From an uncultured Psychroserpens sp. (GTDB lineage: Bacteria > Bacteroidota > Bacteroidia > Flavobacteriales > Flavobacteriaceae): a stretch of 64,000 nucleotides of DNA. Where the stretch lies: assembly GCA_947488655.1 (NCBI GenBank), contig CANKZZ010000005.1, positions 372,001 through 436,000 on the forward strand. Reading direction: 5' to 3'. Position 1 is the first letter of the stretch; each line of letters opens with the position of its first letter. Below the pieces are notes generated by a model. It ran no database searches, was not told the origin of the DNA, and saw only the letters and a list, made by a program, of their open reading frames with translations. A program made the translations under genes and the position numbers. Of the stretch, positions 1 through 64,000 are shown one piece after another.

Positions 1-1299
1 TTACAAGTATTAAACCCAGCAATATTTTTACCAGCATCTGTAATAATAGCTGCAGTAATATCTATAGCCACAGGTAGTAGCTGGACAACATCTGCAACAG
101 TAGGTATAGCACTAGTTGGTATTGGCACCGCTTTGGGTATCAATCCTGGAATGATTGCTGGTGCAGTAATCTCTGGTGCGTATTTTGGTGATAAAATGTC
201 TCCCTTGAGTGACACTACAAATCTTGCTCCAGCAATGGCAGGAACAGATTTATTTACGCACATAAAATACATGTCGTATACAACTGTGCCTACAATTATT
301 ATTACTCTTATTATCTTCGGAATAATAAGCGCATCTATAGACACAACAGGAAATGCAGATATTACGCAAATTTTAGAAATCATTAATGCAACATTTAATA
401 TTACACCTTGGTTATTTTTAGTTCCTGTGGCTGTAGTTGCTTTAATACTATTAAAAACAAAACCTTTAATAGCATTAGGAACAGGTGTGGTATTAGCCAT
501 TATTTTTGCATTTATTTTTCAGCCAGAAGTGTTAGAAAACGTAACAGGCTCTAAATCTAAAACAGTTGTAAATGCTATATTTACAGATACAAATATACCA
601 ATAGATGATTCTGCCTATGTTGCAAATTTAAGTCCTGCAGACATTGAGATTATCAATACAAATGAAAGTCTAGAATCGCTCTTTAAAGATGGCGGAATAG
701 AAAGAAATTTTACTACTGAAGAATTACTAGAATCTTTTGCGCATGGAAACTATGACAAAGAAACATTAGATTTAAAAACTGAAAGTTTAAGCAGATTATT
801 AACAATTGATAAACTTAAACAACTATTTAATGCTGGAGGAATGAATGGGATGCTCTGGACTATATACCTTATAATTTGTGCCATGGTTTTTGGAGGTATA
901 ATGGATGGTATTGGTGCATTATCTAGAATTACTAAAGCCTTACTCTCAATCGCGACCTCTGTATTTGGCTTATTTTTAAGTACTGTTGCCAGCTGTTTAG
1001 GTTTAAATATTATAGCTTCAGATCAATATTTAGCAATAGTTATACCAGGTAAAATGTTTAAACAGGCTTACGAAGACAGAGGACTCGCACCAGAAAATCT
1101 CTCTAGAACATTAGAAGACTCTGGTACCGTAACATCTGTTTTAATTCCTTGGAATACGTGTGGTGCTTATCAATCTGGTGTATTAGGAGTTGGTGTTGGC
1201 GAGTATATTTTCTATGCCATATTTAACTGGTTAAGTCCATTTACAACACTACTATTTGCTGCATTAAATATTAAAATAAGACAATTAAAAGCTAAATAA
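1..1299 (+). CDS. nhaC: Na+/H+ antiporter NhaC (5'-truncated by window)
   Basis: Inner-membrane sodium/proton antiporter of the NhaC type, which exchanges internal Na+ for external H+ in pH and salt homeostasis. The frame is open from base 1, so the true start lies upstream; an ATG at 133 is internal. Visible family signatures are the glycine-rich transmembrane stretch followed by GAYFGDKMSPLSDTTNLAP, and near the C-terminus a further core segment with LEDSGTVTSVLIPWNTCGAY. A hydrophilic insertion of roughly 90 residues (about bases 540-830) separates two blocks of membrane helices. The gene stands alone, and the next gene has its own promoter. Identity of the family is secure; ion specificity is inferred from the family. 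Confidence 0.93.
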   Translation, partial: LQVLNPAIFLPASVIIAAVISIATGSSWTTSATVGIALVGIGTALGINPGMIAGAVISGAYFGDKMSPLSDTTNLAPAMAGTDLFTHIKYMSYTTVPTIIITLIIFGIISASIDTTGNADITQILEIINATFNITPWLFLVPVAVVALILLKTKPLIALGTGVVLAIIFAFIFQPEVLENVTGSKSKTVVNAIFTDTNIPIDDSAYVANLSPADIEIINTNESLESLFKDGGIERNFTTEELLESFAHGNYDKETLDLKTESLSRLLTIDKLKQLFNAGGMNGMLWTIYLIICAMVFGGIMDGIGALSRITKALLSIATSVFGLFLSTVASCLGLNIIASDQYLAIVIPGKMFKQAYEDRGLAPENLSRTLEDSGTVTSVLIPWNTCGAYQSGVLGVGVGEYIFYAIFNWLSPFTTLLFAALNIKIRQLKAK

Positions 1300-1373
1300 A
1301 TTTTCTTTATAGTTTTTAAATTTTACTATAGTTAAAAGTTATAGCCTAATAAGATTTTAAAATTTTATTAGGC

Positions 1374-1403
1374 TTGTTTTTTTAGTGTTCCACTGTATCT
1401 TTG
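1374..1403 (+). promoter_or_regulatory. Bacteroidota-type promoter of the peroxiredoxin gene
   Basis: A -33 TTG at 1374-1376 and a perfect TAnnTTTG (TATCTTTG) at 1396-1403 are separated by 19 bases, the usual flavobacterial spacing. The start codon follows 42 bases downstream. Confidence 0.8.
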
Positions 1404-1445
1404 CACCCTTAAAAATAAACTAATAATTATAAAATTTAAACACAA

Positions 1446-2090
1446 ATGGCTATAGTAGGAAAACAATTTCCAGATTTAAACGTAGACGCAATGAACGAAA
1501 TGGGTGATACCTTTAAATTAAACGTTCTTGAAGAAGCAAAAAACAACAATAAAAAAGTATTATTATTCTGGTATCCTAAAGATTTCACTTTTGTTTGTCC
1601 AACAGAGCTACACGCTTTTGAAGCTGCAAAAGAAGAATTTGCTAAAAGAAATACGATTATAATTGGTGCATCATGTGATACTCCAGAGGTTCACTTTGCA
1701 TGGTTAAACACACCAAAAGATAATGGTGGTATAGAAGGAGTTACTTATCCTTTATTAGCAGATTCTAATCGTAATCTTGCTAACACTTTAGGTATTTTAG
1801 ATATTACCAACGAAAGATATAATGAAGAAACCGGAGTTGTTACCGTAGATGGAGACAACGTTACCTATAGAGCAACTTATGTTATAGATGAGGATGGTAT
1901 CGTGCAGCACGAAGGTGTAAACAATATGCCAATTGGAAGAAATGTAAATGAATTTTTACGTATTATCGATGCTTTAACTCATGTACAAGAGAAAGGTGAA
2001 GTTTGTCCTGCAAACTGGGAAGAAGGTAAAGATGCAATGAGCGCAAACAGATTAGGTACTGCAGAGTATTTAGCAAATCACGTAAACTAA
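1446..2090 (+). CDS. 2-Cys peroxiredoxin (AhpC/TSA family)
   Basis: Cytoplasmic thiol peroxidase that reduces H2O2 and organic peroxides. The peroxidatic cysteine is C51 in the motif FTFVCPTE, and the resolving cysteine is C187 in EVCPANW, which makes it a typical 2-Cys enzyme. Its 214 residues fit the family, and the ATG start leaves no N-terminal excess. A thioredoxin begins 6 bases after the stop and is the likely electron donor, so the two are probably co-transcribed from the promoter at 1374-1403. Whether it should be called AhpC or Prx cannot be settled here because no AhpF is nearby. Family call is secure. Confidence 0.95.
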   Translation: MAIVGKQFPDLNVDAMNEMGDTFKLNVLEEAKNNNKKVLLFWYPKDFTFVCPTELHAFEAAKEEFAKRNTIIIGASCDTPEVHFAWLNTPKDNGGIEGVTYPLLADSNRNLANTLGILDITNERYNEETGVVTVDGDNVTYRATYVIDEDGIVQHEGVNNMPIGRNVNEFLRIIDALTHVQEKGEVCPANWEEGKDAMSANRLGTAEYLANHVN

Positions 2091-2096
2091 TTCATC

Positions 2097-2405
2097 ATGG
2101 TTAAAGAATTAGATCAAGATAATTTACATGAGATAATTGCATCTAACGACACAGTTGTTGTGCAATATTCTGCTACTTGGTGTGGTAACTGTCGTATAAT
2201 GAAACCAAAAGTTAAGAAATTAGCTGGTGAGTTAGAAAACATAACATTTGTTATTGCTGATGCGGAAAAATTTCCAGAATCTAGAAAACTAGCTACCGTA
2301 GATAATTTACCAACATTTGCAACTTTTAAAAATGGAGAATTTGTGAATCAAACACAAACTAACAAATTTGACGTTTTAAAAGACTTGGTTAACGAAGTAG
2401 TATAA
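2097..2405 (+). CDS. Thioredoxin family protein
   Basis: Small cytoplasmic thiol-disulfide oxidoreductase of 102 residues with one thioredoxin fold and no signal peptide. The active site is WCGNC (C29 and C32), a variant of the usual WCGPC; Asn in place of Pro should shift the redox potential. A cis-proline is present in the segment DNLPTFATF. It starts 6 bases after the peroxiredoxin stop, so its likely job is to re-reduce that enzyme. A hairpin terminator follows at about 2423. Confidence 0.92.
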   Translation: MVKELDQDNLHEIIASNDTVVVQYSATWCGNCRIMKPKVKKLAGELENITFVIADAEKFPESRKLATVDNLPTFATFKNGEFVNQTQTNKFDVLKDLVNEVV

Positions 2406-2422
2406 TAAAAGACCTATTTAGA

Positions 2423-2460
2423 TGCAGTCGAAAATTCAAAGCTTTCGGCTGTATTTTTTT
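2423..2460 (+). terminator. Rho-independent terminator after peroxiredoxin-thioredoxin
   Basis: Imperfect stem GCAGTCGAAA / TTTCGGCTGT (one G-T pair) with a loop of about 8 bases, followed by a run of T. Confidence 0.8.
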
Positions 2461-2508
2461 TATAAATAAAACAAATTTCTGCTTAGACAGAAATGAAAAT
2501 AATTTTTG

Positions 2509-2766
2509 ATGAAATTACCAATTATAAAACATTTGACACAATTCATTGAAGACAATGATGAAGACTATATTGTTGAAACCATTGAAACTTTAGAAGCCTT
2601 AACCGAAGTATCATCTTTAAAAGATGAAGAGCTAGATGTTATTGGAGAACTAATATCTAATATGTATGGTGCCATTGAGGTAAACAAAATGATAAAAGAA
2701 GGTGCGACTAAAAAAAACGCTGTAAATAATTTTATGCAACGTGTTTTGGGTTCTATAGATAAGTAG
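2509..2766 (+). CDS. DUF6952-type small protein
   Basis: Acidic cytoplasmic protein of 85 residues with predicted helices and no signal peptide or recognisable catalytic motif. It resembles the small conserved proteins (DUF6952) that follow a peroxiredoxin and thioredoxin in Flavobacteriaceae. A TTG directly before the ATG could be read as a start, but the ATG at 2509 is preferred. It lies about 100 bases after the thioredoxin, beyond that gene's terminator, so it may have its own promoter. Function unknown; the family name is from memory of the neighbourhood and should be checked. Confidence 0.75.
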   Translation: MKLPIIKHLTQFIEDNDEDYIVETIETLEALTEVSSLKDEELDVIGELISNMYGAIEVNKMIKEGATKKNAVNNFMQRVLGSIDK

Positions 2767-2784
2767 ATTTTTAAATTAGATTTC

Positions 2785-2821
2785 AAAAAAAAACGCTTGA
2801 CTAAGTCAAGCGGTTTTTTTG
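2785..2821. terminator. Bidirectional terminator between convergent genes
   Basis: Perfect stem CGCTTGAC / GTCAAGCG with a 3-base loop, flanked by A and T runs, so it can work in both directions: for the DUF6952 gene (+) and the ankyrin gene (-). Confidence 0.85.
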
Positions 2822-2916
2822 TTTTAAAATCTAGAATCTTATAAATTTTCAAATTATATATAATTCAAAAAATTAAAGCTAAACATGAAAACTGTAGTAT
2901 GATACAAAGTGAAAAA

Positions 2917-3387
2917 TCACTCAAGAAGCTCTATAATTTGAGTAAAATCTTTTTCTTTAGCATGGTCTAATGCTGTTTTTCCTACATTATCTTTTATTGT
3001 AATATCAGCATTATTATCTAATAACATTTTTACGATCTCAACTCTATTGTACTGTGCAGCAAAACTTAAGGCTGTTGTGCCAATATTGTTTACAATATTT
3101 ACATCTGCTCCATTGTGAATTAAAAAGTTTACTAGCGCCAAATTACCTTTAAAACTAACACCTATTAAAGCTGTATTTCCAGTAGCATCTTTAGCATCAA
3201 TTGTTGCATTATGCTCAATCAAAGCTTTAGTTGCACTTTCATTATCAAAATAAGTTGCAAAAATCAATGGCGTAAACCCACGCTGATCTTTCGTGTCAAC
3301 TAATTCGGGATGCGCTTTTAATAATTGTTGTAAAGCTTCATTATCTTGATTTCCTATACTTTCAAAAAGTTTAATTGTATTTTCCAT
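2917..3387 (-). CDS. Ankyrin repeat protein downstream of katG
   Basis: Protein of 156 residues with no signal peptide. Residues 36-156 form about four ankyrin repeats of 33 residues (GxTPLIFA, GNTALIG, GTTALSFA and GKTALDHA cores), with a capping helix before them. The gene follows katG on the same strand after 65 bases, with a hairpin in the gap. Ankyrin proteins encoded next to catalases are known to support catalase activity (Pseudomonas AnkB with KatB, the Campylobacter ankyrin with KatA), so a role in haem delivery or KatG assembly is a reasonable inference. A direct KatG partner has not been shown by anything in the sequence. Confidence 0.88.
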   Translation of the reverse strand: MENTIKLFESIGNQDNEALQQLLKAHPELVDTKDQRGFTPLIFATYFDNESATKALIEHNATIDAKDATGNTALIGVSFKGNLALVNFLIHNGADVNIVNNIGTTALSFAAQYNRVEIVKMLLDNNADITIKDNVGKTALDHAKEKDFTQIIELLE

Positions 3388-3400
3388 AGTATCTAAATTA

Positions 3401-3434
3401 AAAAAAAGGAATGTGATTAACCCATTCCTTTTTT
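3401..3434 (-). terminator. Hairpin between katG and the ankyrin gene
   Basis: Read on the minus strand, an AAGGAATGGG stem pairs with CATTCCTT and is followed by a run of T, a good intrinsic terminator or attenuator for katG. The ankyrin start codon is only 14 bases further on, so its expression would need read-through. Confidence 0.78.
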
Positions 3435-3452
3435 CAATTATTTATTAAATTT

Positions 3453-5687
<2,235 letters not shown>

Positions 5688-5761
5688 TTATTTCTATGAT
5701 TTTATTTATTTTCTATCCTATAAATTTAGGGTATTTTGAAATTAATATATAATAGATTTAG

Positions 5762-5784
5762 ATTATAAAATTTTATTTTATAAT
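5762..5784. promoter_or_regulatory. Perfect inverted repeat upstream of katG
   Basis: ATTATAAAA - TTTTA - TTTTATAAT: 9-base arms with a 5-base centre, 81 bases upstream of the katG start. The arms resemble Fur/PerR-family operators (TTATAAT-type halves). The AT-rich background makes chance palindromes more likely, so the regulatory role is inference. Confidence 0.4.
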
Positions 5785-5830
5785 TGACAAAAACTATAAT
5801 CATGATATAGGACTTGTTTCTTTAGACAAC

Positions 5831-5868
5831 AAAAAAAATCCTATCATAACAAAATGATAGGATTTTTT
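5831..5868 (-). terminator. Terminator after the fasciclin gene
   Basis: Perfect 15-base stem (AAAAAATCCTATCAT and its complement) around a 6-base loop at 5833-5868, with A/T runs on both sides. It lies 45 bases beyond the stop of the fasciclin gene and isolates it from katG. Confidence 0.85.
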
Positions 5869-5912
5869 AAAGTTGATTTTATAATCTATATACTATAAAT
5901 CGAAAAATCAAA

Positions 5913-6578
5913 TTATGATTTTGGTAATACAACTGCGTCTACTACGTGTATAACACCATTAGATTGGTTTACATCTGCAATAGTTACCTGAGATGAGTTT
6001 CCATTTTCATCTGTAAGATAAATTTTTCCATCTTTTTCCCAAGCTGTCAAAGTTGCACCAGAAACCGTTTTAAGTGTAGCTCTACCTTTATTCTTTTCGA
6101 TTAATTTTGCTAAATCTTGTGCACTAACTTTACCAGAAACAACGTGAGATGTTAAAATTGTTTTTAACTGTTCTTTATTTTCAGGTTGTAAAAGTGTTTC
6201 TACTGTACCTTTAGGTAAGGCATTAAAGGCGTCATTAGTTGGTGCAAAAACTGTAAATGGACCTTCACTAGACAATGTTTCTACTAAGTCTGCTGCTTTA
6301 ACTGCTGCAACTAAAGTTGTATGATCTTTTGAATTTACTGCGTTTTCAACAATATTACGAGTTGCAAACATTTTTGCGCCACCTACCATCACTGGTTCTG
6401 CATTTGGCTTCATAGTTTCATCAACCTTCATAGACACTTTTTTTTGCTTGTCCATTTTATTAGCCATTTCTTTTTTTGCTTCTTTGGTTTCTTGTGCAAA
6501 AGCATTTTGTCCAATTAGCATAAATCCTGCTACTGTAGCTATTCCTAAAACTTTAGTTACTGTTTTTAAATTTTTCAT
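5913..6578 (-). CDS. Secreted fasciclin (FAS1) domain protein
   Basis: Exported protein of 221 residues. Residues 1-29 form a Sec signal peptide ending AFAQ. A Lys/Met-rich linker (about 30-60) precedes one FAS1 domain (about 75-220), recognised by FTVFAPTNDAFNALP and the closing HVVDAVVLP. FAS1 domains mediate adhesion or ligand binding at the cell surface; no catalytic residues are implied. The protein is probably periplasmic or extracellular, since no lipobox or sorting domain is present. The gene is monocistronic, with a strong terminator after it. Confidence 0.93.
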   Translation of the reverse strand: MKNLKTVTKVLGIATVAGFMLIGQNAFAQETKEAKKEMANKMDKQKKVSMKVDETMKPNAEPVMVGGAKMFATRNIVENAVNSKDHTTLVAAVKAADLVETLSSEGPFTVFAPTNDAFNALPKGTVETLLQPENKEQLKTILTSHVVSGKVSAQDLAKLIEKNKGRATLKTVSGATLTAWEKDGKIYLTDENGNSSQVTIADVNQSNGVIHVVDAVVLPKS

Positions 6579-6800
6579 GTGATTATTTGATTTTAGTTAT
6601 TAATTAATTGTTGTTATGCCATAGATACGCTTGTAAAGGAGCTGTGGTTTTTTGGATGAACTCATTTAACAGACTATTAACTCAACATTAAGAAATACTA
6701 GTTTTTATCACAATTTTGCATCGTACTCTATATTTAAATTTTTATAGTCTAAATGGATTGCCTAATGAGATATCATGAAAATTCAATGATTTATGGGATT

Positions 6801-6808
6801 TAATTTTG
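6801..6808 (+). promoter_or_regulatory. -7 element (TAATTTTG) before the DUF2007 gene
   Basis: Perfect match to TAnnTTTG about 50 bases before the preferred start; no clear -33 TTG at normal spacing. Confidence 0.5.
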
Positions 6809-6860
6809 TAACTTAATATCGTACAGTACGACTTATTTTATGAACCTAAATTGTTTAATT

Positions 6861-7097
6861 ATGTCAGACACATCATATACCAAAATATTTTCAGGAAGTT
6901 TTATAATTGTCCAGCTAGCTTTAGATAGACTCACAGGAGCTGGTATTAATGCTATTGTTAAGGATGAATCTGAATCTGGAAGACTTGCAGGATTTGGTGC
7001 CTCGATACAAGGGTACCAAGAATTGTATGTTAGAAATGAGGAATTATCTCAAGCCGAAAGTATTATTTCAAGCGTAAAGGAAGAGCTAGAGTCTTAA
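6861..7097 (+). CDS. DUF2007 domain-containing protein
   Basis: Small protein of 78 residues. The pattern 'YTKIFSGSFIIVQLALDRLTGAGINAIVKDES' followed by 'LYVRNEELSQAESII' is that of DUF2007 proteins, a ferredoxin-like alpha-beta fold suspected to bind signal-transducing partners. An in-frame ATG at 6840 would add 7 residues; the ATG at 6861 gives the usual family N-terminus. No signal peptide. It converges on the ABC-F gene, and a copy of the 12-mer TTTCCGAAGAAA lies in the gap. Confidence 0.85.
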   Translation: MSDTSYTKIFSGSFIIVQLALDRLTGAGINAIVKDESESGRLAGFGASIQGYQELYVRNEELSQAESIISSVKEELES

Positions 7098-7126
7098 ACC
7101 TCTAGCTTATTTTGTAAGTTTTAAAA

Positions 7127-7138
7127 TTTCCGAAGAAA
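7127..7138 (+). repeat. Intergenic copy of dispersed 12-mer TTTCCGAAGAAA
   Basis: Exact copy of the dispersed motif, lying between the convergent DUF2007 and ABC-F genes. The motif is described as a whole under findings. Confidence 0.7.
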
Positions 7139-7147
7139 GGATTAAAT

Positions 7148-8773
7148 CTATGCTGTTACCGCATACATTTTTTCTCTCATTTCTTTTATTTTCTTATCAT
7201 TCATGTACTCATCAAAAGTCATGTAACGATCTATAACTCCGCTTGGTGTTAATTCTATAACCCTATTTGCTACAGTTTGTGCAAATTCATGATCATGAGT
7301 TGTGAATATCACAGTGCCTTTAAAGTTTTTAAGAGAGTTATTAAATGCTGTAATACTTTCTAGGTCTAAGTGGTTTGTTGGTTCATCTAACATTAAAACA
7401 TTGGCTCTAACCATCATCATACGACTTAGCATACAACGCACTTTTTCTCCTCCAGAAAGTACATTAGATGTTTTTAAGGCTTCTTCTCCACTAAAAATCA
7501 TTTTACCTAAAAAACCACGTATATAAACTTCTTCTCGCTCCTCTTCTGTAGTTGCCCATTGACGTAACCAATCTACAAGGGTTAAATTATTATCAAAATA
7601 CTCGCTATTGTCTAATGGCAAATAGGATTGTGTTGTAGTAACTCCCCAAGAAAATTTACCAGCATCTTGCTTTTCTTTACCATTTATAATTTGGTAAAAA
7701 GCGGTAGTTGCTCTAGAGTCTTTAGAGAATAATACTACTTTTTCTCCCTTATTTAGGTTTATATCAATATTACTAAATAATACGTCTCCATCTAATGAAG
7801 CACTTAATCCATCTACGTTTAAAATTTGATCTCCAGCTTCTCTGTCTCTCTCAAAAATAATTGCAGGATAACGACGACTAGAACGTCTAATCTCTGATAT
7901 ATTTAGTTTATCTATCATTTTCTTTCTACTGGTTGCTTGTTTAGATTTTGCAACATTGGCAGAGAAACGTCTAATAAATTCTTCTAATTCTTTCTTCTTT
8001 TCTTCGGCTTTCTTGTTTTGTTGAGCATGCTGTCTTGCTGCTAATTGTGATGACTCGTACCAAAAGGTATAGTTACCAGAGAAGTGATTTATTTTACTAA
8101 AATCTATATCTGAAATATGAGTACATACTGCATCTAAAAAGTGTCTATCGTGAGATACAACTATTACACAGTTATCATAATTGGCTAAGAAATTTTCTAA
8201 CCATGATATGGTTTCATAATCTAAATCATTGGTAGGCTCATCCATTATAAGTACATCTGGATTTCCAAAAAGTGCTTGTGCTAATAATACACGAACTTTT
8301 TGTTTACCATCTAAATCTTTCATTAAAGTATAATGGTACTCTTCTTTAATACCAAGATTTGAAAGCATTGCTGCAGCATCACTATCTGCATTCCAGCCAT
8401 TCATTTCTTCGAACTGCACTTGAAGTTCTCCAATTTTTTCGGCATTTTCATCTGTATAATCTGCGTAAAGCGCATCAATTTCAGATTTTAACTTAAATAA
8501 CGGTTTGTTACCCATTATAATGGTTTCTAAAACAGTATGCTCATCATAAAGGTTGTGATTTTGTTCTAAAACCGACATACGTTTACCTGGCTCTAAATGT
8601 ACATGTCCAGAGGTAGGATCTTGTTTTCCTGCAAGAATATTTAGAAATGTAGATTTTCCTGCACCATTTGCTCCAATGATTCCATAACAATTTCCATCAT
8701 TAAATGTCGTGTTTACTTCATCAAAAAGAATTCTTTTTCCAAATTGTACCGAAAGATTTGATACTGATAACAT
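7148..8773 (-). CDS. ABC-F family ATPase (YbiT-like)
   Basis: Soluble ribosome-associated ATPase type with two ABC domains and no membrane segment, 541 residues. Domain 1 has Walker A GANGAGKST (34-42), a degenerate signature (DGKQKVR) and Walker B VLIMDEPTNDLD. A charged linker full of Lys and Glu (about 245-290) joins it to domain 2, which has a canonical LSGGEKVR signature and VLMLDEPTNHLD. The second Walker A position reads SKDSRATTA and lacks the GK(S/T) core, so only one complete nucleotide site is expected. By family it should act on the translating ribosome; its substrate state is unknown. A -7 element lies 77 bases upstream. Confidence 0.92.
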   Translation of the reverse strand: MLSVSNLSVQFGKRILFDEVNTTFNDGNCYGIIGANGAGKSTFLNILAGKQDPTSGHVHLEPGKRMSVLEQNHNLYDEHTVLETIIMGNKPLFKLKSEIDALYADYTDENAEKIGELQVQFEEMNGWNADSDAAAMLSNLGIKEEYHYTLMKDLDGKQKVRVLLAQALFGNPDVLIMDEPTNDLDYETISWLENFLANYDNCVIVVSHDRHFLDAVCTHISDIDFSKINHFSGNYTFWYESSQLAARQHAQQNKKAEEKKKELEEFIRRFSANVAKSKQATSRKKMIDKLNISEIRRSSRRYPAIIFERDREAGDQILNVDGLSASLDGDVLFSNIDINLNKGEKVVLFSKDSRATTAFYQIINGKEKQDAGKFSWGVTTTQSYLPLDNSEYFDNNLTLVDWLRQWATTEEEREEVYIRGFLGKMIFSGEEALKTSNVLSGGEKVRCMLSRMMMVRANVLMLDEPTNHLDLESITAFNNSLKNFKGTVIFTTHDHEFAQTVANRVIELTPSGVIDRYMTFDEYMNDKKIKEMREKMYAVTA

Positions 8774-8849
8774 ATTGTATTTATTTAAGTTACAACCTTG
8801 AGAGATAAAAATTTTATATAAAAATTAGATAGCTCAAAGTTTCAGGATG

Positions 8850-8857
8850 CAAAAGTA
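8850..8857 (-). promoter_or_regulatory. -7 element (TACTTTTG) of the ABC-F gene
   Basis: Perfect TAnnTTTG on the minus strand, giving a leader of about 70 bases. No -33 TTG is seen at the normal distance. Confidence 0.5.
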
Positions 8858-9018
8858 GAAAATTCTAACGATTGTAAGAAACTAAATAAGCTTAATTTTT
8901 AGGGTTATAACCTCTCGTAAAGCGAGCAATATCAACATTTAACAACGTATTAACATCAGTTAGACGTTGAAGAGTTTATTTTTGTTAATAATCTCAAATA
9001 CACACGACAAAATTTTTT

Positions 9019-10449
9019 ATGAAAATCATTCTCGTTAGCATAGTAACAAGTTTTTTATTTATTGGATGTAATTCTAAATCTCAATCTGGCGATGTCGCAT
9101 ATTTTGGTGGTGAAATTATAAACCCAAACAATAATTATGTTACACTTTATAATAATGAAAATGAGAGAGATACTATTATACTAGACGAGTATAATAGATT
9201 TAATTATCAAATTAAAAATTTAAATAGTGGCTTGTACTATTTTACACATGGAGGAGAATATCAAACCTTACTTATAGAGCCAAATGATAGCATATTATTA
9301 AGACTTAACACAAATGATTTTGATGAATCTTTAGTGTATACAGGTAATGGTTCTAAGAAAAACAATTACCTTATAAAGGCATTTTTAGATCATGAGGTAG
9401 ACAGCAAAAAATTCTATAAACTTCAACATTTGGAGCCAGAAGAATTTGAAACGACGATTAATAAATTAAAAGAACAACGCTTAGAAAATTTAGAGAGATT
9501 TGTATTGGAGCAAGAAACGTCTCCTTTATTTAGAAAAGTTGCAGAAGCTGGTATTAATTACAGCTATTACACGTTTAAAGAAAAATATCCTTTTGGTTAC
9601 TTCGGAAACAATAAGTTAATTCATTATAAAGATTTACCCGAAGGTTTTTATGATTATAGAAAAGATGTAGATTTTAATAATGTCTCTCTAAGTGGTGTTT
9701 ATTCATATAATAAATTTATGGATTGGTATTTTCACAATACCGCCTTAAAAAAATATTATCATGATGGTAATCACCATAAGTTTAATAGACAAGCACTAGA
9801 TTATAATCTAGAAAAATTAAGATTGATTGATAGTGTAATTGACAACGAAACCATTAAAAATTACGTGCTTAAACATGCAACTAGAGTTTTTGTTTATAAC
9901 AGTTCTAGTGCAGAGCAATCTCAAAGCATGTTAGACTCTTATCTAGAAAAGAGTACGAATGATATTGATAAAACTTACATTAAAAACTTAGTAACTTCTA
10001 CTCTAAGTTTATATCCTGGAAATAAAATACCAAGTATAGAAATTATTGATTTTAATAATAATCAAAAAAATCTACATGAAGTTATTAGCGCTCCTACAGT
10101 AATTTATTGTTGGTCGTCTAATTTTAAATATAGCTATAGAAACAATCATTATATGATGAAGAATTTGAAGGCTAAATATCCCGAGATGAATTTTATAGCC
10201 ATTAATATTAACGACATGAATACTAGTTCTTGGAAGAAAACTTTAAAATTGTTAAAGTATCCTACCGAAAATGAATACATGTTTAAAAACCCTAATGAAG
10301 CTATACAAAAATTCGCGATTGCTAATTCTCAAAAACTATTACTTGTAGATGAACTTGGTAATATTATAAAAACCAACTTAGACTTGTATAGTAGTGATGT
10401 AGAAAGATTAATTGAATCTACATTAGCATCACATAATGATACTAAATAA
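9019..10449 (+). CDS. Lipoprotein with thioredoxin-like C-terminal domain lacking CXXC
   Basis: Exported lipoprotein of 476 residues: signal peptide with a lipobox ending FIGC (C17). The N-terminal part (about 25-115) resembles the beta-rich DUF4369-like domain that precedes TlpA-type thioredoxin domains in Bacteroidota; the middle is helical. The C-terminal part (about 350-470) has a thioredoxin-like layout, but the active-site position reads APTVIYCWSSN, with a single cysteine and no CXXC pair, so disulfide exchange is unlikely. It probably sits in the periplasmic face of a membrane. Possible promoter TATTTTTG at 8977-8984. Function unknown. Confidence 0.75.
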   Translation: MKIILVSIVTSFLFIGCNSKSQSGDVAYFGGEIINPNNNYVTLYNNENERDTIILDEYNRFNYQIKNLNSGLYYFTHGGEYQTLLIEPNDSILLRLNTNDFDESLVYTGNGSKKNNYLIKAFLDHEVDSKKFYKLQHLEPEEFETTINKLKEQRLENLERFVLEQETSPLFRKVAEAGINYSYYTFKEKYPFGYFGNNKLIHYKDLPEGFYDYRKDVDFNNVSLSGVYSYNKFMDWYFHNTALKKYYHDGNHHKFNRQALDYNLEKLRLIDSVIDNETIKNYVLKHATRVFVYNSSSAEQSQSMLDSYLEKSTNDIDKTYIKNLVTSTLSLYPGNKIPSIEIIDFNNNQKNLHEVISAPTVIYCWSSNFKYSYRNNHYMMKNLKAKYPEMNFIAININDMNTSSWKKTLKLLKYPTENEYMFKNPNEAIQKFAIANSQKLLLVDELGNIIKTNLDLYSSDVERLIESTLASHNDTK

Positions 10450-10472
10450 GCTTACTAATAAATAGATTATAT

Positions 10473-10509
10473 AAAAAAACGCTTGAATATGTATTCAAAC
10501 GTTTTTTTT
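10473..10509. terminator. Bidirectional terminator between convergent genes
   Basis: Stem ACG-TTGAATA / TATTCAA-CGT with one internal mismatch, 2-base loop, flanked by runs of A and T. Serves the lipoprotein gene (+) and the aldolase gene (-). Confidence 0.82.
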
Positions 10510-10530
10510 ATTTAAAATATCTAAATTAAT

Positions 10531-11184
10531 TTAGTTTCCTTTTTTATAATCGGCTAAGAATTTCTCTAAACCTATATCTGTTAAAGGATGCTTTAATAAG
10601 CCAACAATAGAACTTAAAGGACCAGTCATTACATCTGCTCCAAGTTTAGCGCAATCTATTACGTGCATTGTATGACGTACAGAAGCTGCAAGAATTTCTG
10701 TTTCAAACCCGTAGTTATCATAAATCATTCTAATCTCTGCAATGAGGTTTAAACCATCTGTTGAAATATCATCTAAACGACCAATAAAAGGAGACACATA
10801 TGTTGCTCCTGCTTTTGCTGCTAATAATGCTTGACCTGGTGAAAAAACTAAAGTTACATTTGTTTTAATTCCTTTATCAGTAAAATATTTACATGCTTTA
10901 ATACCATCTTTAATCATAGGTAATTTTACTACGATTTGAGGGTGTAAATCGGCAAGTAACTCACCTTCTCTTACCATACCTTCAAAATCTGTAGAAATCA
11001 CTTCGGCAGATACGTCTCCATCTACAATATTACAGATGTTAACATAATGCTTCATAATGTTGTCATGACCTGTAATGCCTTCTTTAGCCATTAGTGATGG
11101 GTTTGTAGTTACACCATCTAAAATACCAAGATCTTGAGCTTCTTTAATTTGGTCAAGGTTGGCTGTATCAATAAAAAATTTCAT
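10531..11184 (-). CDS. fsa: Fructose-6-phosphate aldolase / small transaldolase (TalC/FSA family)
   Basis: Cytoplasmic class I aldolase of 217 residues, the short TalC/FSA type. The N-terminus [10 protein letters not shown], the GVTTNPSL motif, the Schiff-base lysine K87 in VVKLPM and the segment [31 protein letters not shown] are all family hallmarks. It either transfers dihydroxyacetone units in the non-oxidative pentose phosphate pathway or cleaves fructose 6-phosphate; sequence alone cannot decide, though genomes of this group commonly use this short form as transaldolase. It is monocistronic with a terminator downstream. Confidence 0.93.
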
Positions 11185-11286
11185 GCGTAGTTATGTTATA
11201 GTTATGATTAAATTTATGCCTACGAATTTACGATTTTATGACGCTTTCCGTAGAACATATTATTAAATGATATTAACAATAATAAT

Positions 11287-11712
11287 CTATTGATAGTTAA
11301 TTGTTAGACTATAGTTTTTGAATGCTGATGTAGAACACATAGTTTCTTCATATTCTCCAGAATATTCATCATAATTAATTGGAGGATCTACATCTAGATA
11401 AATAGTAAAATTATAAGTGCCAGCATTTTCTGTAACACCTTCTATTGTAACTGTTCTATGATTAAAATAAACATGTATTCCATCTGGTAGGTCACCTTCA
11501 ATGTCAAAGTAATAGAAATAATCATCGTCAAAAGGCTCATTTTTAATTTCTGCATCAAACGAGTCGTGATAATGGTCATTTACAACACCAACCTTAAATG
11601 TTTTATTTGGTAATTTTGGACTTCGCGCTATTAAAGCACATTCTAATAGGTCTTCACAACTGGTAAATGTAAAAAGGCTAAAAACTAATAGTAGAGGTAG
11701 TAGTTTTTTCAT
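11287..11712 (-). CDS. Small lipoprotein with Ig-like/putative Ig (cadherin-like) fold
   Basis: Lipoprotein of 141 residues: hydrophobic leader and lipobox FTSC (C19). The segment DLPDGIHVYFNHRTVTIEGVTENAGTYNFTIYLDV has the look of a putative-Ig/cadherin-like domain ('GTYNFT' beta strands). Three further cysteines (in LLECAL, and EETMCSTS) could form a disulfide. No enzyme motif. Not assigned to a named family; probably an envelope protein of unknown role. Confidence 0.75.
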   Translation of the reverse strand: MKKLLPLLLVFSLFTFTSCEDLLECALIARSPKLPNKTFKVGVVNDHYHDSFDAEIKNEPFDDDYFYYFDIEGDLPDGIHVYFNHRTVTIEGVTENAGTYNFTIYLDVDPPINYDEYSGEYEETMCSTSAFKNYSLTINYQ

Positions 11713-11760
11713 AAGTATGAATTATTTGTAAAATCTACTCACAAAAAACATACCAAGTAA

Positions 11761-12564
11761 TTATAGCTTATAATGATTTAATAGCATTTTCTCATATACT
11801 TTATCTGGTAAGATTCTCTTTAAGACTATTGAGAATTTCTGCATAAAAGCGCCAACTTTGTAGTGTATTTTAGGGTTTGGAGTATTAATGATTTTATAAA
11901 TCATATTAGAAACCATAATTGGGTCATCACCACTATCAACATCTTCATCAATGGCTTTTAAAACTTTACCATACGTTGTTTCATAAGGTGACCCATTTAC
12001 TACTGGAGCATGAAAACGACCAGCTGCAATATTAGTCGCAAAATCGCCAGGAGCAACATTTGTCATATGGATATTAAAATCTTTAATTTCCATTCTAAAG
12101 GTTTCAGTAATTAACTCTAATGCACCTTTACTTGCACTGTAAATTCCGCGATATGGCAATCCCATATAACCAGCAATTGAAGTAATATTTATTATGAGCC
12201 CAGAATTTTGTTTACGCATTTGAGGCAAAACAGCCTTGATAACATTGATTGGCCCAAAAAGATTAGTTTCAAAATTTCGTTTAATTTCTTCGTTTGGAAT
12301 TTCTTCAATAGGACCTGTAATTCCTGCTCCTGCATTGTTAATGACCACATCAATTCGTCCTGCCTCTGTAGCCACAGTTTCTATAGCTTTTTCTACGGAA
12401 AGTACATCTGCTACATCCAATGCCACCAATTTAATTTTAGAATCTGGATAACGCTCAGGAGATCTACTTGTTCCATAAACTGTAAACCCTTTTTGAGATA
12501 AGAATTCTCCAATAGATTTTCCTATTCCTGAAGATCCACCTGTGATTAAAACAACTTTAGACAT
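11761..12564 (-). CDS. Short-chain dehydrogenase/reductase (SDR family)
   Basis: NAD(P)-dependent oxidoreductase of 267 residues, classical SDR. The Rossmann glycine motif is TGGSSGIG (8-15), the NNAG motif lies at about 76-79, and the catalytic triad is S129, Y142 and K146 (YSASK). An Arg following the second strand (GTSRSPER) suggests a preference for NADPH. The extended C-terminus after 'MTNVAPGDFATNIA' is that of the retinol-dehydrogenase-like group. Substrate unknown. It overlaps no neighbour and ends 49 bases beyond the lipoprotein start. Confidence 0.92.
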   Translation of the reverse strand: MSKVVLITGGSSGIGKSIGEFLSQKGFTVYGTSRSPERYPDSKIKLVALDVADVLSVEKAIETVATEAGRIDVVINNAGAGITGPIEEIPNEEIKRNFETNLFGPINVIKAVLPQMRKQNSGLIINITSIAGYMGLPYRGIYSASKGALELITETFRMEIKDFNIHMTNVAPGDFATNIAAGRFHAPVVNGSPYETTYGKVLKAIDEDVDSGDDPIMVSNMIYKIINTPNPKIHYKVGAFMQKFSIVLKRILPDKVYEKMLLNHYKL

Positions 12565-12743
12565 TTAAACGGGTTTTAGCGATTAGTGATAAGCCTTTTT
12601 ACCTTTATTAATTCATGTAAAATTACTAATGAATTTCACAAGTAAGGCAAAAATGAAAAAAGATTTGCCAGTTTTATCTAACAAATCTCTTCTATATATA
12701 GTTATCAATCTTATAAAAAAGACGTCAAAATTGGGCACAAAAA

Positions 12744-12842
12744 AAGGCAAGCTACCTACATCACACCGCTACGACCATTTACCTTTGCTTCGTTCCCGAC
12801 CTGGAGGATTCAACAGGAGCTGGTTGTGTAGGACTTGCCAGT
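12744..12842 (-). ncRNA. ffs: Signal recognition particle RNA, small bacterial type (4.5S)
   Basis: On the minus strand the sequence contains the conserved apical domain CAGGTCGGGAACGAAGCA, which matches the Ffh-binding region of SRP RNA (asymmetric and symmetric loops around a GGAA tetraloop). The ends close as a helix, GGCAAG with CTTGCC (12746-12751 with 12834-12839). A run of T follows the 3' end on that strand, acting as terminator. A complete promoter lies at 12845-12874, and its predicted start coincides with the helix. The RNA binds Ffh to target membrane and secreted proteins. An ORF drawn across this region on the plus strand is spurious. Confidence 0.93.
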
Positions 12843-12844
12843 GG

Positions 12845-12874
12845 CAAAGATACAACCTTTTAATACTTTTGCAA
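12845..12874 (-). promoter_or_regulatory. Promoter of the SRP RNA
   Basis: Minus strand: TTG at 12874-12872 and TATCTTTG at 12852-12845 with 19 bases between, the same architecture as the peroxiredoxin promoter. The predicted start falls within a few bases of the 5' end of the RNA helix. Confidence 0.85.
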
Positions 12875-12949
12875 TATTTTTAAACCTAATTTTATTTGAT
12901 TTTTTAAACTGAAAATTATTAAATAACTTGCACCTAAATCTCAACAAAA

Positions 12950-13981
12950 ATGCGTTCATTTAAAGCTTTAATAATCACTATATTAAGTGTAACTATTATT
13001 TCCTGCGGAAATTCTAATTCTCAAAAATCTAATCTGTCAATTTCTACAGATGCTAAAAACAATGTGGCTACGCTTGGCGAAACCGTTAAGCTATCAATTA
13101 AAAATCCAAAAGGACTTGACATTTCATCTGTTAACTACACCTTAAATGGAGAACCTATTGACGCTTCCTTTAAATTAGATGATGAGCTTTTAGGAGTTCA
13201 AACCGTAACTGCGACTGTTAAAACTGGCGATGCTTCCGAAGACATACAAACAAACATTACTATTTTAAATAATCAATCTCCAAAAGTTTATGGTTATAAA
13301 ATAATAAATGAGTATCCTCATGATATTACCTCATATACTCAAGGTTTAGAGTTTCATAATGGAGAATTATACGAAAGTACTGGTCAATATGGCGAATCTA
13401 AATTGCGAAAAGTAGATTATAAAACCGGTGAAGTACTTAAAAATATTACTATTGGAAACCAATATTTTGGTGAAGGTCTAACCATTATGAATGATAATAT
13501 TTACCAACTTACATGGCAGGAAAATATTGGCTTTGTATATGATGTTGATACGTTTGAGAAGAAAAGCAGCTTTACCTACGGAAAAAGTAAAGAAGGTTGG
13601 GGAATTTGTAACGATGGTACAAACATTTATAAAAGTGATGGTACCGAGCAAATTTGGTTGCTAAACCCAGAAACCTTAGTTGAAGATTCTAAACTTCAAG
13701 TCTATACCAATAAAGGAAAAATTGTTGGTATGAATGAGTTAGAATATGTCAATGGTAAAATTTATGCTAATCGGTATCAAAAAAATGGAGTTGCCATCAT
13801 AAATCCTAAAAATGGTGCCATTGAAGGTGTTATTGATTTTTCTCCCTTACACAATTTAGTAACACAACATGCTGGATTAGATGTTTTAAATGGTATTGCA
13901 TACAACCCAGAAACTAAAACGCTTTACGTAACTGGTAAGCGTTGGGACAAATTATTTGAGGTAGAAGTTTTTGAGAAATAG
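12950..13981 (+). CDS. Glutaminyl-peptide cyclotransferase (beta-propeller type), lipoprotein
   Basis: Exported enzyme of 343 residues that converts N-terminal glutamine of peptides to pyroglutamate. A lipobox ends at C19 (IISC). Residues about 25-105 form an Ig-like extension, and from about 110 the plant-type QC propeller follows, recognised by YTQGLEFHNGELYESTGQYGESKLRKVD and the repeats of the type 'EGWGICNDG' and 'MNELEYVNGKIYANRY'. Found in Bacteroidota as a periplasmic lipoprotein. A small membrane-protein ORF begins at the next base, so the two are probably cotranscribed. Confidence 0.92.
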   Translation: MRSFKALIITILSVTIISCGNSNSQKSNLSISTDAKNNVATLGETVKLSIKNPKGLDISSVNYTLNGEPIDASFKLDDELLGVQTVTATVKTGDASEDIQTNITILNNQSPKVYGYKIINEYPHDITSYTQGLEFHNGELYESTGQYGESKLRKVDYKTGEVLKNITIGNQYFGEGLTIMNDNIYQLTWQENIGFVYDVDTFEKKSSFTYGKSKEGWGICNDGTNIYKSDGTEQIWLLNPETLVEDSKLQVYTNKGKIVGMNELEYVNGKIYANRYQKNGVAIINPKNGAIEGVIDFSPLHNLVTQHAGLDVLNGIAYNPETKTLYVTGKRWDKLFEVEVFEK

Positions 13982-14179
13982 ATGAGATCATTTTTAAAAA
14001 TCTTATCTATGATTATATCATTACTATCATTTTTTATGCTTGTAATTTATAGTATTTTAAGATTTTCATCTACACATCCTATAGGAGATAACATACCAAT
14101 ATTCGTTTATGCTTGTTTTATAGTTTTTATTATATCTACAGTGTTATGGATAAATTTTACGTTGCTTAAAAAACAATAG
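13982..14179 (+). CDS. Small two-helix membrane protein
   Basis: 65 residues with two hydrophobic helices (about 6-27 and 41-61) and a short Lys-rich tail. The ATG follows the stop of the cyclotransferase without any gap, which suggests translational coupling. No known family recognised; function unknown. Confidence 0.6.
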   Translation: MRSFLKILSMIISLLSFFMLVIYSILRFSSTHPIGDNIPIFVYACFIVFIISTVLWINFTLLKKQ

Positions 14180-14258
14180 TTAGTCTTTTTACTCACTCAA
14201 AAGTAGCATTCACTCATTCTAACTTTTAAAACTGTTCTTTCTTTTGGTTCTTTGAATC

Positions 14259-15020
14259 ATGAGAACGACAATAAACATAAACATTCCAACACCTTGTCAT
14301 GAAGATTGGGACGTAATGACACCACAACAACAAGGTCGTCATTGTGCATCTTGCGAGAAAACTGTTTTTGATTTTACAGCTAAAACAGATGAGCAAATTA
14401 TCAAAACGTATCAAACACAAAATAATCTTTGTGGTCGGTTTAAAACCTCTCAATTAGATAGAGAACTCGTATTAAACCGAAAAGAGAAAAACAACTATCT
14501 ATCTTATGTTGCCTCAACCCTTTTTGCTTTTTTAAGCTTTGGCTCTCTAGAAATTGAAGCACAAGAAAAGCCAAAGACTGTAACTATAGATTATTCTCAA
14601 AACCCGACAATAAAAGGAAAAATAGCAGTCTCAATTTTAAACAAAAACATTAAAGGTACCGTAACAAATAGTTATAATAATCTCCCAATTGTTGGTGTTA
14701 ATGTAGTTATTAAAGGAACAGAAAAAGGTGTACAAACAGATTTTGATGGCAATTATGAATTACATGCTAAAAAAGGAGATACACTAGTATTTTCTCTTCT
14801 TGGTTATGAAACTAAAGAGATTAAAGTTTCAAATAGTACCATATATAATATTTCTATTGCTGACTCAGAACTTGAAATTATGGGAGAAATCATGATTTAT
14901 GATCCTAAAATTGAAAAAACACATAACAAAAATGATCATGAGAATTTAGATATTAAAGAACGTTCATCAACGGGACAATTGTTGTATAAAATGACGTCTA
15001 TCTTCCGAAGAAAAAGTTAA
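14259..15020 (+). CDS. Four-cysteine membrane protein with CarboxypepD_reg-like domain (paralogue 1)
   Basis: First of three tandem paralogues, 253 residues. The N-terminus carries PCHEDWDVMTP, then HCASCEKTVFDFT, then LCGRF: four cysteines (C13, C29, C32, C58) that look like a metal-binding cluster. One transmembrane helix follows (about 80-97, LSYVASTLFAFLSF), then a beta-sandwich CarboxypepD_reg-like domain (about 125-205, VVGVNVVIKGTEKGVQTDFDGNYELHAKKGDTLVFSLLGYET). The end is LLYKMTSIFRRK. By topology the cysteine cluster would be on one face of the inner membrane and the beta domain on the other. Role unknown; an envelope sensor or anchor is a guess. Confidence 0.8.
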   Translation: MRTTININIPTPCHEDWDVMTPQQQGRHCASCEKTVFDFTAKTDEQIIKTYQTQNNLCGRFKTSQLDRELVLNRKEKNNYLSYVASTLFAFLSFGSLEIEAQEKPKTVTIDYSQNPTIKGKIAVSILNKNIKGTVTNSYNNLPIVGVNVVIKGTEKGVQTDFDGNYELHAKKGDTLVFSLLGYETKEIKVSNSTIYNISIADSELEIMGEIMIYDPKIEKTHNKNDHENLDIKERSSTGQLLYKMTSIFRRKS

Positions 15021-15024
15021 ACAC

Positions 15025-15852
15025 ATGAGAACCAGTCTAAACATTAACATTCCAGAACCATGTCATGAAGATTGGAACAAAATGACAGTTCAGCAAAAAG
15101 GAAGACATTGTAAATCTTGTGAGAAAACAGTATTTGATTTTACTACAAAAACCGATGAACAAATCGTTAAAACCTTTTTAAATGAAGGCAGAGTTTGCGG
15201 TCGCTTCAAATCTACCCAACTTAACAGAGCATTAGTTTTAAACCGAAAAGAGAAAAACAACTATTTAAGTTACGTTGCTTCTACCCTTTTTACGTTTTTA
15301 AGTTTTGGGACACAAGATGTTGAAGCACAAGGAAAACCTAAAATTGTAGAGGTAGATTCTTCACAAATATCAACTGTAAATGGAAAACTTGGTACTTCTA
15401 TTTTAAACACAAAACTTATAAAAGGAATTATTTATAATTCTGATAAATCTCCAATACCTAATGTTGAAATTACAATTAAAGGGAGTACTAATTCTACAAC
15501 TTCAAATAGTGATGGAAGTTTCTTAATTAAAGGGGAATTACAGAATATACTAGTCATAAAAGCAGCAGGTTATGAAATTGCAGAAATTACTATCAGAGAT
15601 TTTGGAAATCGTCAAATATATTTGAAAGCACAAACTAGAGAAAAAGTTATTAGCGTTATTCCTGCTTGTGAAATAAAAGAAACAGAAGCTAAAACTGTCC
15701 ATTTACTTTTAGGAGGTATTGCTGGTATGATAGAAATAACTACTAATCCTAAAATAGAAAATCCGTTGCCTATTGTAAACGGAAATTTAGATCGATCCTC
15801 TTCAGCTTCCTTTTTATACAGTATGCGACAAATGTTCAATAGGAAAAATTAA
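15025..15852 (+). CDS. Four-cysteine membrane protein with CarboxypepD_reg-like domain (paralogue 2)
   Basis: Second tandem paralogue, 275 residues, starting 4 bases after the first. Cysteines C13, C29, C32 and C58 and the helix at about 80-97 are conserved with its neighbours, and residues 1-110 are nearly identical to paralogue 3. The CarboxypepD_reg-like domain (about 135-195, with PIPNVEITIKGSTNSTTSNSDGSFLIKG) differs strongly from the other copies, while the C-terminal LYSMRQMFNRK is shared in outline. The pattern is duplication with a homogenised N-terminus and a diverging external domain. Function unknown. Confidence 0.8.
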   Translation: MRTSLNINIPEPCHEDWNKMTVQQKGRHCKSCEKTVFDFTTKTDEQIVKTFLNEGRVCGRFKSTQLNRALVLNRKEKNNYLSYVASTLFTFLSFGTQDVEAQGKPKIVEVDSSQISTVNGKLGTSILNTKLIKGIIYNSDKSPIPNVEITIKGSTNSTTSNSDGSFLIKGELQNILVIKAAGYEIAEITIRDFGNRQIYLKAQTREKVISVIPACEIKETEAKTVHLLLGGIAGMIEITTNPKIENPLPIVNGNLDRSSSASFLYSMRQMFNRKN

Positions 15853-15856
15853 AATT

Positions 15857-16668
15857 ATGAGAACCAGTCTAAACATTAACATTCCAGAACCATGTCATGA
15901 AGATTGGAACAAAATGACACTTCAGCAAAAAGGCAGATATTGTAAATCTTGCGAGAAAACTGTTTTTGATTTCACGTCTAAAACAGATGAGCAAATCGTT
16001 AAAACCTTTTTAAATGAAGGTAGAGTTTGCGGTCGCTACAAATCTACCCAACTCAACAGAGCATTAGTTTTAAACCGAAAAGAGAAAAACAACTATTTAA
16101 GTTACGTTGCTTCTACCCTTTTTACGTTTTTAAGTTTTGGGACACAATATGTTGAAGCACAAGGAAAACCTAAAATCGTAAACGTAGATTCATTACAGAA
16201 ACAATTGGTTAAAGGAAAATAGGCACTTCAATTTTAAACGAGCGTTTCATAAATGGCTTTATTACTTCTAAAACTGATGGATTACCACTCCCAGGAGTTA
16301 TTGTTGTAAATCTGAGATCTAAAGCTGAAACCTATTCAGACTTTGATGGCAATTTTTCCTTAAAAGCGAGAACAGGAGATTCATTAAAATATGAGTTTTA
16401 TGGAATGTTAAATGTCGAGTCAATTATCGATAACAAAAGTATCTACAAAATTGAGTTATCCGAAAACCCTTGTGAACGAGATGCCTATATAGTTGCAGGT
16501 ACAGCAACATACAGTTCTGATTATATCTACAAAAGAAAATGTAGGCAATTAAAAAAGCAAGCGCAACGCAAAGAAAAACAAGAAAAAATCAAAAACGGAG
16601 AACTAGAACGCACTCAAATTGGAAAGTTCTTATATAACATCACTAATGTTTTCCGAAGAAAGGAATAA
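15857..16668 (+). pseudogene. Third four-cysteine paralogue, broken by a one-base frameshift
   Basis: Residues 1-121 read in frame from 15857 and match paralogue 2 almost exactly, then stop at 16220-16222. Alignment with paralogue 2 shows GGAAAACTTGGTACT against GGAAAATAGGCACT, one base short; restoring one A in the run at 16216-16219 gives GK(I)GTSILNERFINGF and carries on without a stop through a CarboxypepD_reg-like domain to 16668, ending GKFLYNITNVFRRKE. This is either a decayed gene, a phase-variable A-run or a sequencing/assembly error. Starts 4 bases after the second copy. Confidence 0.8.
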
Positions 16669-16706
16669 TACATACTTTTAAATTTTAATTTCAGAAATTT
16701 AAAAAA

Positions 16707-17096
16707 ATGCAAACCCACGAGCAAGAACTCATTGTTACTAAAGATCATTTAGATCATTTAAATCATGTCAATAATATAGAATATGTACGTTGGGTTCAAG
16801 ATATTGCATCAGCACATTGGGATTCTAAAACGTCTAAAACTGTAAGAGACACCTTTTATTGGGTTTTACTCAGTCACCATATTCAATACAAAGCAGAAGC
16901 TGTTTTAGGCGATGTGTTACTATTAAAAACTTACGTTATAAAATCTGGAGGCGTGAGATCTACTCGTACCGTAGAAATCTTTAATAAAAGTACCAATAAA
17001 TTATTGACCACCTCAGAGACCAAATGGTGTTTTATGTCTTATGAGACAAATAAACCTACTAGAATTCCTGATGATTTCGTTCAGCTTTTTAGTTAA
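16707..17096 (+). CDS. Acyl-CoA thioesterase (hotdog fold, YbgC/4HBT type)
   Basis: Cytoplasmic hydrolase of acyl-CoA or 4-hydroxybenzoyl-CoA-like thioesters, 129 residues, a single hotdog domain. The signature HLDHLNHVNNIEYVRWVQDIA carries the usual DxxxHVNN pattern of the 4HBT family around the catalytic Asp, and the rest ends with TKWCFMSYETNKPTRIP. Substrate cannot be read from the sequence. It lies 38 bases downstream of the broken paralogue and may share its transcript. Confidence 0.9.
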   Translation: MQTHEQELIVTKDHLDHLNHVNNIEYVRWVQDIASAHWDSKTSKTVRDTFYWVLLSHHIQYKAEAVLGDVLLLKTYVIKSGGVRSTRTVEIFNKSTNKLLTTSETKWCFMSYETNKPTRIPDDFVQLFS

Positions 17097-17140
17097 AAGA
17101 ACATTAAATTAGTTGTTAAACTCTCTTAATGTATATTTTT

Positions 17141-17152
17141 TTTCTTCGGAAA
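17141..17152 (-). repeat. Intergenic copy of dispersed 12-mer TTTCCGAAGAAA
   Basis: Exact copy in the minus orientation, 38 bases upstream of the next gene's TTG start. Confidence 0.7.
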
Positions 17153-17189
17153 TGTCTTAGATTTAAAATTACAACCAACAACAACACTC

Positions 17190-17933
17190 TTGAAATCTCT
17201 AAAAATTCTCGTTTTTCTTCTCATCCCTTTATTTACTAATGCACAAATTATAAAAGGTGTCATTTACGATAATGAAGCTGCTGTAAAAGGTGCAAAAATT
17301 ATAAATAGAACTCAAAATATTTTAACATATACTAATGATGAAGGTGCTTTTCAAATTGAAGCTAAAGTCAATGATGTATTAGTCATAAACTCCTATTTTC
17401 ATGAGCAACAATTTTTAAGTCTTGCGCAATCTCATTTTGAAAATGACATCGTAATAGAACTTAAAAAAATCACCAATGAATTAGATGAAGTAGAAGTTAC
17501 TGAAGTGAGAGAAAAACTATTTGATTCTCTCAATTTTAGCAACACAACAGCAAAACAAGGACAAATTGCTTTTAAAAAACGAACCTTTGGTAGTGGTGAA
17601 AATCTCCAGCCAACCTTAGACTTAATTGCTGTTGCAAAGCTAATAGGTAACCTTTTTAAAAACAAAAACAAAAACAAAGCGCCAGATGTTGTCTATGTTA
17701 CTCCAGAAGATTTAATCACGCTTTTTGAAACCAACACCTATTTTAATCAAAAATATTTGACTTCACAGCTGGAAATTCCAAAACCATATCAGCAATTATT
17801 TTTTGATTACTGCAGCGCACAAAATTTAAATGTAACTATTCTTAAAAAAGAAAACGAATTTGAATTGGTTGATGCACTTTTAATTCATAGCGATGCGTTT
17901 AAAAAAATCTTAGAAGAGCATACTAAGAATTAG
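17190..17933 (+). CDS. Exported protein with CarboxypepD_reg-like domain
   Basis: 247 residues with a TTG start. A Sec signal peptide (1-18, ending TNAQ) leads into a short CarboxypepD_reg-like domain (about 20-95: IIKGVIYDNEAAVKGAKIINRTQNILTYTNDEGAFQI). The remainder is helical with a Lys/Asn-rich stretch (KNKNKNKAPD). No plug or barrel follows, so it is not a TonB-dependent receptor. Predicted periplasmic; function unknown. No good promoter is seen. Confidence 0.72.
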   Translation: MKSLKILVFLLIPLFTNAQIIKGVIYDNEAAVKGAKIINRTQNILTYTNDEGAFQIEAKVNDVLVINSYFHEQQFLSLAQSHFENDIVIELKKITNELDEVEVTEVREKLFDSLNFSNTTAKQGQIAFKKRTFGSGENLQPTLDLIAVAKLIGNLFKNKNKNKAPDVVYVTPEDLITLFETNTYFNQKYLTSQLEIPKPYQQLFFDYCSAQNLNVTILKKENEFELVDALLIHSDAFKKILEEHTKN

Positions 17934-17981
17934 ATTTTAAAATTTTTACAATCAACCATAATAAAAGTTAAGTACAAAAGT

Positions 17982-17989
17982 TATATTTG
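17982..17989 (+). promoter_or_regulatory. -7 element (TATATTTG) before the beta-helix lipoprotein gene
   Basis: Perfect TAnnTTTG with about 60 bases of leader; no -33 TTG at normal spacing. Confidence 0.45.
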
Positions 17990-18051
17990 AGGTGACTAAA
18001 GGTGCCTAAGGCACAACTAGCAAATTATACTACGCTAAAGACATTATTAAT

Positions 18052-19611
18052 ATGATTAAACGAATTATATATTTTATACTTACAATTGGCATATTAATGT
18101 GCTGGAGCTCTTGCCGAAAAGATTTTGATTTTGCACCAAGTACTGGTAACCTCACCTTCTCAAAAGACACCATTTACTTAGATACCATTTTTTCAAATAT
18201 TGGATCTAGTACTTATAACCTAAAAGTATATAATCGTAGTGATGACGATATTTCAATTCCTACTGTACGTTTAAGTCAAGGAGAAAGCTCAAATTACAGA
18301 TTAAATGTTGACGGACTTCCAGGTAAAGAATTTCAAAATGTAGAGCTTTTAGCAAATGATAGTTTATTCATTTTTGTAGAAACCACAGCAGATATTCAAG
18401 CACTTGCTCAAAATAGTTTAGAGTTTTTATATACAGATGCTATTGAGTTTGATAGTGGTACAAATACTCAAAAAGTAGAATTGGTTACACTTATTAAAGA
18501 TGCAGTATTTATTTATCCAGATCGAGATAATACTACTGGTATTGTAGAAACCCTAACGTTTGATGTTGATGGAGATGGTGTTGATGACCAAACCACTCTT
18601 CAAGGTCGTTTTCTAGAAAATAGTGAACTTACGTTTACTAATGAAAAACCGTATGTTATTTATGGTTATGCTGCAGTAGATGATGGTGATATTTTAAATA
18701 TTGAAGCTGGAGCTCGGGTTCATTTTCATGCAAATTCTGGTTTACTAATTACAAACAATGCCTCTTTAAAAGTTAATGGTGCTTTAAGCCCAGATCAAGA
18801 GACCTTAGAAAATGAAGTCATTTTTGAAGGCGACCGTTTAGAGCCTCTATTTGCAGATGTTCCTGGTCAATGGGGAACGATTTGGTTATTTAATGGTAGT
18901 GTTGATAATGATATCAATTATGCAACGATTAAAAATGGAACCGTTGGTATTTTAAGTGAGGGCAATCAAAATGAAGTAGACGATAAATTAACGATTACGA
19001 ACTCTCAAATTTATAATTCTAGTAACTTCGGAATATTGGGTCGAGCGAGTTCAATTTCCGCAGAAAATGTGGTTATTAATGCTAGCGGACAATCTTCTTT
19101 TGCTGGTACTCTTGGCGGAAGATATAATTTCACACATTGTACAATTGCTAATTATTGGAATAATAGTTTTAGACAGTTTCCATCTGTGTTTTTAAATAAC
19201 TATGTTACCGATGAAAATAACCTCGACATTGGCAATGATTTATTTGCAAGATTTAACAACTGCATCATTTTTGGTAATGACAATCCAGAAATTGGTTTTG
19301 ATAATATTTCTGCTAACCTCTTTGATTTTAAATTTACCAATTGCTTAATTCGTTTTCAAGATTCAGGAGGTAATTTTTCTAATGATGCTAATTACCTGAT
19401 TAGCAATACCGATTTATATGAAGACTGCATTTTTAATAGCAATCCAGATTTTAAATTACCTTTTGAAAACATGTTGATGATTGGTGAGGATTCTGCTGCA
19501 AATGGTGAAGCCAGCGATGCTTTTATTATACCTTCAGATATTTTGGGCGAATCAAGAATCTCTCCTGCAGATTTAGGCGCTTACAAGAGTACTATTTTTG
19601 TTGAAGATTAA
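18052..19611 (+). CDS. Large surface lipoprotein, probable right-handed beta-helix
   Basis: 519 residues, leader with a lipobox WSSC (C21). An Ig-like region (about 30-150: NLTFSKDTIYLDTIFSNIGSSTYNLKVYNRSDDDI) is followed by an Asp-rich element DVDGDGVDD (about 174-182) resembling a calcium-binding loop. From about 210 the sequence repeats short strands of the type 'NASLKVNGAL', 'INYATIKNGTVGIL', 'LTITNSQIYNSSNFGIL' and 'ARFNNCIIFGN', typical of a pectate-lyase-like beta-helix. No catalytic residues are evident. Likely exposed at the cell surface; binding function inferred only. Confidence 0.8.
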   Translation: MIKRIIYFILTIGILMCWSSCRKDFDFAPSTGNLTFSKDTIYLDTIFSNIGSSTYNLKVYNRSDDDISIPTVRLSQGESSNYRLNVDGLPGKEFQNVELLANDSLFIFVETTADIQALAQNSLEFLYTDAIEFDSGTNTQKVELVTLIKDAVFIYPDRDNTTGIVETLTFDVDGDGVDDQTTLQGRFLENSELTFTNEKPYVIYGYAAVDDGDILNIEAGARVHFHANSGLLITNNASLKVNGALSPDQETLENEVIFEGDRLEPLFADVPGQWGTIWLFNGSVDNDINYATIKNGTVGILSEGNQNEVDDKLTITNSQIYNSSNFGILGRASSISAENVVINASGQSSFAGTLGGRYNFTHCTIANYWNNSFRQFPSVFLNNYVTDENNLDIGNDLFARFNNCIIFGNDNPEIGFDNISANLFDFKFTNCLIRFQDSGGNFSNDANYLISNTDLYEDCIFNSNPDFKLPFENMLMIGEDSAANGEASDAFIIPSDILGESRISPADLGAYKSTIFVED

Positions 19612-19613
19612 TA

Positions 19614-19625
19614 TTTCCGAAGAAA
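19614..19625 (+). repeat. Intergenic copy of dispersed 12-mer TTTCCGAAGAAA
   Basis: Exact copy immediately after the stop of the beta-helix gene and before its terminator. Confidence 0.7.
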
Positions 19626-19643
19626 TAAAAACTTTATAAAAAT

Positions 19644-19680
19644 AAAAAAAGACCTTTCACAATAGTAAAAGGTCTTTTTT
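19644..19680. terminator. Bidirectional terminator between lipoprotein gene and glyA
   Basis: Stem AAAAGACCTTT / AAAGGTCTTTT with a loop of about 8 bases and A/T runs on both sides. Confidence 0.85.
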
Positions 19681-19727
19681 ATATTTAATTATAAGATGCT
19701 AAAACAAGCACAGTATGACATTTTAGT

Positions 19728-20999
19728 TTAAGCAAATAATGGCTTACCGCTCATCATATCATTAACCTGAGCTGCAATATCTTCTAATTTGGCATCATCT
19801 TCATGATTAATTATCGTTTGGTCTATAAAATTAACAATAGTTTCCATATCGTTTTCTTTTAAACCTCTGGTCGTAATTGCTGCTGTACCTACTCTTATAC
19901 CTGAAGTCACAAAAGGACTTTTGTCATCAAAAGGTACCATGTTTTTATTTACTGTAATATCTGCCTTGCCTAAGGCTTCTTCTGCAGCTTTACCAGTAAT
20001 ATCTTTATTTCTCAAATCTATAAGCATCATATGATTATCTGTACCACCAGAAATAATATGATAACCTCTATCTACAAATGCCTTGGCCATTGCTGCTGCA
20101 TTAGCTTTTACTTGTAACATATAATGCATAAAGTCATCTGTTAATGCTTCTCCAAATGCAATTGCTTTAGCTGCAATAATATGTTCTAATGGTCCTCCTT
20201 GATTTCCTGGAAATACTGCCGAATTAAATAATGAAGACATTTTTTTAAGACTTCCGTTTTTTAATTTTAATCCAAATGGGTTATCAAAATCTTCTCCCAT
20301 TAAAATTAAACCACCTCTTGGTCCTCGTAGTGTTTTATGTGTTGTCGTTGTAACAACATGACAATGTGGTATTGGGTCATTTAATATTCCTTTTGCAATT
20401 AATCCAGATGGATGAGAAATATCGGCTAATAACAAAGCACCAACACTATCTGCAATAGCACGAAAACGTTTAAAATCAATATCACGAGAGTATGCCGAAG
20501 CGCCAGCAATAATCATTTGAGGCTTCTCTCTAGTTGCAATTTCTTGTATTTTATCGTAGTTTAAAATACCTGTCTCTTCTTCTACTCCATAAAATGTAGG
20601 CTTATATAATTTACCAGAAAAGTTTACAGATGACCCATGAGTTAAATGCCCACCGTGAGATAAATCAAAACCTAATATTTTGTCACCAGGATTTAAGCAT
20701 GCTGCAAAGACTGCAGTATTTGCTTGACTTCCAGAGTGTGGTTGTACATTTGCATATACTGCACCAAATAAGGTTTTAGCTCTATCTATAGCCAATTGCT
20801 CAACCTCATCAACAATTTCGCAACCACCATAGTAACGTTTACCAGGATAGCCTTCGGCATATTTATTTGTTAATACAGAGCCTGCAGCTTCCATAACTTG
20901 GTCGCTTACAAAATTTTCTGAAGCAATAAGTTCTAAACCGTTTATTTGTCTGTTTTTTTCAGCTTCAATAAGCTCAAAAATCTGTGAATCGCGTTGCAT
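19728..20999 (-). CDS. glyA: Serine hydroxymethyltransferase
   Basis: Cytoplasmic PLP enzyme that interconverts serine and glycine with tetrahydrofolate and supplies one-carbon units. From the ATG at 20999 it is 423 residues, starting [32 protein letters not shown] as in other GlyA proteins; an ATG at 21092 in the same frame would add 31 residues that do not fit the family and would contain the promoter. The PLP-lysine motif [14 protein letters not shown] and the substrate-site segment [15 protein letters not shown] are present. It diverges from fahA, and a TATTTTTG element on the minus strand lies 26 bases before the start. Confidence 0.96.
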
Positions 21000-21025
21000 A
21001 TATAAAGATTGAATTAATATTTTAT

Positions 21026-21033
21026 CAAAAATA
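21026..21033 (-). promoter_or_regulatory. -7 element (TATTTTTG) of glyA
   Basis: Perfect TAnnTTTG on the minus strand; a TTG lies 23 bases further upstream (21059-21057), slightly long. It sits inside the longer possible glyA reading frame, supporting the 20999 start. Confidence 0.55.
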
Positions 21034-21156
21034 AGAATCATCTCCTTAATAGGATTCAAAAAAACGTGTTTATAACAAACTTTTATGAGCATGTTATCAA
21101 CAGTTAAAATATCTTTATTTTTTATGCTTTTATGAGATTAAAATAAAAAAATTATG

Positions 21157-21164
21157 TAGGTTTG
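21157..21164 (+). promoter_or_regulatory. -7 element (TAGGTTTG) of fahA
   Basis: Perfect TAnnTTTG 34 bases before the ATG. No -33 TTG is seen. Confidence 0.5.
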
Positions 21165-21198
21165 AATAGAAAACAATATCAACAAAATACTCTATCAT

Positions 21199-22491
21199 AT
21201 GCCTTTATCTGCTAACAATCCTGATCGTACTTCGTGGCTACACGTTGGCAAAAACTCAGATTTTCCTATACAAAATATTCCTTTTGGAGTATTTTTAACT
21301 CGAGACGACATTATTACCATTGGAACAAGAATTGGTGATACTGCTATTGATTTAGGTGCATTGCACCAACTAGGATATTTTGAAGGCATCCCTTTAACAG
21401 ATGATATTTTTCTACAAGATACTTTAAATGATTTTATTGCAGATGGTAGAAAAACTTGGCGTTTAGTACGTAATCGTATTGCCGAAATTTTTGATGTCCA
21501 AAACGATACGCTTAAAAACAACAATCCTCATAAAGAGGCAATTTTATTCCGTTTGGATGAAATTGAAATGCAATTACCAATACAAGTTGGAGATTACACA
21601 GATTTTTATGCAAGTAAAGAACATGCTACTAATGTAGGCACAATGTTTAGAGATCCTGATAATGCATTATTACCAAATTGGGTTCATATGCCAGTTGGTT
21701 ATCATGGTCGTAGTTCTTCCATAATTCCTTCGGGAATTCCTGTCCATCGTCCGCAAGGTCAAACAATGCCTGCAGATGCTAAAGCACCAGTTTTTGGTCC
21801 ATCAAAATTAGTAGATTTTGAACTAGAAATGGCTTTTATTACCACAGATGCTAATGATTTGGGAGAACCAATTCCTATTGCTGAAGCTGAAGAATACATC
21901 TTTGGATTGGTATTATTTAATGATTGGTCTGCTAGAGATATTCAAAAATGGGAATACGTGCCATTAGGACCATTTTTAGGTAAAAACTTTGCGTCATCAA
22001 TGTCGCCATGGATTGTAACTTTAGATGCCTTGGAGCCTTTTAGAGTAGAAAGCCCAAAACAAAATCCAAAACCTTTAGAATACCTTCAAACAAAAGGGAA
22101 GAAGAGTTTTGATATTAAGTTAGAAGTTGGAATAAAACCTAAAGATGCTAAAGAAAAAACCGTTGCTAAATCAAACTTTAAATACATGTACTGGAATATG
22201 TCTCAACAATTAGCGCACCACACTATAAATGGTTGCCCAGTAAACTCTGGAGATATGATGGGAAGTGGAACAATTTCTGGACCAACACCAGACTCTTACG
22301 GTTCTATGCTAGAATTATCATGGAAAGGCACAAAACCTATTAAAATGACAGATGGTACAGAGCGTAAATTCGTAAATGATTACGATACAGTTATTATGAG
22401 AGGTTATTGTGAGAATGATGGTACTCGTATTGGATTTGGATCTGTAAAAACACAATTATTACCTGTTTTTAATTCTAAAAAGAAGAAATAA
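21199..22491 (+). CDS. fahA: Fumarylacetoacetase
   Basis: Last enzyme of tyrosine/homogentisate catabolism, splitting fumarylacetoacetate to fumarate and acetoacetate. 430 residues. The N-terminal SH3-like domain and the C-terminal FAH fold are complete: DYTDFYASKEHATNVGTMFRDP (catalytic Asp and His), DFELEMAFI (the Glu pair that binds the divalent metal), FNDWSARDIQKWEYVPLGPFLGKNF and PDSYGSMLELSW. No other tyrosine-pathway gene is in the window, so the rest of the pathway lies elsewhere. A terminator follows. Confidence 0.95.
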   Translation: MPLSANNPDRTSWLHVGKNSDFPIQNIPFGVFLTRDDIITIGTRIGDTAIDLGALHQLGYFEGIPLTDDIFLQDTLNDFIADGRKTWRLVRNRIAEIFDVQNDTLKNNNPHKEAILFRLDEIEMQLPIQVGDYTDFYASKEHATNVGTMFRDPDNALLPNWVHMPVGYHGRSSSIIPSGIPVHRPQGQTMPADAKAPVFGPSKLVDFELEMAFITTDANDLGEPIPIAEAEEYIFGLVLFNDWSARDIQKWEYVPLGPFLGKNFASSMSPWIVTLDALEPFRVESPKQNPKPLEYLQTKGKKSFDIKLEVGIKPKDAKEKTVAKSNFKYMYWNMSQQLAHHTINGCPVNSGDMMGSGTISGPTPDSYGSMLELSWKGTKPIKMTDGTERKFVNDYDTVIMRGYCENDGTRIGFGSVKTQLLPVFNSKKKK

Positions 22492-22514
22492 CCAAAAAAA
22501 TACAATTTAAAATT

Positions 22515-22558
22515 AAGCTCAAAATTAGAAGAATATCCTTTTAATTTTGAGCTTTTTT
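22515..22558 (+). terminator. Terminator after fahA
   Basis: Perfect 13-base stem AAGCTCAAAATTA / TAATTTTGAGCTT with a 14-base loop and a T run. Confidence 0.85.
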
Positions 22559-22705
22559 CTTTTAATAATTTCAGAAAATTTAAAACTATAAAATAATCGC
22601 ATTTATACTCTGGCACGCTATTTGGATTTATAATAGAAAATAACCATGAAACAACTGTTTTACTAAACATATTATTAAAACAAGTTTTCATTAAAATCCA
22701 GAATT

Positions 22706-23890
22706 ATGAAGCAATTACTACTCACAACAGTACTTCTTCTGGTACTAACATCATGTAGCGGAAGAAAACAAATTGAAAAAGCAATTAGTCATGGTAACTA
22801 TGACCAAGCAATCAATGACGCGTTACAAAAACTCGAAAACAATAAGGATAAAAAGCGTAAGCAAGACTATATCGTTATGCTCGAAGATGCGTATTACAAA
22901 GTTTTAGAGGAAGATTTACAAGATGTTGCACATTTAAAAAAGGATGGAAATCCTGAGCAATACAAAACTATTTACGAAATTTATTTAGATTTAGAAGCGA
23001 GACAAAATGCTATTAAACGTGTTATGCCTTTACAAATAAATGGTAGAAACTTAGATTTAAAATTTAATGATTATACTTCGGAAATCGTCGAGTATAGATA
23101 CAAAACGTCAGATTATTTAATTGATCAAGGTATCACACTTTTAGATTCTGAAGATAAATATAACGCTAGACAAGCTTATGATATCTTTAGTTATATAGAA
23201 CGTATAAATCCAAATTTTGAAGAGACTAGGAGTTTAATGACCGAAGCTCACCAAAAAGGAATAGATTATGTTATGGTGTCTATTGAGAACCAAACAAGAC
23301 AAATTATTCCGCAGCAATTAGAGGCAGACTTGTTAAATTTTGATACTTACGGTTTAAATCAATTTTGGACGGTTTATCATGCACAGCAAATTTCCGAAGT
23401 AAACTATGATTACGCCATGCTATTACAGTTAAAGCGCATTAATATTTCGCCTGAGCAAGTTAACTCTAGACAGTTGCTTAAACAAAAAAATATTGTTGAC
23501 GGTTGGGAATACCAAAAAGATAGTAATGGAAATGTTTTAGTTGATAGCTTAGGCAATAAAACTAAGGTTGATAAAATAGTCACTGTAAAAGCACGATATT
23601 TTGAGACCAATCAATTTAAATCTACTCAAGTAATCGCAGATGTTGTTTATACAGATTTAAAAACAAATCAAACTTTAGATGCATTTGCTATTGATAGTGA
23701 ATTTGTGTTTGAGCATTTTTATGCAACTGTAAGAGGAGATAAAAGGGCTTTAAATAGAAACGAATATGATTTAACTAGAAATAGAAGACTCCACTTCCCT
23801 ACCGATGCACAAATGGTATATGATACTGGAGAAGACATTAAATTAAAGTTAAAGCAAATTATAAACTCTTATAGAATGCGAAAAGGGTAA
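22706..23890 (+). CDS. Lipoprotein with TPR-like helices, function unknown
   Basis: 394 residues with a leader and a lipobox LTSC (C17). After 'GRKQIEKAISHGNYDQAINDALQKLENN' (a TPR-like helical pair) the protein is mostly helix to about residue 180, then mixed. The segment 'VDSLGNKTKVDKIVTVKARYFETNQFKSTQVIADVVYTDLKTNQTLDAF' is a beta sandwich common to this flavobacterial lipoprotein group. No catalytic motif. A large hairpin follows the stop. Probably an outer- or inner-membrane lipoprotein of unknown role. Confidence 0.72.
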   Translation: MKQLLLTTVLLLVLTSCSGRKQIEKAISHGNYDQAINDALQKLENNKDKKRKQDYIVMLEDAYYKVLEEDLQDVAHLKKDGNPEQYKTIYEIYLDLEARQNAIKRVMPLQINGRNLDLKFNDYTSEIVEYRYKTSDYLIDQGITLLDSEDKYNARQAYDIFSYIERINPNFEETRSLMTEAHQKGIDYVMVSIENQTRQIIPQQLEADLLNFDTYGLNQFWTVYHAQQISEVNYDYAMLLQLKRINISPEQVNSRQLLKQKNIVDGWEYQKDSNGNVLVDSLGNKTKVDKIVTVKARYFETNQFKSTQVIADVVYTDLKTNQTLDAFAIDSEFVFEHFYATVRGDKRALNRNEYDLTRNRRLHFPTDAQMVYDTGEDIKLKLKQIINSYRMRKG

Positions 23891-23911
23891 TTAATTTTAC
23901 TTAAACTATAA

Positions 23912-23953
23912 AAGACTCCCACTTTGATATCGTTATATCAATGTGGGAGTCTT
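23912..23953. terminator. Long hairpin between convergent genes
   Basis: Stem AAGACTCCCAC...GTGGGAGTCTT continuing into TTGATAT / ATATCAA across one mismatch, loop 4 bases. T runs are short, so termination strength is uncertain. Confidence 0.7.
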
Positions 23954-23956
23954 CTA

Positions 23957-24469
23957 TTAAGATTTCTTTTTACCAATTTTAAACGATTGTCTAAAACGTT
24001 TCCGTTTTTTAGAATCTCTTAAATTAATTGATGTTTTAAAACTTTGCTCTTTTTTTAATGTCTCAATAAGTTTAGATTTTACTAAACGCTCTAAAACCAC
24101 GTAACGCTTTAAATAACTATAAATACAACCAACTAAAAGCACTAGGCTGCCTGCTATTGCTACAGACCCATTAGAGATTAAGGGAAATTTGGTGTACAAA
24201 TTAACCGTTACTTGTGGCTCTTGATAGATAAATTGATATAAACCTAACGCTAAGCAAATGAAACTTAAAAAGCATAAAATAAAAATGTTTTGATAAATAC
24301 CTTTTAGTGTATTGCGTTCTATCTTTAAAATATTATCAGCACTTAAAATTGGATTATTTAGCTTTTTCTCTTCTGAAATAAAATTTAGAAATTCTTTAGA
24401 AACAGAGACAAAATGTGACCCATGACTACGTTTTTTAAGATCTTCTAAGGTAATCTCATATTTCATCAA
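23957..24469 (-). CDS. Two-helix membrane protein of unknown function
   Basis: 170 residues. Two transmembrane helices (about 58-78 and 101-121) separate a helical N-terminal domain (MMKYEITLEDLKKRSHGSHFVSVSKEFLNFIS) from a strongly basic C-terminal tail (about 122-170, ending KRKRFRQSFKIGKKKS). It is the last gene of a minus-strand run that contains YtxJ, a response regulator and a histidine kinase, but is 36 bases from YtxJ so membership of the operon is likely rather than proven. No family recognised. Confidence 0.65.
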   Translation of the reverse strand: MMKYEITLEDLKKRSHGSHFVSVSKEFLNFISEEKKLNNPILSADNILKIERNTLKGIYQNIFILCFLSFICLALGLYQFIYQEPQVTVNLYTKFPLISNGSVAIAGSLVLLVGCIYSYLKRYVVLERLVKSKLIETLKKEQSFKTSINLRDSKKRKRFRQSFKIGKKKS

Positions 24470-24504
24470 TTAAGCACTTAAACTTGAAACAACAATTGAT
24501 TTAA

Positions 24505-24900
24505 TTACTCAAACTTGGCTAAATCCATTTCACTAATTGCACCATGACTTGTATGAGCAACTGCAACACCATTTTTGATCACTAAAACCTGAGGTGATTG
24601 ATGAATGACTTGAAATTTATAACCTGTTTCGTTTGAAACATCTCTGTAGCTCAATAAATCCAAATAGTACAAATCCAGATTGGCATCCAAATTATAAGCA
24701 TTAACAAATTGTTTCATTGCCATTCTACTAATTCCACAGGTTGTAGAATGTTTAAAAATGACTTGTGTTTTTGTATGTGAACGTTTCTCTATATCGTCTA
24801 GTTGAGACACATCGTTTAGGTTTTGCCATGGCAAAACTTTTATTTCATTGTTATGGTTTTGAGAATCTGATTCTCCAAATATTTTATTAAAAAGTCCCAT
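24505..24900 (-). CDS. ytxJ: Bacillithiol-system redox-active protein YtxJ
   Basis: Cytoplasmic thioredoxin-fold protein of 131 residues proposed to reduce bacillithiolated proteins (bacilliredoxin-like). The motif VIFKHSTTCGISRMA places the single active cysteine (TCGIS) after a strand and a Lys/His, as in YtxJ. The rest, LDLYYLDLLSYRDVSNETGYKFQVIHQSPQVLVIKNG, is the usual thioredoxin-like second half with a cis-Pro. An in-frame ATG at 24933 would add 11 residues (MLLTYKTNNKY); the ATG at 24900 gives the MGLFNKIFG start seen in relatives. It lies just downstream of a response-regulator gene. Confidence 0.9.
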   Translation of the reverse strand: MGLFNKIFGESDSQNHNNEIKVLPWQNLNDVSQLDDIEKRSHTKTQVIFKHSTTCGISRMAMKQFVNAYNLDANLDLYYLDLLSYRDVSNETGYKFQVIHQSPQVLVIKNGVAVAHTSHGAISEMDLAKFE

Positions 24901-24937
24901 GTATTTATTGTTTGTTTTGTAGGTTAGAAGCACTATA

Positions 24938-25354
24938 TTATAGTCTTCCTTCTTTCTTTAAATTAGTAATAATCGCTTTAAGCTCTCCTCTTTTAATAGG
25001 CTTTATAATGTAGTCGGAGATTTCACTAATTTCTTTCACTCTTTCTATATCTATTGGATCTACAGAGGAGGATACCATATATATTATTATTTCTTTTCCT
25101 ACTCTTGGTTTGATTTTAATGTACTCTTCCATGAACTGGAAGCCATCCATAATTGGCATATTTATATCTAATAAAATAACATCTGGTAAGTTTTGTTCAT
25201 TTTTTAAATTTTCAAGTAGAAATGAAAAGGCTTCTTCGCCATCTGAAAAGACTTCAATTTTTTTATCAAAATCTATAGATGTCAGTATTTTCACAACAGT
25301 GAATTTATACACATCATCATCATCTACTATACATATATTTAGAACATCACTCAT
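24938..25354 (-). CDS. Stand-alone response regulator (REC domain only)
   Basis: 138 residues, one receiver domain and no output domain. The acidic pocket is DDDD (11-14), the phosphoacceptor is D63 in VILLDINMPIMDG, and the conserved Lys is in YIIKPIKRG. It follows a large histidine kinase whose stop is 2 bases upstream, so the pair is cotranscribed and the kinase is the probable phosphodonor. Single-domain regulators act by protein contact or as phosphate shuttles. Confidence 0.93.
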   Translation of the reverse strand: MSDVLNICIVDDDDVYKFTVVKILTSIDFDKKIEVFSDGEEAFSFLLENLKNEQNLPDVILLDINMPIMDGFQFMEEYIKIKPRVGKEIIIYMVSSSVDPIDIERVKEISEISDYIIKPIKRGELKAIITNLKKEGRL

Positions 25355-25356
25355 AA

Positions 25357-28290
25357 CTATTTATTAAAATTAATAATAAAAGTAGAACCTTGACCAACCT
25401 CACTCTTTACATTGATGGTGCCTCCCAGAGATTCAATTTGCAATTTTGTCATAAACAAACCAAAACCCTTGGCTTCTGGATGTCTATGAAACACTTTATT
25501 TAGACCAAAAAGTTTGTGTTTATGCCTTTCTAAATTGATACCTAATCCATTATCATTTATCTCTAATATTGTCTGACCTTCTACGACTTTAGTAGATAAA
25601 TGAATTTTTGGACTTCTCTTTTTAGACCTATACTTAATAGCATTCTCTACTAAGTTAAGAAAAATACTCTCAAGATAAATTTTATGGTAAGAAATTTTGT
25701 TGCACTCTTCAAAATCACAAGTGATTATCGCATCGGTTTTGATTATTTGAGCAGCTAATAAGTCTTTAGTCATTTTTAATGTGGTCGTAAAATTCACTTC
25801 TTCTAAAGTGACTTCTTCCTTTTTAATTCTCAAAGCTTCTACTAAGGCATTTAATGTTTCGGTTAAATGCGTTACTACCTTTTTAAATTTATCAAAAACC
25901 AACTCTTTTTCTTCGCCCTCACTAGACATATTATAAATGTCAATTAGAGAATTTAAATTGCTTACCGGAGCTCTTAAATTATGTGATGTTATCTGAGCAA
26001 AATCTGCCAACTGAACATTTTGCTTAATCAGTTTATTGGTAAGCAACTCTAGATTTTCTTTAGAGTCTCTAATGCTTCTTTCTATTTGTTTTTGTATTGA
26101 AACATCTCTCACAGCTGCAGAGATCAATAATCCTTCGTTTGTTTCTACAGGACTTAAACTTACCTGTACCGGAAATTCATGACCAGACTTTGTAATACCA
26201 ATAAGCTCCTCATTATCTCCCATGCCAATAAATTCGGGATTTACAAAGTAATTATTCTTATAAACCTTAAAGTTGTCTACTATTCTTTTTGGGACTAATA
26301 CATCAATAGAATTATCTATAACTTCTTCTGGAGCATAGCCAAATAAGCGCTCTGCCTGTTTATTTATTAGGTGTATATTCTGTTGCTCATTTAAAATTAT
26401 CATTGCATCTGGAGCAGATTCTAAAAGCCCTCTAAACTTTAACTCTTCCATACGTTGCTCTGTAATATCTTGACAACTTCCAATTATTTCAGTAATTTCT
26501 CCATTTTGATCTGTAAATACTTTACCTATTACTTCTAGTGTCTTTACTGTACCTTTGGGTGTAATTACTCTATGAATGAGTTCACTATGAAACATTTTTT
26601 CTTCAAAAGTTCTTTGCATATGTCTTTGAACTTTCTCTTTATCATCGGGATGCGTTAAATCTAAAAATGTATGTGGAGTAATTTGTGAGGACTCTTTATC
26701 CAAATCCATTATTAAATATAAATTTGAAGACCATTTAACAGTATTAGTTTTACAGTCTAATTGCCAATGACCCATTTGCGTAATATTTTCAGCAAAACTT
26801 AAAAGCTCATTTTTACGTTTTAGTTCAATCTCAGAAGTTTTTAAAGACGTAATATCTTGAAAAATCCCAAATAATCTCACGCATTCACCATCTACAAATT
26901 CTGCTTGCCCAATATCTCGTACCCAAATAATATCTCCTTCTTGATTGTACATTTCAACTTCAATATCAAAAGATTTTCCTGTTGCAATAAGGTCATTGAA
27001 GCAATCAACAATTTTTTTCCTACTAATACCTTCTTTATAATATGCTAAGCTCTTTTTTCTAGTAGCCACGAAGTCTTTGGGTAGTTTAAGAATATTTCTT
27101 GTAATATCACTTAATGTATATACATCTGTCCTTAGATCGAGTTCCCAAGTACCTATTCTGGCAACATCTGTAGTTTTTTTAAGAATATCTTCTACCCTAA
27201 TTTTTTCTTGGTGCTGCTCTTTTACGTGCGTTATGTCACCTGTATACATAATTAGGCCACCAATTTCATCTTTAGAAATATACCATGGTTTTACATTCCA
27301 GAATATCCACTGCTTTGAGCCATCACCCCTTACAAACAAAAATTCATCACAAATGTCTACTGCTCCCTTTAAACATGCTTTGTGTTTTTGTTTCCAATCA
27401 TCACCAATTTCTGGAAAAACCTCATAATGTGATTTACCAATAACATCAACATCCTCTAGTTTGTAATCTATTTTCCATTTTTGGGACACAGCCATATATT
27501 TCATATCATTATCCAACATGGCAATAGATGGAGGTGCTTGCTCCATAAAAATCTGGTTGTACCTATCTTTTAATTCTAAGTCGGTTTTTAGTTTTTTTAA
27601 TTGACCGTAATTATCATTTAATTTGGTTTTAGATTCTTCTAAGATTTGATTTGCTTTATCTAAATCCTCATTCTTTTTTATCAATCCTTTAATGGTTGGC
27701 ATTAATAAATAGAAAAATCCAAATGCTAATAATAGCGCTGATAATGCAATTAGATAATAATAATTTCGCTGCAAGCTTTTAACATTGTTTTCTGCTATCA
27801 TCTGGTACTCATACACTAAAGCATCCATTGTATCTAAAAAAACTTGTTCTGAATTTGCTACTACCAAAGCTTCAGCTCGCATAGTCTGAGATTCTTTAGA
27901 ATTTACAATTTTTGTACTAGCCTCAACAATTTTATCTAACTCTATTTGAGCTTTATTTAATAAGGAATCTATAATATAATTGCTTTCTTTTTCACTGTAA
28001 GATGCTAATAAGAAGTTATGTGATGCTTCTAACTCATCCAGTAAAGCCAAAATCTCACTTTTAGAACTTTGGAGTGGTAAAACATCAATATCCTTATAAT
28101 TAGTTAAGACATGTTTAGCTATATTTTGACTGAGCATTCTTTGTTTGCCAGATTTATTAATCATCAAGGCATCATTTTTTTGCTCAATAATGTGGTTATT
28201 AACTAAAATAAACACTAATGTGAAGAGAATAAGCGAAGCAGAGACAAAGATAATATACCTTTGCCTAATTTGTTTTTTGAGGCTTTTCAT
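25357..28290 (-). CDS. Membrane sensor histidine kinase with four PAS domains
   Basis: 977 residues. Two transmembrane helices (about 12-32 and 178-197) frame a periplasmic domain with GKQRMLSQN, the pattern of PilJ/NIT-like type IV pili sensor N-termini. A coiled coil (about 200-240) leads into four PAS/PAC units ending near residue 745. The phosphoaccepting His is H770 in SHNLRAPVSNL, followed by a HATPase with the N box (LNLVENAIKYR, N883) and G boxes DNGLG and KGFGLFM. The signal is unknown; several small-molecule or redox inputs through PAS are possible. Transcribed with the receiver gene downstream. A -7 element lies 65 bases upstream. Confidence 0.95.
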   Translation of the reverse strand: MKSLKKQIRQRYIIFVSASLILFTLVFILVNNHIIEQKNDALMINKSGKQRMLSQNIAKHVLTNYKDIDVLPLQSSKSEILALLDELEASHNFLLASYSEKESNYIIDSLLNKAQIELDKIVEASTKIVNSKESQTMRAEALVVANSEQVFLDTMDALVYEYQMIAENNVKSLQRNYYYLIALSALLLAFGFFYLLMPTIKGLIKKNEDLDKANQILEESKTKLNDNYGQLKKLKTDLELKDRYNQIFMEQAPPSIAMLDNDMKYMAVSQKWKIDYKLEDVDVIGKSHYEVFPEIGDDWKQKHKACLKGAVDICDEFLFVRGDGSKQWIFWNVKPWYISKDEIGGLIMYTGDITHVKEQHQEKIRVEDILKKTTDVARIGTWELDLRTDVYTLSDITRNILKLPKDFVATRKKSLAYYKEGISRKKIVDCFNDLIATGKSFDIEVEMYNQEGDIIWVRDIGQAEFVDGECVRLFGIFQDITSLKTSEIELKRKNELLSFAENITQMGHWQLDCKTNTVKWSSNLYLIMDLDKESSQITPHTFLDLTHPDDKEKVQRHMQRTFEEKMFHSELIHRVITPKGTVKTLEVIGKVFTDQNGEITEIIGSCQDITEQRMEELKFRGLLESAPDAMIILNEQQNIHLINKQAERLFGYAPEEVIDNSIDVLVPKRIVDNFKVYKNNYFVNPEFIGMGDNEELIGITKSGHEFPVQVSLSPVETNEGLLISAAVRDVSIQKQIERSIRDSKENLELLTNKLIKQNVQLADFAQITSHNLRAPVSNLNSLIDIYNMSSEGEEKELVFDKFKKVVTHLTETLNALVEALRIKKEEVTLEEVNFTTTLKMTKDLLAAQIIKTDAIITCDFEECNKISYHKIYLESIFLNLVENAIKYRSKKRSPKIHLSTKVVEGQTILEINDNGLGINLERHKHKLFGLNKVFHRHPEAKGFGLFMTKLQIESLGGTINVKSEVGQGSTFIINFNK

Positions 28291-28354
28291 TAAGTTTTAT
28301 TTGAGGCGTATCAATAAATATTAAATGTTTATACTCTTAAAAATCTTGAAGTTA

Positions 28355-28362
28355 CAAAACTA
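28355..28362 (-). promoter_or_regulatory. -7 element (TAGTTTTG) of the PAS histidine kinase
   Basis: Perfect TAnnTTTG on the minus strand about 65 bases before the start codon. No -33 TTG nearby. The 332-base space between this kinase and clpB otherwise shows only an imperfect palindrome at 28522-28542. Confidence 0.45.
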
Positions 28363-28622
28363 CATAACACTTTAAAAATAGAATAATTTTTCTTTATCTA
28401 ACATTAATTTTAGCTTTTTTATTATTAAAGATTTTAATACATAGTCTCTTAAATTATGTCAAAAAGTCATAGGTAATTAAGCTGTTTCGGTCATTTTGTC
28501 TTGAAAATCAATAATTTATGCATTGGTAAGATTATTGCCAATTGATTAACAACAATAAGAAATAATTATAGTTTAAAGTATTTATAAAGTACCTTAAATT
28601 ATTACAACCAAAATATATAACA

Positions 28623-31232
28623 ATGAATTTTAATAATTATACCATAAAATCCCAGGAGGCAATCCAGCAAGCACAACAGCTCGCTCAAAGCTTGGGACAT
28701 CAACAAATAGAAAATGAGCACATTATAAAAGCCATATTTGAGGTTGATGAAAACGTATTGCCATTTATATTAAAAAAACTTAACGTCAATCTAGATATAT
28801 TAAAACTCGCTTTAGACAAGCAAATACAAAGCTTTGCAAAAGTTTCGGGTGGCGAATTATCAATTTCTAGAGATGCAAGTAAAGCGCTCAACGAGGCTGC
28901 AATTATTGCAAAGAAAATGAATGATGATTATGTTTCTGTTGAGCATTTAATATTGGCTATTTTTAAATCTAAAAGTAAAATTGCTCAAATGCTAAAAGAT
29001 CAAGGTGTTACCGAGAAAGGTCTTAATGCAGCGATAGATGAGCTTAGAAAAGGAGATAGAGTAACCTCTCAAAGCCAGGAAGAAACATATAACTCGCTTA
29101 ATAAATATGCGAAGAATTTAAATCAATTAGCTAAAGATGGCAAATTAGATCCTGTCATTGGTCGTGATGAAGAGATTAGAAGGATACTTCAAATTTTATC
29201 ACGAAGAACAAAAAATAATCCAATTTTGGTTGGAGAACCAGGAACTGGTAAAACTGCAATTGCCGAAGGCTTAGCGCATAGAATTGTAGATGGTGACATC
29301 CCAGAGAATTTAGTAGATAAGCAAATTTACGCACTAGATATGGGAGCACTAATTGCAGGTGCAAAATTTAAGGGTGAGTTTGAAGAGCGACTTAAAGCAG
29401 TTATAAAAGAAGTGACAACCAGTGAAGGAGATATCGTTTTATTTATAGATGAGATTCATACGCTTGTTGGTGCAGGTGGCGGACAAGGAGCCATGGATGC
29501 AGCAAACATTTTAAAACCAGCTTTAGCAAGAGGAGAATTACGCGCCATTGGTGCAACAACTTTAGATGAGTATCAAAAATATTTTGAAAAAGACAAAGCC
29601 TTAGAGCGTCGTTTCCAAAAAGTTATGGTGAACGAGCCAGATACAGAAAGTGCAATTTCAATTCTTCGTGGTATTAAAGAGAAATACGAAACGCACCATA
29701 AAGTGCGAATAAAAGATGAAGCTATTATTGGTGCTGTAGAATTATCTGAGCGATATATAACAAACCGATTTCTACCAGATAAAGCCATTGATTTGATGGA
29801 TGAGGCTGCTGCAAAATTACGTATGGAAATCAATTCTAAGCCAGAAGAATTAGATGTATTAGATAGAAAAATAATGCAATTAGAGATTGAGATTGAAGCC
29901 ATTAAACGAGAAAAAGATGAAGTGAAATTAAAATCTCTTAGATCTGATTTAGCAAATCTAAAAGAAGATCGTAACGAGATTAATGCTAAATGGAAAAGCG
30001 AAAAAGAAGTTGTAGATAATATACAAACTACAAAATCTAATATAGAAGAGTATAAGTTAGAAGCCGAACGTGCTGAACGTGATGGTGACTACGGAAAAGT
30101 GGCTGAAATTCGCTACGGAAAAATTAAAGAAGCACAAGAAGCTTTAGAATCCTATCAAAATGAATTGGTTAAGAATCAAAGCGAAAGCTCATTAATTAAA
30201 GAGGAAGTTACTTTTGAAGATATTGCCGAAGTGGTTGCTAAATGGACAGGAATTCCTGTTACTAAAATGTTACAAAGTGATCGTGAGAAGCTGTTAAATC
30301 TAGAAAGCGAACTGCACAAGCGTGTCGTTGGACAGGAAGAAGCTATCACTGCAGTGAGTGATGCAGTGAGACGCTCCAGAGCAGGTTTACAAAATCCTGA
30401 AAAACCAGTAGGAACGTTTTTATTCTTAGGTACAACAGGTGTTGGTAAAACAGAACTCGCTAAAGCATTGGCAGAATATCTTTTTGATGATGAAAGCGCG
30501 ATGACGAGAATTGATATGAGTGAATATCAAGAAAGCCATAGTGTGAGTAGATTAGTTGGAGCACCTCCAGGATATGTTGGTTATGATGAAGGAGGACAAT
30601 TAACCGAAGCTGTTAGGCGTAAACCATATTCAGTAGTATTACTAGATGAAATTGAAAAAGCGCATCCAGACACCTTTAATATTTTATTGCAAGTGTTAGA
30701 CGAAGGTAGATTAACAGACAATAAAGGACGTGTTGCCGATTTCAGAAATACGATAATAATAATGACCTCAAACATTGGAAGTCAAATTATACAAGAGCGT
30801 TTTGAAGCAACTAAAGATATTGACTCTGCTATAGAAGCTGCAAAAGTTGATGTTTTAGCTGTATTAAAACAAAGTGTTAGACCTGAGTTTTTAAATAGAA
30901 TTGATGATACTATAATGTTTACGCCTTTAAGTAAAGCAAATATTAAAGATATTGTTGGCTTACAATTAAAAGGTGTACAAAAAATGTTGACAAAACAAGG
31001 CGTTACTTTTGATGCTACACCAGAGTCTATAACTTATTTAGCGGAAAAAGGCTTTAACCCAGAGTATGGAGCAAGACCAGTAAAAAGAGTGATTCAAAAA
31101 GAGGTACTTAATGAACTAAGTAAAGAAATATTATCTGGCAAGGTCACTACAGATAGTATTATTTTACTAGACGCTTTTGATGATAAGCTAGTGTTTAGAA
31201 ACGAAGCAAACTTTGTTAGTGAAGAATTATAA
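28623..31232 (+). CDS. clpB: ATP-dependent disaggregase ClpB
   Basis: Cytoplasmic AAA+ hexamer that, with DnaK, dissolves protein aggregates after heat stress. 869 residues, usual length. N domain (1-145), AAA1 with Walker [14 protein letters not shown] (about 200-212), a long coiled-coil M domain (about 405-520), which distinguishes ClpB from ClpA/C, and AAA2 with Walker [14 protein letters not shown] (about 605). The C-terminal D2 small domain ends [13 protein letters not shown]. No IGF/IGL loop for ClpP is seen. No CIRCE element was found upstream. Confidence 0.97.
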
Positions 31233-31298
31233 AATTAATAGAAAAACACTGTAACATTTTTTTAATGTAACAGTCTTTTAAGTGGTTGGTTAGTTGAG

Positions 31299-31345
31299 AA
31301 GCAACGTAAATTTTAGAAATAAAATGAGCGTTGCTTTTCTTTTTG
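31299..31345 (+). terminator. Probable terminator of clpB
   Basis: Stem AAGCAACG (31299-31306) / CGTTGCTT (31329-31336) with a 22-base loop and a T run. It overlaps the extreme 5' end of the longest possible reading frame of the next gene, supporting a start further downstream. Confidence 0.55.
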
Positions 31346-31386
31346 GATACTTTTTTCGTAATTTAACTTCATCAAAACTCTATCAC

Positions 31387-31791
31387 ATGGGAATGTTTCA
31401 CTACTACGATTTAGATCATGCAGAAATTTTTATTTTTGATGACTTTTTAATAAAACAAGTAAGAGAAGGTGAAGTTATAGATATGAAGGAAACAGAAGCG
31501 TTTATAACTATCGTAAAAAAGCATTTTAGTGGTAAAAATATGGCGTATATTTCTAACCGTGTATCGTCTTTTTCTATAAACCCTTTAGTTTATAAAGAAG
31601 CAGATGTAATCCCTAATATGGTTGCCATTGCTGTTATTTCTTCCGAAGAAAAAATTACAAAAAGCGCCAAATATGAGAGTCAGTTTTTTAAAGGTCCATT
31701 TGATGTTTTTGATAATTTAAATGACGCCATAAAGTGGGTTCATAAAATTATTGAAAAAGAAAACAAAAAAGATCTCAATCAACACGTCTAG
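31387..31791 (+). CDS. Small protein of unknown function (STAS/SEC14-like)
   Basis: 134 residues from the ATG at 31387; a TTG at 31294 and an ATG at 31324 in the same frame would add up to 31 residues, but the former overlaps a probable terminator hairpin. The fold looks alpha/beta with 'EIFIFDDFLIKQVREGEVIDMKETEAFITIVKKHFSGKNMAYISNRVSSFSINPLVYKEADVIPNMVAIAVISSEEK', resembling the SpoIIAA/STAS-like proteins of Flavobacteriaceae. No enzyme motif. The stop shares the palindrome CTAG with that of mqo on the other strand. Function unknown. Confidence 0.72.
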   Translation: MGMFHYYDLDHAEIFIFDDFLIKQVREGEVIDMKETEAFITIVKKHFSGKNMAYISNRVSSFSINPLVYKEADVIPNMVAIAVISSEEKITKSAKYESQFFKGPFDVFDNLNDAIKWVHKIIEKENKKDLNQHV

Positions 31792-33278
31792 AGCTTAAGC
31801 CTTTTTTTACTTTTATAAAGGTTTTCTTTAAAAGTCTTTTCGTTTATATCCTCTCTCCAACTTGGAGCTATTTGAGTTTTTAGAAGCTTGCCTTTTTTAG
31901 AATTTAATAATTCTGGAAACGCTTTATCTAAAACCTGTAACATAACGTGTGTAGCTGTTGAGGCACCTGGAGAAGCTCCAAGTAGGCATGTTATGCTACC
32001 GTCTTTACTACTCACAACTTCGGTACCAAATTGAAGTTTTCCTTTTTCAAACTCGTCTTTTTTAATAATCTGTACGCGTTGACCTGCTACCATTAATTCC
32101 CAGTCCTCACTCTTAGCATCTTTTACAAACTGACGTAGAGCATTCATTCGGTCTTCATGATTCATTGCTAGTTGCTCTATCAAATATTTTGTTAATGGTA
32201 AATTATGCCAAAAAGCGCCTAACATTGGTGAGACATTGTCTAATTTAATAGATTTAAATAAATCAAAATTTGAACCTTGTTTTAGAAATTTAGGACTAAA
32301 GCCTGCAAAGGGTCCAAATAATAATTCTTGTTTACCATTAATGTATCGGGTATCTAAATGAGGTGTAGACATGGGTGGATCATTTGGTCCTGCTTTACTA
32401 TACACCTTAGCATTATGCTGCTTAATTACTGTTTCATTTTTACAGACCAACCACTCTCCACTAACCGGAAAACCTCCATAACCTTCCTTTTCTTCAATTT
32501 CTACTTTTTGTAATAAAAGTAAACTTCCTCCTCCTGCACCAATAAATACATGATGAGCGTCATAATACTTTTTCTGGTTAGTACGTAAATCTTTTGCTAT
32601 AACAGACCATTCTATACTGTCATCTGGATCTATATCAAGAACCTCATGTTGACAATGAACTTTTGTATCGTATTCTTTTTCTAGGATTGCAAACAGTTGA
32701 CGGGTTAAATTTCCGTAGTTAACCTCAGTACCACGAGTAATTCTACTTGCTGCTATTTTTTCTTCGGAAGTTCGACCATTTGCAATCAAAGGAAACCACT
32801 CCATCATTTTATCAATTTGCTCTGTATACTCTATGTCATCAAACATAAAATGCGATTTCATAGCCAAATAACGTTTTTTTAGATAGGTCACATTGTCCTC
32901 TCCAAAAACTAAGCTATGATGTGGTACGTGTTTTATAAAATCTTCTGGAGATTGCATAAGACCCTGAGCAACTAAATAAGACCAAAATTGCTTAGACACC
33001 TCAAATTGATTACATATACTAGCTGCTTTTTCTATTGAAACATTACCATCTTCACCCTCTGGACAGTAATTTAGCTCACACAATGCAGAGTGACCTGTAC
33101 CTGCATTGTTCCAGGCTGCAGAACTTTCTAAAGCCACATCATTTAAACGCTCTAATATTAAAATTTTCATTGATGGATCAAATAATTTTGCCATAAGTGC
33201 TAATGTAGCACTCATTATTCCTGCTCCTACGCAAATTAAATCATAGTCTTTATCTATATGGATAGAGTTGTTTGTCAT
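31788..33278 (-). CDS. mqo: Malate:quinone oxidoreductase
   Basis: FAD-dependent membrane-associated enzyme that oxidises L-malate to oxaloacetate and passes electrons to the quinone pool, in the TCA cycle. 496 residues, usual length. The FAD-binding motif is ICVGAGIMSATLALMAKL near the N-terminus, and the family segments SSAAWNNAGTGHSALCELNY, FIGAGGGSLLLLQKVEIEEKEGYGGFPVSGEWLVC and LGASPGASTATHVML are all present. The gene converges on the preceding small-protein gene, sharing the CTAG stop overlap. Confidence 0.96.
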   Translation of the reverse strand: MTNNSIHIDKDYDLICVGAGIMSATLALMAKLFDPSMKILILERLNDVALESSAAWNNAGTGHSALCELNYCPEGEDGNVSIEKAASICNQFEVSKQFWSYLVAQGLMQSPEDFIKHVPHHSLVFGEDNVTYLKKRYLAMKSHFMFDDIEYTEQIDKMMEWFPLIANGRTSEEKIAASRITRGTEVNYGNLTRQLFAILEKEYDTKVHCQHEVLDIDPDDSIEWSVIAKDLRTNQKKYYDAHHVFIGAGGGSLLLLQKVEIEEKEGYGGFPVSGEWLVCKNETVIKQHNAKVYSKAGPNDPPMSTPHLDTRYINGKQELLFGPFAGFSPKFLKQGSNFDLFKSIKLDNVSPMLGAFWHNLPLTKYLIEQLAMNHEDRMNALRQFVKDAKSEDWELMVAGQRVQIIKKDEFEKGKLQFGTEVVSSKDGSITCLLGASPGASTATHVMLQVLDKAFPELLNSKKGKLLKTQIAPSWREDINEKTFKENLYKSKKRLKL

Positions 33279-33516
33279 TTCTTTTATTTATAAATGTGAT
33301 GTGAAATTTTAATACGCAAAATAGCTACTTCATACAATGTGTAGCCATTCTAAAAACTACATTATAAGCTCTAAAGATTTTATAAAATTCATAAAAAATT
33401 AAATGAATAGAACCAGTATTGCGTTTGATAAATTTAAAAAATTAAAGTAGAAATTTTGATATAATGTAACATTTAAGAAAAAAATGACACCAACAATTGA
33501 ATCTAATTTGATAATT

Positions 33517-34377
33517 ATGAAAAATATACTTTTAACTCTCGCCTGTTCACTAATTAGTCTTTTTGCACTACATGCACAAGATTTAGAAAAATCTTTGCTC
33601 TGGGAGATTTCTGGCAATGGATTAGCCGAATCTTCATATTTATACGGTACAATTCATATGACATGTGATGCTACATTAGACGAAAATATTCTAAATGCTT
33701 TAGATGCCACCAAACTTCTTGTTTTAGAATTAGATATGGATGATCCGTCTATGCAAATGGAAATGATGAAAGGTATTTACATGACAGAAAACACAACTAT
33801 TAAAGACTTGGTGAGTGAGGAAGAGTATGCGACAATTTCGAAATTTATTAAAGAACAAATAGGAATGCCATTAGATGCTTTAGGCAACATTAAACCGTTT
33901 TTTATCTCAGCTATGTTTTATCCAAAATTATTAGGTTGTCCTGTACAATCATTTGAGGAAGCTTTAATGACAGTAGCTCATGAACAAGAGGAAGAAGTAC
34001 TAGGATTAGAGACGGTTGAAGAGCAACTTAGTGTTTTTGACGACATACCTTATAAAGATCAAGCAGCAGATTTATTGCGCTCTGCAAAAGACAATTTGGC
34101 TCATGATAAAGACTCTTTTCAAAAATTAATACAGTATTACAATGATAAAGATATTGAAGGTATGATGACCTTGATGGAAAATGATGAAAATTTAAGCACC
34201 ACTAAGCATAGAGACAAATTATTAGACAATCGTAACAAAAATTGGATTTCAAAAATTGGAGCATTCGCAAAGGAGCAACCTACCTTTTTTGGTGTTGGAG
34301 CAGGTCATCTTGCTGGAGACAATGGTGTTATTAAATTATTAATTAATGCTGGCTATACTGTTAAAGCTGTAAATTAA
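33517..34377 (+). CDS. TraB/GumN family protein, exported
   Basis: 286 residues from the ATG at 33517; the ATG at 33484 would put 11 polar residues before the signal peptide (MKNILLTLACSLISLFALHAQ), so the later start is preferred. The motif SSYLYGTIHM and the C-terminal VGAGHLAGDNGVIKLLINAGYTV are hallmarks of TraB/GumN proteins, a Tiki-like putative metalloprotease/erythromycin-esterase-related fold. Likely periplasmic. No other motif. A hairpin terminator follows. Confidence 0.9.
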   Translation: MKNILLTLACSLISLFALHAQDLEKSLLWEISGNGLAESSYLYGTIHMTCDATLDENILNALDATKLLVLELDMDDPSMQMEMMKGIYMTENTTIKDLVSEEEYATISKFIKEQIGMPLDALGNIKPFFISAMFYPKLLGCPVQSFEEALMTVAHEQEEEVLGLETVEEQLSVFDDIPYKDQAADLLRSAKDNLAHDKDSFQKLIQYYNDKDIEGMMTLMENDENLSTTKHRDKLLDNRNKNWISKIGAFAKEQPTFFGVGAGHLAGDNGVIKLLINAGYTVKAVN

Positions 34378-34399
34378 TTTAAAACAAAATAGACTATAT

Positions 34400-34425
34400 A
34401 AGCTTCTCATTGAGAGGCTTTTTTG
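34400..34425 (+). terminator. Terminator after the TraB/GumN gene
   Basis: Short stem AGCttCTC / GAGagGCT with a T run; weaker than others but well placed. Confidence 0.65.
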
Positions 34426-34502
34426 TTCAAAACATGTTTAAAACTCTATGGTTTCACAATAAAAGTTTAGCATTTAAGGTTATGATAATAGGATTTAATT
34501 GC

Positions 34503-34510
34503 TAACTTTG
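34503..34510 (+). promoter_or_regulatory. -7 element (TAACTTTG) of deoC
   Basis: Perfect TAnnTTTG giving a leader of about 85 bases. No -33 TTG at normal distance. Confidence 0.5.
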
Positions 34511-34599
34511 ACGCGCTATTAATTCCCAAATTTACATTGTATAAACTTGTTAATTCTTATTCAAATCAAGAATTAGCAATAAACACACCTACTTAAAAT

Positions 34600-35262
34600 A
34601 TGAATATCAACTCATATATAGACCATACATTATTAAGTGCAACAGCGACCGAACGTGATATAATTGACCATTGTAATCAGGCAAAAAAGCATAGATTTTA
34701 CTCGGTATGTATTAATAGCTGCTATGTACCTTTAGCTAAACAATTACTTAAAGATTCTAGAGTTAAAATATGTACAGTTGTTGGTTTCCCATTAGGAGCA
34801 GCATCTACAGCATCTAAAGTTTTTGAAGCTAAACAAGCCATTAATGATGGTGCACACGAGATTGACATGGTTATGAATCTTGGCGTCTTTAAAAGCAAAA
34901 ATCATGTTGAAGTTTTTAAAGATATTAAAGATGTTAAAACTGCAATTGGTAAAACACCCTTAAAGGTTATTATAGAAATAAGTGAACTCTCAAAAAATGG
35001 TATTGTTAAAGCATCTGAAATATGTGTAGATGCCAAAGCAGATTTTATTAAAACTTCAACAGGTTTTACCAAAAATGGTGCAACACTTACTGCTGCTAAA
35101 ATTATTAGAAAGACAGTTAGGGACAAGTGTAAAATTAAGGCATCTGGTGGTATTGCAGATTACGATACAGCAAAAAAATATATAGATATAGGTGTTGAGC
35201 GCATTGGTACATCAAAAGGTGTGGCAATTTCAAACGGAGAATTGTCTAATGCAGACTATTAA
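34600..35262 (+). CDS. deoC: Deoxyribose-phosphate aldolase
   Basis: Cytoplasmic class I aldolase (220 residues) that splits 2-deoxyribose 5-phosphate to glyceraldehyde 3-phosphate and acetaldehyde, in deoxynucleoside salvage. The N-terminus SYIDHTLL, the Schiff-base Lys in DFIKTSTGF and the second Lys in IKASGGI, which helps proton transfer, are present, as is VGFPLGA. It is followed by a histidine phosphatase gene with its own promoter. Confidence 0.96.
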   Translation: MNINSYIDHTLLSATATERDIIDHCNQAKKHRFYSVCINSCYVPLAKQLLKDSRVKICTVVGFPLGAASTASKVFEAKQAINDGAHEIDMVMNLGVFKSKNHVEVFKDIKDVKTAIGKTPLKVIIEISELSKNGIVKASEICVDAKADFIKTSTGFTKNGATLTAAKIIRKTVRDKCKIKASGGIADYDTAKKYIDIGVERIGTSKGVAISNGELSNADY

Positions 35263-35301
35263 TTTTTAACATGCTTTAGTAAAATTCTAGTTAAGAGTTT
35301 C

Positions 35302-35309
35302 TATCTTTG
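35302..35309 (+). promoter_or_regulatory. -7 element (TATCTTTG) of the histidine phosphatase gene
   Basis: Perfect TAnnTTTG; a TTG inside it (35307) could be misread as a start codon, so translation begins downstream at 35331. Confidence 0.65.
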
Positions 35310-35330
35310 AAAACATCAAATTTTCAAATT

Positions 35331-35843
35331 ATGAAAACTATTTTCACGTTACTATTAGTTATCACTTTTAGCTTGTCTTCTTGGTCTCAAGATAAGGTAT
35401 CTAATACAGAAACTACGACTTACTATTTTATTCGTCATGCAGAAAAAGATAGAACAGATCAATCAAACAGAAATCCAGATTTAAATAAACAGGGAGAAAA
35501 ACGTGCAAAAAAATGGAGTAAATATTTTAGAAAAATTAATCTACATGCCATTTATTCTACAAACTATAATCGTACGCAACAAACCGCAAAACCTACAGCA
35601 AATAAGAAAAAATTAGAAGTCTTAGATTACGACCCAAGAACTTTATATACTGAAGATTTTAAAAATGCCACACAAGGAAAAGCAGTTTTAGTCGTTGGTC
35701 ATAGTAATACAACACCAGCTTTTGTTAATATGATTCTTGGAAATAAAAAATATAATGATATTGATGATAATGACAACAGCAAATTATTTATTGTAACAGT
35801 TACTGGAGATAAAATCTCAGACGAAGTCAGGACTATTAATTAA
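35331..35843 (+). CDS. Histidine phosphatase family protein (SixA-like), exported
   Basis: 170 residues with a signal peptide (MKTIFTLLLVITFSLSSWSQ) followed by a histidine phosphatase (phosphoglycerate mutase-like) domain: catalytic FIRHAEK, then YSTNYNRTQQTA and the second His in VLVVGHSN. The start at 35331 is chosen because an upstream TTG lies inside the promoter. Predicted periplasmic phosphohydrolase; substrate unknown. The 3' end overlaps the convergent DUF6503 gene by 8 bases. Confidence 0.9.
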   Translation: MKTIFTLLLVITFSLSSWSQDKVSNTETTTYYFIRHAEKDRTDQSNRNPDLNKQGEKRAKKWSKYFRKINLHAIYSTNYNRTQQTAKPTANKKKLEVLDYDPRTLYTEDFKNATQGKAVLVVGHSNTTPAFVNMILGNKKYNDIDDNDNSKLFIVTVTGDKISDEVRTIN

Positions 35844-36597
35844 GACTAACATCTATATTTTCTAACTCAATTTTTGAGAGTAAATCTAAAGTGTTATTTT
35901 CAAATAATTGAGGCAATACTTGTAACGAGACTGTACTGTCCTTAGGTTTATAATTATTGTAATCTACAAATCTAATACCTTTAACATAACGCTCATTATA
36001 AGCTTCTCTAAACCTTACACCTTTACCGTCATCCTCATGGTAAGAATACGCTAAATAATCCACCTTATTTGTATCTTTATTAATCCAGTATACAAATATA
36101 TCTTCAAAATCCTCTCCTCCTCCATCTTGGTCAAATGTCACTCTAATTGTGTAATAGTTTTTATTCTTTACTCTAACATCTTCCAATAGTTCTTTGTTAA
36201 CTGCAGTATCATTTAATCCAAAAGGTAAAACAGAAAAATAATGCACAGAGTTTACTGATGCAGAATATTTTACAGCCATAGAATCTGGCACTGCCATAGG
36301 AAAGTTATTTACATAACGTTCAAATTTGCCATTACTTATAACATCTCTTATAGAATCATTATCCTCTTTGAGCTTTAATCTCATTACCGCATAACCTTTG
36401 GAGTTTCTAATAGCTCTATAATGTATATCTCTAAAGTTAAATGATATAATGGAGTTTGTAATAAAATCTCCTCCTGCAATCTCAATCGACCTATCAATTA
36501 TAGATTGAGCTGTTTGCTTTTCTTCGGAAACTTCTTGCTTCACATTTTTGCAATTAAATAATAAAACAGATAATATAAGAGGCCATATATATTTCAT
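35836..36597 (-). CDS. DUF6503 family lipoprotein
   Basis: 253 residues; lipobox FNC (C16) after a hydrophobic leader. The segment TAQSIIDRSIEIAGGDFITNSIISFNFRDIHYRAIR and the repeated beta strands after it match a flavobacterial lipoprotein family (DUF6503) with a LolA/outer-membrane-lipoprotein-like beta-half-barrel look. It probably binds a lipid or carries material across the periplasm, by analogy only. The stop overlaps that of the histidine phosphatase. An internal copy of the 12-mer lies in 'VSEEK' at 36519-36530. Confidence 0.8.
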   Translation of the reverse strand: MKYIWPLILSVLLFNCKNVKQEVSEEKQTAQSIIDRSIEIAGGDFITNSIISFNFRDIHYRAIRNSKGYAVMRLKLKEDNDSIRDVISNGKFERYVNNFPMAVPDSMAVKYSASVNSVHYFSVLPFGLNDTAVNKELLEDVRVKNKNYYTIRVTFDQDGGGEDFEDIFVYWINKDTNKVDYLAYSYHEDDGKGVRFREAYNERYVKGIRFVDYNNYKPKDSTVSLQVLPQLFENNTLDLLSKIELENIDVSLN

Positions 36598-36664
36598 AAG
36601 AAGATAATTTTAAGTTAAGTCGCAAAACAGACTCATTAATAACATCAAAAATATTAAATTTCTT

Positions 36665-36672
36665 TACCTTTG
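36665..36672 (+). promoter_or_regulatory. -7 element (TACCTTTG) of smpB, 6 bases before ATG
   Basis: Perfect TAnnTTTG; only six bases separate it from the ATG at 36679, so the transcript is probably leaderless or nearly so. No -33 TTG is seen. Confidence 0.6.
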
Positions 36673-36678
36673 TACTCT

Positions 36679-37137
36679 ATGCAAAAACCAGTAAATATTA
36701 AGAACAAAAAAGCGAAATTTGAGTACGAGATTCTCGACACTTATACTGCTGGCATTGTTTTAACTGGTACCGAAATAAAATCTATTAGAGATAGTAAAGC
36801 ATCAATTGCCGAAGGTTTTTGCGAGTTTAATGATCGTGGAGAGCTCTTTGTCATTAATATGACTATACAAGAATATGTTTTTGGCAATTATTACAATCAT
36901 AAACCTAAAGCAGAGCGTAAACTTTTACTCAACAAACGAGAACTTAAAAAGTTAGAAAAAGCAGTTAATATTAAAGGTAATGCCATCATTCCTTTACGAC
37001 TTTTTGTAAATGAGAAAGGTTTAGCTAAGCTAGATATTGCATTAGGAAAAGGTAAAAAACTTTTTGATAAGCGAGATACTATTAAGGATAGAGACAATAA
37101 GAGAAATCTAGATCGTATAAAGAAAATCTACAAATAG
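36679..37137 (+). CDS. smpB: SsrA-binding protein SmpB
   Basis: Cytoplasmic partner of tmRNA that rescues stalled ribosomes. 152 residues from the ATG at 36679; the preceding TTG at 36670 overlaps the -7 element. The beta-barrel signature is KKAKFEYEILDTYTAGIVLTGTEIKSIRDSKASIAEGFCEF, and the basic C-terminal tail KKLFDKRDTIKDRDNKRNLDRIKKIYK is the decoding-centre tail. tmRNA itself is not in this window. Confidence 0.97.
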   Translation: MQKPVNIKNKKAKFEYEILDTYTAGIVLTGTEIKSIRDSKASIAEGFCEFNDRGELFVINMTIQEYVFGNYYNHKPKAERKLLLNKRELKKLEKAVNIKGNAIIPLRLFVNEKGLAKLDIALGKGKKLFDKRDTIKDRDNKRNLDRIKKIYK

Positions 37138-37230
37138 TACGCATTTTAGGAAACTTCCATTTTAAAAACATTTAACAAAACTATTCGTTTTATTTATGAT
37201 TGTTTAACAAAAGGCATTTAATTAAATGTC

Positions 37231-37238
37231 TAAGTTTG
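37231..37238 (+). promoter_or_regulatory. -7 element (TAAGTTTG) of the DUF5686 gene
   Basis: Perfect TAnnTTTG about 118 bases before the chosen start; no -33 TTG at normal spacing. Confidence 0.45.
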
Positions 37239-37355
37239 ACAACTTAAGGCAACCTTTTTATAAAAAAGTACGTCTATATAAAAAAAACCACCAATCAACT
37301 CTTACTGATAAATAGTCAACAATCTATGATCATTAAGGCAAACAAACTCTATTGT

Positions 37356-39815
37356 ATGAAAACAAAACTACTCGTTACATTTTCACTATTATGTACACTC
37401 ATTTCATTTGCACAAATTCAAGGTACGGTCACAGATAACAAAAACCAACCGTTACCTTTTGTAAATATTTATTTAGAAAACACCTACAAAGGCACCACGA
37501 GTAATGAAGAAGGTAATTATGAACTTTATATTTCCGAAGAAAAAAAATATACAGTTGTTTTTCAATTTTTAGGCTATAAAACGGTTAAGAAACAAGTAGA
37601 CATTAAGTCGTTTCCATTTACATTAGATGCGGTATTGCTGGAAGAAGAAGTGTCTCTAGATGAAGTTGTAATAAACTCTGAAGAAAATCCAGCAAATATT
37701 ATTATTCGTGCTGCAATAGCAAAACGAAAAGAAAATTTGGAAAAAATTAATAGCTATAAAGCCGATTTCTATTCTCGTGGATTAATTAGAATTAAAGAAG
37801 CTCCAGAAAAAATATTAGGAGAAGAGATAGAAATAGATGGTTTAGATTCTACAAGAAGTGGAGTTATTTACCTTTCTGAAACTGTATCAAAACTAGAGTT
37901 TTTAAGACCAAATAAATTAAAAGAGAAAATTATTGCCTCCAAGGTAAGTGGAGATAGTAAAGGGTTTAGCTTTAATAATGCTATTGATGTAGAATTTGAT
38001 TTATATGAAAATACTATAGAGTTAGGTAATCAAATTATTTCTCCTATAGCTAATAATGCCTTTGGATATTATCGTTATAAACTAGAAGGTGTTTTTTATG
38101 ATGATAGAGGCAATCTAGTTAATAAAATTAAAGTTACACCAAGACGAGAAAACGACCCTGTATTTGATGGTTATATTTATATTGTAGAAGATCAATGGAC
38201 CATCTACGCATCTGAGTTAGACATTACAGGTACACAAGCTAAATTACTAGGTGTGGATAAAATTAGAATTACTCAAAACTATTCGTTCTCAGAGAATGAC
38301 AATATTTGGGCAAAAATCTCTCAAAATATCGATTTTAAATATGGTCTCTTCGGAATAAAAGGTGATGGTCGTTTTACTGCTGTATTTAGTAATTACGAAT
38401 TTAATCCAGGATTAACCAGAAAAGATTTTACTAGAGAAATAGTATCATTTGCAGATGAGGCTAATAAAAAAGATTCTCTCTTTTGGAACACAAATAGACC
38501 TGTACCCTTAACAACCGAAGAAATTACAGATTATATCAAAAAAGATAGCATTCAAATTATTAAAGACTCTAAAGTGTACAAAGACTCTGTAGATAGGGTT
38601 AGAAATACATTTAAATTAGGTGATATAATTGGAGGCTATACATATAATAATACTCACGAGAACTGGCGAGTTGGCATTACGTCTCCAATAGAAGCAATTA
38701 GTTTTAACACGGTACAAGGCTGGAACGGTAACATTGGAGCGTCTTATACAAAAGGATATAATGATTACAAACAATTTTTATCTTTTGGCGGAAATTTAAA
38801 TTATGGGTTTAGCGATGATCGTTTAAGAGGTACACTATACGCGAGATATAAATTTAATAACAAAAGTAGACCTTATTTAACAGTTTCGGGTGGTGTTACT
38901 ACGCAACAATTTAACAGTAGTAATTCTATTTCTAAACTTTTAAATACTGCATTTTCTATGTTTTCTGAACAAAATTTTATGAAAATTTACGAAAACAGCT
39001 ATGCACAACTATCCTACTCTAACGAACTTTTTAATGGCTTCAGGCTTAACACCAGTATTGGTTATCAAAGACGAAAGGCTTTATTTAACACCACAGATCA
39101 AGCTTGGTATCCTCAAGATGACAGAGTTTATACAAGCAATAATCCTCTAGACGAAACTGCTTATGGCATTGCGCCTTTTCAAACACATAATATCATTAAA
39201 TTTGGATTAGATGCTAGAATAAATTTTGCTCAAAACTACCTGAGTTATCCAGATGGAAAATTCAACATTCCAAATAGCAAATATCCTACAGTTAATATTG
39301 GCTATGAGAAAGGATTCTCGTCATCTATTGACGATTATAATTTTGATCAAATTAAAATTGGAGCAAGGCAAGGTTTAAATATTGCCGATAAAGGTCGTTT
39401 TAATTACAATATTAAAGCAGGTAAATTCTTTAATGGAGATGATATTTCATTTGTTGATTATCAACATTTTAATGGTAACCAAACCCAAATAGGATCTGGT
39501 TCTTACCTCAATGTGTTTAACAATTTACCTTATTATGCAGCGAGCACAAACGACTCGTATTTAGAAATGCATGCTGAGCATGATTTTAATGGTTTTCTCC
39601 TCGGAAAAGTGCCATTATTAAAAAAGCTAAACTTTAATTTGGTAGTTGGAGCACATGCATTAGCAACACCAGATAATAAACCCTACCAAGAATATACAAT
39701 TGGTTTAGACAATATTGGTTGGGGCAAATTTAGATTTTTACGTTTAGATTACGTCCGCTCATATCAAGGAGGTTTTCAAAGCGATGCCATCTTGTTTGGT
39801 TTAAAATTCTTTTAA
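37356..39815 (+). CDS. Outer-membrane protein with CarboxypepD_reg-like and DUF5686 domains
   Basis: 819 residues from the ATG at 37356; the ATG at 37326 would add ten residues before the signal peptide (MKTKLLVTFSLLCTLISFAQ). Residues about 20-105 form a CarboxypepD_reg-like domain (IQGTVTDNKNQPLPFVNIYLENTYKGTTSNEEGNYELYI), then a DUF5686 region (from about IIRAAIAKRKENLEKINSYKADFYSRG) and a C-terminal beta-barrel with alternating aromatic residues and a final phenylalanine. It has no TonB box or plug. Proposed outer-membrane channel or assembly protein of Bacteroidota; substrate unknown. A strong terminator follows. Confidence 0.87.
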   Translation: MKTKLLVTFSLLCTLISFAQIQGTVTDNKNQPLPFVNIYLENTYKGTTSNEEGNYELYISEEKKYTVVFQFLGYKTVKKQVDIKSFPFTLDAVLLEEEVSLDEVVINSEENPANIIIRAAIAKRKENLEKINSYKADFYSRGLIRIKEAPEKILGEEIEIDGLDSTRSGVIYLSETVSKLEFLRPNKLKEKIIASKVSGDSKGFSFNNAIDVEFDLYENTIELGNQIISPIANNAFGYYRYKLEGVFYDDRGNLVNKIKVTPRRENDPVFDGYIYIVEDQWTIYASELDITGTQAKLLGVDKIRITQNYSFSENDNIWAKISQNIDFKYGLFGIKGDGRFTAVFSNYEFNPGLTRKDFTREIVSFADEANKKDSLFWNTNRPVPLTTEEITDYIKKDSIQIIKDSKVYKDSVDRVRNTFKLGDIIGGYTYNNTHENWRVGITSPIEAISFNTVQGWNGNIGASYTKGYNDYKQFLSFGGNLNYGFSDDRLRGTLYARYKFNNKSRPYLTVSGGVTTQQFNSSNSISKLLNTAFSMFSEQNFMKIYENSYAQLSYSNELFNGFRLNTSIGYQRRKALFNTTDQAWYPQDDRVYTSNNPLDETAYGIAPFQTHNIIKFGLDARINFAQNYLSYPDGKFNIPNSKYPTVNIGYEKGFSSSIDDYNFDQIKIGARQGLNIADKGRFNYNIKAGKFFNGDDISFVDYQHFNGNQTQIGSGSYLNVFNNLPYYAASTNDSYLEMHAEHDFNGFLLGKVPLLKKLNFNLVVGAHALATPDNKPYQEYTIGLDNIGWGKFRFLRLDYVRSYQGGFQSDAILFGLKFF

Positions 39816-39833
39816 TTTAAAGTATTAAATATG

Positions 39834-39874
39834 AGTCTTGTCATTCTCTCTTTTGTAAGAATGACAAGACTTTT
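39834..39874. terminator. Bidirectional terminator after the DUF5686 gene
   Basis: Perfect 14-base stem AGTCTTGTCATTCT / AGAATGACAAGACT with a 10-base loop, T run on the plus side. Confidence 0.82.
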
Positions 39875-39888
39875 AGCCTATTTTACAA

Positions 39889-41166
39889 TTACTTTTTAAC
39901 CAACTTAAACGTTTCACTAACATTTTGTGAAGACACCGTTACAAAATACAAACCAGAAGCAAGATTTGAAGTTTCTATTTGAGATTGGTTGCTATAATTA
40001 GCTATGCTCTTACCAAAAATATCATAAATAGTAACATCATATTTAACAGTATGAGAATTTATATGAATAACATCTTTAAATGGGTTAGGGCCAACGGAAA
40101 TATTTTGCAAATAGGTATTAGTAACACTCAACAAGTCACATTCTGGATTAACTGTTAATGCTGTAGAAAACGAACCGCTATCAACCGTCCAGTTTTCCCA
40201 AATAGCACCTTGAGAATTAGACCAGTTTGTCAAGTCTATATAATTTTCTGCGCTGTAAAGTCCTGCTATTTTAGCCACTTTAATGGCTTCTCCATTATTA
40301 CTCCACGTCAATGGCTGCCCAGCAACACAAGTCTCAGGCATAAAATCATCTACACAGTTTGTTTGTAAAAAATATGCAAATTCCTGATAATCTGGAAATT
40401 CGCCAAACACATAAGCTCTACCAAGATTATTTATGCAAACTGCAGTATACTCATTACAAGCTATCCCAAAAGCGCGCGTATTATTATCTGTTGCATAACG
40501 TGCTAAAAATGCAGCATGTCTTGCTCGACGATCTGGATCATCATAGTGCGTATCTGTAATAACATGTTCTAAATATGGTATTTCTAAAAAATCATTATAA
40601 CCTAAAGTCATTCTATTATGATAAGGATCTGATACAGCCTGAGCGTTTGTTACAGTTCCATTTTCCGCAGAAAAATAAGCACCTCCTAAAATAGCCATGC
40701 CTGCACTTGTACCACCAATAGCGCCTTGCTTTATATTTATAAAAGTATTTAAAGCATCTTCCATAGCATTATCTTTAAAAAAGCTAACGTAATCGTACTG
40801 ATCACCTCCTGCAAACCATATTGCTTCGGCATTTTCAACTTTTTCAAGCACGTAAGGGTCTACTGCACCAGCTTCATTTGCTATGACAAATGTAGTTACA
40901 GAGTTAATATTTACTCCCAAACCAGAATACATATAATTATTATACCCATCACTTCCTGAAGCCCGTAAAACGACAACATCTCCTCCATTTGCTTTTTCTA
41001 AAAACCAAATCATGGCATCATCATTCTCGCTCGCTCCACCCATTAAACACACTCCAAATTCATGATTTGTAGCAACATCTGTGGCGTTACCTGTTGCATA
41101 TTCTGTATAGTTTTGAGAAACTATAGATTGTGTTATTAATAATAAAATGAAGGTAATTTTTCTCAT
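39889..41166 (-). CDS. Cyanophycinase-like (peptidase S51) protein with T9SS sorting domain
   Basis: 425 residues: signal peptide MRKITFILLLITQSIVSQ; a peptidase S51 domain (about 30-265) with the nucleophile Ser in GGTSAGMAILGG and FAGGDQYDYV; and a C-terminal T9SS type A domain (about 350-425) with GPNPFKDVIHI and ASGLYFVTV ending FKLVKK. The family hydrolyses cyanophycin or alpha-aspartyl-type peptides. The sorting domain says it is exported through the type IX system to the surface or medium. The closest homologues and the substrate are not shown here. Confidence 0.88.
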   Translation of the reverse strand: MRKITFILLLITQSIVSQNYTEYATGNATDVATNHEFGVCLMGGASENDDAMIWFLEKANGGDVVVLRASGSDGYNNYMYSGLGVNINSVTTFVIANEAGAVDPYVLEKVENAEAIWFAGGDQYDYVSFFKDNAMEDALNTFINIKQGAIGGTSAGMAILGGAYFSAENGTVTNAQAVSDPYHNRMTLGYNDFLEIPYLEHVITDTHYDDPDRRARHAAFLARYATDNNTRAFGIACNEYTAVCINNLGRAYVFGEFPDYQEFAYFLQTNCVDDFMPETCVAGQPLTWSNNGEAIKVAKIAGLYSAENYIDLTNWSNSQGAIWENWTVDSGSFSTALTVNPECDLLSVTNTYLQNISVGPNPFKDVIHINSHTVKYDVTIYDIFGKSIANYSNQSQIETSNLASGLYFVTVSSQNVSETFKLVKK

Positions 41167-41305
41167 GCTTTTTCTTTAATTGCAAAGGCGACAAGGTATT
41201 AATGAAATTTACCTTGCTTTGCACTTAGTACTATATAGCTACGTAATGATAATGTATTTTGAGTTACCACACAACGCTTTGACTATTTACAAGTTTGAGA
41301 GTTTA

Positions 41306-41947
41306 TTAATTTTTATCTTGCAGTAGAGGCACAAATCTAAACTCACCAAACTCATGCTGCTCAAAATCTTTTGGTCCTTTTCTAATAAATAAAGTCATTA
41401 CTTGTACGTCATCTCCAACAGGTATTACCAAGCGACCTCCAATTTTTAATTGGCTTAATAATGGTTTAGGCACAAAAGGTGCTCCTGCGGTTACAATTAT
41501 ACTATCAAAAGGTGCTTCGGTCTCTAACCCAATATAACCGTCTCCAAAAATGAGTTTTTTTGCTCTATACCCTAATTTTGGTAAAAACTTACTTGTTTTT
41601 TTATATAGTTCATTTTGACGTTCTATACTAAACACTTTTGCACCTAAAAGACATAAAACTGCTGTTTGATAACCGCTACCTGTACCAATTTCTAATACAG
41701 TATCTCCTCGTTTAACTTGCATTAATTCTGTTTGAAATGCAACTGTATAGGGTTGAGAAATGGTTTGATCTGCAGCAATTGGGAATGCTTTATCTTGGTA
41801 GGCATGATCTAGAAAGCCAGAATCCATGAATAAATGTCTAGGTATTTTGCCAATAGCTTTTAATACATTTTCGTCTTTTATCCCTTTGGTTTTTAAGGTA
41901 TCAACCAATTTTTGTCGTAATCCTTGATGTTTAAATGTGTCTTTCAA
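41306..41947 (-). CDS. pcm: Protein-L-isoaspartate O-methyltransferase
   Basis: Cytoplasmic repair enzyme that methylates isoaspartyl residues with S-adenosylmethionine. 213 residues with a TTG start (MKDTFKHQGLRQKLV), which is the usual beginning in relatives. The SAM motif is VLEIGTGSGYQTAVL; DQTISQPYTVAFQTELM and IIVTAGAPFVPKPLLSQLKIGGRLVIPVGD are family hallmarks. Independent gene. Confidence 0.94.
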   Translation of the reverse strand: MKDTFKHQGLRQKLVDTLKTKGIKDENVLKAIGKIPRHLFMDSGFLDHAYQDKAFPIAADQTISQPYTVAFQTELMQVKRGDTVLEIGTGSGYQTAVLCLLGAKVFSIERQNELYKKTSKFLPKLGYRAKKLIFGDGYIGLETEAPFDSIIVTAGAPFVPKPLLSQLKIGGRLVIPVGDDVQVMTLFIRKGPKDFEQHEFGEFRFVPLLQDKN

Positions 41948-42107
41948 AGTAGTAAGTTAGGTTTGCTATGTAATGTCTGGTCATAAACACTATGTAAAAA
42001 TAACTGAAACATTTTTATACTGAAAGTTAATTCTGCCCGAATTATCAACTACTCAAAATAGCACTATTTTTATTATCAAATTCACATAATAAAACTCATA
42101 AAAATCT

Positions 42108-42115
42108 TATTTTTG
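42108..42115 (+). promoter_or_regulatory. -7 element (TATTTTTG) of the Gfo/Idh gene
   Basis: Perfect TAnnTTTG with a short leader of about 10 bases before the ATG at 42133. Confidence 0.5.
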
Positions 42116-42132
42116 ATAAAAATCAAAATACA

Positions 42133-43092
42133 ATGCTAAAAGCTGGTGTACTTGGTGCTGGTCATCTAGGAAAAATTCATTTAAGACTTCTTAATCAATC
42201 GCATAAATATGAGCTCGTAGGTTTCTATGATGCAGACGAGATTAATGGTAAAAAAGTAGAAGAAGAGTTTGGTTACAAATACTTTAAAACTATGGATGCA
42301 CTTATAGAAGCTGTAGATATGGTAGATATTGTAACACCTACTCTATCTCATTATGAATGTGCAAAAAAAGCCATATCATTTGGTAAACATATATTCATAG
42401 AAAAACCGATTACTAATACAGTTGAAGAGGCTGAGCATATTAGACAACTTTTGGCAGAACATGATATACGTGGGCAAGTAGGACATGTAGAGCGTTTTAA
42501 CCCAGCATTTATTGCTGTTAAAGAGCAAATTAAAAATACGATGTTTATAGAAACGCATCGTTTGGCAGAGTTTAATCCTAGAGGCACAGATGTACCTGTA
42601 GTTTTAGATTTAATGATACATGATATAGATATTATTTTAAGTGTCGTAAAATCTAAGGTAAAAAAGGTATCGGCAAGTGGCGTTTCTGTTATAAGTGACA
42701 CTCCAGATATTGCCAATGCACGAATAGAATTTGAGAATGGTTGTGTAGCAAATTTAACTGCAAGTCGTATTTCTCTAAAAAACATGAGGAAAACACGTTT
42801 TTTTCAAAAAGACGCTTATATCTCTGTTGATTTCTTAGAAAAGAAATGTGAAGTTGTTAAAATGAAAGATGCTCCAAAAAATCCTGGAGATTTTGATATG
42901 ATTCTACAAAATGCCGAAGGCATCAAAAAGCAAATTTATTTTGACAATCCAGAAGTAGCTAATAATAATGCAATTTTGGATGAGTTAGAAACCTTTGCAG
43001 ATGCTATAAATAATAATACAACTCCTATTGTAACATTACATGATGGTACAGAGGCTTTACGTGTGGCTACGATGATTATTGATCAATTTTAA
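42133..43092 (+). CDS. Gfo/Idh/MocA family oxidoreductase
   Basis: NAD(P)-dependent dehydrogenase of 319 residues. The Rossmann motif GVLGAGHLGKIHLRLL opens the protein, and the family motif EKPIT (IFIEKPITN) and the HVERFNPA segment of the second domain follow. Substrates of such enzymes are usually sugars or inositols, but close relatives in Bacteroidota include biliverdin-reductase-like and nucleotide-sugar enzymes; the actual substrate is not determinable. A small membrane-protein ORF follows after 35 bases. Confidence 0.9.
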   Translation: MLKAGVLGAGHLGKIHLRLLNQSHKYELVGFYDADEINGKKVEEEFGYKYFKTMDALIEAVDMVDIVTPTLSHYECAKKAISFGKHIFIEKPITNTVEEAEHIRQLLAEHDIRGQVGHVERFNPAFIAVKEQIKNTMFIETHRLAEFNPRGTDVPVVLDLMIHDIDIILSVVKSKVKKVSASGVSVISDTPDIANARIEFENGCVANLTASRISLKNMRKTRFFQKDAYISVDFLEKKCEVVKMKDAPKNPGDFDMILQNAEGIKKQIYFDNPEVANNNAILDELETFADAINNNTTPIVTLHDGTEALRVATMIIDQF

Positions 43093-43127
43093 AATTTAAA
43101 AGTTAGCCAAAACACAAATTAAAATAA

Positions 43128-43301
43128 ATGAAAAAACACATTTTACCCATCATTTTAATAATAGCCTGTATTATAATGATAACAGTAAACGTTTTTACCA
43201 CAGATGATTATGATAACGGGTTTTGGATGCAAACATTATCTAGCGTATTATTAATATTAGCAATGGTTGTAACAATTTTTAATAAAAATAAAAACAAATA
43301 A
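43128..43301 (+). CDS. Small two-helix membrane protein
   Basis: 57 residues: MKKHILPIILIIACIIMITV, a short polar loop TTDDYDNGFWMQ and a second helix LLILAMVVTIF with a Lys/Asn tail. Too short to be drawn in the usual ORF list; the start and stop are clear and the two helices are well formed. It lies between the oxidoreductase and the dehydrogenase genes on the same strand. Function unknown. Confidence 0.65.
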   Translation: MKKHILPIILIIACIIMITVNVFTTDDYDNGFWMQTLSSVLLILAMVVTIFNKNKNK

Positions 43302-43309
43302 AATATGCT

Positions 43310-43321
43310 TTTCTTCGGAAA
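43310..43321 (-). repeat. Intergenic copy of dispersed 12-mer TTTCCGAAGAAA
   Basis: Exact copy in the minus orientation, 17 bases before the start of the dehydrogenase gene. Confidence 0.7.
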
Positions 43322-43338
43322 AGTTTAAGCTTAAAAAC

Positions 43339-44229
43339 ATGAAAAATATAGCAGTTATAGGAGCAGGAACAATGGGTAATGGTATTGCCCACACCTTTGC
43401 TCAATCTGGATTTAAAGTACAATTAATAGATATTAACGAAGCGTCTTTAAAAAGAGGTATGGATACCATTGCTAAAAACTTAGATAGAATGGTGACTAAG
43501 GAGAAAATTTCGGAAGAAGAAAAACAAACTACCTTAGATAATATTACAACTTATACAGATATTACTGCTGGTGTAGAATACGCAAGTTTAGTAGTTGAGG
43601 CTGCGACAGAAAATATTGATTTAAAACTTAAAATTTTTAAACAATTAGACGACGCTTGTGGTGAGGATACCATTTTGGCATCTAATACATCTTCAATTTC
43701 AATAACACAAATTGGTGCTGTGACATCAAGACCAGAAATGGTTATTGGTATGCATTTTATGAATCCTGTGCCAATTATGAAATTAGTAGAAATTATTCGT
43801 GGTTATAACACTAGTGACGAGGTTACAAATACGATTATGGAATTGTCTAAAACCTTAGGCAAAGTCCCAACAGAGGTTAATGATTATCCTGGTTTTGTAG
43901 CCAATCGTATTTTAATGCCAATGCTTAACGAGTCTATCGAAACGTTATATAATGGCGTTGCAGGTGTTGAAGAAATTGATACCGTTATGAAATTAGGAAT
44001 GGCACATCCTATGGGTCCTTTACAATTGGCAGATTTTATTGGTCTTGACGTTTGCTTATCTATTTTAAATGTAATGTACAACGGATTCAAAAATCCTAAA
44101 TATGCTCCATGTCCTTTATTGGTTAACATGGTTAGAGCAGGAAAATTAGGTGTAAAATCTGGAGAAGGTTTTTATGATTATTCTCAAAGCAGAAAAGCGG
44201 AGCAGGTGTCTAAGCAGTTTGCTAAGTAA
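43339..44229 (+). CDS. 3-hydroxyacyl-CoA (3-hydroxybutyryl-CoA) dehydrogenase
   Basis: NAD-dependent dehydrogenase of 296 residues. GAGTMGNGIAHTFAQSGF is the dinucleotide-binding site, EAATENIDLK and SNTSSISITQ are typical, HFMNPVPIMKLVEI carries the catalytic His, and the C-terminal domain (about 190-296) ends with GVKSGEGFYDY. It acts in fatty-acid or butyrate metabolism, converting 3-hydroxyacyl-CoA to 3-oxoacyl-CoA. Name hbd/paaH cannot be decided from sequence alone. Confidence 0.94.
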   Translation: MKNIAVIGAGTMGNGIAHTFAQSGFKVQLIDINEASLKRGMDTIAKNLDRMVTKEKISEEEKQTTLDNITTYTDITAGVEYASLVVEAATENIDLKLKIFKQLDDACGEDTILASNTSSISITQIGAVTSRPEMVIGMHFMNPVPIMKLVEIIRGYNTSDEVTNTIMELSKTLGKVPTEVNDYPGFVANRILMPMLNESIETLYNGVAGVEEIDTVMKLGMAHPMGPLQLADFIGLDVCLSILNVMYNGFKNPKYAPCPLLVNMVRAGKLGVKSGEGFYDYSQSRKAEQVSKQFAK

Positions 44230-44289
44230 ACACTCACAATCGTAGTTTACAGAGATTTGACTAATTCCTTTTTTGATAATTAATGTGTC

Positions 44290-44922
44290 ATGAAATTTTT
44301 TCTCATTTATTGCTTACTGTTTATTGCATTAATTAGCTGCAGACAAAATGGAAAAATTAAAGTTGAACTGACAGATTGTTATGGCGATATGGATATTGAA
44401 ATTCCAATTTCCGAAGTTAAAATAGATTACATTAAACTGTTTAAAGATCATCCAGAATTTGTGTCTAATGGTTTTGATTTTCCGGTAGGAAAACCAAATG
44501 CTCATGGGTATTATAATGCTCAAAAATTTAAGGAAAACGACCATTTAGGAGATGATTGGAATGGTGTTGGTGGTGGTAATAGTGATTTAGGCGACCCAAT
44601 ATATGCAATTGCCAATGGTTATGTTAGTGAGGTAAAAGATTATAAAGGTGGTTGGGGAAACGTATTGAGAATTGTTCATTTACATAATAACCAACTCTTC
44701 GAATCGCTTTATGCACATTGTGATACTATGTTAGTCTCACAAGACAAATTCGTAAAAAAAGGAGAACAAATAGCAACTATAGGCAATTGCAATGGTTCTT
44801 ATTATGCACATTTACATTTAGAGATTAGAAATGATTATGATTTAGAAATTGGTCCAGGTTATTCTATAGATACCACTGGATATTTAAATCCAACAAATTT
44901 TATTAATAAAAACAGAAACTAA
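44290..44922 (+). CDS. M23 family metallopeptidase lipoprotein
   Basis: 210 residues with a lipobox ISC (C17) after a hydrophobic leader. Zinc-site residues are H85 and D89 (NDHLGDDWNG) and the HLH motif (H174, H176), with YAHCD (H143); this is the complete LytM set, so an active peptidoglycan endopeptidase is expected in the periplasm, anchored to a membrane. The DUF1015 gene starts at the next base with TTG. Confidence 0.92.
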   Translation: MKFFLIYCLLFIALISCRQNGKIKVELTDCYGDMDIEIPISEVKIDYIKLFKDHPEFVSNGFDFPVGKPNAHGYYNAQKFKENDHLGDDWNGVGGGNSDLGDPIYAIANGYVSEVKDYKGGWGNVLRIVHLHNNQLFESLYAHCDTMLVSQDKFVKKGEQIATIGNCNGSYYAHLHLEIRNDYDLEIGPGYSIDTTGYLNPTNFINKNRN

Positions 44923-46161
44923 TTGGCAAAAATACTTCCATTTAAAGCAGTACGACCAACAAGAGATAAAGTTAGTTTGGTAGCTTCTAGATCTTATCAA
45001 ACCTACACTCAAGCAGAGCGTGAAGCGCGTTTAGATTATAATCCGTTTTCATTTTTACATATTGTAAATCCTGGTTATAAGTACGATAGAGAAATTACTG
45101 GTACAGAGCGGTATCAATTGGTGAGAAACCGTTATTTGGAGTTTAAAGAAGATAATGTTTTTGTTCATGATCGTAAGCCAAATTATTATATCTATAAAAT
45201 AGTAGATAGAGATAAGCAAGTCTTTAATGGTATTGTTGCTGCTGCGAGTGCAGAAGATTATGAAAAAGATGTTATTAAAAAACATGAAGACACCATAGAG
45301 TACAGAGAACGTATTTTTAAAGACTACCTCAAAACTGTTGGCTTTAATGCAGAACCAGTGCTCCTAACTTATCCAGACAATACGGTAATTTCTTCCATCA
45401 TAAAAGCTACGCAAAAAGAACGTGCAGAGTTCGAATTTACCACAACTTTTAGAGACACACACTATCTTTGGAAATTGGAAGACTTCAAAACAATAGCTAC
45501 TATTAAACAACAATTTGAAAAGATGCCAACCATTTATATTGCAGATGGTCATCATCGCTCAGCCTCATCATATTTACTATATAAAGATGAAAAGCAACAA
45601 AACCCAGAACATACTGGTCTGGAATCTTACAATCATTTTATGACATTTCTAATTCCAGAGTCTGAGTTAAGAATTCATGAATTTAATCGGCTAATTAAAG
45701 ATTTAAATGGTTTGTCTAAAGAAGAATTTTTAATTCAATTAGACACTATATTTAGAATAGAAAACCGAGGGATCATGCCTTATAAACCTTCGAAAAAGCA
45801 TCATTTTAGCATGTATTTAGATGGTGAGTTTTATTCTCTATATCTTAGAAAAACATTGTATGACTTTAAGACCTCATTAGACGCGCTAGATGCTCAAATA
45901 TTATACAACACAATTTTACAGCCCATTCTAGGAATTGACGATTTAAGAAATGATGTAAGAATTAGTTACATCAATGGTAAAAAGGATGTGATAAATGTAA
46001 AAAGCGCGATAGATGCTGGCGATTACGCGGTTGGTTTTGGCATGGTTCCTGTTGCTATTAATGAAATTAAACAAATTGCAGACGACGGACTTAAGATGCC
46101 TCCAAAAAGCACATTTATTGAACCTAAGTTGAGAAGTGGTGTAACTATTTATGAGTTTTAA
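44923..46161 (+). CDS. DUF1015 domain-containing protein
   Basis: 412 residues with a TTG start (MAKILPFKAVRPTRDKVSLVASRSY). DUF1015 is recognised by the N-terminal FKAVRP motif, NPFSFLHIVNP and IADGHHRSASSYLLY. It is a conserved cytoplasmic protein, often beside serine-biosynthesis genes in Bacteroidota; those genes are absent here. It begins one base after the M23 peptidase stop, so the two are translationally coupled. Function not proven. Confidence 0.9.
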   Translation: MAKILPFKAVRPTRDKVSLVASRSYQTYTQAEREARLDYNPFSFLHIVNPGYKYDREITGTERYQLVRNRYLEFKEDNVFVHDRKPNYYIYKIVDRDKQVFNGIVAAASAEDYEKDVIKKHEDTIEYRERIFKDYLKTVGFNAEPVLLTYPDNTVISSIIKATQKERAEFEFTTTFRDTHYLWKLEDFKTIATIKQQFEKMPTIYIADGHHRSASSYLLYKDEKQQNPEHTGLESYNHFMTFLIPESELRIHEFNRLIKDLNGLSKEEFLIQLDTIFRIENRGIMPYKPSKKHHFSMYLDGEFYSLYLRKTLYDFKTSLDALDAQILYNTILQPILGIDDLRNDVRISYINGKKDVINVKSAIDAGDYAVGFGMVPVAINEIKQIADDGLKMPPKSTFIEPKLRSGVTIYEF

Positions 46162-46233
46162 TCAATACCACGTGAGTCGCAACGTATCAATAATATTGAT
46201 ATCTATTTTCCATAAAAATTACATTATAAAAAA

Positions 46234-46905
46234 ATGAACATAAAAGAAAATCTAAATCATATAAAATCTCAATTACCACATCATGTAAATTTAGTTGCAG
46301 TCTCTAAAACTAAACCTGTAAGTGACTTAATGGAAGCCTACAATGCAGGACAACGTATTTTTGGAGAAAACAAAATCCAAGAAATGGTAGATAAATATGA
46401 AGAAATGCCAAAAGATATTGAGTGGCATATGATTGGTCATGTACAACGCAACAAGGTAAAATATATGGCTGAGTTTGTGAGTTTAATTCATGGTGTAGAT
46501 AGTTTTAAACTGCTTAAAGAAATTAACAAACAAGCTGTAAATCATGATAGAATAATTGATTGTTTGCTACAAATCAAAATTGCCGAAGAAGACAGTAAGT
46601 TTGGTATGTCATTACAAGAGGTGAAAGACATGGTATCCCAAGAAGACTTTATGAAATTAAATAACGTTAATATTAAAGGGCTAATGGGCATGGCAACATT
46701 TACAGAAAATACAACTCAAATTAAGGAAGAGTTTAATAGACTTAAAACAATTTTTGATGACTTAAAACCTCTACAAAAAAGCAATTGTAACTTGCAAATT
46801 ATATCTATGGGAATGAGTGGCGATTATAAATTAGCAATAGATTGTGGAAGTAACATGATTAGAGTTGGAAGTAGTATATTTGGAGCACGAAATTATAACA
46901 ATTAG
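46234..46905 (+). CDS. YggS family pyridoxal phosphate homeostasis protein
   Basis: 223 residues, single PLP-binding barrel (alanine-racemase N-terminal-like). The PLP lysine is in VAVSKTKPVSDL, with FGENKIQEM, WHMIGHVQRNKVK, GLMGMATF and MGMSGDYKLAIDCGSNMIRVGSSIFGARN as family hallmarks. It buffers intracellular PLP. Independent start codon ATG; no promoter seen. Confidence 0.95.
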   Translation: MNIKENLNHIKSQLPHHVNLVAVSKTKPVSDLMEAYNAGQRIFGENKIQEMVDKYEEMPKDIEWHMIGHVQRNKVKYMAEFVSLIHGVDSFKLLKEINKQAVNHDRIIDCLLQIKIAEEDSKFGMSLQEVKDMVSQEDFMKLNNVNIKGLMGMATFTENTTQIKEEFNRLKTIFDDLKPLQKSNCNLQIISMGMSGDYKLAIDCGSNMIRVGSSIFGARNYNN

Positions 46906-46927
46906 ATATTAGTCTTGATTTTTAAAA

Positions 46928-46939
46928 TTTCCGAAGAAA
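46928..46939 (+). repeat. Intergenic copy of dispersed 12-mer TTTCCGAAGAAA
   Basis: Exact copy between the YggS and exonuclease genes, immediately before an 8-base tandem repeat. Confidence 0.7.
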
Positions 46940-46965
46940 AAAATTAGAAAAGTAATCACACTTCG

Positions 46966-46988
46966 CTTTGCGCCTTTGCGACTTTGCG
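46966..46988 (+). repeat. Three tandem copies of CTTTGCG with period 8
   Basis: CTTTGCG at 46966, 46974 and 46982, each separated by one variable base. It lies at the start of the exonuclease reading frame; the first copy supplies the TTG start codon. Reminiscent of a Bacteroidota intergenic repeat (TTTGCG series). Confidence 0.7.
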
Positions 46989-48377
46989 AGAAAAAGAAAT
47001 AAGAAAATTTACGCAATACTTGACATAGAAACCACTGGCGGAAAATATAATGAAGAAGGCATTACAGAGATTGCTATCTATAAATTTGATGGTCATAAGG
47101 TAATTGATAAATTTATTAGCCTCGTCAATCCCGAACGAGAAATACAACCGTTTGTAGTTAATCTTACTGGTATTAACAGTAAAATGCTTAGGAGTGCACC
47201 TAAGTTTTACGAAGTAGCAAAACGAATTGTCGAAATAACAGAAGATTGTATTATCGTTGCCCATAACTCTCAATTTGATTATAGAATTTTACGTACCGAG
47301 TTTAAAAGATTAGAGTATACCTTTAAACGTAAAACACTCTGTACAGTTGAGCTTTCTAAGCAACTTATACCAGATCAAGCCTCTTACAGTTTAGGAAAGT
47401 TAACACGTGCTTTAGGCATACCTGTGAGTGACAGACATCGTGCTAATGGTGATGCTATGGCAACAGTTAAGTTGTTTAAAATACTCTTATCTAAAGATTT
47501 AGATAAAACTATTATTAAGGATAATGTTAAACAAGATATTACTAAACGTTTAAATGATACCCATAAATCTATCATTGATAGTTTACCCTCAATAACTGGA
47601 GTTTATTATATTCATGATGAAAATGGTGAAATCATTTACATTGGTAAAAGTAAAAACATTAAGCAACGCATCAATCAACATTTAACTAATACGAGTAAAA
47701 AGTCAAAAAAATTACAACTATTGGCAAAAACTGTAACTTATGAAGCTACAGGTAACGAGCTCGTTGCATTATTAAAAGAAAGTGAAGAAATCAAACGAAA
47801 TAAGCCCGCTTTTAATCGCGCTTTAACTCGTACTACATTTACACATGCGCTCTACAGCTTTACAGACAAAAATGGTTATATTAATTTAAAAATTGATAAA
47901 ACTAATGGTAAAGAGAAACGCATTACTTCATTTAGCAATATGCAGAGTGCTAAAAGCTTTATGTTTAAAGTTGTTGATCAATATGCTTTATGTCAAAAAT
48001 TAACAGGCCTCTACCCTACAAAAACTAATTGTTTTAATTATACCATTAAAAGTTGTAATGGTGCTTGTGTAAACGAAGAATCTCCAGAAGAGTATAACCA
48101 ACGTGTACTAGAATTAATAGCTAAAAACAGTTATGACAATAATAACATGCTTATTATAGATCAAGGTAGAGCCATCGATGAGAAAAGTGTGATATATATA
48201 GAGAATGGCGTGTTTAAAGGTTTAGGTTTCTATGAACTCAATCATCAAATTAATAATATTGATGTTTTAGAGTCTATTATTACACCTATGGAAAATAACA
48301 GAGACACCCAACATATCATCCAAAGTTATTTAAGACGCAATAAAAGGGTAAAAACAACCACATTAAAAACAATATGA
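46968..48377 (+). CDS. DEDDh exonuclease fused to GIY-YIG (UvrC/Cho-type) nuclease
   Basis: 469 residues. The N-terminal DnaQ-like 3'-5' exonuclease (about 15-180) has LDIETTGG, HNSQFDYR and HRANGDAMAT (the DEDDh acids and His). A GIY-YIG domain follows at about 205-290 (GVYYIHDENGEIIYIGKSKNIKQRINQHLT), then a UvrC-like C-terminal part with CFNYTIKSCNGACVNEE. The start is uncertain: the only canonical codon is a TTG at 46968 within the tandem repeat; relatives begin near 'YAILDIETTGG'. A DUF3857 gene overlaps the stop by 4 bases. Probably acts in DNA repair, by domain content. Confidence 0.87.
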   Translation: MRLCDFARKRNKKIYAILDIETTGGKYNEEGITEIAIYKFDGHKVIDKFISLVNPEREIQPFVVNLTGINSKMLRSAPKFYEVAKRIVEITEDCIIVAHNSQFDYRILRTEFKRLEYTFKRKTLCTVELSKQLIPDQASYSLGKLTRALGIPVSDRHRANGDAMATVKLFKILLSKDLDKTIIKDNVKQDITKRLNDTHKSIIDSLPSITGVYYIHDENGEIIYIGKSKNIKQRINQHLTNTSKKSKKLQLLAKTVTYEATGNELVALLKESEEIKRNKPAFNRALTRTTFTHALYSFTDKNGYINLKIDKTNGKEKRITSFSNMQSAKSFMFKVVDQYALCQKLTGLYPTKTNCFNYTIKSCNGACVNEESPEEYNQRVLELIAKNSYDNNNMLIIDQGRAIDEKSVIYIENGVFKGLGFYELNHQINNIDVLESIITPMENNRDTQHIIQSYLRRNKRVKTTTLKTI

Positions 48378-50335
48378 AATATTTAGCCCTTTTTATATGT
48401 TTAGCTTTCACAACACTAAATGCTCAGAATGATTTTTATTCTGAAGGTTTTGAAGTTTCCAAACCAGATATTGAGATAAACGAATTTACAAAAGACTCAA
48501 CTGCAAATGCGTTAGTGATTTATGAAGTTGGTGATAGCTATGTTGACAAATATAGTTATAGACTAAAAACGACTATAAAACGTAAATTAAAAATTCTTAA
48601 TCGTAATGGTTTTGAACATGGTACAGTTTCAATTTATCTTTATGATAACAATAATGGTAAAAAGGAAAAAGTAGAAGATATTTATGCTACTGTTTACAAT
48701 TTAGAAAACGGAAAAATAGTTAATACTAAACTCGAAAAGTCCTCAATATTTGAGGAAAACTATAATGAGAATTATAACATCGTCAAATTTGCATTACCAA
48801 ATATACAAGTAGGCTCTGTGATCACCTACAGTTATACTGTAGAGACACCTTTTATGCATAAATATAAAAGTTGGTATTTTCAAGACGACATTCCAAAACT
48901 ACATAGTGAGTATAATGCAAGTATTCCAGGAAACTGGGAGTACAACATAAAACTTGTTGGAGTCAATAAATTGACCACTAAATATTCTACTGTAGAAAAA
49001 AACTGTTTACAAATCTCTAATGGAGCAAATTCTAGTTGTGGTATCTATAAATATGTGATGAAAGATGTACCTGCCTTTGTTAATGAGAACTTCATGACAA
49101 CTAAACTAAATTATTTATCTCGTATTGAATATGAATTAAAGGTTTTTAGAGGTTTTGATGGCACTGTTGAGAACATCACTAAAACGTGGAAATCTACCGA
49201 TAAGGAAATTGAAAAAGACACAGATTTAGGTAAACAACTAAGAAGAACAAGTATTGTTAAAAACCTCTTAGACGAAACCATAACTACGGAAACTGATGAG
49301 CTCATTAAAGCGAATCAGATTTTTGAGTATGTACAAAACGAATATGTTTGGAACGAAAGTTTTAATGTACTTCAAAATGTTTCTATTAAAGATCTTATAA
49401 CTGAAAAATCTGGAAATGTAGGAGAAATCAATGCACTACTTTATAATTTATTAATTACAAATGACATTGATGCAAAGCCTATACTCTTGTCTACAAGAAA
49501 TAACGGTTTTATAACACAAGTGTATCCTGTTTTATCTGATTTCAACTATTTGATAATTAAAGTCAATATTAATGGAGAAACGTATTTGCTTGATGCTACA
49601 GATGATTTTTTAACTTTTGGTCAAATACCTTTTAGATGTCTTAACTCTTATGGTCGTCTGTTAGACTTTGATTCTAACAGTGAATGGTATCCTATAAACA
49701 TCAAAGATTATAGTGCTAAGGTGTTTAGATATGATTTTGATTTTGATGAGAATAAAACGCTAAAAGGCGATGTAAATTATTTATCTAAAGGCTATCACTC
49801 TCTCCATGATAGAGAACGTTATTTTACAAATATTGAAACTTTTAAAAACAACCTCATTAATAAAAACAATTCTTTAGAAATTTCAGGATTTGATAGTAAT
49901 GATACACAAAAAACAAGTGCAGACTTTAACTTAAGTTTTCAAATTGAACATTCACCAGATGAAGTAGGCAACACTATTTATATCAATCCTTTTATAATAA
50001 AGTATTTTGATAAAAACCCATTTCAACTGCAAGAGCGTAGTTATCCAATAGATTTTGGTTATAAGGATACCTATACGTATGGTATAAAAATCAATATTGA
50101 CGATACTTTTATTATTAAATCTTTACCTGAGTCAATGAGTTTAGCGCTACCAAACAATAAAGGTTCATTTATTTTCTCGACAAAACAGGAAGAAAATTCA
50201 GTAATAATATATTTTAAACTATCTTTTAAAGAGGCAATTTATGAGCCAGTTTTTTATGATGGATTAAAAAAACTACTTGAACAAGTTATTAATACACAAA
50301 ACAACTCTCTAATTGTCTTAGAGAAAAAACAATAA
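48374..50335 (+). CDS. DUF3857 / transglutaminase-like protein, exported
   Basis: 653 residues with a signal peptide (MKYLALFICLAFTTLNAQ). It carries a DUF3857 domain (about 60-230), then a transglutaminase-core-like domain (about 290-400: IFEYVQNEYVWNESFNV, SGNVGEINALLYNLLITNDIDAKPILLSTRNNG, YLLDATDDFLTFG). The Cys expected in an active transglutaminase is replaced: the position reads SGNVGEINALL, so peptidase activity is doubtful. Probably periplasmic. The ATG overlaps the exonuclease stop by four bases (ATGA), so the two are coupled. Confidence 0.85.
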   Translation: MKYLALFICLAFTTLNAQNDFYSEGFEVSKPDIEINEFTKDSTANALVIYEVGDSYVDKYSYRLKTTIKRKLKILNRNGFEHGTVSIYLYDNNNGKKEKVEDIYATVYNLENGKIVNTKLEKSSIFEENYNENYNIVKFALPNIQVGSVITYSYTVETPFMHKYKSWYFQDDIPKLHSEYNASIPGNWEYNIKLVGVNKLTTKYSTVEKNCLQISNGANSSCGIYKYVMKDVPAFVNENFMTTKLNYLSRIEYELKVFRGFDGTVENITKTWKSTDKEIEKDTDLGKQLRRTSIVKNLLDETITTETDELIKANQIFEYVQNEYVWNESFNVLQNVSIKDLITEKSGNVGEINALLYNLLITNDIDAKPILLSTRNNGFITQVYPVLSDFNYLIIKVNINGETYLLDATDDFLTFGQIPFRCLNSYGRLLDFDSNSEWYPINIKDYSAKVFRYDFDFDENKTLKGDVNYLSKGYHSLHDRERYFTNIETFKNNLINKNNSLEISGFDSNDTQKTSADFNLSFQIEHSPDEVGNTIYINPFIIKYFDKNPFQLQERSYPIDFGYKDTYTYGIKINIDDTFIIKSLPESMSLALPNNKGSFIFSTKQEENSVIIYFKLSFKEAIYEPVFYDGLKKLLEQVINTQNNSLIVLEKKQ

Positions 50336-50343
50336 AGTTTTAG

Positions 50344-50351
50344 TACATTTG
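50344..50351 (+). promoter_or_regulatory. -7 element (TACATTTG) of the K+ channel gene, 5 bases before ATG
   Basis: Perfect TAnnTTTG; five bases separate it from the ATG at 50357, so a leaderless transcript is expected. Confidence 0.55.
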
Positions 50352-50356
50352 ATTTA

Positions 50357-51223
50357 ATGAGTACCAACAACACAACTAGTAACTGGAAAGATAAACTTCA
50401 TGAAATAATTTATGAAGCAGATACTCCTGCTGGTAAAATATTTGATATTGTATTACTTATTTTTATTGTTGCCAGTATTGCATTAGTAATGCTAGAGAGT
50501 GTGCATCATATTGATGATAAATATCATCAATACCTATATTATGGAGAATGGTTAGTTACCATTTTGTTCTCTATTGAATATGTTGCAAGAGTTATTACAG
50601 TGCGTAAACCATGGAAATATATTTTTAGTTTCTACGGTATTGTTGATTTTCTATCAACAATACCAATGTATATATCTTTTATTTTTGCTGGTTCACATGC
50701 TTTGGTAACATTGCGAGCTCTTCGATTACTTCGTGTATTTAGAATTTTGAAACTTGCGCGTTATTTAGGTGCATCAAATCAACTTAAAGATTCTATCATT
50801 GCCAGTCGTGTTAAAATTGCAGTATTTCTATTTGCAGTTATTATTTCATCTGTAATATTTGGCACCATTATGTATTTAGTTGAGGGTGAAGAAAACGGAT
50901 TTACAAACATACCAAAAAGTGTATATTGGTGTATTGTGACGCTTACAACTGTTGGTTTTGGAGATATTGCACCACAAACTGCGCTTGGACAATTTATTAC
51001 TTCTATAATTATGATTTTGGGATATGGTATTATTGCTGTACCAACAGGTATTGTATCTGCAGAGTATGTAAAAAGCAGTAACAAAAGAGAAAAAGAAATT
51101 GCAGAAGGAAAATTACCTCAAGAGTTACAGTTAAACACACAGTCTTGTAGTAATTGTCATGCAAGTGATCACAGAGACATTGCTAATCATTGTCATAATT
51201 GTGGGCATAAATTACATCTATAA
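50357..51223 (+). CDS. Voltage-gated-like potassium channel with C-terminal zinc ribbon
   Basis: 288 residues, six transmembrane helices. S4 carries spaced arginines in LRALRLLRVFRILKLARYL, and the pore holds the K+ selectivity filter in TTVGFGDIAP. After S6 a short cytoplasmic tail ends with a four-cysteine ribbon, CSNCH...CHNCGH, which is uncommon for the family and could bind zinc. An inner-membrane ion channel of the Kv type; gating signal unknown. Confidence 0.93.
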   Translation: MSTNNTTSNWKDKLHEIIYEADTPAGKIFDIVLLIFIVASIALVMLESVHHIDDKYHQYLYYGEWLVTILFSIEYVARVITVRKPWKYIFSFYGIVDFLSTIPMYISFIFAGSHALVTLRALRLLRVFRILKLARYLGASNQLKDSIIASRVKIAVFLFAVIISSVIFGTIMYLVEGEENGFTNIPKSVYWCIVTLTTVGFGDIAPQTALGQFITSIIMILGYGIIAVPTGIVSAEYVKSSNKREKEIAEGKLPQELQLNTQSCSNCHASDHRDIANHCHNCGHKLHL

Positions 51224-51242
51224 TTTACTATAAAACCTTAAC

Positions 51243-52166
51243 ATTATCTCACTAAAACAACAAATACTTATTTCAATTGTTGGACCTACTGCTATAGGAA
51301 AAACTGCACTTAGTATATTATTAGCTAAGCACTTTAATACCGAAATCATTTCGGCAGACTCAAGACAATTTTACAGCGAAATGCAAATAGGCACAGCAGC
51401 TCCTACTCTAGTTGAGCTTGAAGCTGCACCTCACCATTTTATCAAACATATATCAATAAACAATGATTATAATGTTGGTACTTATGAGAGAGAGGCAATC
51501 GCTTTACTTAATAAACTTTACAAAAAGCATAGTATTGTTATAATGGTTGGTGGTTCTGGCTTATACGTTAATGCTGTTACTAAAGGTTTAGATGAACTGC
51601 CTAAGGTAGATCATAACATTAGAGAAGAATTAAATAATAGATTTCAAAAAGATGGTCTTGAAGGTTTACAATTTCAGCTAAGAGAATTAGACCCAAAAGC
51701 ATACGCTACAATTGCAATAGATAACCCACAAAGACTAATTAGAGCATTAGAAGTGTGTTTATCTAGTGGGCAGCCTTACACGTCTTTTTTAACTGCTAAA
51801 AATAAAAACCGAAATTTTAAAACTATCACTATTGGTCTTACTGCCGATAGAGAGATTATTTATGACCGCATTAATAAACGCGTTGATTTAATGATTAAAG
51901 AAGGCTTGCTAGATGAAGTTGAGTCATTATTACCACATAAAAATTTAAATGCACTAAAAACAGTTGGGTATAGAGAACTATTTAATTTTTTAGATAACGA
52001 ATGGACTTATGATTTTGCCATTGCCGAAATAAAGAAAAACACCAGACGGTTTGCAAAAAGACAGTTAACATGGTTTAAAAAGGACGAATCTACAATATGG
52101 TTTGATTATAAAACCGATGTAAATGTAATTATTGAAGCTATTAATAAGAGAATTAAGATGTTATAA
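51243..52166 (+). CDS. miaA: tRNA dimethylallyltransferase MiaA (non-canonical start)
   Basis: Adds a dimethylallyl group to A37 of tRNAs reading UNN codons. The P-loop GPTAIGKTAL and the following SADSRQFYSEMQIGTAAPT lie upstream of the first ATG (51381), so the true start is earlier. Upstream, the frame is open back to a stop at 51231 with no ATG, GTG or TTG; ATT at 51243 or ATC at 51246 are the only near-standard initiators, giving about 307 residues, a normal MiaA length. Downstream motifs GGSGLYVNAVTKGLDELP and QRLIRALEV are intact. Ends before a cold-shock gene. Confidence 0.82.
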   Translation: MISLKQQILISIVGPTAIGKTALSILLAKHFNTEIISADSRQFYSEMQIGTAAPTLVELEAAPHHFIKHISINNDYNVGTYEREAIALLNKLYKKHSIVIMVGGSGLYVNAVTKGLDELPKVDHNIREELNNRFQKDGLEGLQFQLRELDPKAYATIAIDNPQRLIRALEVCLSSGQPYTSFLTAKNKNRNFKTITIGLTADREIIYDRINKRVDLMIKEGLLDEVESLLPHKNLNALKTVGYRELFNFLDNEWTYDFAIAEIKKNTRRFAKRQLTWFKKDESTIWFDYKTDVNVIIEAINKRIKML

Positions 52167-52200
52167 AAATATTAGTTTTTAAATAAAAACTCAAAAAACC

Positions 52201-52229
52201 TTGTTTACAATTAAATAACACTACATTTG
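52201..52229 (+). promoter_or_regulatory. Promoter of the cold-shock gene
   Basis: TTG at 52201-52203, 18 bases, then TACATTTG at 52222-52229. The leader before the ATG is about 20 bases. Confidence 0.78.
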
Positions 52230-52254
52230 CACTTCAATTAATTTAATATATATT

Positions 52255-52446
52255 ATGAGTAAAGGTACAGTAAAATTCTTCAACGATTCTAAAGGATTTG
52301 GATTTATTACAGAAGAAGGAAATGACAAAGAACACTTTGTACACATTTCAGGTTTAATCGACGAGATTAGAGAAGGAGATACAGTTGAATTTGATTTAAC
52401 TGAAGGCAAAAAAGGATTGAACGCAGTAAACGTAAAAGTTATCTAA
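52255..52446 (+). CDS. Cold shock protein (CspA family)
   Basis: 63 residues, a single cold-shock domain that binds single-stranded RNA or DNA. RNP1 is KGFGFI and RNP2 is HFVHIS, inside 'SKGTVKFFNDSKGFGFITEEGNDKEHFVHISGL'. Strong promoter before and terminator after make this a monocistronic, abundantly expressed gene. No long cold-sensing leader is present (about 20 bases), so any cold response would not rely on a long structured 5' region. Confidence 0.95.
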   Translation: MSKGTVKFFNDSKGFGFITEEGNDKEHFVHISGLIDEIREGDTVEFDLTEGKKGLNAVNVKVI

Positions 52447-52465
52447 TATTTCGATATTTTTTAAT

Positions 52466-52497
52466 AAAAAAGCCAATCTTAATGATTGGCTTTTTTT
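52466..52497 (+). terminator. Terminator after the cold-shock gene
   Basis: Perfect stem AAAGCCAATC / GATTGGCTTT with a 5-base loop and T run; also usable by the response-regulator gene on the minus strand. Confidence 0.88.
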
Positions 52498-52517
52498 ATA
52501 TCTAATACTTTGTGAGC

Positions 52518-53228
52518 TTAAACTTCTTGGTTTACTACCAATCTAAATCCTTCTCCATGTATATTTAGTATTTCTACTTTTGGATCTAATTTTAAATACT
52601 TTCTAAGTTTTGCAATGTAAACGTCCATACTTCTAGATGTGAAGTAATTATCGTCTCTCCAAATTTTTGTTAATGCTAATTCTCTTGGCATTAAATCATT
52701 TTCATGAAGCGCTAACATACGTAGTAATTCATTTTCCTTTGGTGATAATTTTATTGGATCTTTACCATCAAACTTTAAAAAACGAAGCTTAGAGTTTAAA
52801 TCAAACCTTCCTATTTTAAATTCAAATTGTTTACTATCTGCAATTGTATCTGTAGCCTTACGTTGTATAATTGCCTTAATTTTCATTAAAAGCACTTCGC
52901 TATCAAATGGTTTATTTAAATAATCATCTGCTCCAACTTTATAACCTTTAAGAACATCTTCTTTCATGGCTTTAGCAGTTAAGAAAATAATTGGCACATC
53001 GGTATTTTTTTCTCTAATTTCTTTAGCTAGAGTAAAACCATCTTTATATGGCATCATGACATCTAAAATACATAGGTCATAATCGTCTTTCTTAAATTTT
53101 TCGAAACCTTCCATTCCGTTCTTGGCATGAACAACATCATAATCGTTCATATTTAAATAATCTTTTAATACGGTACCAAAGTTTGGATCGTCTTCAACTA
53201 AAAGTATTTTCTTATTTTGCTCTTCCAT
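52518..53228 (-). CDS. OmpR-family response regulator (RprY-like)
   Basis: 236 residues: receiver domain with D56 in LDVMMP and Lys in YLNKPF, and a C-terminal winged-helix DNA-binding domain (about 135-230: FELLRMLALHENDLMPRELALTKIWRDDNYFTSRSMDVYIAKLRKYL). It starts 3 bases after the stop of a histidine kinase gene, its partner. The pair resembles RprXY of Bacteroides, a two-component system known to affect envelope and tetracycline responses; the resemblance is by order and overall sequence only. Confidence 0.93.
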   Translation of the reverse strand: MEEQNKKILLVEDDPNFGTVLKDYLNMNDYDVVHAKNGMEGFEKFKKDDYDLCILDVMMPYKDGFTLAKEIREKNTDVPIIFLTAKAMKEDVLKGYKVGADDYLNKPFDSEVLLMKIKAIIQRKATDTIADSKQFEFKIGRFDLNSKLRFLKFDGKDPIKLSPKENELLRMLALHENDLMPRELALTKIWRDDNYFTSRSMDVYIAKLRKYLKLDPKVEILNIHGEGFRLVVNQEV

Positions 53229-53231
53229 AAT

Positions 53232-54812
53232 TTATGATATTAGTGGTAGTTTTATTGTAAACGTGCTACCTTTTCCTTTTTCACTTTCTACTGATATGTG
53301 ACCTTGATGGTCATCAACTATTCTCTTTACATAAGCCAAGCCTAAGCCATGACCTTTTACATTGTGTACATTTCCTGTATGTTCTCTATAAAACTTCTCA
53401 AAAACACGTTTTTGAACTTGTTTAGACATTCCGTTTCCTTGATCTGATATTTTAATAAGTATAAAGTGACCTATATTTTCTGTAAAAACATCAATTTTAG
53501 GTTCTCCATCACTATACTTAATTGCGTTATCTAAAATATTAACAATGACATTTGTAAAATGCGTTTCGTTAGCTAATACCGATGCTTGATCTGCATTTAA
53601 ATGAGTTTTTACATAACCATTACGATCTTCTACAATTAACTCTACGTGAGTAATAGCATCTTCTATTAAGTCGTTAAGTTCTACCCTTTCCTTACTTATA
53701 TTAAGCTCATTCTTTTCTAGTTTAGAAATACGCAACACATTTTCTACCTGAGCATGCATACGCTTATTCTCATCTTTAATCATGTTTAAATAACGCATTA
53801 CTTTTTCTTGATCTCCAATAATTTTTGGATTTCTAATAGAGTCTATAGCCAAATTAATAGTTGCTATAGGCGTTTTAAACTCATGGGTCATATTATTAAT
53901 AAAATCTGTCTTAATTTGTGATATTTGACGTTGTCTTATTAATTGATAAATTGCACTAGAATATGCTATAATTATTATTGAGGTAAATACAATAGATAAT
54001 ACAATCATACTTAAAATAGAAGAAATTAAATACTTTCTTCTCTCAGGAAAATCTACATACAAAGAAAAATTACTTCTACTCTCATTATCTAAAAAAACAG
54101 GTATTCCTATTGTGGTTTTAGGCGTGAGTTCAAAATTTTCTGATCGTATTTTTGTAGATAAATCTTTATCATAAATTGCATACTCAAATGTGGTGTTAAT
54201 ACCACTAATAGTAAATTGAGATTTTAATAATTCTAAAACCTCAGCATTAGAAATACGTTTGTATACTGGATAATTTTTATAAACAGCTCGATAATTTTTT
54301 TTATAAAAACTTCGACCTAATTCATCCATTGTACTGTAGTCTCTATAAGTTTGTATAGGTTGTAAGTTTATTTGACCATCTATAGGGCTACGCTCAAACA
54401 CGTTAGTTTCGCTTCTACTGGTAAATCTCTTAATATCTATACTGTCTGCTGTACCAATGTCAAAGAACAAGGACGGAACTTTAAAACTTTCTTCTGAAAT
54501 TATGTTTTCAAATCGTGTTGCTTGATTTGTTTCTTCATTAAATGAATCAAAAATCAAAAGTTGTTTTATCTCACTTGTATCTGGTGTTCTACCATTTTTT
54601 ATAACCTCCTTGTAAAGTCTGTCAAAACTTAAAAGTTCTTTATCTTCTATAGCTTTTGATACTAAACTAAGAGAACGAAACACATCAGAAGTAAATTGTT
54701 TTTCTTCCTTCTCTAATGCGTTATTGATATAAAATGCTTGAACGAAAATGATACCAATGAGAGACAAACTCATTAAAATCACTAACAAAACGAATAGCTT
54801 TTTGCCCATCAT
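53232..54812 (-). CDS. Membrane sensor histidine kinase (RprX-like)
   Basis: 526 residues. Transmembrane helices at about 6-27 and 262-284 frame a large periplasmic domain. The HisKA H box is H310 (NNMTHEFKTPIATI), and the HATPase has VILDNAIKYS (N box), DQGNGMSKQ and GHGLGLAYVK (G boxes). It is a complete kinase. A -7 element (TAAATTTG) ends 1 base before the first ATG and 4 bases before the second (54809), so translation may start on a leaderless message at the second ATG. The response regulator gene follows directly. Confidence 0.94.
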   Translation of the reverse strand: MMGKKLFVLLVILMSLSLIGIIFVQAFYINNALEKEEKQFTSDVFRSLSLVSKAIEDKELLSFDRLYKEVIKNGRTPDTSEIKQLLIFDSFNEETNQATRFENIISEESFKVPSLFFDIGTADSIDIKRFTSRSETNVFERSPIDGQINLQPIQTYRDYSTMDELGRSFYKKNYRAVYKNYPVYKRISNAEVLELLKSQFTISGINTTFEYAIYDKDLSTKIRSENFELTPKTTIGIPVFLDNESRSNFSLYVDFPERRKYLISSILSMIVLSIVFTSIIIIAYSSAIYQLIRQRQISQIKTDFINNMTHEFKTPIATINLAIDSIRNPKIIGDQEKVMRYLNMIKDENKRMHAQVENVLRISKLEKNELNISKERVELNDLIEDAITHVELIVEDRNGYVKTHLNADQASVLANETHFTNVIVNILDNAIKYSDGEPKIDVFTENIGHFILIKISDQGNGMSKQVQKRVFEKFYREHTGNVHNVKGHGLGLAYVKRIVDDHQGHISVESEKGKGSTFTIKLPLIS

Positions 54813-54813
54813 C

Positions 54814-54821
54814 CAAATTTA
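54814..54821 (-). promoter_or_regulatory. -7 element (TAAATTTG) of the RprX-like kinase
   Basis: Perfect TAnnTTTG on the minus strand, 4 bases before the second in-frame ATG (54809). Confidence 0.5.
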
Positions 54822-54872
54822 ATATTTTAACATTTAGAATGATTGCTGTTTAACCTTACATTAACAAATATG

Positions 54873-55472
54873 TTAATTTTTGAGTTTCTTAATTTGTTTG
54901 AGAATAGATTGGTGCGTCTTTATAACCTGAGCGTTAGTTTCTGCTAAGATATTATTAGTGATTACAAAATGAGATTTCTTAATTTTATCTTCATCACTCA
55001 TTTGATTTTTTATAATCGCTTCTATTTTAGATTTACTAGAGTTATCTCTTTTCATAACACGAGATATGCGTTGATCTAAATCGGCAATAACTGTTATTAT
55101 AAAATCAAATTCGGCTTCTTTATTATGTTCAAAAATAATTGCAGCTTCCTTAATTACATAGGGTGCATTTTGCTTTTTAAGCCAACGATTAAAATGAGAG
55201 GCTACTTTTGGATGCACAATAGCATTCATTTTTAGTAAATAGTCTTTATTATTAAAGATTTTTGATGCTATTAGTGGCTTATTAAGTGTATTACTTATAT
55301 AAACCTCTTCCCCAAATAATGCTATAAGTTTTCTTTTTATAACCTTAGACCTTAACATTAATAGTTTTGCCTCATCATCGGCTATATAAATAGGTACGCC
55401 TAACGATTTAAAATAGTTGGCTACGGTAGTTTTACCACTACCTATTCCTCCTGTAAGTCCTACAATTATCAT
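54873..55472 (-). CDS. coaE: Dephospho-CoA kinase
   Basis: Cytoplasmic last step of coenzyme A synthesis. 199 residues with P-loop GLTGGIGSGKTTVAN at the N-terminus, YIADDEAK, and LIASKIFNNKDYLLKMNAIVHPKV as family hallmarks. Its start overlaps the stop of the YbbR-like gene by 4 bases (ATGA arrangement), so it is cotranscribed and translationally coupled with it. Followed after 60 bases by the kinase-regulator pair. Confidence 0.95.
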   Translation of the reverse strand: MIIVGLTGGIGSGKTTVANYFKSLGVPIYIADDEAKLLMLRSKVIKRKLIALFGEEVYISNTLNKPLIASKIFNNKDYLLKMNAIVHPKVASHFNRWLKKQNAPYVIKEAAIIFEHNKEAEFDFIITVIADLDQRISRVMKRDNSSKSKIEAIIKNQMSDEDKIKKSHFVITNNILAETNAQVIKTHQSILKQIKKLKN

Positions 55473-56434
55473 TTTATAATATATTCTACTTTATTTTGTT
55501 TCATTCTAGCCGATTTTACTTTGGCAGAGTTTACGATAAGTTTAGGTTTAAAAAATGAGTTATTAGAATTTAAGACCTCATTATAGTTACATTCAATTAT
55601 AAAATCAGATGGTTTAATATCGTTATAATCATCTAGACTTAAATAATAAGATACTTTTATGTGCTTCGGAAAATAATTTATCTCAACTGAATTAGGCAAG
55701 TTTAAGATAGTAATAGGTATATCAAATGTGCCTTCAGTAAATTTATCAACTTGAGCACTAACATTTACCTTCGTAGCCGATAGTTTTAATTTATCTGATG
55801 CATTCGGAAATTCTAAATCTAAGGTTGAATTGATATTAGTTTTAACATCTTCAAAATCTAGACGTTTAGTATTTATAAAATTAATAGTATCTATTTGTTT
55901 TTCTGCACCTATAATATTAACCGAGTCTGGTTTAATTTCTACACCATTTAAAGTATCATAACCAGGTACAAAATTAATTTTAGATGTTAAAACTACAGGG
56001 ACCTTCTTCACACTTAACGTTCCAAAAGGTAACAAAAGCGTATCTGGTTTAACCGAAATAATCTCTACATTATTACCTAAAAATTGTTTTAAATCATAAA
56101 CACTTTTATCTGCAAGCCACACGTAGGTATTATCATTTATATAGGTGCTATTTTTAAAATCTAGTTGATAATTTTGGTCATAAAAGTAATAAGATAACAG
56201 TTTAAAACCATGAGTAGAAACCGTAACATTTACTTTTGGTATACTGTCTAACGTTATAATGTTTTTATCTGGTAAATTTTTATATTGAATGGTAAACGGA
56301 ATGGTCTCAACGTAGGTTTCAGATAGTTTTGTAATAACCAAAATTAAAAATGCTAATAAAAAGAAAAGTCCAAAAACATTTAGTTTTTTACTTTTAATAG
56401 ACCTTCCTAATTTAGCTTGTAAACTTTTTACCAT
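55469..56434 (-). CDS. YbbR-like domain protein
   Basis: 321 residues: one N-terminal membrane helix (about 20-40, LNVFGLFFLLAFLILVI) and an extracytoplasmic chain of YbbR-like beta domains ('KNLPDKNIITLDSIPKVNVTVSTHGF', 'LPFGTLSVKKVPVVLTSKINFVPGYDTL'). In other bacteria YbbR proteins regulate cyclic-di-AMP synthases; no such gene is seen here. It overlaps the glycosyltransferase at its 5' end by 23 bases and coaE at its 3' end by 4, forming one operon. Confidence 0.88.
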   Translation of the reverse strand: MVKSLQAKLGRSIKSKKLNVFGLFFLLAFLILVITKLSETYVETIPFTIQYKNLPDKNIITLDSIPKVNVTVSTHGFKLLSYYFYDQNYQLDFKNSTYINDNTYVWLADKSVYDLKQFLGNNVEIISVKPDTLLLPFGTLSVKKVPVVLTSKINFVPGYDTLNGVEIKPDSVNIIGAEKQIDTINFINTKRLDFEDVKTNINSTLDLEFPNASDKLKLSATKVNVSAQVDKFTEGTFDIPITILNLPNSVEINYFPKHIKVSYYLSLDDYNDIKPSDFIIECNYNEVLNSNNSFFKPKLIVNSAKVKSARMKQNKVEYIIK

Positions 56435-57437
56435 TTTTAAAAAATAATTTTGGATAATGCTTCTCGGGATCTTTGTTTAAAATAGCAATTGCAAAAGTAG
56501 ATTTAATAAATCCATATCCATATCCAAAGAATTGTATAAAAATAGCTAATATAGATTGAAAAGCTATACTTAAACTTTTATTTGCAATAAGAGACAAAAT
56601 AAAGGCTGATAAAATATAAATTGAGAAGAAAAATAAAGGTAATTTAAAGCCTAATACAAACATTAAAATCGACAGTATAAAGCCAATCGAAAATATTGAT
56701 GGAAACCAATAGGTTACTCGTTTCGTTTGAGGATGCCATTTATTAAGAATTGGTCTTACCATACCAAATTTATGAACTTGTTGGTAAAACTTCGTCCAAG
56801 AAATTCGTCTTTTGTGAAACACATATGCTTCATTAATTAAAACCGTTTTAAAGCCCAAGTTATTTAATCTTATTGATAAATCTGGATCTTCACCAGGATG
56901 AATCAATCCAAATCCTCCAGAAGCTTCAAATGCTATTTTAGACAAACCCATGTTAAAACTCCTTGGTTCAAATTTATCACCAGACATTTTACCTCCTCTT
57001 ATTCCTCCTGTTGTAATAAATGAAGTCATAGTGAAATTAATAGCTTTTTGCAAATTTGTGAACGATGGGTGAGCAGCGTCTGGTCCTCCAAAACAATCTA
57101 CATAATTAGATATTAAATATGAATTTACAGTCGTTAAGTAATGACTTGGCAAGATACAATCAGAATCTAAGATAATAAAGTAATTACCTTTAGCCTTAAG
57201 CATACCATAGTTTCTAGAATCTCCTGGTCCAGAATTAGTTTTAAAGTAATAAGATACATCTAAGCGAGAAGAGAAATTATCTATTATAGATTTACAATCT
57301 ATGGTCGAGCCATCTTCTATTACAACAACCTCAAAAACAAAATCTCCTGTTAAAGTTGTAAAACTATTTAATAGTTCTTCTACTTCATCTGGTCTGTTGT
57401 ATACAGGAATTATAAATGAAAAATGTAATTGAGTCAT
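56412..57437 (-). CDS. Family 2 glycosyltransferase
   Basis: 341 residues from the ATG at 57437; the longer in-frame start at 57446 would overlap the promoter. The GT-A domain starts FIIPVYNRPDEVEELLNSF, with a DSD-type metal site (FIILDSDCILP), and GGPDAAHPSF and GEDPDLSIRLNNLGF near the catalytic region. C-terminal transmembrane helices (about 245-325) suggest a membrane-bound inverting transferase acting on lipid-linked or surface sugars. Overlaps the YbbR-like gene. Substrate unknown. Confidence 0.92.
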   Translation of the reverse strand: MTQLHFSFIIPVYNRPDEVEELLNSFTTLTGDFVFEVVVIEDGSTIDCKSIIDNFSSRLDVSYYFKTNSGPGDSRNYGMLKAKGNYFIILDSDCILPSHYLTTVNSYLISNYVDCFGGPDAAHPSFTNLQKAINFTMTSFITTGGIRGGKMSGDKFEPRSFNMGLSKIAFEASGGFGLIHPGEDPDLSIRLNNLGFKTVLINEAYVFHKRRISWTKFYQQVHKFGMVRPILNKWHPQTKRVTYWFPSIFSIGFILSILMFVLGFKLPLFFFSIYILSAFILSLIANKSLSIAFQSILAIFIQFFGYGYGFIKSTFAIAILNKDPEKHYPKLFFKNGKKFTS

Positions 57438-57443
57438 AGAATA

Positions 57444-57451
57444 CAAAGGTA
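57444..57451 (-). promoter_or_regulatory. -7 element (TACCTTTG) of the glycosyltransferase operon
   Basis: Perfect TAnnTTTG on the minus strand, 6 bases before the ATG at 57437; probable leaderless transcript. No -33 TTG. Confidence 0.55.
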
Positions 57452-57502
57452 ACTATTGTATTTAAATTATTATCTTTAATCATAGTCACAAAATAAACAG
57501 AA

Positions 57503-58603
57503 ATGAAGTCTAAAAACATATTTATACATATTCCAAAAACGGGTGGTACAACTATTAACTGTATCATGACAAAATCAAATTGGCAAACACAACCCGATTT
57601 TAATTATCGTCATATCTTGTATGATACTAAAAGGTCTAATGCTGGAGATATTTTTAATCCTATTAAGAATGATATATACTTAGAATATGAAATTTTTAGT
57701 ATGTTACGAAACCCTGTTGACCGTATAGTTTCTGAATATTATTTTATCAAAGATCGTCCAGAATTTATGTCTTTACTCAAACCCGTACCTAAAAATCTAA
57801 TGGAATATGTAAAACATAAACAAACTAGAAATTATATGACAGGATTCTTTTTAGGAAAACGGATGTATGATGAAGAATTTGTAAATCAAAACGATTTACA
57901 ATTAGTGCTAAATACTATTAAAACTTTAAATATCAAAATTGGTTTTTTTGAAGAATATGAAAAGTCAATGCAATACTTTAGTTCTATTACTGGTATCAAA
58001 TGGCCAAAGAATATTAATATAAAAAGAAAGACATTAAACAGACCTGAAGTAAGTGATATATCTCACAGTATAAAAGATATTATTTTAAAAAACAATCAAC
58101 TTGATTTAGAACTCTATAATACATGTAAAGTAGCATTTGACAAAATAAAAACTAAGTCCAATACTATTAACTTTATAGGTAATGAATATGACTACATAAT
58201 GAAATACACGCAACGATTTAACTTATTACAAATTGGGTTAAAATCAACAAGTTTCATAACTAAAAATCAAATATTTTTTAATAATATAAATCAAATTTTG
58301 CATGAGAAATTGAAACTTACAGAAGGCAAGTCTTATGTTATTATTTGGATAGATTTCTTTATTAAATCTTGTAATAACGCATTTCCAAATTCTACTCTGG
58401 TAAGCAGGCTTAATTCATTGAACAATGCTCAAGAACCATTAGATAATTTAAAACAAATTTGTAAAATTTTGGATGAAGAATTAAAGAGGAATAATTCAAA
58501 ATATTCTAATCAATTAATTCTTAATCGATCTTATCTAGATATGTCTTTAAAGTTAAAAAAAGGCATGTTTTCAAACCTAAAATCAAAATTTAAAAGAGTT
58601 TAA
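57503..58603 (+). CDS. Sulfotransferase-like protein
   Basis: 366 residues. The N-terminus IHIPKTGGTTINC is the 5'-phosphosulfate-binding loop of sulfotransferases, and SMLRNPVDRIVSEYYF (about 67-82) is the 3'-phosphate site. After residue about 230 the sequence departs from the family and is helical with many Asn and Lys. It would transfer sulfate from PAPS to a polysaccharide or similar target. It is divergent from the glycosyltransferase operon, so surface-polysaccharide modification is a plausible context. Possible horizontally acquired; not shown. Confidence 0.85.
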   Translation: MKSKNIFIHIPKTGGTTINCIMTKSNWQTQPDFNYRHILYDTKRSNAGDIFNPIKNDIYLEYEIFSMLRNPVDRIVSEYYFIKDRPEFMSLLKPVPKNLMEYVKHKQTRNYMTGFFLGKRMYDEEFVNQNDLQLVLNTIKTLNIKIGFFEEYEKSMQYFSSITGIKWPKNINIKRKTLNRPEVSDISHSIKDIILKNNQLDLELYNTCKVAFDKIKTKSNTINFIGNEYDYIMKYTQRFNLLQIGLKSTSFITKNQIFFNNINQILHEKLKLTEGKSYVIIWIDFFIKSCNNAFPNSTLVSRLNSLNNAQEPLDNLKQICKILDEELKRNNSKYSNQLILNRSYLDMSLKLKKGMFSNLKSKFKRV

Positions 58604-58635
58604 TTTTTTTAACTTATTTAATTTTAATTTTTTTT

Positions 58636-58668
58636 TATAAAAAAGCCCATTCCTAAAGGAATGGGCTT
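58636..58668 (-). terminator. Terminator of the first T9SS cargo gene
   Basis: Perfect stem AAGCCCATTCCT / AGGAATGGGCTT with a 2-base loop and a long T run on the minus strand. Confidence 0.85.
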
Positions 58669-58692
58669 ATAAATTTAATATAAGATTTAAGC

Positions 58693-60417
58693 TTACTGCT
58701 TAATTACTCTAACTGTCTCAACAACATTACCAATAGTTACTTGTACAAAGTAAGCACCTTGGCTTAAAGTATCCATATTGATAACACTATTTGTTGCATT
58801 AGGAGCAGTTTTAAGAACTTCTTGTCCTAACATGTTAAATACAGAAACATTTTGAATATCCTTTTGAGAATTTAATGTTAGCTCATTTTTAACTGGGTTA
58901 GGGTAATATGTAAATGCATTTTCATTTTCTAAAGAATCAACAGATAATGTTGCGTCTACAGTAATTGTAAATCCACCTTCAATTCTTCCAGCTGGTGGTG
59001 CAGGAGCATTTCCATCACTCCAAACTCTAATAAAATATGTACCTGCTGGTAATGCATTAACAACTAGTGTTTCTCCACCATTAGCGTCAGAACATCCTAG
59101 AGAGCTAGCTTCATCTGCCACACAAGAAGGATACACAGCTACATTAGCCTGATCAGAAGTATCAGTTATTGTCGTGATAACACTTAAATCATTAGACGCT
59201 AAAGTCAAATCAACAGAGTACCATACATCTGCAATTACACCAAATGGATCACATGTTGGTTGCTCTTGTGCACCTGTTTGAGTGGCACCTACTGTTGTAC
59301 CATTTGCAGTTACTGTAAGAGTTAACTCTTCTGCATCTATACATAAATCATTTGCTGGAGCTGCAACAGGTGGTACACATGTAACTGTCATATCGTACAT
59401 ACCAACACTTCCCGCATTAAAACCTTCAATAGATATATAATAAGTATCTGTTCCATTTGCTTGGAAAGTAAGACTAGATTGACAACATCCACCACAAGCA
59501 GCATTATTATCATCATTACCAGCTACGAATGTTAAACTTCCAGATGTACCAGTATATACTAATAAAGAGGTATCATAATTTGAAGGACATAAGTTTAGTG
59601 TAATATCTCCAGCACCTTCTACAGCACTATCATAAAAATACCATACATTCGGCGCATCAACATCAGCACCTCCACCACCAGGAGCAGTTTCTTCGTCTAA
59701 AGTAGCATTAGTAGTATCTCCAGTTACATTCTCAGCACATGCTACAGATATCGCATTAGCAAAATCATCATTTACTGGAGGACAACCAGCATCAAATGTA
59801 AGAGAAGAACTTGATGTCGTACAACTACCATCGTCGTCGTTAGTTACAGAAATAACAACTGGAGTTCCATTTACATAAGCTCCATAAGAATATGTACCTG
59901 CAGTTAATCCAGAACTAACAGCTGTACCTTGATCATCTGATATCGTCACTCCTGAAGCAGTACCAATATCTGAAATTACAACCTCAATTGTAAAATCTGT
60001 ATCAACAGGGCAATTAGAAACAACATTGTAAGTTGCTGCTGGAATAGAACATGCAGGACAAGATGCTGTTATTGTACCTGTTGTAATATCTGCGCCAGGA
60101 TCACCAGCACCGACTTCTGCTCCTAGAGCATCTAAAATACGATAGGACATTTCGCCGGGAAATGTACCGTCCAGAGAATGCATAGTTGTGACATCCTGTC
60201 CATCAGAGACTGTAAATGTTAGTGTTGCCTGGTTACCAGCAGTAAATGTAGCTTCATCTAAAACGACAACACCGTCTACTAGTACATCCATGGTACCACC
60301 ATTCCATCCATCACCCCAAGAATCATTCATCTCTAAAGTGTAATCACATTGTGCCTTAGCAGAAAAACTAAAACATAGTGTAATAATTGCAATAAGCAAG
60401 AAAGTAATTTTTTTCAT
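58693..60417 (-). CDS. T9SS type A cargo protein (multi-domain, cysteine-rich)
   Basis: 574 residues with signal peptide MKKITFLLIAIITLCFSFSAKAQ. The first domain (CDYTLEMNDSWGDGWNGGTMDVLVDG) resembles a calcium/beta-sandwich domain, followed by several pre-peptidase-like C-terminal (PPC) modules with cysteine pairs (NVWYFYDS, DTYYISIEGFNAGSVGMYDMTV). The C-terminal T9SS type A domain (about 500-574) has YYPNPVKNELTLNS, MLGQEVLKT and GAYFVQVTIGNVVETVRVIKQ. It should be delivered to the surface by the Por machinery. Function unknown; probably adhesion. No catalytic domain. Confidence 0.85.
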   Translation of the reverse strand: MKKITFLLIAIITLCFSFSAKAQCDYTLEMNDSWGDGWNGGTMDVLVDGVVVLDEATFTAGNQATLTFTVSDGQDVTTMHSLDGTFPGEMSYRILDALGAEVGAGDPGADITTGTITASCPACSIPAATYNVVSNCPVDTDFTIEVVISDIGTASGVTISDDQGTAVSSGLTAGTYSYGAYVNGTPVVISVTNDDDGSCTTSSSSLTFDAGCPPVNDDFANAISVACAENVTGDTTNATLDEETAPGGGGADVDAPNVWYFYDSAVEGAGDITLNLCPSNYDTSLLVYTGTSGSLTFVAGNDDNNAACGGCCQSSLTFQANGTDTYYISIEGFNAGSVGMYDMTVTCVPPVAAPANDLCIDAEELTLTVTANGTTVGATQTGAQEQPTCDPFGVIADVWYSVDLTLASNDLSVITTITDTSDQANVAVYPSCVADEASSLGCSDANGGETLVVNALPAGTYFIRVWSDGNAPAPPAGRIEGGFTITVDATLSVDSLENENAFTYYPNPVKNELTLNSQKDIQNVSVFNMLGQEVLKTAPNATNSVINMDTLSQGAYFVQVTIGNVVETVRVIKQ

Positions 60418-60610
60418 ATTTAATCGAATTTATTAATTAAGTCTTAAAATTATGATAATTCTTTGATAAATTGAATTCAATGTTATATAATCGATAAAAA
60501 GTTAAATATACCGACCAAAAACAATATTACTAATCATTGTATTTATATAAAGTAGTAATATATAGAGAATTGCATGCTAACTAAGTTTAGTGAAATTTAA
60601 ACACCAATAA

Positions 60611-60640
60611 AAAGACCTTGTTTGCACAAGGTCTTTTTTT
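60611..60640 (-). terminator. Terminator between T9SS cargo genes
   Basis: Stem AAAGACCTTG / CAAGGTCTTT with a 6-base loop and T runs on either side. Confidence 0.82.
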
Positions 60641-60665
60641 ATATTTTCTTACTTATGGTCTAAAG

Positions 60666-62864
60666 CTATTCTTTTATAACTCTAATTGTTTTCACTTGGT
60701 TTTTAATTGACACTTTAACAAAGTAAGCACCAGTTTGAATACTCGACAAATCAATATTTTGAATTGTATTTGCACTATTAATAACCACAATACGCTGACC
60801 CAATACATTAAAAACTTCTATCCTATCAATAGGATTTTGCGATTCTAAAGTCAATACATCATTTATAGGATTAGGGAAATATTTAAAACCTCCAAAAGCT
60901 TCATCTTCAAAACCTAATGTATTTGGTGACCAAGCACACATATTAAAATTACCTTTTAAATTATCGCCAAATTCCCAAACCCTTATCAGTAAAACATCAC
61001 CCGGAGTTAATCCTGTTAATTCTACCAAGGAGAAGAGTGAAGAACCTCCATCATCATCACATGCTACTTCTAACAATGCACCTGACGCACCTGAGTATAC
61101 TTCCATAACTGAATCACCAATTGGATCTATGTCTGCAGTAGATACTTCTATATTAAGTTCGCCTGAAGCAGGTACAACTGCTTTAAACCACACATCTCCT
61201 GCTGGATCAAATGAAGAACAACTAGCTTCGTTGTCATTTTCTATGGTTGTAGTTGCTCCAATATTAGTACCAGCCACTAAAGTTTCACATACCGTATTAC
61301 CCACAGGTAGGTTTAAAGCTCCTGCAACATCATCATTTTCTGGAGGTGTTGGAGCATCTTCGCAGGTCACAGCTAAAGAAAAATTACCATTATTTGATCC
61401 AAAACCTTCTACCATTATATAATATGTAGATATACCATTTGAAGTGAATGATGTCTCAGATTGAGGTGAACAAACACCTGCATCATCATTAGACGCTATA
61501 GAATTACCACCACAAGCGTCAAATACTCTAATTAAAGTGTCGTAATCTGAGCCACATAAGGACGCTGTGATAATTTGTCCTTCAGTAGTTCCTGATAATT
61601 CATACCATACGTCATTTGCTAAACTATTACCACTATTTGTAGCAGTGAGCGTTTCTCCTGTTATAGTATCACCACACTCTATTGGTGTCGCATCAACACA
61701 CTCATCATTATCTGGTACAGGCAATGGACAGGTTGTACCAAATGTACCTACAGTAAAACTACAATCTTCATCTACCGCAATTAATTCTATGGTAACAAAT
61801 TCTCCACTATTATAAGGACCTACCGTTACAGTTCCTGCTATAACAGGATAAGTATTTGTTCCATCATCAAAAACACTACCTGCATCTCCTGCGTCTGATA
61901 CAACAATGTCAACATTAAATGTTCCTGTGCCATCTGGATTACAATTCTCTATAATTTCTGAACTATCAACTACTGCTGGTGTGCACGCTGGTGGAGCAAC
62001 ACAAGTTACAACTAACCCAAAAGCGCCTACATTTCCAGAGTTAAATCCTTCGATAGAAATTAAATACGTTGTTCCAACTACAGAGGTAAATGTTGTTTCT
62101 GCTGCGAAACCATCGCCAGATCCACACTCATCATAACCATCATCAATACAAGTTAAATCTCCAGATGCTCCGGTAAAAACAAAAATCTCTGTATCAAAAC
62201 TACCTGTTCCACAGGTTGACAGTGTTACTATATCTCCAGTACCCATGAAACTATACCAAACGTTTGGAGAGTCTGTGTCTGCTGCAGTATCTTCTTCAAT
62301 CGTAGCTTCGTCAGGCGCATCTTCTTCATCAATTGTAGCTGTAGTTGTATCTCCCGTATAGGTATTGCCACAAGAAATTGGGATCGCATCAGCTAAATTA
62401 TCATTATCTGGGCCTGGAGGTATTGCATCAGTAGTGCTTATATTAATTGAGAGACTTCCTCCTATTACTGTAGAAGTGGTGGTTACATTAAAAAGCGTTG
62501 CAGCAAAAGTTGTGTTAAATCCTCCCGCAGCAACATAATAGGTTCCTGCTGTTAATGCATTTGCAGTAAACAAACTTAACGCACCTGTACCACCATCATC
62601 GTTACTTCCAATTAAATTGCCAGACTCATCATAGATTCCTATTTCAGTATCAAAATCAGAACTTTCTGTATCAGCAGATAAACTTGTACATGTGCCATCA
62701 TATACAACCTCTACCCATACGACACCTCCATCATAAGTAACGTTTGTACTTTGTGAATCTAGACAAGCGTTGACGTTAAGTGTTGCTACCGTAGTTGGTG
62801 TTTGGGAAAATGACAGCCAAGTAGTCATAATTATGGCCATCACTAGAAGAGTAATTTTTTTCAT
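60666..62864 (-). CDS. T9SS type A cargo protein (PPC repeats)
   Basis: 732 residues, signal peptide MKKITLLVMAIIMTTWLSFSQ. Four or five PPC-like modules carry repeated motifs: 'SPNVWYSF', 'FDTEIFVFTGASGDLTCIDD', 'YLISIEGFNSGNVGAFGLVV', 'NDVWYEL', 'YDTLIRVFDACG'. The C-terminus is a T9SS type A domain (PNPINDVLTLES, LGQRIVV, TGAYFVKVSIKNQVKTIRVIKE). The modules resemble those of the preceding gene, so the two probably arose from the same template. Predicted exported and surface attached. Function unknown. Confidence 0.87.
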   Translation of the reverse strand: MKKITLLVMAIIMTTWLSFSQTPTTVATLNVNACLDSQSTNVTYDGGVVWVEVVYDGTCTSLSADTESSDFDTEIGIYDESGNLIGSNDDGGTGALSLFTANALTAGTYYVAAGGFNTTFAATLFNVTTTSTVIGGSLSINISTTDAIPPGPDNDNLADAIPISCGNTYTGDTTTATIDEEDAPDEATIEEDTAADTDSPNVWYSFMGTGDIVTLSTCGTGSFDTEIFVFTGASGDLTCIDDGYDECGSGDGFAAETTFTSVVGTTYLISIEGFNSGNVGAFGLVVTCVAPPACTPAVVDSSEIIENCNPDGTGTFNVDIVVSDAGDAGSVFDDGTNTYPVIAGTVTVGPYNSGEFVTIELIAVDEDCSFTVGTFGTTCPLPVPDNDECVDATPIECGDTITGETLTATNSGNSLANDVWYELSGTTEGQIITASLCGSDYDTLIRVFDACGGNSIASNDDAGVCSPQSETSFTSNGISTYYIMVEGFGSNNGNFSLAVTCEDAPTPPENDDVAGALNLPVGNTVCETLVAGTNIGATTTIENDNEASCSSFDPAGDVWFKAVVPASGELNIEVSTADIDPIGDSVMEVYSGASGALLEVACDDDGGSSLFSLVELTGLTPGDVLLIRVWEFGDNLKGNFNMCAWSPNTLGFEDEAFGGFKYFPNPINDVLTLESQNPIDRIEVFNVLGQRIVVINSANTIQNIDLSSIQTGAYFVKVSIKNQVKTIRVIKE

Positions 62865-63154
62865 TTTAGTTAGTTTTTAGTTAATGAATTTATCAATTAT
62901 CTTGTAAGCTACTCATATTAAAGACCTTGTAGGTTTAATTAAATTAACAAATTATTAACAAATCGATAAAATGTTCCAAAATTACGATGTATTACAAACC
63001 TATACTGATGAATATTCAGTTAATATGTTAAATTAATACAGTAGTTTTAATATTTTTTGTTAAAATATTAATATATTATATTTAAGAACTCTAATTACAT
63101 CGGATATAATCGTTAATTATCGATATAAATAAGCTCTATCTCTTTTAATAAAAC

Positions 63155-63184
63155 AAAAAAAAGAGGCCAATATGGCCTCTTTTT
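63155..63184 (-). terminator. Terminator of the third T9SS cargo gene
   Basis: Stem AAAGAGGCCA / TGGCCTCTTT with a 2-base loop and T run on the minus strand. The remainder of the 340-base space (62865-63204) holds only AT-rich sequence and two candidate -7 elements at 62977-62984 and 62995-63002. Confidence 0.85.
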
Positions 63185-63204
63185 AATATATAATTAAAGA
63201 AAAT

Positions 63205-64000
63205 TTACTCTTTAACAACTCTTACAGTTTGAGATGCAGAGTTAACAGTTACATTAATAAAATAAACACCAGCTTGTAATTGAGACATATCAATTACAGA
63301 GTCTAAACTATTTGGTGATGTGCTAAGCACTTCTTGACCCAACATATTTACAATAGACACCTTACTCATCGCTTCTTGAGCATTTAAAGTAAGCGTGTTT
63401 TTAACTGGATTTGGATGATACGTAAAAATTGCAGGATTCTCAAAATCATCTACGCTTAATTGATTACAAGAAACGATTGCTTCCCAACCTTCTCTAGTTA
63501 CCGAACTATCAGAAGTAAATACGAATGTTAAACAACCAGAAGCATCTGTTGATGTAATTGTCATTCCTTGTAAATCTCCTGTACCACTTGGTGTTGCATC
63601 ATCTCTATCCCAACACCAGATAGTACCTCCTCCAGCAGGATCTATAGTTGGAGCTGAATCATCTGCTCCATTGTATATGGTTAATCCATCGAAACAACCA
63701 GTCGTGCTATTTTCCGTAGAGAAAAAGGTAAATTCTACAGATGTTACCTCATCTGCTCCATCTGGACAAATTGTGTAAGTTATGGTTTCTGAGCTTGAAT
63801 AATCACTTGATACTCCTCCTGAATCTAAGAATATACCATTGGTACAATCTGGATCTACAGCTAAATAAGGTGTTGAAAAAGTAAAAGGTCCTACCCAATC
63901 AGATGTGCCATCTACACCACAATCTGCCTGTACATAATAACTATAAGAATTATCACCTACTAAACCTGATTGATTATAAGGGTTTGAGACTCCAGTCGCT
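63205..64000 (-). CDS. T9SS type A cargo protein with CUB-like domain (5' end outside window)
   Basis: The frame is open from the stop to the last base of the window, so the gene is 5'-truncated; an internal ATG at 63564 is not the start. The visible 265 residues contain the tail of a fibronectin-like segment (GDNSYSYYVQADCGVDGTSDWVGPFTF), a CUB-like domain with cysteines (CTNGIFLDSGG..., CFDGLTIYNGADDSAP, GCLTFVFTSD) and a T9SS type A domain (YHPNPVKNTLTLNA, MLGQEVLST, GVYFINVTV...TVRVVKE). CUB domains bind ligands or mediate surface assembly. Exported by the type IX system; identity of the N-terminal part unknown. Confidence 0.85.
   Translation of the reverse strand, partial: ATGVSNPYNQSGLVGDNSYSYYVQADCGVDGTSDWVGPFTFSTPYLAVDPDCTNGIFLDSGGVSSDYSSSETITYTICPDGADEVTSVEFTFFSTENSTTGCFDGLTIYNGADDSAPTIDPAGGGTIWCWDRDDATPSGTGDLQGMTITSTDASGCLTFVFTSDSSVTREGWEAIVSCNQLSVDDFENPAIFTYHPNPVKNTLTLNAQEAMSKVSIVNMLGQEVLSTSPNSLDSVIDMSQLQAGVYFINVTVNSASQTVRVVKE

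Follow-up and report, generated by a model that had tools for sequence, protein, structure and literature searches.

Within the Flavobacteriaceae, a lineage presumed to be naturally competent probably has the 8-mer TTCCGAAG as a DNA-uptake sequence; the preferred form is (T)TTCCGAAG with an A-tract after it. The word shows several traits of such sequences: it ranks at the top beyond what composition and codons account for, it occurs in both orientations in genic as well as intergenic DNA, it has no consistent polarity with respect to replication, and it is common to relatives, among which it is conserved with turnover.

The window, i.e., the whole 64,000-nucleotide stretch of an uncultured Psychroserpens genome analyzed here, contains 20 copies of TTCCGAAG, ten on each strand (Table 1), while 100 dinucleotide-preserving shuffles contained 0.85 on average and three at most. 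The initial annotation had given 20 start positions, a 10:10 orientation and a chance expectation of about one copy per 64 kb. Recounting returned the same coordinates and strands throughout. An exact extended 12-mer had been reported for eight copies, and eight occurrences of TTTCCGAAGAAA were indeed found at the places named; with at most one mismatch, the number of matches is 17 against 0.62 expected. All copies that the ORF table places between genes are perfect 12-mers, as are two coding ones. The perfection of the intergenic copies had thus been described correctly, but their number is six and not five. Coding copies are read in differing frames, and the predicted Ser-Glu, Phe-Gly, Phe-Pro-Lys and Phe-Arg-Arg were all seen.

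Table 1 Copies of the word in the window, with strand and position relative to open reading frames.
Form	Position	Strand	Context
TTCCGAAG	315..322	-	opposite strand of ORF 133-1299 (+)
TTTCCGAAGAAA (8-mer start 7128)	7127..7138	+	intergenic
TTCCGAAG	9600..9607	-	opposite strand of ORF 9019-10449 (+)
TTCCGAAG	13234..13241	+	within ORF 12950-13981 (+)
TTCCGAAG then AAA	15003..15010	+	near 3' end of ORF 14259-15020 (+), frame 0
TTTCCGAAGAAA (8-mer start 16651)	16650..16661	+	intergenic
TTTCCGAAGAAA (8-mer start 17144)	17141..17152	-	intergenic
TTCCGAAG	19026..19033	-	opposite strand of ORF 18052-19611 (+)
TTTCCGAAGAAA (8-mer start 19615)	19614..19625	+	intergenic, directly past stop codon of ORF 18052-19611
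TTCCGAAG	23076..23083	-	opposite strand of ORF 22706-23890 (+)
TTCCGAAG	23392..23399	+	within ORF 22706-23890 (+)
TTCCGAAG then AAA	31641..31648	+	within ORF 31294-31791 (+)
TTCCGAAG then AAA	32762..32769	-	within ORF 31788-33278 (-)
TTTCCGAAGAAA (8-mer start 36522)	36519..36530	-	within ORF 35836-36597 (-)
TTTCCGAAGAAA (8-mer start 37532)	37531..37542	+	within ORF 37326-39815 (+)
TTCCGAAG	38348..38355	-	opposite strand of ORF 37326-39815 (+)
TTTCCGAAGAAA (8-mer start 43313)	43310..43321	-	intergenic
TTCCGAAG	44409..44416	+	within ORF 44290-44922 (+)
TTTCCGAAGAAA (8-mer start 46929)	46928..46939	+	intergenic
TTCCGAAG	55664..55671	-	within ORF 55469-56434 (-)

In the source genome (G000), TTCCGAAG occurs 1,194 times (580 and 614 by strand) compared with 119 times (57 and 62) for the reversed word, and TTTCCGAAGAAA occurs 363 times (173 and 190) compared with two control matches (2 and 0). 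Under an order-4 Markov model, the word is the top over-represented 8-mer in 464 kb of this genome (162 copies seen, 30.9 expected). A Markov comparison, as called for in the initial annotation, places the word far above expectation in these 464 kb, and the genome-wide counts place it above its reversal. Most of the 162 copies (135) reside in ORFs, 72 on the same and 63 on the opposite strand, and copies occur in either orientation and in every frame. Codon pairs such as TCC-GAA had been named as an explanation that would undo the idea of a signal in the DNA. Since 100 synonymous shuffles gave 7.2 coding copies (largest value 16) versus the 134 present, we reject an origin of the word in codons. 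Noncoding DNA is about twofold richer in the word, with 27 copies in 38.0 kb against 0.92 expected. The excess over the Markov model and the reversed word, together with the outcome of synonymous shuffling, supports the earlier claim that the word is a DNA-level signal, independent of codons.

As a by-product, the word could stem from UUCG-loop terminators (TTTC-TTCG-GAAA), from codon pairs (TCC-GAA) or from the remains of dispersed repeats. TTTCTTCGGAAA is able to form a short hairpin, a few window copies fold in this way (e.g., those at 19615, 31641 and 43313), and nine of the 27 intergenic copies lie between convergent genes, whose gaps make up 6.8 of 36.1 kb; the enrichment of noncoding DNA points in the same direction. 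However, when the 20 contexts were folded on both strands, most copies in the window formed no hairpin, and the predominance of copies in ORFs likewise speaks against RNA hairpins or intrinsic terminators. Synonymous shuffles fall far short of the coding copies, and flanks beyond the A-tract are unrelated between copies and carry no information, leaving no homologous sequence of the kind expected at the end of a dispersed repeat or mobile element. For the bulk of the copies this explanation is refuted, and as a general account it is hardly credible.

In the 464-kb sample the site consists of a core followed by an A-tract, with G immediately 5' of the core in 1% of copies. One core position tolerates change (TTCCGNAG). 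This shape bears on the proposal that the word is recognized by a methylase or maintained by a bias of DNA modification or repair, as has been proposed for HIP1 in cyanobacteria. A fixed word over-represented in both coding and noncoding DNA is in keeping with such a bias, and HIP1 is likewise an octamer over-represented genome-wide in coding DNA. HIP1, however, is a perfect palindrome, whereas the word studied here is non-palindromic and carries a tail. Moreover, a degenerate A-tract and tolerance in the core are unusual for modification sites, and a word does not become enriched simply by being modified. We consider this explanation very unlikely.

A recombination word of the Chi type would be recognized by an AddAB/RecBCD-like enzyme of the lineage, and the switch in enzyme activity would select for many copies. 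Chi also has an 8-mer core and mostly genic copies, and spacing in the source genome is near random (CV 1.08), even spacing having been looked for and not found. Furthermore, copies on the leading strand outnumber those on the lagging strand by 84:63 in G241, and strongly so (46:18) in the first eight samples. The remaining seven samples from that genome, on the other hand, lack this excess (38:45). In the source genome the two strands are balanced over the whole genome, and relative to local GC skew 75 copies are leading and 67 lagging when summed over bins. Polarity was judged from sequence counts; match lists of single-contig genomes consisting entirely of plus-strand entries (G101, G254 and much of G143) were left out, as they fit an ordering with plus-strand matches first. 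Known Chi words are clearly polar. Because polarity is weak or absent here, and in view of the A-tract extension and a density of up to one copy per 1.4 kb (2,678 copies in G279, the richest genome), a Chi-type word is disfavoured and appears unlikely. A literature search for Chi sites in Bacteroidetes yielded nothing on topic, judged by title.

The word is not confined to the source genome. After similar contexts had been collapsed, the same core was the top 8-mer in the congener G267 and in G039, G243 and G101, which represent three other genera; by the same procedure it was not top-ranked in G059 or G143. Over-representation and codon tests were performed on samples of 100-464 kb. Coding copies exceeded synonymous shuffles 5.7- to 18.9-fold in seven enriched genomes, with values of 1.0 and 2.4 in two others. 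Other Flavobacteriaceae examined have no excess of the word. A search for a comparable alternative word in the non-enriched G059 and G143 found none; G059 contains a weak word, GCTTATGG, with 20 copies versus 4.1 expected.

With G267 as the synteny partner of the source genome, comparison between congeners revealed identical copies in 18 of 49 and 18 of 34 cases, versus 290 of 2,546 and 290 of 3,162 for words of the same composition (Fisher tests, 5e-6 and 2e-10). The word is therefore conserved three to six times as well as such words, yet its copies turn over. Conservation above controls, genome-wide scatter in both orientations and a near-palindromic core (TTC-C-GAA) would also suit the binding site of an abundant chromosome-organizing protein acting in the nucleoid or in segregation. 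This, too, we regard as improbable: 78 to 96% of the copies lie inside ORFs in the seven enriched samples, spacing is random rather than regular, copy numbers differ several-fold between genera, and a 24.0-kb stretch of the same chromosome contains no copy at all. The latter is an island with integrase and phosphorothioation-type genes, in place of which the congener has 419 bp. The longest gap between copies in the source genome has a P of 0.01. A lack of copies in the island is in keeping with an uptake word, and a 20-kb surface-polysaccharide stretch in G241 is also devoid of copies. Two observations count against the uptake reading: a 12.2-kb stretch without sites carries core-type genes, and unaligned DNA, with the island set aside, is not poorer in the word than aligned DNA (24 copies in 78.6 kb, the empty 24 kb included).

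Among the four functions listed in the initial annotation, an uptake sequence fits best, and a Chi-type hot-spot loses ground for lack of firm strand polarity. Which machinery could import the DNA? The type IV pilus ATPase (PF00437) was not found in the source genome, which led us to discard type IV pili as the importer there, nor was it found in G279, G012 or G039; strong matches (E below 1e-120) are present in ten of 35 genomes. The source genome does carry genes for DUF5689, HHH, ComEC and DprA, i.e., a transformation set of the Riemerella type. Its DUF5689 gene adjoins that for a presumed outer-membrane barrel, a role deduced from the neighbouring ORF together with the gene order in the literature; the portion of this protein that was searched had no Pfam match. 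A sequence search with the DUF5689 protein against solved structures gave nothing convincing. The transformation-gene searches covered these four: DUF5689 is encoded in all 35 genomes, and ComEC, DprA and HHH in 26 of 26, genomes without the word included. Gene presence is therefore no predictor of the word. The DUF5689 sequence was rejected as a predictor as well: its tree requires four changes for the split into enriched and non-enriched genomes versus three for rpoB, and as it sorts no better, DUF5689 is at most a candidate reader of the word.

Transformation of R. anatipestifer requires the genes for DUF5689, HHH, ComEC and DprA (PMC8459023), and Riemerella resembles our organism in the placement of DUF5689 beside a presumed barrel, in HHH, ComEC and DprA, and in belonging to the same family by the taxonomy used there (PMC8459023, PMC7965970, PMC8383284). 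PMC7965970 names the DUS of Neisseriaceae and the USS of Pasteurellaceae as uptake words and reports that R. columbina favours its own DNA, leaving the uptake word open: raw k-mer counts yielded only A/T-rich words (its Table 3). In this respect Riemerella, with no uptake word identified in that source, differs from the source genome. This was the only paper retrieved on uptake words in Bacteroidetes, Bacteroidota or Flavobacteriaceae, and PMC8459023 was the only one on DUF5689, in searches of a collection from which the bulk of subscription papers and preprints is missing. A search for the 8-mer as a complete word found no paper, and those retrieved with the 11/12-mer were off topic by their titles and the beginnings of their abstracts.

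Competence of the cells, a gain in uptake through the word and the identity of the protein that reads it are inferences. A DNA receptor on the surface would prefer fragments bearing the word, and these fragments would be imported and then recombined. Through preferential import and recombination, the word would accumulate wherever it is tolerated, coding or not and in either orientation, mainly by transmission advantage. The importer would likely be of the Riemerella type, with a DUF5689 surface lipoprotein and the neighbouring outer-membrane barrel, perhaps driven by TonB; a periplasmic HHH protein and then ComEC and DprA would act after the surface step. We suggest tentatively, as a possibility to be taken seriously, that this is a self-recognition uptake word of Bacteroidota read by a TonB-driven DUF5689 lipoprotein and barrel without a type IV pilus, and thus a separate invention. 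If true, an independent case in another phylum and with other machinery would mean that uptake words arise repeatedly. Gene exchange in these Flavobacteriaceae would then have both a barrier and a route open to testing, the reported preference of R. columbina for self-DNA would have a model, and the word would suggest itself as a DNA tag in the transformation of bacteria bearing it.

Outside the Neisseriaceae and Pasteurellaceae, which both possess type IV pili, sequence-specific DNA uptake is not known to be established. Like the DUS of Neisseriaceae, the word is short and non-palindromic, numbers around a thousand copies per genome or more, occurs in both orientations and in coding and intergenic DNA, and is common to related genera with variation. 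The DUS is, however, a different word and is read by a type IV pilin in Neisseria, while the source genome has no detected type IV pilus ATPase. The latter difference also applies to the USS of Haemophilus influenzae and other Pasteurellaceae, which has another core and belongs to another phylum. With the USS, the word shares a core joined to an AT-rich tract (here the A-tract), turnover between species and, in the richest genomes such as G279, a similar density.

All 20 positions reported in the initial annotation for the 8-mer core word TTCCGAAG in the window proved exact, compared with 0.85 expected from shuffles, and the even orientation (10 versus 10) and the eight exact copies of the extended 12-mer TTTCCGAAGAAA were reproduced as well. 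The intergenic copies are indeed all perfect 12-mers, but according to the ORF table of the window they number six and not five. The window corresponds to C5:372001-436000 of the source genome G000 (3.6 Mb, 20 contigs), which as a whole contains 1,194 copies of the 8-mer (580/614 by strand; 119 for the reversed word serving as control) and 363 of the 12-mer (173/190; control 2). The excess also holds against a Markov expectation: in a 464-kb sample made up of the window and 400 kb of contig C1, TTCCGAAG is the top 8-mer under an order-4 model, and overlapping words of the same site head the 6-, 7-, 9-, 10- and 12-mer rankings. Other words are mildly enriched in this sample, i.e., TGTTCCTG (42 versus 13.6) and GGTTATG (96 versus 45.5). 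Among three loci found for the protein encoded at window positions 48374-50332, the nearest named matches are Psychroserpens damuponensis (82%) and P. burtonensis (74%); on this basis G000 is probably a Psychroserpens, and the genomes G045 and G267 are listed in the same genus.

In the profile derived from the G000 sample, the site reads (T)TTCCGAAG with an A-rich tail of about six positions. G accounts for 1% at the position directly 5' of the core, and flanks further out carry little information. The A-tract is strongest in G000 among the genomes compared. Single-base variants of the core are mostly without enrichment. The sixth core position is tolerant, with TTCCGTAG and TTCCGCAG exceeding the model 3.9- and 3.7-fold and lying above expectation in synonymous shuffles as well (30 versus 4.9 and 27 versus 3.2, respectively); variants of the seventh position are also enriched, at low counts.

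The proposal that the coding copies reflect a signal in the DNA itself and are not driven by codons was upheld, as 134 copies reside in 379 ORFs compared with a mean of 7.2 and a maximum of 16 in 100 synonymous shuffles. In the ORF set of the 464-kb sample, called by a simple longest-first rule instead of a gene finder, 135 of the 162 copies lie within ORFs, 72 of them on the same strand as the gene and 63 on the opposite one, and they use all six frame-and-strand combinations (54, 35, 27, 15, 3 and 1). The 38.0 kb of noncoding DNA hold 27 copies versus 0.92 expected and are, per kb, about 2-fold richer in the 8-mer and 6-fold richer in the 12-mer. This intergenic preference is present in G000 and its relative G300 and absent in the congener G267 and in G039, G243 and G101. 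A short hairpin at the word is possible in a few of the 20 window contexts, while most are without. For most copies, an origin in codon usage, RNA structure or repeats can be excluded.

Chi words show steady strand polarity, and polarity is accordingly what a Chi-type recombination word would predict. No steady polarity is seen in G000, where 75 copies are leading and 67 lagging (sum of 50-kb bins, strand assigned by the sign of local GC skew), and this explanation appears unlikely. For the relative G241, 15 samples of 20 kb from a single contig yielded 84:63, split into 46:18 in the first eight and 38:45 in the other seven, and the whole genome carries 705/740 copies by strand. This pattern is uneven, unlike the steady polarity of Chi. 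The imbalance is seen in the first eight samples (L159-L166 of contig C1, up to 1.63 Mb), with 46 reverse-strand and 18 forward-strand copies, and not in the other seven. Spacing in G000 is consistent with random placement (CV 1.08, random range 0.85-1.14), with the exception of one 25.5-kb gap (P = 0.01).

By a hand count that required a minimum of 20 copies and a ratio of four or more to the reversed control, 38 of 299 family genomes are enriched for the 12-mer; one of these, G001, is not enriched for the 8-mer (483 versus 597 for the control). The 8-mer exceeds the control more than 1.8-fold in 26 of 36 genomes, most of which were chosen as high or low in 12-mer counts, and does not reach this ratio in the other ten. 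The top counts (G279, 2,678; G012, 2,187; G063, 2,099) are all near 50:50 by strand, and the genomes of P. damuponensis and P. burtonensis have 1,520 and 1,060 copies. An rpoB tree was built from 29 genomes, one of the 30 searched having no match; on it, the label 'enriched' (ratio of at least 1.8) requires three changes, and none of 500 shuffles was as low. Enriched are a clade of 15, Psychroserpens amid non-enriched neighbours and, weakly, G096. Several-fold differences between genera are not predicted by a nucleoid-protein site, nor are a thousand or more intragenic copies, and such a site appears unlikely.

When k-mers were ranked unprompted with similar contexts collapsed, TTCCGAAG was the first 8-mer in G000, G267, G039, G243 and G101, and no comparable word was found in G059 and G143. 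Coding excess over 40 synonymous shuffles in nine genomes amounts to 18.9 in G000, 14.7 in G300, 9.3 in G039, 9.0 in G243, 8.2 in G267, 6.8 in G241 and 5.7 in G101, versus 1.0 in G059 and 2.4 in G143. Uncollapsed, the k-mer table of G101 is dominated by a repeat family that masks TTCCGAAG, with about 23 copies in one orientation in 200 kb (C1:1-200000, L051-L060) and words such as ACGGTTAAGGCT. The G039 sample (L076-L085) contains second enriched words about 2-fold over the model, TTTCTGAA and TTCTGAAG, the latter one base off the core. A weak excess of GCTTATGG (20 versus 4.1) and TGCTTATGGA (8 versus 0.6) in the G059 sample (L134-L143) is possibly due to chance or represents another dialect.

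Genomes from outside the family may also show an excess of lesser strength. A class-wide draw covered 247 genomes, of which nine, G000 included, belong to the same family; the highest counts besides G000 were 517 copies in 7.7 Mb for G484 (control 446), 505 for G456 (control 143) and 437 in 3.5 Mb for G468 (control 8), ratios being rough because the control is rare in some genomes, e.g., G468 of survey family f17. In G468 and other f17 genomes, TTCCGAAG is clearly commoner than the control; either the control is rare, the word is enriched, or both.

Across 140.7 kb aligned between G000 and G267 (76.9% identity), and leaving out copies split by an alignment gap, 18 of 49 copies of G000 and 18 of 34 of G267 are identical in the other genome, compared with 290 of 2,546 and 290 of 3,162 words of the same composition (Fisher 5e-6 and 2e-10). 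Retention of copies is higher than for comparable words, and still about half or more of them differ between the two species. A 24.0-kb stretch of G000 (C1:307236-331233; sample L046 ~7236 to L047 ~11233), which accounts for the long gap noted above, is devoid of copies, with about 8.5 expected at the mean density of C1, and its site in G267 measures 419 bp between aligned blocks. The ten proteins scanned include a phage-type integrase, DUF3871, DUF3987, DUF4007 and a PAPS-reductase domain protein, and GmrSD_N, AAA_23 and a DEAD/ResIII helicase are also encoded. Judged by these genes, the stretch is a putative mobile island, with putative defence genes that look to us like DNA-phosphorothioation. 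In G241, sample L160 (C1:230001-250000) has no copy in 20 kb, with about 8 expected, and is a surface-polysaccharide cluster by seven of ten proteins scanned (glycosyltransferases, NeuB, DegT). GC skew is strong in L160. A counter-case is a 12.2-kb word-free gap in G000 with core-type genes (GlmS-like and ATP-synthase-like proteins among six scanned). G000 DNA unaligned to G267 holds 24 copies in 78.6 kb, empty island included, compared with 55 in 139.8 kb aligned; apart from that island it shows no shortage of the word.

If copies accumulate through uptake, the word should be scattered without steady polarity, occur in any reading frame, be shared between genera, persist with some turnover and leave an island empty, and this is the combination seen. 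TTCCGAAG most likely works like DUS and USS, the DNA uptake words of Neisseriaceae and Pasteurellaceae, and an uptake function is predicted; it is not classed as a member of these pilus-based systems. Strong matches to PF00437 (type IV pilus/type II secretion ATPase) were obtained for 10 of 35 genomes, and none above the cut-off for G000, G279, G012 and G039. A pilus therefore cannot be the usual route of uptake. Preference for own DNA has been shown in Riemerella columbina, where a search for uptake words by raw k-mer counts returned A/T-rich words only and the matter was left open (PMC7965970). Here, TTCCGAAG emerges because composition was corrected for.

In R. anatipestifer, essential transformation genes from a transposon screen encode a DUF5689 protein, an adjacent carboxypeptidase-regulatory-like outer-membrane protein, an HHH protein, a DUF1343 protein, ComEC, DprA, ComF and RecA (PMC8459023). 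Transformation is also inhibited in tonBA and in tonBB mutants of this species, an effect that the authors ascribe to iron shortage in the case of tonBB (PMC8383284). Candidate counterparts occur in G000, and the ORF adjoining its DUF5689 gene was taken for the putative end of an outer-membrane barrel.

Candidate transformation genes in the source genome G000
Feature	Location	Remark
DUF5689	C1:465658-466290	lipoprotein by eye
ComEC	C2:359395-360195	
DprA	C1:173230-173844	
HHH protein	C2:690499-690879	293-aa frame with HHH repeats

The non-enriched genomes tested all carry the same genes (DUF5689 in 35 of 35 genomes; ComEC, DprA and HHH in 26 of 26), and a DUF5689 tree, with four changes, sorts enriched from non-enriched genomes no better than rpoB. 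The machinery is therefore a trait of the family, and the word is not.
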